Source: a virus
IMG/VR virus record: IMGVR_UViG_3300021087_000089
Location: 1-21,384 of that record
Direction: 5' to 3' (one strand)
DNA length: 21,384 bases
The notes beneath the pieces were generated by a model that was not told the origin of the DNA, did not search any database, and saw nothing but the letters and a program-made list of their open reading frames with translations. The position numbers were made by a program, and so were the translations under genes. Position 1 is the first letter of the stretch; every line of letters starts with the position of its first letter. Positions 1 through 21,384 of this stretch are shown one piece after another.

Positions 1-1
1 C

Positions 2-712
2 ACTCGTAGAATGAACTATGATGTGTTTCAGCCTTACGCAGAAGCTACGTCAATGGCAATGGCTCGTAAGATGGATCAAACAATTGTTACTGCCGCTTTT
101 GGTTCAGCATATGAATCAGATGGTGGTGCAATGGACGGTGCAACCGAGATAGTCTGGAATTCAACTAACTTCCCCAAACAACACATTGCTAAAGCGTTTC
201 AGTTTGGTAGTGGCTCTTATGATGCCAATATGATGGGTGTCCAAAATAGCGGTACTAATGCTTTTTCGCTTTCAATTGATAAGTTGTTACATGCTCGTAG
301 AATTTTATCTGAAAATGAAGCAGATCAATATGATGAAGGTGGTAACCCACTTTATTTTATTGTATGTTCTGCTGGACAGATAGAAGCATTACTGCATTCA
401 CAACAAATCCAAAGCGCAGATTATAACAATCTGAGAGCATTGGTTGAAGGGCAAACGAATTTCTTTGCTGGTTTTCAGTTTATTAGGTATGAGAATATGC
501 CTAAAGTAACTGTAGCTGGCGATGTAATTGAATCAGTTCTTGCATTTCATCCGCAAGGATTGGCTTTCTGTTCATGGGAAGAACCAATTACAGAAATAGA
601 AAGACGTTCGGACAAATCTTTTGTTCCATATGCATATTTTGAGATGGATATTGGTGCAACTAGGATTTGGGAAGAGATGGTACTGCAGATCGAATGTTTT
701 CAACCTGCATAA
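2..712 (+). CDS. Major capsid protein, C-terminal part (partial, runs in from the left)
   Basis: The frame is open from the first complete codon of the window, so the ATG at 11 is probably internal and the true N-terminus lies upstream. The visible 236 residues read as the distal part of a major capsid protein: a mixed alpha/beta body, then a conserved-looking end with an ERRSDKSFVPYAYFEMD stretch, a GATR motif and a C-terminal LQIECFQPA. This kind of ending occurs in capsid proteins of several marine and other podoviruses. It is not the T7 gp10 ending. Position supports the call: a small head protein, a terminator and then the tail tubular genes follow directly, as in T7-like genomes. The product would form the icosahedral shell. 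The family assignment is from memory of sequence style, so the exact capsid family is uncertain; the structural role is fairly safe from synteny. Confidence 0.7.
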   Translation, partial: TRRMNYDVFQPYAEATSMAMARKMDQTIVTAAFGSAYESDGGAMDGATEIVWNSTNFPKQHIAKAFQFGSGSYDANMMGVQNSGTNAFSLSIDKLLHARRILSENEADQYDEGGNPLYFIVCSAGQIEALLHSQQIQSADYNNLRALVEGQTNFFAGFQFIRYENMPKVTVAGDVIESVLAFHPQGLAFCSWEEPITEIERRSDKSFVPYAYFEMDIGATRIWEEMVLQIECFQPA

Positions 713-743
713 CCTACTTAACACATAATCTGAAAGGACAAAT

Positions 744-1205
744 ATGGCAAATCAAAATGCTGCAAATCACAAGAAACGACATGTATCTGTTCCTGCAAGG
801 CTGACTGACGTCGCCGATCAGGGTGGACGGATGCGTGTTTTGTATGATAAATTCTCGTTTGCAGACTTAGTAGGGACAAATTTAGTCCATACTACTTCTG
901 ATACGATTTCCTTTGGTAAACTGCCTCCCGGAGCAAAAGTATGGGATGCATCTTTACACCAATCTGCCACGTTAGCGGCAACTAGTAAGTTGTCTCTAGG
1001 GATTACTGGTGATGCAACTGCATTTTTAGGTGCAGATGCTTCTAGTGCGGTTGGTACTCGACATATGAGAGAAGGAGTGTCTAATGTAACACTTGCACCT
1101 GTTACAATTACTACAGAAACGACAGTAATTGCGACAATAAGTATTGCAACAGCCACAACTACTACGGCATTTGTAGAAGTTCGTATTTATTATACTGTTG
1201 ATTAA
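744..1205 (+). CDS. Small head protein, possible capsid decoration or head-stabilising protein
   Basis: A 153-residue protein starting at ATG 744 with a good ribosome site (AAAGGA at 733-738). The first 15 residues are polar and basic (NHKKRH). The rest is rich in Thr, Ala, Ser and Val, with short alternating hydrophobic strands and a run of Thr near residues 120-140, which suggests a beta-rich fold with no membrane segment. It sits 31 bases after the capsid gene and before the late terminator, the place where head decoration or auxiliary head proteins are often found. I do not recognise a named family, so the decoration role is inferred from position, size and composition. It carries the only GCWGC site I found in the window (759-763, in an Ala-Ala pair near its N-terminus). 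Confidence 0.5.
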   Translation: MANQNAANHKKRHVSVPARLTDVADQGGRMRVLYDKFSFADLVGTNLVHTTSDTISFGKLPPGAKVWDASLHQSATLAATSKLSLGITGDATAFLGADASSAVGTRHMREGVSNVTLAPVTITTETTVIATISIATATTTTAFVEVRIYYTVD

Positions 1206-1213
1206 TATCAATC

Positions 1214-1242
1214 GGGGGTTGGGAAACTAGCCCCCATTTCTT
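1214..1242 (+). terminator. Rho-independent terminator between head and tail genes
   Basis: Five G (1214-1218) pair with five C (1231-1235). The stem can extend inward by T-G, T-A and G-T pairs to about eight pairs, with a loop near 1222-1227, and a T-rich tail (ATTTCTTC) follows. It fills most of the 47-base gap between the small head gene and the gp11-like gene. T7 has its single major late terminator, T-phi, at the equivalent place after gene 10, where it keeps head-protein transcripts above tail transcripts. The stem and tail are read directly. The U-run is imperfect, so termination is probably partial, which suits the same role here. Confidence 0.7.
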
Positions 1243-1252
1243 CGAAATAACT

Positions 1253-1885
1253 ATGGATAAAACTGGTATAGCTAACCTTGCCTTAGGTTCTCTAGGGGAA
1301 GCAAGGATTCAAAGTTTAACTGACAATAATTCTAGGGCTAGAGCATGTAATGCACGACTTAATGATGTTATTACAACAGTATTAAGAATGCATACATGGA
1401 ATAGTGCATTAGAAAGAGCTACCTTAACGAATGTTGGAGAGCCTGTATTTGGGTGGAACTATATATTCCAATTACCTGTTGGATGTATAAAAGTTGTTGA
1501 AGTAGATCCTGTATCAAGATACCAAGTTGAAAAAAAGAATATATTATCTAATGAAAAGACTCTTAATGTATTATATGTAGGTAATCCAACTGATATAAAT
1601 AATTTAGATTCTTTGCTTGCAGAAGCTATTGCTATGAAGTTAGCACTAGAAATTTGTGAAACACTAACAAGTAAACAAGGATTAAAACAAGAAATGATGC
1701 AAAGATATGTCATTTCTTTACAAGAAGCTAGAGCCGCTAATTCCCACGATAAAACACCAGAACATCGGGAACGATCTTCTTTTCTTGATGCAAAGAAAGG
1801 TAGACACTCTGTACCGCATAGAACCTTTAATACCCCATCACAAGGTTACGAAGCGAATCAATATGATTATAGTATTGGATCATAA
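1253..1885 (+). CDS. Tail tubular protein A (T7 gp11-like head-tail adaptor)
   Basis: A 210-residue protein, close to T7 gp11 (196 residues). The N-terminus is typical of this family: IANLALGSLGEARI, then an NNSRARACNARL helix and an LRMHTWNSALERATL stretch. In the gp11 family this region begins with a leucine-rich helix followed by a Trp-containing 'hW..A..R..L' segment. The protein forms a ring (gatekeeper) between portal and nozzle. A helical central part (1620-1730) and a polar C-terminal tail rich in His, Arg and Ser follow. It comes right after the terminator, and the gp12-like gene follows 15 bases later. No strong ribosome site is seen, but the next-gene context and length fix the start reasonably well. 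Confidence 0.85.
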   Translation: MDKTGIANLALGSLGEARIQSLTDNNSRARACNARLNDVITTVLRMHTWNSALERATLTNVGEPVFGWNYIFQLPVGCIKVVEVDPVSRYQVEKKNILSNEKTLNVLYVGNPTDINNLDSLLAEAIAMKLALEICETLTSKQGLKQEMMQRYVISLQEARAANSHDKTPEHRERSSFLDAKKGRHSVPHRTFNTPSQGYEANQYDYSIGS

Positions 1886-1900
1886 TACTGGTTATCATTT

Positions 1901-4498
1901 ATGAAATATGAATTTGTTCAACCTAGATTTTCTGAAGGTGTATTAGCAAAAAGCCTTCAGGGGCGTTCTAGTGAAGAGTTTTACAAATATGGTCTAAAGG
2001 GAGCTAAGAACATGATTCCTGTTCTCTCCGGGCCTGTGGTGAAGCGTCCGGGTACAAATTATATAGGTGATTTAAAAGATCCTTCCTCAATCTTCATTCC
2101 ATTCTTTAAAGACAAAGATAATACATACATCCTAGAAGTAGGACAAACACATCTTACTTTAACTACTGGAGGTTATTTAAGAGTCTGGTCGCAGGATCAA
2201 CTATTAGTAGATAAACAAGTTCCTCCTCAAACATATGAAATACTAACTCCAACTTGGACTCAAGCGGAATTACCTTTACTAAAGTTTACCCAAAGTGGGG
2301 ATTATTTATTTGTATGTTGTCCAACTAAACCGCCACAAATAATAAAGCGAGTTATTGATGAAACGGCAACTGGAAGTGGCGTAGCAAAAGATAGTAGTAT
2401 CTGGTCTACATATGAAGTTGTATTTAGTGATGGGCCATATAATGAAATTAATGTCTACTCTGAATCAGATGCTACACAAAGATATGCGTTATATAAAGCT
2501 GAACCTTCAAACACAGCTCCAATAGCTGGTGTAGAATTTAATACTGTAACTAATCATGTTGTACTTGCGAATCATGGTCTTCAAGTTGGTATGAAAGTCA
2601 GATTAGATGATGATGGTCAAACAACTCCTTCTGGTACTACAAATAGTTCAGGAGGTTGGGGTAATTTAACAAGAGATAATACAAGTCCTACTACGAGTGC
2701 GGCTCAAAAACATGTAGATGCGGATTTTTACGTTATTTCAACGACATCGACATCTTTTCAAGTTTCTGATACTGATGGGGGTTCTGCTGTAGAATTTGAA
2801 TTATGGACATCTACTACTACTGCTGATGCGAAAGTAAATGTACATAGATACGTTGATGAAGCGGCAACCACTATTGATCTAACTGTATATAAAAATAGTG
2901 TTGCAAATAATGATTTATTTGATACAACTCCAACCCAAGAAGATGCTGGTAGGTTAATAAGGATAAATCCATTAGCTAGGCCATTAAATAGAATAGGGGG
3001 GATAAGATGGTGTTGGGGTATAATTAATTCTGTACATGCATCTAATCATACGATTAATGTGACCTTAAAAACGGAAATGTGTAATATTCGTGGTAAAGAT
3101 ACCGCGACTGGAGTTTTTGGCCCCCCACATCCAACAACTAATAAAGAAGCTGGCACAACAGATTTTAGAGTAGGAGCATTTAGTATTGGTGAGGGATATC
3201 CAACAGTATCTCAGATATATCAACAGAGAATGGTATTTGCCGCAACAAAGTTGCAACCTTCTACTGTATGGCTATCAGAGACAAATAACTTCTATTCATT
3301 TGCACCTAGTCAACTTCCAGCACAAGATTCTCCATCTTCTATTATAATGGGAGAGGCAATTGAAGTAATTACGGCATCAAGCGCATTAACATTTACATTA
3401 GATTCTGACACTTTAGACCAAATAAAATGGATTGCAGAATCAAAGAAGATGACTATGGGTACGTCTGCTGGTGTATACATGCTTTATGGTTCAGAAACTA
3501 ATTTAGTTGTAACACCATTTAGATTTACTATTAATAGAGAATCCTCTTTTTCTGCTACAGATACACCCCCTGTTGTTGTTTCCAATGCTCTAATGTATGC
3601 ACAAATTGGAGGTAAAGATGTACAACAGTTATTATTTGAAGGTGCAGAAGGTCAATGGTTTAATAGTAAAATATCAATTAAAGGTTATGATATAATTAAA
3701 TCATCTGAAATAAAAAAGATGGTATGGCAGGAAAGACCTAATAATGTTATCTGGTTGATGATGAATGATGGCAGGTTATTGTCTTTAAGTTATGATAGAC
3801 AGACTGCATTTCAAGCATGGTCGGAACATGTCATATCTGGAACTGAAGCTAAAGTTACTGATATTGAAATGATAGCAACAAGTTCACATGATCAAGTATG
3901 GATGAAAGTTGAAAGGAAAATAGGTGGTGTATTAAAATATCACATGGAAACATTAGCAAGATTCCCTACGGAAGGAGCATTAACACGCAACGAATTAGTA
4001 TTCTTAGATTCCGCAATAACTACTACACAGAGTGGAGGTGTAGTTAGTGGGTTAGATCATTTAGAAGGGGAATCTGTATCAATATATTATGATGGTATGC
4101 AACATAATAATAAAACAGTATCATCAGGAGCAATTACTTTAGATAATACTGCTGGATCAGATGTTGTAGTAGGACTAGCTTATAATGGAGAATTAGAAAC
4201 ATTAGAACCTACTGCACCAGAAAATCAATATTCTTATTCTAAACAAGTTAAGAATATATCTCTTCTGATTGAAGAATCTTTAGGTATTAAAGTAGAATAT
4301 GGAGATGAAAATGAAGAAATCTTATTTAGAACTTCTGGAGATTTAATGGGTCAACAGATTCCTTTATTTTCCGGTAAACGTAAACTCTCGCTATCAGGTT
4401 TGGCATGGGAAGATTTCGATATAAAAATTGTTTCTAATGGCCCATTTCCAATGCAGATTAACTCCATTGTCTTAGAGACAGAGACAGGAGGTAGTTAA
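1901..4498 (+). CDS. Tail tubular protein B (T7 gp12-like nozzle)
   Basis: An 865-residue protein, slightly longer than T7 gp12 (794). The N-terminus has the family signature: a short hydrophobic opening with QPRFSEGV, a GRSSEEFYKYGLKGAKNMIPVLSGPVVKRPGT pattern spread over residues 20-50 (the 'G...A.N.....G...RPG' motif), and then FIPF and a YILEVG strand. The C-terminal half keeps the usual QRMVFAATKLQPSTVW-type motif (around 3225-3270) and an 'AESKKMTMGTSAG' loop (around 3435-3470). The protein forms the hexameric nozzle at the tail tip and carries the fibres. Residues about 200-320 look like an inserted beta domain rich in Thr, Ser and Asp, which may account for the extra length. The stop codon overlaps the next start (TAATG). 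Confidence 0.88.
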   Translation: MKYEFVQPRFSEGVLAKSLQGRSSEEFYKYGLKGAKNMIPVLSGPVVKRPGTNYIGDLKDPSSIFIPFFKDKDNTYILEVGQTHLTLTTGGYLRVWSQDQLLVDKQVPPQTYEILTPTWTQAELPLLKFTQSGDYLFVCCPTKPPQIIKRVIDETATGSGVAKDSSIWSTYEVVFSDGPYNEINVYSESDATQRYALYKAEPSNTAPIAGVEFNTVTNHVVLANHGLQVGMKVRLDDDGQTTPSGTTNSSGGWGNLTRDNTSPTTSAAQKHVDADFYVISTTSTSFQVSDTDGGSAVEFELWTSTTTADAKVNVHRYVDEAATTIDLTVYKNSVANNDLFDTTPTQEDAGRLIRINPLARPLNRIGGIRWCWGIINSVHASNHTINVTLKTEMCNIRGKDTATGVFGPPHPTTNKEAGTTDFRVGAFSIGEGYPTVSQIYQQRMVFAATKLQPSTVWLSETNNFYSFAPSQLPAQDSPSSIIMGEAIEVITASSALTFTLDSDTLDQIKWIAESKKMTMGTSAGVYMLYGSETNLVVTPFRFTINRESSFSATDTPPVVVSNALMYAQIGGKDVQQLLFEGAEGQWFNSKISIKGYDIIKSSEIKKMVWQERPNNVIWLMMNDGRLLSLSYDRQTAFQAWSEHVISGTEAKVTDIEMIATSSHDQVWMKVERKIGGVLKYHMETLARFPTEGALTRNELVFLDSAITTTQSGGVVSGLDHLEGESVSIYYDGMQHNNKTVSSGAITLDNTAGSDVVVGLAYNGELETLEPTAPENQYSYSKQVKNISLLIEESLGIKVEYGDENEEILFRTSGDLMGQQIPLFSGKRKLSLSGLAWEDFDIKIVSNGPFPMQINSIVLETETGGS

Positions 4499-4986
4499 TG
4501 AACTCCGTAGCTAGAAGAATAGATACTACTTATTTAAACAATGCAGTTGAGTCATATCCTTCGGTTCTAACAAAACAAGAATATAGAGACTATGTTACTA
4601 ATATACAAGAAGAAATTATTAGTCGTGAAGATAGTGTAGAGGGAGAAGAAGCTAATGCTGTTAATCCTGTTAAGCATACATATGCAGATGGATTGTATAT
4701 CCGGGAAATATTTATGCCTAGAGGTGAAATAGTTATTAGCAAGATACATAAAATAGCTCATCCATTTTTCTTAATTAAAGGTAAAATCTCAGTATTATCA
4801 GAGGATGGCGAGAAATTACTACAAGCTCCATATTATACTGTTACGCCAGCCGGTACTAAGAGAATGTTATATACTCATACTAATGCTATTGTGGTAACTG
4901 TACACAGGACGTTTGAAACAGATTTAAATAAAATTGAAGATGAAATTATTGCAAAATCATTTGATGAATTAGAGGTAAAGATATGA
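4498..4986 (+). CDS. Cupin-like small protein in the T7 gp13 position
   Basis: A 162-residue protein starting at ATG 4498, overlapping the nozzle stop, with an excellent ribosome site (AGGAGGT at 4486-4492). Residues about 60-140 have the alternating strand pattern of a single cupin (double-stranded beta-helix) domain: IFMPRGEIVISKIHKIAHPFFLIKG..., an ISVLSEDGE turn, then VTPAGTKRMLYTHTNAIVVTVHRT. Histidines in the first motif (IHKIAHP) and near the end (YTHTN, VHRT) fall roughly where cupin metal ligands lie, but the usual set is incomplete, so catalysis is doubtful. Its place between nozzle and gp14-like genes is that of T7 gp13, a small virion assembly protein. It could be structural, a tail-assembly factor or a metabolite binder; the sequence does not settle which. 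Confidence 0.6.
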   Translation: MNSVARRIDTTYLNNAVESYPSVLTKQEYRDYVTNIQEEIISREDSVEGEEANAVNPVKHTYADGLYIREIFMPRGEIVISKIHKIAHPFFLIKGKISVLSEDGEKLLQAPYYTVTPAGTKRMLYTHTNAIVVTVHRTFETDLNKIEDEIIAKSFDELEVKI

Positions 4987-5624
4987 GTTGGTTGGCTACT
5001 GGTGTAACAGTTGGATCGTCTCTTTATGGGACGTATAGTTCAATTCAATCAGGGAAATCACAAGCACATATGCTGAAGCAACAAGGGCATCAGTCTATGC
5101 TTACAGCTTATAGAAGAATAGCAGATCGGAATTTGACTTCATATTTAGCTACTGAAGACATCAAAGAAACCGGGGGGGATGCAGTTATTAATGCGTATGT
5201 TGCATCTAATAAAGATATTCAAAATACACAAACAGAGGGAGCAGGTAGTGGAGCAGTTGTTAGTGGTACGGTTAAAGATATAATGAGATCAAAAGAGACT
5301 CAATTAGATGCGGTGGTACAATCTATTAATGATAATACAGAAAAGAATATTGAAGGTATTACTAGAGATACTAATAGACAAAATAAAGAAGATTTAATAA
5401 CTGCACAAACAAATCAAAACTTCTTAAATAAACAAGCAAGTAATATTCATAAAGCTAACCAACGCAAGATGGTAGCAGGTATTCTCGGAGCGGCGGCATC
5501 TGGATATACTACGAGTGCAGGTATTCAGGCTTCAGGAGGTATAGGTGGAACAGATACCGCATTCTGGAATAAACCTTGGGCTTCATGGGATCAAGTTAAA
5601 GCTGGTAAATTCACATTAGGATAA
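4983..5624 (+). CDS. Internal virion protein, T7 gp14-like
   Basis: A 213-residue protein, close to T7 gp14 (196). The N-terminus has a short hydrophobic Gly/Ser-rich segment (residues 2-20, ATGVTVGSSLYGTYSSIQSG), followed by a long helical, Gln/Asn/Lys-rich region and a second Ala/Gly-rich hydrophobic stretch (about residues 160-185). This plan, a weak membrane-active N-terminus followed by helices, fits gp14, which forms a pore in the outer membrane after ejection from the capsid core. The start overlaps the upstream stop (ATGA), so the genes are probably translationally coupled. No cysteine is present. The gp15-like gene follows after three bases. The call rests on size, order and this composition; sequence identity to T7 itself would be low. 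Confidence 0.75.
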   Translation: MSWLATGVTVGSSLYGTYSSIQSGKSQAHMLKQQGHQSMLTAYRRIADRNLTSYLATEDIKETGGDAVINAYVASNKDIQNTQTEGAGSGAVVSGTVKDIMRSKETQLDAVVQSINDNTEKNIEGITRDTNRQNKEDLITAQTNQNFLNKQASNIHKANQRKMVAGILGAAASGYTTSAGIQASGGIGGTDTAFWNKPWASWDQVKAGKFTLG

Positions 5625-5627
5625 ATA

Positions 5628-7868
5628 ATGGCTGAGATACAAGATACATCTGGGAACAAACCCCAATTAAGACGTTATCAAAGTAGAGGTTTGAAGATTA
5701 GTGAACCGGTTGTTCGTAACACAGGTGGTGGTTCCCATGAGTCAGACCAAAAAATGTTTGATAGTATTTCTAGAAGTATGGAAACTTTAGTTACCGTTGG
5801 CAATAAAATGCGTAACTTAGCAAGAGAAGAAGAGAAAGTGAATATATCTGCTGATATGCAAACCCATTATATTGATGCAACTAAGGAATTAGGTATTGGA
5901 CTTAATGGACAAACTTCAGAACAGCTAACGGCATTTCAAAATTTATATGGTACTGAGTCTGGTCTTGATGGTAGTTATAAAGATTTAAAAGTATTTAAAC
6001 CTAATTCTGAAAAATATAGCAAAAAAGCTATAGAAGAAATGTCACCATTTATTCAAATCGCTGATAAAAAATTTAAAGCAGATGCGTTGAAATTACATTT
6101 TGGTGAGTTAGTTGACCGTAGCGAAAATCAGTTGTCATTATTGGAGACTAGATCATTAAGTGGTTTGTCTCAACAATTAGAAGAATTAGAAGGACAAAGA
6201 GTAGAAGATAGTGGTGACAGGAGTAAAGGTGACGATAAATTTGGATCTGGTAGCACGAAGGGAAAGGTATTTAATTTTTTAAAAGGTAAAGGGTTGGACG
6301 AACAAAAAACACTTGCCGCTAATAATTTATTGCATAATTACATTGATAAAGTATTAAAACATAAAATTGATAGTGGCTTGATGTCTCCGGGTAAAGCTAA
6401 TTTGCGTATTTATAATTATGCTCAGAAATTAGGGGCAATCCAATTTGAGCATTATAGAGGGTTAGATGAGGTAAAGGCATTTGATTTGGCTGTGAATAGA
6501 AAGATTGTAATAGATCCGGGTTTAGATGGTTATGAATCAATTGTATATAATGATGATAAATTAGCTACTTATGTTACTAATGCACGAATAAAAGAAAATT
6601 CAGAAGCAGAAACACTAAAAAGGAATAATTTTATTAATTCGCAACAAATACTTTTTCAAGGAGAAAATTCTAAAAACTGGTTATTTAGTTACAAAGCATT
6701 TGATCCTGAAGGTAAGGATTTTAGTGAAGGTGAGCCTCATACATATACTCAGAAAGAACAAGAATTTAGAATGAATCGTCATGCAGAAATCATTTATAAT
6801 GGATTAGGAGGGAAGGCTTCAGGGTTTAGAAATGCAGATCATGTTAAATCAACAATGATTGGTTTAGTACTTGGTGCTAAAGGTCAAAAGAAAACCTACG
6901 ATAAATATTTAAAAGCAGAAGCAGAAAAAACAAAAAATGAGTATAAAGAATGGTATAGTAAATATTTTGCTAATATTGCACGTTCAGAAGATATAGCAAA
7001 ACGATTTAAACAATATAGTCAATATTATGAAATAGATACTACAAAAGATATATGGATACCAAAAAAGGAATCTATTGAAGAGTTTGCCAAGCAGGGTAAA
7101 ATGTCTGAATTTGAGGCGAGAACTCTTTTATTAGGTTTCACTCCCGGAATTTCTACAAGAAGTCCTAAAGGAGGATTAGATGATGGTGGAGTAACTAACT
7201 TATTGAACGCTATAGCCGGGTATTATCAAAACGAATTATTTGTCAAACAAACAAATCTAGATAATGAAAAGTCCTATCATAATCCAGATCCTATGCAATT
7301 AGCAAAAGGCGAAAAAGATAACTTTAGATTGTATCAACTAAGTCCTGAACAACATGCCATGATAGCAAATTACAGGCTTGATTTTGAAGAAATTATAAAT
7401 TTTAATACTGACGACTTTAAAATGAAATCAATGAAAAGTTTAACAGATGGATGGCGAAAAATACAAAAAAAACAAATAGGTGAAGGTGGTAAAAAGACAA
7501 GAGCAATGCGTGTGATAGGAGATCAATATGTAAATAGTGTACTAATTCCTAGAATAGAATCGTTAAATAAAGACCCTAATGGTACTTATTTAAAAGATAT
7601 GGGGCTTGAAGTAGATCCAGACGTTGGTTGGACGGATGATTTAATGGGAAAAGTGGATATGAGGTGGAAAGCTACAGGAGAAGATAGGACAGAATATATA
7701 TCTGGCAAAGATAAGCCAAGTAAAGAGAATGATTACAAAGAAGTAGTACATTATATATATCTAGCCAGAGAATCTCTTCAAAATGCTATGAACAGATTTT
7801 TCCCTAGTGATTCAGTTTTAATAGAGATGAAACAAGATCATGCTACTTCAAAGGAGAAGGTAAAATGA
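5628..7868 (+). CDS. Internal virion protein, T7 gp15-like
   Basis: A 746-residue protein, almost the same length as T7 gp15 (747). It is hydrophilic, strongly helical, rich in Lys, Glu, Asn and Asp, and appears to lack cysteine. The N-terminal 30 residues are polar and probably disordered; predicted helices start at about residue 40 (MFDSISRSMETLVTVGNKMRNLAREEEK). In T7, gp15 assembles with gp16 into the periplasmic tunnel that carries DNA into the cell. Order (after gp14-like, before the gp16-like set), length and composition all agree. The gene ends ATGA-overlapped with the next gene, whose ribosome site (AAGGAGAAGG) lies inside this gene's last codons. Confidence 0.78.
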   Translation: MAEIQDTSGNKPQLRRYQSRGLKISEPVVRNTGGGSHESDQKMFDSISRSMETLVTVGNKMRNLAREEEKVNISADMQTHYIDATKELGIGLNGQTSEQLTAFQNLYGTESGLDGSYKDLKVFKPNSEKYSKKAIEEMSPFIQIADKKFKADALKLHFGELVDRSENQLSLLETRSLSGLSQQLEELEGQRVEDSGDRSKGDDKFGSGSTKGKVFNFLKGKGLDEQKTLAANNLLHNYIDKVLKHKIDSGLMSPGKANLRIYNYAQKLGAIQFEHYRGLDEVKAFDLAVNRKIVIDPGLDGYESIVYNDDKLATYVTNARIKENSEAETLKRNNFINSQQILFQGENSKNWLFSYKAFDPEGKDFSEGEPHTYTQKEQEFRMNRHAEIIYNGLGGKASGFRNADHVKSTMIGLVLGAKGQKKTYDKYLKAEAEKTKNEYKEWYSKYFANIARSEDIAKRFKQYSQYYEIDTTKDIWIPKKESIEEFAKQGKMSEFEARTLLLGFTPGISTRSPKGGLDDGGVTNLLNAIAGYYQNELFVKQTNLDNEKSYHNPDPMQLAKGEKDNFRLYQLSPEQHAMIANYRLDFEEIINFNTDDFKMKSMKSLTDGWRKIQKKQIGEGGKKTRAMRVIGDQYVNSVLIPRIESLNKDPNGTYLKDMGLEVDPDVGWTDDLMGKVDMRWKATGEDRTEYISGKDKPSKENDYKEVVHYIYLARESLQNAMNRFFPSDSVLIEMKQDHATSKEKVK

Positions 7869-9262
7869 GGAAATTTGAATCAGCGGCAGATGTACAGGCA
7901 CATTGGAATTATATTGATAAATATGCAAATGATGATGGTCGTACGAGTTTTTGGATGCAACAGCAAATGTATCGAAGTGATGATAAAAGATTATCTGCAA
8001 TAGCATCATGGAGAGATTTGTCACCAGAATTGCAAGGTTCTAATAAATCCGTTTTAAATAATAAAATATTTGATATATTATTTGATTATTCTGCACCATT
8101 ACAATGGGGTGATAAGCATGATGAAAACGAAAGAAATGCTGTTTTTGATAATTTAAGAGAAGGTGGCTTTTCTTCACAATTTGAATCAGGGCCTAGAAAG
8201 AATTCTTTCGGTCATTTAATCGAAGCACTAGCTAACCATCCTCATTTTCATGATTTAGGATATCAAGGTGTTGCGGATCTATTAAATGAACCATATGTTA
8301 CTTATGATGGTGGAGCAGATATTAATATGGTATTTAAAAAAAGTGACTTAAAAGCTAGAAATATGACAGTAGATGATATGTATGAAAATGCTAACTATGC
8401 AATGATTAGAGCAATTAAAGAAAATAAGCATCTTACATTTGAAATTCTAGCCGAGCATGAAAATTTACAAAAAGAGATGGGCGGCGAACCTCATCATCAA
8501 CTTACTAAATTAGCTGAACTTAAGAAAAAATTATTAGAAAATGACGAAGATGCTTCCATATGGACAGCAACAAGACCATCACAAGATGGTAAAGGAATGG
8601 AAGTTGTTTTAATGACTGGTGATATGCATGACCGAGATAAAAGAACCGCAGTTGCAAGATGGATGTACAAAGATAAGGCTAAAGATGGTAGAAATGTTTT
8701 AAGTATACTTAAATATGAAGGTGATGAAAAATTTAAAGTCTTGTCTGCCTATCAAAGAGGCAACTTCATGGATATTGATAATGATGAAGATATAAAAACC
8801 AATGTCAAAAGGTGGATAGATGAAGGGGCTAGTGCAGTTGTAGATAAAATCCCGGGAGGTTTAGAAGAAGTTGCTGTACATTCATGGTGGCCTTGGAAGA
8901 TTGGCAAATTTGAATGGTATCAAGTTGTTAAACCATTTTGGGATAAGAATAAACATTTATCTAAAGAAAAATTTGCTGAAGAATGGGAAAGAGTAAGATT
9001 ACAAGAAACATATGCTTTTGAACAAAAGTATTTTGATTTGCATTTCAATGGTTTAATTGATTTATTTACTCCTGATGTAGTACCCTTTAGACATGGTGCT
9101 GGTTCATATAGTAAACAAGGTAGTTTAGGTGGTAGAAGCAGATCAAGAGGTAAACCAAGAGGGTTACTTTTTAAAGCAAAGCCAACAGTAGTAGGAGGAG
9201 AATATAGTCGGGAAAGACAGGGGATTTTAAGTCCTGCAGAACAAATTCTTAGAGATCAGTAA
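7865..9262 (+). CDS. Virion-associated protein of unknown family between gp15- and gp16-like genes
   Basis: A 465-residue soluble-looking protein rich in charged residues, Trp and His, with no clear membrane segment and no cysteine seen. The start ATG overlaps the gp15-like stop and has a strong ribosome site (AAGGAG about 10 bases upstream). I looked for a lytic transglycosylase core (an ES pair followed by a GLMQ-type motif), because T7 gp16 carries such a domain at its N-terminus, and did not find one. The C-terminal 40 residues (about 9120-9260) are basic and Gly/Ser/Arg-rich. It ends by overlapping the next gene (TAATG). Position suggests a DNA-ejection or internal core component, perhaps the N-terminal third of a gp16-equivalent that is a single chain in other phages. 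That is inference; the family is not recognised. Confidence 0.5.
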   Translation: MRKFESAADVQAHWNYIDKYANDDGRTSFWMQQQMYRSDDKRLSAIASWRDLSPELQGSNKSVLNNKIFDILFDYSAPLQWGDKHDENERNAVFDNLREGGFSSQFESGPRKNSFGHLIEALANHPHFHDLGYQGVADLLNEPYVTYDGGADINMVFKKSDLKARNMTVDDMYENANYAMIRAIKENKHLTFEILAEHENLQKEMGGEPHHQLTKLAELKKKLLENDEDASIWTATRPSQDGKGMEVVLMTGDMHDRDKRTAVARWMYKDKAKDGRNVLSILKYEGDEKFKVLSAYQRGNFMDIDNDEDIKTNVKRWIDEGASAVVDKIPGGLEEVAVHSWWPWKIGKFEWYQVVKPFWDKNKHLSKEKFAEEWERVRLQETYAFEQKYFDLHFNGLIDLFTPDVVPFRHGAGSYSKQGSLGGRSRSRGKPRGLLFKAKPTVVGGEYSRERQGILSPAEQILRDQ

Positions 9263-10368
9263 TGAGACGACAAGAAACATTCCTAATGGATAGAAATGAA
9301 GGTTATGCAAGTAGGCAGTTTATGGAGCAAGCTGTACGTACGTATAAACCCGGTGTATTTGACCAGATGGCTCAAACTTGGGAAATGCATATGTCAAATG
9401 ATACCATATCTTATGCCAGTGATGCTATTAATCGTGCGTATGGTAGTGATGAAACTATACCAATGGAGATGTGGAATAAAGAAAATTCTGTTTATTTTCG
9501 TAAAGGGATTGATTGGCATGAAAATTTAACAAATACCGATGCAAGAATTTTATCAGAAAGATATGATCGTGATGTTAAATTTGAATTAAATATGGGGAAT
9601 ACAGACCCATTTGCTATACATAATATCGGTGCGGCACTTGGTGCGGCGGCATTTGATCCATTATCGTATATTCCATTTGTAGGCCCTGTGTCCAAAATAG
9701 CCGCAGGGGGCAGGACAGCGTATCAATTAGCAAGAATAGGTAAACATACTGCTGATATAGGTAAGATTTCAATGGTGGGCGTTATGGGAGGCGCATCGGC
9801 TACTGTAGCTAGTAAAAGCATTGCACAAGTAAGTAGACTATCGAAAGTCATAAATCCTGTTAAAGCTACACTTAAAGGTGTTTTTGCGCCATTTAAGCCT
9901 GTTGGCAAATATTCAATGGAAGGAATCTTTGCAGAATCGGCATATCAAACTATAAAACATATGGGAAAGAGTGATAACGAAGAAGATATAGATTATATGG
10001 GCGGTGTATTTGATGTAATGATTGCAGGATTATTTGGGGGAGTATTAGGTACTTTACCTATGGCAATGAATTTTAGACGTAATTTTAAGAAAGAACAGTT
10101 AGCAAGAGCATTATCGGATTCTTTAGATACTTGGGGTGATCAAGGTTTTGTAGCAATAGATGGTTCTGGTACTGATGCTAGATTTAGAACAACTGATGCA
10201 GAAGCAAAACAAAAAATGAAGACTGAGACAGAAGACTTGGAAAATATATCTATTGAAGAAATAAAGAAACAAGCCCATCCAATATTAAGTTACTTAGAAG
10301 GAAAATTTGGAGATGCTAAAAGTGGCGCAAAGACTTTTATAGGAGCATATAGGAGGTGTGCGTCATGA
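9262..10368 (+). CDS. Internal virion protein with membrane segments (gp16-like, part A)
   Basis: A 368-residue protein. After a polar N-terminal third it has hydrophobic Gly/Ala-rich segments: residues about 120-142 (IGAALGAAAFDPLSYIPFVG), 169-185 (ISMVGVMGGASATVA) and 247-270 (GGVFDVMIAGLFGGVLGTLP). The 'A.FDPLSYIPFVG' motif is typical of the central part of very large phage internal core or ejection proteins. These segments would insert in the inner membrane during genome entry. The last 80 residues are charged and helical. The gene ends at an ATGA overlap with the 844-residue gene, and the two are probably one functional unit split into two chains. The assignment to the gp16 role is from gene order and membrane segments, not from a transglycosylase domain. 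Confidence 0.65.
   Translation: MRRQETFLMDRNEGYASRQFMEQAVRTYKPGVFDQMAQTWEMHMSNDTISYASDAINRAYGSDETIPMEMWNKENSVYFRKGIDWHENLTNTDARILSERYDRDVKFELNMGNTDPFAIHNIGAALGAAAFDPLSYIPFVGPVSKIAAGGRTAYQLARIGKHTADIGKISMVGVMGGASATVASKSIAQVSRLSKVINPVKATLKGVFAPFKPVGKYSMEGIFAESAYQTIKHMGKSDNEEDIDYMGGVFDVMIAGLFGGVLGTLPMAMNFRRNFKKEQLARALSDSLDTWGDQGFVAIDGSGTDARFRTTDAEAKQKMKTETEDLENISIEEIKKQAHPILSYLEGKFGDAKSGAKTFIGAYRRCAS
10351..10356 (+). promoter_or_regulatory. Perfect Shine-Dalgarno (AGGAGG) fixing the start of the 844-residue gene
   Basis: AGGAGG lies eight bases before ATG 10365. This favours ATG 10365 over an in-frame GTG at 10356, which overlaps the ribosome site itself. In the upstream reading frame the same bases encode two AGG arginine codons, three codons before the stop. 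Confidence 0.8.
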
Positions 10369-12899
10369 ATAGTTGTGTTGATATTCTAAAAGAAATGAAA
10401 GCTACTCCAGAAGAAATAAAATGGATGCAACAACAAATGAAATCAGGAACAGGTGATGACGACCTTGCTAATAGACTTATAGAAGAAATAAGACTTAATA
10501 GATTCCGTAAAGCTAATAATGATCTGTCAGAAAAAAATACAAGGCAGTTTTTAGACAAATTAAAGAATGTTTCTACCAAAATTAAAAAACCATATAATGC
10601 TATATTTAAATTCTTAGTAGGAGATACATCTGGAATTACATCCAGATCGTTAGCGCGAGCGCAAGCGAGAGCAGGGTTCTTTTCAGCAAAACTTAGAATG
10701 CCTAATAGAGATATTAAAGCTAAGTTAAATGATAAAGGTTTTGTTCATGATTTAGTTACAGAAATGGATATGTTTGATGGCAAGCCAAAAACTAAAAATA
10801 AATTAGCTTTTGAATTAGCAGAATCAATTACAGAATATCAAAAAAGACAAGTAGGTGAACTTAATAGTTTTGGTGGTGGAGTATTATGGAGAGATGACTA
10901 TATTACTAAACAATGGCATGATGCATTTAGGATGCTTAAAGTAGATAAAGAAGTATGGGTAAATGATGTTATGAAAGCCCTAGATTATGATGGTACTAAG
11001 GACAGAATTAGGCAAACAATTTTAGGTAAAAGATTAACATGGGATGAGAAAAAATTTGATATGAAGAAGTATTTGCGTTCTGCATATACTGCAATGACAG
11101 CTAAATCTACAAATAAAGGTTTGTTATTGGATACTCTACATTTAAAAAGAACATTGAAATTTAAAGATGCAGATTCTTTTATTAATTATAATAAATCATA
11201 TGGACATGAAAATATAGCACATGCAATATTTGAAAATATGACAATGGTAGATAATCACATTTCATTTGGAGAAGCATTTGGATTCGGCTTCAGAAAGAAA
11301 ATTGTTCCTGACCCGGTAAATTTAAGTAAACATCAAGATGCCCTTGCTGAAGCTAAATTAACAGGAGATAATAATCTAATACTAGAAGCTGAAAATGCAT
11401 TAGAAAATATAAAATGGAAAGAGGTAAATCCTACGGATGAATTACAAAGAGCTATGCATGAGTTACATCAAACAAAACGAATTACTGGCAGTCAATATAG
11501 GAGGTTAAGAGGGGCATTATCTCAAGTAACTGGTGATTCTTATCAGCTTGGTAATCCAACTTTAGCAAAGATGGTAACAGGATTCCAGTTTTGGGAATAT
11601 ATAACAAAACTAGGGAAAGCTACATTATCATCAATTAATGATTTATGGACAGGTGCAGTAATTCTTCATTATCAAGGTGTAAAACCGGGTAGAGCATATC
11701 TAGGTCTAATAAATCATATACTAAAAAAAGCAACACGTAACATATCCACTGGCGAAAGAGATGTACTCTTAAGGCAATTAAATGTTGGAGTTGAAGGAAT
11801 ATTTGAAACATATTCAAGAAATTACATAAATAACCCTGCAATGGGTACAATGAATAAGATGACTGATGCAATGTTCGATTATAATTTATTGAACTGGTGG
11901 ACTAATTCTGCAAGAGAAGGAGCCGCTAAGATGATGTCGATGCATTTCGCAGATAATTTAGCGCATTCATTTGATAAACTTCCTACTAAATTGAAAAGTC
12001 TATTAGAGGCATACGATCTAAATGCAAAAGATTGGAATATATTAAGAAAAGTAGGAGCATTTGATGAAACAAAATTTAATAAAAGTGGGAGTAAAAAGAA
12101 TAAATTTTTTACTTCCGATCATTTCTTTGATACTGTTGCAGAAAAGCAAGATGACGGAACATTTAAAGTAAAATCTGAATACGCAAAAGCAGGATTATCG
12201 GGAGATGATGTACGTAGAATAGAGCAATCTATTAATAGATATTATATAATGGAAAGTAGACTTGCAGTGCCAGAAGCAGGTGCGGCAGATCGTGCATGGA
12301 TGTTTGGCGAACATGCAAGAGGATCGTTGCCAGAATCAACATTACGGCTTTTTTTCCAGTTTCGGACTCATCAAGTTAAAATGATTAGAGGTCTAATGCC
12401 TAGAATGTATGAAATGGGAACACCATCATTAGCACATATAATGCCAGCAATAGGACTAGGATATGTATCTGCTAGTTTAAAGAATATGGTTGCAGGAAAA
12501 GAACCAATGGCATATGATGATCCACAAACCCTAAGAAGATCACTAGAACAAAGTGGGTTTTTGGGGTTTTTAGCAGATTTTGTAGGGGGTCAATTTGGGA
12601 ATTATAAACATGACATGGATGAGGCTATAGCAGGAAGTGCTTATAAAACAATTACTTCGTGGACAGATTTAGGACATGAGTTAGTTAAAGGGAACAAAGA
12701 TGCAGTTGATGTATATAATCACTTGCGGCATCAAGTTCCTTTTGCTAATCTGTTTTATACAGAGGCGGCTGTTAATTACTTTATACATTATAATATAATG
12801 GAAACTTTTAGGCCCGGATATAAAAAACGTTTAGAGGCTCGTGCAAGAGGGTCTAATGCCGATTATTTGATTAAACCGTCATCAATTTGGGGGGGTTAA
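10365..12899 (+). CDS. Large internal virion protein (gp16-like, part B)
   Basis: An 844-residue protein starting at ATG 10365, inside the upstream stop (ATGA), behind a perfect AGGAGG. It is mostly helical and charged. Features include a basic stretch rich in Arg and Ala (around 10645-10690, RSLARAQARAGF), a LYS/GLU-rich middle, a Trp-rich region near 11890 (LLNWWTNSAREGAAKMM), and a C-terminal third with an LFFQFRTHQVKMIRGLMPRMYE motif and the moderately hydrophobic stretch AHIMPAIGLGYVSASLKNMVAG (joined here only by position, near 12430-12500). This architecture matches the C-terminal part of large phage ejection proteins. Together with the two upstream genes the summed length (about 1,680 residues) exceeds T7 gp16 (1,318). 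No enzymatic motif is visible. Confidence 0.7.
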   Translation: MNSCVDILKEMKATPEEIKWMQQQMKSGTGDDDLANRLIEEIRLNRFRKANNDLSEKNTRQFLDKLKNVSTKIKKPYNAIFKFLVGDTSGITSRSLARAQARAGFFSAKLRMPNRDIKAKLNDKGFVHDLVTEMDMFDGKPKTKNKLAFELAESITEYQKRQVGELNSFGGGVLWRDDYITKQWHDAFRMLKVDKEVWVNDVMKALDYDGTKDRIRQTILGKRLTWDEKKFDMKKYLRSAYTAMTAKSTNKGLLLDTLHLKRTLKFKDADSFINYNKSYGHENIAHAIFENMTMVDNHISFGEAFGFGFRKKIVPDPVNLSKHQDALAEAKLTGDNNLILEAENALENIKWKEVNPTDELQRAMHELHQTKRITGSQYRRLRGALSQVTGDSYQLGNPTLAKMVTGFQFWEYITKLGKATLSSINDLWTGAVILHYQGVKPGRAYLGLINHILKKATRNISTGERDVLLRQLNVGVEGIFETYSRNYINNPAMGTMNKMTDAMFDYNLLNWWTNSAREGAAKMMSMHFADNLAHSFDKLPTKLKSLLEAYDLNAKDWNILRKVGAFDETKFNKSGSKKNKFFTSDHFFDTVAEKQDDGTFKVKSEYAKAGLSGDDVRRIEQSINRYYIMESRLAVPEAGAADRAWMFGEHARGSLPESTLRLFFQFRTHQVKMIRGLMPRMYEMGTPSLAHIMPAIGLGYVSASLKNMVAGKEPMAYDDPQTLRRSLEQSGFLGFLADFVGGQFGNYKHDMDEAIAGSAYKTITSWTDLGHELVKGNKDAVDVYNHLRHQVPFANLFYTEAAVNYFIHYNIMETFRPGYKKRLEARARGSNADYLIKPSSIWGG

Positions 12900-12900
12900 A

Positions 12901-15849
12901 GTGATTTCAACAGATATAAATAGAGCAGAATTTGATGGAGGTAATAACCAGTCAGTTTTTGTTTTTCGACAAACGTCGCCTCAAGTAGATATTCCAGTAA
13001 CGGACGCATCACATATTAAAGTATATGTAGGTGGAGTGGTTAAAACTATAACTACTCATTACACTGTTTCAATTCTAAATAAACTCGCAACAATTACATT
13101 TACAGTTGGTAATGTACCGGGAACCGGCACAGGTAATGTTATTTTTATAAGAGAAGTCCCTTTTAAACAAGATTCTGATCTTGCTAATAACGATCAATTA
13201 GATGCGGAATCATTAGAAAACCAATTAGATTTAATTGTTAACCAAAGTCAACAGTTAAATGATAAATCTCAAAGAAGTTTAAAAGTAGCAGATACTTTAT
13301 TTTCTGGTGATGCAGAAGAAGTTGATCTGACTTTAACTAAAACTGCAACTGAAAGAGCAGAAAAGAGCCTAAAATTCGATAGTTCTGGTGCATTAACTGT
13401 CACAAGTATTAATGTAGATGATGTTGAAACTTTTTCTAATGCATCTGCGGCTAGTGCAGTACTGTCTGAAGCCTCAAAAGTAGCGGCGGCGGCTAGTGAA
13501 ACTGCGGCAAATGAATCTGCAAATGCAGTATCAACATATATGGATTCTTTTGATGCTAACTATCTAGGAGCAATGGCAACTACAGCATCTCAAGGTAATA
13601 ATCCTACTACTGAAGGTACTTGGACTAAGAATTCATCAACAATTACTGTACAAAGTGCAACAGATATAAAAGTTGGTCAAGTAGTTACTGGTACAGGAAT
13701 GACTGCTGGTTCTAATGTTCTTTCAGTAGTAAGCACCACAGTAGTTGTTTCAAATAATATGGATGCGGCAGGAACAGAAGATTTAACTTTTACTGGCTAT
13801 GGAGTATATGGAACTTATGATGCTACTGATGTTGGCCCAACATTAAATAACGATGGTACAGCTTTAGCAAATGGAGCATTGTATTACAATACTACTAATG
13901 ATCATATAAGAATTTATGATTCTTCTACTACTCCTAAATGGAGACAAATAACCACTGATCTTGCTAGTCAAGGAAACATAGATAAATTAGCTGTTGGTGT
14001 AGATGGAACTTCAAATACAAGTGGTTCACCCGGCACTAATAATACATTATTAATTAATACAGTTGCAACCGATTCAACGGCTTTAAATACAGTAGCAACC
14101 GATATAGCAAAAATAAATACATTAGACGGATTATCTACAGAAATTGGTCGATTAGGTAGTGCAGATTATGCTGATGGTGCAGATGCATTTTTAAAGAAAT
14201 TAGGACATGATGATTTTTCTAATGCAACAACTGGTTATATTAAAAAAGTAGCTGATATAGATTCAGAAGTTGCTATATGTGGAGCAGATTTAACATATGA
14301 AGAAGACTTAGGTAGTATAGCTGTAGCACCAACAACTGGTACAGGTAATAATATAACTGTTGTAGGTAATAATACAACCAACATTAATCATGTTGCAGGA
14401 CAAATAAACCCTACTAATAACATTTCCGCTTTAGGCCCACAGGCTACGAATATTGGTCATGTCGGTGGTCAAATAAGCCCCACTAATAATTTAGCAACTG
14501 TAGCAGGGCAAATATCCCCCACTAATAATGTTTCTACTCTAGCTGGATTAGATACTGCACTTACGAATTTAGGGCCAAAATCAACTGAACTTACGAATTT
14601 AGGAACTACTGCTTGTGTAGCTGACATGGCATTGTTGGGTACTACCGATTGTGTTGCAGATATGGCGTTACTTGGTACTTCAGCTATGGCTCATGCTTCA
14701 ACAGGTCATTTAAAGGTCTTATCAGATATTCATGCCAATGTAACAACAGTAGCAGGAATATCAGGTAATGTTACTACTGTTGCAGGAGATACAACAGAAA
14801 TTAATACTGTAGCTGGCGATCATACGGAGATTTTAAATTTAGATGCTTTAGATGCAGAGATTACATTACTTGGCACTAATGATCATGCTCATGCTACTAC
14901 CGGGAACTTAAAATTGGTAGGCGATAATATTGATGATGTTGTAATTGTAGCAGGGGAATTATTATATAAGGAGGATTTAGGTGGTGTAGCAGACGCAGTA
15001 ACCACAAGTACCGGGAATGCTATTAGTGATGTTGCTGATAATGAAGTTAATATTGATCTTGTTGCTGGGCAAATAAGTCCTACTAATCATATTGGTGCAT
15101 TAGGCCCGGTAGCTTCAAATATTACTACTGTAGCGACAGCCCCAATTCCAGCTAATATGGCAACAGTAGCTCCTATTGCTGGTAATATAACTACGGTTGC
15201 AGGGATAAGTGGGAATGTAACTAGCGTTGCAGGAATATCAGGTGATGTTACGGCAGTAGCCGGGGATGCTACTGATATAGGAACTGTAGCGGCTAGTATT
15301 GCTGATGTTAATAGATATGCAAACGAATACAAGATACAAGCTACTGCTCCCGGTTCTCCAAGTGAAGGGGATTTATGGTATGACGAAACCAATGATATAT
15401 TAAAACATTATAATGGTGGTACAAGTGCATGGGAATACAATAGTGTTTCTGTTGCGGCTTCTCCAATGCATTTTACAGAGGGAATTACTGAAGCTCTAGG
15501 AACTGGTTCTGCATCAGGTACTACTATAACTGTAGATTTAGATACTGGTAACTTCTTTGAAGCAGATTTAAATAGTGCATCAGGAAATATAGTTACATTC
15601 ACTATTAATAATGTTAATGCTACAAGTGGTTATGTATCTAATTTCATCGTAAAAGTAAAACAACATGCATCTTCAGCTAAAGCTATTACATGGGCAACAG
15701 TTGTATCGAATGGGACTAATGTAGATTGGGCAGGAGGTGCAGGCCCGGATGTTACAACAACAGCAAATGCTATTGATATATTTTCTTTTACAACCTATGA
15801 CAATGGCACTACTTGGTATGGTGGAATTGTTGGACAGGAATATGGCTAA
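12901..15849 (+). CDS. Tail fibre protein with T7 gp17-type N-terminal attachment domain
   Basis: A 982-residue protein with a GTG start at 12901, one base after the upstream stop. Residues 1-150 match the T7 tail-fibre N-terminal domain (Phage_T7_tail): FRQTSPQVDIPVTDASHIKVYV, a beta strand set, then REVPFKQDSDLANNDQLDAESLENQLDL and a Gln-rich helix. An Ala/Ser-rich segment follows (about 185-215), then a beta region (about 225-360), and from about residue 495 to 805 tandem repeats. The C-terminal 150 residues have TPGSPSEG-DLWYDE-type and WYGGIVGQEYG endings that are common in marine phage fibres. The N-terminus binds the nozzle; the distal part contacts the host surface. The C-terminal coding end overlaps a longer open frame of the oxygenase gene, but that extension is not needed. 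Confidence 0.88.
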   Translation: MISTDINRAEFDGGNNQSVFVFRQTSPQVDIPVTDASHIKVYVGGVVKTITTHYTVSILNKLATITFTVGNVPGTGTGNVIFIREVPFKQDSDLANNDQLDAESLENQLDLIVNQSQQLNDKSQRSLKVADTLFSGDAEEVDLTLTKTATERAEKSLKFDSSGALTVTSINVDDVETFSNASAASAVLSEASKVAAAASETAANESANAVSTYMDSFDANYLGAMATTASQGNNPTTEGTWTKNSSTITVQSATDIKVGQVVTGTGMTAGSNVLSVVSTTVVVSNNMDAAGTEDLTFTGYGVYGTYDATDVGPTLNNDGTALANGALYYNTTNDHIRIYDSSTTPKWRQITTDLASQGNIDKLAVGVDGTSNTSGSPGTNNTLLINTVATDSTALNTVATDIAKINTLDGLSTEIGRLGSADYADGADAFLKKLGHDDFSNATTGYIKKVADIDSEVAICGADLTYEEDLGSIAVAPTTGTGNNITVVGNNTTNINHVAGQINPTNNISALGPQATNIGHVGGQISPTNNLATVAGQISPTNNVSTLAGLDTALTNLGPKSTELTNLGTTACVADMALLGTTDCVADMALLGTSAMAHASTGHLKVLSDIHANVTTVAGISGNVTTVAGDTTEINTVAGDHTEILNLDALDAEITLLGTNDHAHATTGNLKLVGDNIDDVVIVAGELLYKEDLGGVADAVTTSTGNAISDVADNEVNIDLVAGQISPTNHIGALGPVASNITTVATAPIPANMATVAPIAGNITTVAGISGNVTSVAGISGDVTAVAGDATDIGTVAASIADVNRYANEYKIQATAPGSPSEGDLWYDETNDILKHYNGGTSAWEYNSVSVAASPMHFTEGITEALGTGSASGTTITVDLDTGNFFEADLNSASGNIVTFTINNVNATSGYVSNFIVKVKQHASSAKAITWATVVSNGTNVDWAGGAGPDVTTTANAIDIFSFTTYDNGTTWYGGIVGQEYG
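14398..15312 (+). repeat. Degenerate tandem repeats in the tail-fibre shaft
   Basis: Within the fibre gene, GQI(N/S)PTNN-type units occur at 14398-14421, 14467-14490, 14506-14529 and 15067-15090 (the last ends in NH). They are interleaved with 9-10-residue units of the form NVTTVAGISG, TTEINTVAGD and SNITTVA. A short near-perfect duplication, CVADMALLGTT, appears at about 14617-14680. The protein repeats are clear while the DNA differs at wobble bases, so they are old or under protein-level selection. Such units probably form a trimeric beta-helical shaft. Confidence 0.75.
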
Positions 15850-15860
15850 AAGGTGATTGT

Positions 15861-16460
15861 GTGGATATAAGTTATGACCAATTTATAGGGACATTTGATG
15901 GAACGGTCAATAAGGTTTTCTGTAATAAAGTTACAGTCTTTTTTGACAAAATGGTGGAAGAGGGGTATGTTGCCCACTCCACCCAAGTACATTCACAGTT
16001 CGGTCATAAGCAGTCAAAAGTAAGATCAGAAAGAGATGATAGATATTTACACGTTCCTAGTCAATTAAGTCAAGATACCTTGCCTGATACTTGGTGTAAC
16101 GAATATGTTGTTGCAATAAGTGAAGTTGTTAATCGATATGTTGAAAGATACTCCATTACAGACAAGGTATCTTCATGGTCTTTTAAGTTACATAATGTTG
16201 ATGTAGGTCAAGGGTATCATGTATTCCATAAGGAATACTCTTTCCCTGATGCTACAGAAAGAGTATTAGCATATATGACTTATATTAGTGTTCCAGAAAA
16301 GGGTGGGGAAACAGAGTTTTTACACCAAAATGTAAGATGTGAGCCTGTAATGGGTAGGACACTTATGTGGCCTTCATATTTTACTCATCTACATCGTGGC
16401 AATCCAGTATTAAAGGGAAGGAAACTTTATATTACAGGATGGTTTAATTATACAGGATAA
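15861..16460 (+). CDS. Phage-type 2OG-Fe(II) oxygenase (prolyl-4-hydroxylase-like)
   Basis: A 199-residue protein. I place the start at GTG 15861, seven bases after an AAAGG ribosome site just past the fibre stop, rather than at an upstream ATG inside the fibre gene. The catalytic core is clear: GYHVFHKE (His123-x-Glu125, the first metal ligands, Glu replacing the usual Asp), a VLAYMTYISVPEKGGETEF strand-turn (residues about 135-153), then FTHLHRGNP (distal His176, with His178 and Arg179 next) and Lys188 just before YITGW, in place of the basic residue that binds the 2-oxoglutarate carboxylate. These enzymes hydroxylate proteins or small molecules using Fe(II), O2 and 2-oxoglutarate. The substrate is unknown. 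It shares a TAATG junction with the halogenase gene, so the two are likely co-translated. Similar phage enzymes are frequent near structural genes in marine phages. Confidence 0.88.
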   Translation: MDISYDQFIGTFDGTVNKVFCNKVTVFFDKMVEEGYVAHSTQVHSQFGHKQSKVRSERDDRYLHVPSQLSQDTLPDTWCNEYVVAISEVVNRYVERYSITDKVSSWSFKLHNVDVGQGYHVFHKEYSFPDATERVLAYMTYISVPEKGGETEFLHQNVRCEPVMGRTLMWPSYFTHLHRGNPVLKGRKLYITGWFNYTG

Positions 16461-17605
16461 TGAAAATTGTTGTTGTTGGTGGTGGTAATGCAGGGATATT
16501 GACAGCCTTACATTACACTCATTACACTAAAGACTTACATAACATAGAAGTAGAATTAGTATATGATCCCAATATATCCCCTGTCCCTGTAGGTCAGGCT
16601 ACATTAATTGATGCACCTCATTTACTTTGGCATTCATTAGGATATAACTGGTACTCAAATAAAATAAAAGCAGTCCCAAAGTTTGGGATACTGTATGAAA
16701 ATTGGGGAAAAAAGAATAAAAAGTTTTTCCATCCGTTTAATTATACTGACGTTGGACTGCACATAAACACAGCAGAATTTCAGAAAGCAGTATTAACTTC
16801 TGGATATTTAACTGTCAAAGAGAAAAACATCAAGGATATTGAAACTATTGATGCAAACGTAATATTTGATTGTAGAGGTAAAGGGAAAGACAACAAAGAT
16901 TATGAGGAGATATTAAATCCAATAAATTCTTGTTTAGTTGCAACAAGCAATGATCATGATCCTAACCAATATTGGACTCGTCATGTTGCTACTCCTGATG
17001 GTTGGACATTTATAACACCTAATGTAGACAGTACCTCATTTGGGTATTTATATAATAAAGATATTACAAGTAAAACTAAGGCAACAAAGAATTTTGCAAA
17101 GTATTTTGGTGATTATTTTAAACATGGTATTATAACCAATGAAGTAAATTCTCATGCTTATATAGCAAAAGATTTTGCAAGGGAGAAAGATAATAGAACA
17201 ATAATATTAAATGGCAACAGATTCTCCTTTATAGAGCCAATGGAAGCAACTTCAATTGCAATATATCAGACTCTTGCAAGATATTCATGGGATTGGATAA
17301 TAGATGGGACAGCTACTCACAAACAAGTTAATGATGCTATCCGAAAAGTTGTATTCAAATGTGCAACATTTATTTTATACCATTATATAAAAGGTTCAGT
17401 ATATAACACTAAATTTTGGAAACATGCTAAAGAAATGGCAGAGTTTGGTATGGATGAATCCAATACTGAGTTTTACAATATTATGAATACAGTCAGGTAT
17501 AATGACATAGTAGATTTAAAAAATAGTGATAAATTTGAGACTCATCCCTATGGGATGTGGCCTTATCATTCATTCAAAACTTGGGATGAGAACGTAATAT
17601 GCTAG
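16460..17605 (+). CDS. Flavin-dependent tryptophan-halogenase-like protein
   Basis: A 381-residue protein, shorter than bacterial tryptophan halogenases (about 500-540). The N-terminus is an FAD-binding Rossmann motif (KIVVVGGGNAG, residues 2-12). Lys74 in VPKFGILYENW matches the position of the catalytic lysine of PrnA/RebH, which lies just before a conserved N-W pair. FIEPMEATSI (residues 258-267) corresponds to the P-L-E-S/A-T region carrying the conserved glutamate (here Glu262). The halogenase hallmark W-x-W-x-I-P appears changed to GWTFITP (181-187), keeping only the first Trp and the Pro. Known viral members exist (VirX1 from a cyanophage is an active halogenase with broad substrates). 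Activity here would also need a flavin reductase, not seen nearby. It could instead be a related flavin monooxygenase. Confidence 0.82.
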   Translation: MKIVVVGGGNAGILTALHYTHYTKDLHNIEVELVYDPNISPVPVGQATLIDAPHLLWHSLGYNWYSNKIKAVPKFGILYENWGKKNKKFFHPFNYTDVGLHINTAEFQKAVLTSGYLTVKEKNIKDIETIDANVIFDCRGKGKDNKDYEEILNPINSCLVATSNDHDPNQYWTRHVATPDGWTFITPNVDSTSFGYLYNKDITSKTKATKNFAKYFGDYFKHGIITNEVNSHAYIAKDFAREKDNRTIILNGNRFSFIEPMEATSIAIYQTLARYSWDWIIDGTATHKQVNDAIRKVVFKCATFILYHYIKGSVYNTKFWKHAKEMAEFGMDESNTEFYNIMNTVRYNDIVDLKNSDKFETHPYGMWPYHSFKTWDENVIC

Positions 17606-18849
17606 TACGACATATAAGTGCTTTAGGTGGAAAACAGGAAATGGAAGTGTCTTATACCGGGGATCACCAACATGCTAACTTACAAACATATGCTGTAGCG
17701 GCTGGTTGGGATGTAGGTAAAGCTGGGACACTAACTGCTTACGTAGGAGATGGTAGTACTTCAACGGCTCTTTATTCTGATACGATGGCAGGTTGCGCTT
17801 CTCCACCCTGCGATGCAGACCTAACGAAATATGGATTAGAATTAGGAACTGGATGGGCCGCTGATACTATCATAAATGTAATAGTTAAAAATAATGCCTA
17901 CATTGTTGGGATGAACGGAGTACCCGGGTCAGGTGGTTCAGGTGGTACAGGTGGTGCTGGAGGACAGTATGGACATGGGTCTGATGGAGCGGCAGGAGGT
18001 GCTGGAAGTGGTGGAAGTGCTGGAGCGGCAGATGAAGATCACAGAGATGGGCATAAAGGTGGTCATGCTATGAACATGAACTATACCGCTGGCGAAGTAT
18101 ATATCACGGTTGACTCTGGAGGATACATAGTAGGTGGCGGTGGTGGTTCCGGTGGTGGAATAGGAGGAACAGGCGGTACAGGCGGTAACGGAGGAGCCGC
18201 AGGTAATAATGGGAATAGTGGTACGGCTGGGTCTTCTAATTCTTGTACTGGATCAAATAATTCGTGTTTCTGGTGGGGTTGTGTTTGTGCAAATCAATGT
18301 ACTGGAAGTTGTGGAGGAGGTAACGGTGGTTCAGGGGGAAGCAGAGGATATGGTGGAACCGGAGCGACAGGAGGAACAGGAGGAGATGGTGGTGCGGCAG
18401 GAAACTCAAAAGGTTGGCAAGATAATTGTACTACCTCAATTGCACATTGTTTAAATACTTCTGTAGGAAGTGGTGGTTCAGGGAGTGCAGGGAGTGCAGG
18501 AGGCACAGCGCAAACAACCCCCGGAGGGCCGGGATGGGATGTAAATATGTATCCAAATGCGGGATCGAGTGGCAACCCCGGTTCATGGGGTGGATGTGGA
18601 GGTTGTGGCCCTTGTAACTGTCAAGGTAATACTGGTAGTTCGGGCAATAATGGGACATACGGAGTTGCTGGTTCAAATGGTAATACTGGTGGAACAGGAA
18701 GCACAGGAGGTACTGGAGTCGATTGGGGAGTAACAGGGAATACAGTTGGTACAGGATTAGGGGAAATTGGAGGAGATGCAATAATAGGCGGTTCTCATGC
18801 AAGTGTTACTATTGTTAATAATGGAACAATAGGTGGTTCAATAACGTAA
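17599..18849 (+). CDS. Glycine-rich adhesin-like protein with cysteine clusters
   Basis: A 416-residue protein starting seven bases inside the end of the halogenase gene. Residues 1-105 form a beta-type domain (HISALGGKQEMEVSYTG..., NVIVKNNAYIVGMNG). From about residue 107 to 400 the chain is dominated by GGxGGxGG runs, as in phage adhesins with polyglycine-II helix bundles such as the T-even gp38 type, and it ends in SHASVTIVNNGTIGG. Unusually, cysteines cluster in this region: residues about 214-240 (SCTGSNNSCFWWGCVCANQC) and the GGCGGCGPCNC stretch near 18590-18620, plus pairs near residues 65-71 and 275-285. These could form disulfides or bind metal. Likely role: receptor-binding tip or fibre-end protein, from composition and position after the fibre and before a second receptor-binding protein. 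Confidence 0.65.
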   Translation: MLVRHISALGGKQEMEVSYTGDHQHANLQTYAVAAGWDVGKAGTLTAYVGDGSTSTALYSDTMAGCASPPCDADLTKYGLELGTGWAADTIINVIVKNNAYIVGMNGVPGSGGSGGTGGAGGQYGHGSDGAAGGAGSGGSAGAADEDHRDGHKGGHAMNMNYTAGEVYITVDSGGYIVGGGGGSGGGIGGTGGTGGNGGAAGNNGNSGTAGSSNSCTGSNNSCFWWGCVCANQCTGSCGGGNGGSGGSRGYGGTGATGGTGGDGGAAGNSKGWQDNCTTSIAHCLNTSVGSGGSGSAGSAGGTAQTTPGGPGWDVNMYPNAGSSGNPGSWGGCGGCGPCNCQGNTGSSGNNGTYGVAGSNGNTGGTGSTGGTGVDWGVTGNTVGTGLGEIGGDAIIGGSHASVTIVNNGTIGGSIT

Positions 18850-18856
18850 GGTAATT

Positions 18857-19117
18857 ATGTCAATTTATATAGTAGAACATGGTACTCCAAAAGATGGGGT
18901 CATGTGCAAAAATGATGGAGAAGTATGTCCCACAACCACATACGTTTACGATAATGGAACTTGGGAACTTGTTGAAAAAGATACCGATGAATTTAATGGT
19001 GTTGCGGAAGTTTTAACTGATCCAGATGAAAGGTTTATTCTAATGCTTATCCCATTCGATAAAGTAACTTTTGATGCGGATGATAAAATTACCAATGTTG
19101 TATTACCGGGTGAATGA
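18857..19117 (+). CDS. Small acidic protein of unknown function
   Basis: An 86-residue protein starting at ATG 18857 with TAAGGT as ribosome site 4-5 bases upstream. It begins MSIYIVEHGTPKDG and is acidic, with two cysteines (Cys17 and Cys24, MCKNDGEVC) and several predicted short beta strands (TYVYDNGTWELVE, RFILMLIPF). No membrane segment or known motif is recognised. It lies seven bases after the glycine-rich gene and overlaps the next gene (ATGA), so it belongs to the same transcription unit. A small tail-tip or chaperone role is possible but not shown by the sequence. Confidence 0.6.
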   Translation: MSIYIVEHGTPKDGVMCKNDGEVCPTTTYVYDNGTWELVEKDTDEFNGVAEVLTDPDERFILMLIPFDKVTFDADDKITNVVLPGE

Positions 19118-19317
19118 AACATTCTGAATCTGTTTATGTCCCTGAGAATACGGAACTTCTAGGAGGTTGCGCTTTGGGGCGGCCATTAACTTTTACATCA
19201 CCTTGTGCAAATACTTTAGCCTGTCTACGTTGTGTGAATAAAGTGGAACAGCAAGGACATAAGTATCACGGTGGTGGTGATTTTGAATGGGAAAGGTGGC
19301 ATGGGGGCAATCCTTGA
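19114..19317 (+). CDS. Small Cys/His-containing protein, unknown function
   Basis: A 67-residue protein starting inside the upstream stop (ATGA). It has four cysteines (19, 31, 37, 40) spaced C-x11-C-x5-C-x2-C, and several histidines near the C-terminus (GHKYHGGG, ERWHGGNP). The pattern could hold a metal ion, but no standard zinc-finger family is recognised. Its last 17 bases overlap the next gene. The ribosome site is weak, so it is probably translated by coupling with the upstream gene. Confidence 0.55.
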   Translation: MKHSESVYVPENTELLGGCALGRPLTFTSPCANTLACLRCVNKVEQQGHKYHGGGDFEWERWHGGNP

Positions 19318-19510
19318 AGGGTTAAAGAAGAAGGGAAAAGAATTTGCTTCAAAGAATTTTAGCTCAGAGGATGAGATAAAAAGCAGATTAGCAATCTGCA
19401 ACGAATGCCCTGCTTTTATTAAAGCAACTTCAACGTGTAAAAAGTGTGGATGTTTTATGATTTTAAAAGCAAAAATTAAGCAAGTTACTTGCCCAATAGG
19501 AAAGTGGTAA
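19301..19510 (+). CDS. Small zinc-ribbon-like protein
   Basis: A 69-residue protein starting at ATG 19301, with AAAGG at 19292-19296. In-frame GTG codons from 19271 would extend it by ten residues but lack a ribosome site. After a basic N-terminal helix it has RLAICNECP (Cys33, Cys36), then STCKKCGCFM (Cys46, Cys49, Cys51), and TCPIGKW at the end (Cys64). The two CxxC pairs look like a zinc ribbon. The ending 'K...CP.GKW' is a pattern I associate with small proteins found near tail genes in many marine phages; their function is unknown. The gene overlaps its upstream neighbour by 17 bases. Confidence 0.7.
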   Translation: MGAILEGLKKKGKEFASKNFSSEDEIKSRLAICNECPAFIKATSTCKKCGCFMILKAKIKQVTCPIGKW

Positions 19511-19515
19511 TTATT

Positions 19516-19731
19516 ATGTCTGTTTCACAATTACAAACAAAAGGATACAGCGGCCAAGAAATGCGAAGGGATGCAGTTATCAAAACTAAAGATGGCGGAA
19601 AGTCTGGAGGATTATGCGGTGGTTTGGAGTGTGGTGGTGAATGTTGGGGAGGTTGCGGTCTGTGTGCGGGTGGCACTGTGTGGGATTTAATTAGGGAATC
19701 ACAAATTTCGGAAATTTCAGAAAGGGATTAA
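19516..19731 (+). CDS. Small glycine/cysteine-rich protein, unknown function
   Basis: A 71-residue protein. ATG 19516 is preferred to an in-frame TTG at 19489 that lies inside the previous gene; its ribosome site is weak (GGAAAG about 11 bases upstream). Residues 31-53 form a striking Gly/Cys block with cysteines at 34, 39, 43, 47 and 50 (C-x4-C-x3-C-x3-C-x2-C) and one Trp (44, in GECWGGC). The flanks are ordinary: a polar N-terminal 30 residues and an acidic helix with an ISEISE repeat at the end. No family is recognised. It may bind metal, be disulfide-linked, or be a partner of the Cys/Gly-rich adhesin upstream, whose composition it resembles. Confidence 0.55.
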   Translation: MSVSQLQTKGYSGQEMRRDAVIKTKDGGKSGGLCGGLECGGECWGGCGLCAGGTVWDLIRESQISEISERD

Positions 19732-19732
19732 C

Positions 19733-20452
19733 ATGGCTAAACAATTACAAATACGGCGTGGTACTACTGTGGAACACGCTTCTTTTACAGGATTAGATGG
19801 GGAACTTTCTGTCGACACCGATCTAGGCGAATTGCGTTTACACGATGGTTCTACTGCTAGTGGAAATTTAATAGGAGGTGGTGGATTAAACGTAGGGCAA
19901 CAGCTTTCTACAAAATGTATTCATAAGTATGAGAATGGTATTCAAGATCACGAAAACAAGCAATGGCAAGTAATTTCGGAAACTCAAACAATTAATCAAG
20001 TAAGTGGGAACACTTATACTATTGAATATACAGGATTTTATACCATAGAAAATGAAACAGGAACCCCCGCAGAATATATTGCTAATATATGGTTAGGTAA
20101 AAGTACAAGTTATGTTGGCTCTGCTAGTGTGTCTACACCAGCTATTTGGTTGACAGGGGCCGTTTTTGGAACAAGAGATGCAGACTCCGCAACTGGTTCT
20201 ACAGGTTTTTGGGCTGGAAGAGTAAATCTTATGGCATCATGGGTAGCAGGAAGTAGCGCAAACACATATATAGGTATATGGGCTTTACCGGGAAATGCCA
20301 CAGGAGGAGGAACAGCAGATGTGAAATTAGTTCGGCAAATGGCGACACCCGCAGGGAACGAATTTGGGGGCCCTTTTACTTATCAACAGTCTACTGAAGA
20401 GTACCGCATTACTGAATATAAGGGTAATTGTATTACAACAGATACACCATAA
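19733..20452 (+). CDS. Receptor-binding/fibre-type protein with Mtd-like N-terminal domain
   Basis: A 239-residue protein with a good ribosome site (AAAGGG about six bases before ATG 19733). Residues 4-45 fit the short N-terminal domain seen in major tropism determinant and many other phage fibre proteins: LQIRRGTT, then GLDGELSVDTDLGELRLHDG. The remaining 190 residues are predicted beta-rich with many Thr, Gly and aromatic residues (TYTIEYTGFYTIEN, ANIWLG, YIGIWALPG), compatible with a jelly-roll or C1q-like host-binding head. No C-type lectin or retroelement-associated variable repeat is seen, so this is not a diversity-generating target on present evidence. It likely caps a fibre or forms a second receptor-binding module. 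Confidence 0.75.
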   Translation: MAKQLQIRRGTTVEHASFTGLDGELSVDTDLGELRLHDGSTASGNLIGGGGLNVGQQLSTKCIHKYENGIQDHENKQWQVISETQTINQVSGNTYTIEYTGFYTIENETGTPAEYIANIWLGKSTSYVGSASVSTPAIWLTGAVFGTRDADSATGSTGFWAGRVNLMASWVAGSSANTYIGIWALPGNATGGGTADVKLVRQMATPAGNEFGGPFTYQQSTEEYRITEYKGNCITTDTP

Positions 20453-20462
20453 TTATTAATGA

Positions 20463-20774
20463 ATGAAGAGAGTAAACCATTCACTATTTGGTGGAGCAGG
20501 GAGTCCGCTTGAAAATAGGAAACTTCTCAACTTTTGGGCAAGATTCACAATTTCAATTGCCAACGCATTTACGTTCTTGGTTTTACTCTATTTATTGTTC
20601 TATTCGGATGTTAAGGAAACGAGCCGTGACCTCATTAATATCCTCATGGGAGCATACGTTGCAGTTCTTGCAAAGTCTACTGACTATTGGTTTCGTGAGA
20701 AGAAAGATCATGAACATGAAGAAGAGATGGAATCAAGTAAGGCAAAATATAAATTAAAAAAAGGTAAGAATTAG
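20463..20774 (+). CDS. Holin-like two-helix membrane protein
   Basis: A 103-residue protein with two predicted membrane helices (residues about 26-48, FTISIANAFTFLVLLYLLFY, and 57-72, LINILMGAYVAVLAK) and a strongly charged C-terminal tail from residue 73 (DYWFREKKDHEHEEEMESSK). This plan matches small phage holins that sit after the fibre genes (T7 gp17.5 position), which form lethal inner-membrane lesions to release endolysin. The start ATG 20463 has no ribosome site. A second ATG at 20459 in another frame opens MNEESKPFTIWWSRES and stops at 20512; this may be the true N-terminus joined by a frameshift. So the membrane part is firm but the first 15 residues are uncertain. Confidence 0.7.
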   Translation: MKRVNHSLFGGAGSPLENRKLLNFWARFTISIANAFTFLVLLYLLFYSDVKETSRDLINILMGAYVAVLAKSTDYWFREKKDHEHEEEMESSKAKYKLKKGKN

Positions 20775-20775
20775 G

Positions 20776-20955
20776 ATGACTAATTTATTAAAGAAATTTA
20801 AAGACTTTTTCAAACCGGATAAGGCTGATTTTGAGAGAGTTAAGCGATGGGAGGAAGAGATGAAAGATCCAGATAAACCAAAGAAAAGTTTAACTATTGA
20901 AGACTTTGAACGTGCTAAACGTAAGAAAAATAAAACTCTAAGCTCTAACTTCTAA
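20776..20955 (+). CDS. Small highly charged protein, unknown function
   Basis: A 59-residue protein starting at ATG 20776, one base after the holin-like stop. It is basic and helical (NLLKKFKDFFKP..., DFERVKRWEEEMKD..., IEDFERAKRKKNK), with no cysteine and no membrane segment. The two DFER-(V/A)-KR segments (near residues 18-24 and 43-49) are a short internal repeat. The N-terminal amphipathic helix could sit at a membrane surface. The function is not recognised. Its stop shares bases with the next start (TAATG), so it is coupled to the following gene. Confidence 0.6.
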   Translation: MTNLLKKFKDFFKPDKADFERVKRWEEEMKDPDKPKKSLTIEDFERAKRKKNKTLSSNF

Positions 20956-21086
20956 TGGCTAATGGAAATGGTAATAACGCCATGCAAGCAATGGCGGAGC
21001 ATACTCTTGTCAAAACCTTCACGCCACTTGTTGTTGCTGGATTGATGGGAATTGTTGGCTGGTTATTTGCGACAAATAGCTCGTGA
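20955..21086 (+). CDS. Small single-pass membrane protein, probably truncated by a frameshift
   Basis: A 43-residue protein starting at ATG 20955, overlapping the previous stop. A polar N-terminus (MANGNGNNAMQAMAEH) is followed by one hydrophobic segment (residues 24-39, PLVVAGLMGIVGWLFA) and a stop three residues later. This is a familiar plan for small phage membrane anchors that continue into a coiled coil. Here a coiled-coil-like reading frame continues in the +1 frame directly past the membrane segment (see the next feature), so the gene may be broken or need frameshifting. On its own it could act as a small holin or anchor. Confidence 0.55.
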   Translation: MANGNGNNAMQAMAEHTLVKTFTPLVVAGLMGIVGWLFATNSS

Positions 21087-21225
21087 TAACAAAATACACA
21101 TTAATCATCTTCACATGGCAGAAGAAAACTTTGAAGGACAAATGAAGGATGTAGAATCAACTCTCACGGATTTAAGGATTAGTGTAGGTAGGAGAGATCC
21201 ACGAGATAGATTTAAGAATCCTTAA
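21046..21225 (+). CDS. Coiled-coil-like frame, ATG at 21115, likely C-terminal part of the preceding membrane protein
   Basis: The frame is open from 21046 to the stop at 21223-21225. If translated alone it starts at ATG 21115 and gives 36 residues (MAEENFEGQMKDVESTLTDL then a basic end, RRDPRDRFKNP), but no ribosome site precedes that ATG. Read from about 21070 it gives RQIARDNKIHINHLH, which continues smoothly from the membrane segment of the 43-residue gene if one base is skipped near 21069. The joined product of about 88 residues would be a membrane anchor plus coiled coil. Which reading is real cannot be decided by eye. Confidence 0.45.
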   Translation, partial: WELLAGYLRQIARDNKIHINHLHMAEENFEGQMKDVESTLTDLRISVGRRDPRDRFKNP

Positions 21226-21229
21226 ACTT

Positions 21230-21301
21230 ATGACTAAAGAACAGCAGGATCATTTAGATCGGTTAAGGAAATTACACGAACAATATAGGAAAAGGAGATA
21301 G
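21230..21301 (+). CDS. Very small helical basic ORF (23 residues)
   Basis: ATG 21230 lies four bases after the previous stop, and the frame ends at TAG 21299-21301, one base before the next gene's start. The peptide MTKEQQDHLDRLRKLHEQYR plus a short basic tail would form an amphipathic helix. No ribosome site is visible, so it would rely on coupling. It may be a real micro-gene or only the leader in which the next ribosome site (AAGGAG at 21292-21297) is set. Confidence 0.35.
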   Translation: MTKEQQDHLDRLRKLHEQYRKRR

Positions 21302-21302
21302 T

Positions 21303-21384
21303 ATGCCAAAACGATATGGAAGTAGAGGAACTATTATAACAACTGATCGTAATACCCATACGTCGCAGACAGGATCAGGTTCTA
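21303..21384 (+). CDS. Partial gene running off the right end
   Basis: ATG 21303 has a strong ribosome site (AAGGAG, five-base spacing). Only 27 residues are visible, beginning MPKRYGSRGTIITTDRNTHT and ending in a Gly/Ser run. The visible part is polar and basic, with no recognisable motif. In T7 order terminase and lysis genes would follow a holin, but nothing here supports that assignment. Confidence 0.6.
   Translation, partial: MPKRYGSRGTIITTDRNTHTSQTGSGS

Follow-up and report, generated by a model that had tools for sequence, protein, structure and literature searches.

Avoidance of restriction sites is already well known, and the phage clade described here is a strong instance of it. 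In the survey of Rusinov et al. (2018; PMC6286503), Type II site avoidance was found to be widespread in prokaryotic viruses, about 7.1% of such sites having been eliminated; as in the present clade, orthodox Type II palindromes were nearly eliminated, the effect being strongest in non-temperate dsDNA phages. Sites were judged there against known host systems. Unlike the cases of that survey, the clade has lost nearly all copies of three or four 5-bp sites, jointly and throughout its members, namely GCWGC, CCWGG and GGWCC (W, A or T) and, in addition, CASTG (S, C or G). Also unusual are the completeness of the avoidance, the clean silent escape from the sites and the conflicting restriction barcodes of a sister clade. 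Parts of the pattern are found in isolated phages. T7 shares the avoidance of the EcoRII-class site CCWGG (2 versus 52 expected), but not that of GCWGC, GGWCC or CASTG; GGWCC is also low in Cobetia phage Carin1 (0/55, observed/expected) and Phormidium phage Pf-WMP4 (7/47), which, unlike the clade, leave GCWGC and CCWGG unavoided. The closest isolates by tail tubular B and portal are Pelagibacter phages (about 30-32% identity; by portal, the podoviruses HTVC010P and HTVC203P), the former being low in CASTG and the latter having CCWGG at 0/7, but, in contrast to the clade, both carry GCWGC at expectation (50/44 and 92/84, respectively). A marine methylome study describes CCWGG methylation in some viral genomes, the site set of the clade being absent there (PMC9516812).

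The window, i.e. the whole stretch of 21,384 nt that was analysed (IMG/VR record IMGVR_UViG_3300021087_000089; GC 36%), represents part of the genome of an uncultured podovirus, and its relatives indicate that these phages are probably marine. Its ORFs make up the late (structural) half of a podovirus genome, in the order major head protein, tail tubular proteins A and B, internal virion proteins and tail fibres, followed by a 2OG-Fe(II) oxygenase, a tryptophan-halogenase-like protein and small genes (table 1). The oxygenase ORF, which has a TTG start, lies 3′ of a tail fibre gene and adjoins the halogenase-like gene, while the Mtd N-terminal domain encoded further downstream is that found in the Bordetella phage tropism determinant. 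Among the best matches listed, the halogenase-like protein is 38-42% identical to cyanophage homologues; it was considered as a clue to the host and gave nothing firm, and a search for PF04820, perhaps an insensitive one, found no halogenase in 20 relatives.

Table 1. Features of the window, with coordinates, strand and supporting evidence.
Feature	Position	Strand	Support
Whole window, podovirus late half; nearly without GCWGC, CCWGG and GGWCC, low in CASTG	1..21384		counts, shuffles
Sole GCWGC (GCTGC), Ala-Ala codons near start of the 744-1205 ORF	759..763		
Major head protein, C-terminal part (phrog_3437)	11..712	+	E 6e-32
Tail tubular A-like protein (phrog_394)	1253..1885	+	E 2e-46
Tail tubular B-like protein (phrog_376); query for relatives	1901..4498	+	
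Short tail fibre protein-like (phrog_12032)	4498..4986	+	
Internal virion protein with endolysin domain, weak match (phrog_342)	9262..10368	+	E 1e-4
Internal virion structural protein (phrog_684)	10356..12899	+	E 2e-84
Tail fibre protein	12901..15849	+	
2OG-Fe(II) oxygenase	15813..16460	+	
Tryptophan-halogenase-like protein (phrog_2928)	16460..17605	+	
Tail protein, Mtd N-terminal domain	19733..20452	+	

The W-centred sites are nearly absent from the window (GCWGC 1, CCWGG 0, GGWCC 0), where the corresponding S-centred words are frequent (GCSGC 35, CCSGG 31, GGSCC 18). Expected numbers were obtained by permuting synonymous codons within classes of amino acid and next base, a shuffle that preserves the proteins, codon use and the dinucleotide at the codon junction (3-1), and that is conservative because the escape codons remain in the pool. 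It gave 26.1±2.6 GCWGC, 15.1±2.5 CCWGG and 13.6±2.7 GGWCC (z of -9.6, -6.1 and -5.1, respectively), and the observed counts were reached in none of 1000 shuffles; the many sites of the codon-shuffled controls are thus not matched by the real sequence. At codon level, the pairs that can contain a site end their first codon in C or G in 31/32 Ala-Ala, 18/18 Pro-Gly and 14/14 Gly-Pro cases, as compared with 61/516, 24/183 and 141/629 for Ala, Pro and Gly before other residues (Fisher P of 2e-25, 2e-14 and 1e-9). The sequence-only reading had given the three pair counts, estimated by eye, the single GCTGC and the absence of CCWGG and GGWCC, all of which proved exact, as well as the A/T wobble preference of these residues elsewhere; that similar non-palindromic words are common also holds, GCWGG, CCWGC, GGWGC and GCWCC being at or above the shuffle expectation. 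CASTG is low (6 versus 17.8 expected), and AGATCT, CAGCTG, AAGCTT and TGGCCA have no copy in the window.

With tail tubular B and the portal as queries, about 150 loci were obtained from viral contigs, from which, after merging of overlaps, a main-clade set of 86 contigs was assembled, with the window included and 723 kb of ORF. Across these 86 contigs, GCWGC is found at 72/907 (ratio 0.08), CCWGG at 39/690 (0.06), GGWCC at 149/546 (0.27) and CASTG at 156/682 (0.23). Normal counts in the rest of the genome would have spoken against avoidance; related genomes instead lack the three sites, including in the early genes of a 32-kb relative (IMGVR_UViG_3300045789_000075). This contig is among the largest relatives, together with IMGVR_UViG_3300037842_000302, 3300030450_002828, 3300030382_003005 and 3300032006_000020. 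Several 6-bp palindromes are nearly gone as well (AAGCTT 15/231, AGATCT 20/264, CAGCTG 12/163, GTGCAC 4/92), with others, among them TGATCA, ATGCAT and TAGCTA, at expectation.

Whether such a pattern reflects a bias in codon pairs, with C/G wobble bases favoured for ribosomal reasons and the loss of sites as a by-product, can hardly be told from the window alone, the informative sites of which mostly lie in codon phase 0. That explanation predicts depletion in one codon phase, and was rejected on finding it in all of them: ratios in phases 1 and 2 are 0.09 and 0.03 for GCWGC, 0.02 and 0.03 for CCWGG, and 0.12 and 0.13 for GGWCC, comparable to or stronger than in phase 0, and 48 kb of non-ORF DNA contains neither GCWGC nor CCWGG versus 75 GCWGG and 53 CCWGC. 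Therefore, avoidance targets the DNA, whatever the reading frame, rather than codon pairs, as the sequence-only reading had put it in stating that palindromes, not dipeptides or the wobble base, are affected. The codon preference itself is strong (C/G-ending codons make up 94% for Ala before GC, as against roughly 6-16% elsewhere, 94% for Pro before GG and 78% for Gly before CC), but it is missing from the sister phages, in which the S-ending fraction of Pro before GG is 0.00 versus 0.94 in the main clade, and a translational origin is accordingly extremely unlikely. A mutational loss, by cytosine methylation at the sites and subsequent deamination to T, is suggested by the fact that cytosine methylation classically occurs at CCWGG, GCWGC and GGWCC. 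It should, however, leave mostly C to T changes on either strand and spare the central W. At orthologous positions of site-keeping and site-avoiding contigs, which have common ancestry and are not independent events, the comparison with sister contigs L140 and L141 yielded GGWCC to GGSCC in 42/42, CCWGG to CCSGG in 54/60 and GCWGC to GCSGC in 48/73 cases, with no site kept and no A/T swap limited to the centre, whereas non-palindromic GCWGG was kept in 29/84 positions, every centre-only change being between A and T and none from W to S. As C to T products do not dominate at lost sites and S-centred sites are raised 1.6-3.2 fold, deamination was rejected in its turn and has next to no probability; the almost exclusive W to S change at the centre fits purifying selection instead.

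Two further explanations retain the palindromes as the target. One is a general avoidance of palindromes by phages, with nothing special to these sites, and indeed the main clade (0.62-0.80) and 11 control phages put through the same shuffle test (0.47-0.92) are all poor in 6-bp palindromes taken together, so that the three W-centred sites and CASTG are what distinguishes the clade. Against these controls the explanation was rejected as very unlikely: in all of them the ratio for GCWGC (about 0.7-1.1) is at most mildly below expectation, any strong avoidance concerns a single one of the three sites, and 4-bp palindromes and S-centred 5-mers show no general depletion. The other is a single agent, either one broad enzyme or a non-restriction defence reading W-centred palindromes as a class, an idea prompted by the common SSWSS form of the three sites and by the fact that the main and the sister clade differ in each of the three avoidances. 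It is improbable, if somewhat less so, in that CGWCG is near normal in the main clade (113/136) and the avoidances are lost singly in single lineages, which implies several separate enzymes. Bearing in mind that expected counts are small in contigs of about 5 kb, G013 (IMGVR_UViG_3300030450_002828) has lost avoidance of GGWCC alone, L099 and L026 have lost that of CCWGG and GGWCC and kept that of GCWGC, in L049 sites have returned mainly for GCWGC and GGWCC, and CASTG is normal in G011 (IMGVR_UViG_3300037842_000302), L138, L077 and L094. Such single-site turnover agrees with the gain and loss of separate restriction systems by the hosts, and not with a single class-wide cause.

The sites are far below the protein-preserving expectation, and their loss is site-specific and independent of frame. 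It is very probable that the lineage has long lived in hosts with at least three separate Type II systems equivalent in specificity to GCWGC, CCWGG and GGWCC; these hosts would probably also have had a CASTG-class system and several systems directed at 6-bp palindromes. Unmodified sites would be cut on entry of the phage, so that surviving genomes would have shed sites one by one, mainly by the silent W to S change at the site centre, which is the sole synonymous exit in Ala-Ala, Pro-Gly and Gly-Pro pairs. Exposure to Type II restriction at W-centred 5-base sites, already favoured in the sequence-only reading, remains the best explanation in the light of the shuffles, the relatives, the codon phases, the route of escape and the unbiased sister phages, although restriction enzymes as the agent, and a difference in repertoire between main- and sister-clade hosts, are inferred.

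The sister clade comprises 12 contigs (L140, L141, L158-L165, L169 and L173), with portals about 66-72% identical to those of the main clade. There, the three sites are near expectation (GCWGC 167/162, CCWGG 148/154, GGWCC 74/94), CCGG is absent (0/26) and CGWCG (4/20), GCSGC (7/21) and CGSCG (0/11) are low, CCGG, CGWCG and GCSGC being near or above expectation in the main clade. Avoidance of CASTG (24/110 in the sister clade), AAGCTT, GATATC, CGCG, TGGCCA and GTGCAC is common to both. The change from CCWGG to CCSGG by which the main clade escapes creates CCGG, the very word absent from the sister clade; likewise, escape from GCWGC makes GCSGC, and a genome fit for the site set of one host would therefore be cuttable in the other. 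Tentatively, and less probably than not, the two clades may carry mutually exclusive restriction barcodes, restriction locking the lineages to different hosts and helping to split them. On the portal tree, two changes are needed to account for GCWGC avoidance, three for CCWGG, six for GGWCC and seven for CASTG. Since distant outgroups show no GCWGC avoidance, a gain on the main-clade stem is suggested, on a tree with a poorly supported inner-clade root, and the three avoidances by which the main clade differs from its sister could have arisen in one event.

With regard to self-protection, PHROGs and Pfam scans of the window, itself a genome fragment, found no DNA methyltransferase among its ORFs, and neither C5 (PF00145) nor N6/N4 (PF01555) methyltransferases were found in larger relatives; the contigs are mostly fragments, and an anti-restriction gene may lie elsewhere. 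Tyrosine integrase (PF00589) was likewise found in none of 10 larger relatives, the contigs being fragmentary, and a scan of 20 contigs or pieces of contigs gave no tRNA gene. Two relatives both encode, among their early genes, a YqaJ/RecE-type exonuclease and RusA, but differ in that one has RecT and the other SSB and a replication-initiation-like protein. The expectation that the avoided sites would give a clue to the host stands as far as the clue itself is concerned, but no relative turned up in 84,980 bacterial and archaeal genomes scanned twice with alignments of tail tubular B and the portal, and the papers searched on the three sites, on CASTG together with GCWGC and on marine methylomes named no organism with the site set.

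From a more general point of view, the genomes of these phages can be read as a record of the restriction defences of their hosts: codon-controlled site counts over a clade of metagenomic phage fragments can recover a multi-enzyme restriction barcode without the host being known, and its gains and losses can be placed on a tree. The barcode offers a testable means of assigning uncultured phages to their hosts through methylomes, and restriction history may hold sister phage lineages apart.

Among the relatives, contig L136, with a divergent portal, has normal CASTG (14/12) with low CCWGG (2/12) and GCWGC (1/4). Finally, the non-palindromic words CCCGT and CCCGC are low in both the main and the sister clade, with CCCGY at 4 versus 26.7 expected in the window. 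In the main clade, the shuffle gives 18/260 for ACGGG/CCCGT and 31/272 for CCCGC/GCGGG, expectations that the pooling of escape codons (CCC in front of GG) inflates; in direct codon tables, the share of CCC is still 0.00-0.01 in front of GC or GT versus 0.04-0.09 elsewhere, so that a real but smaller avoidance is likely, which suggests Type IIS or similar systems.
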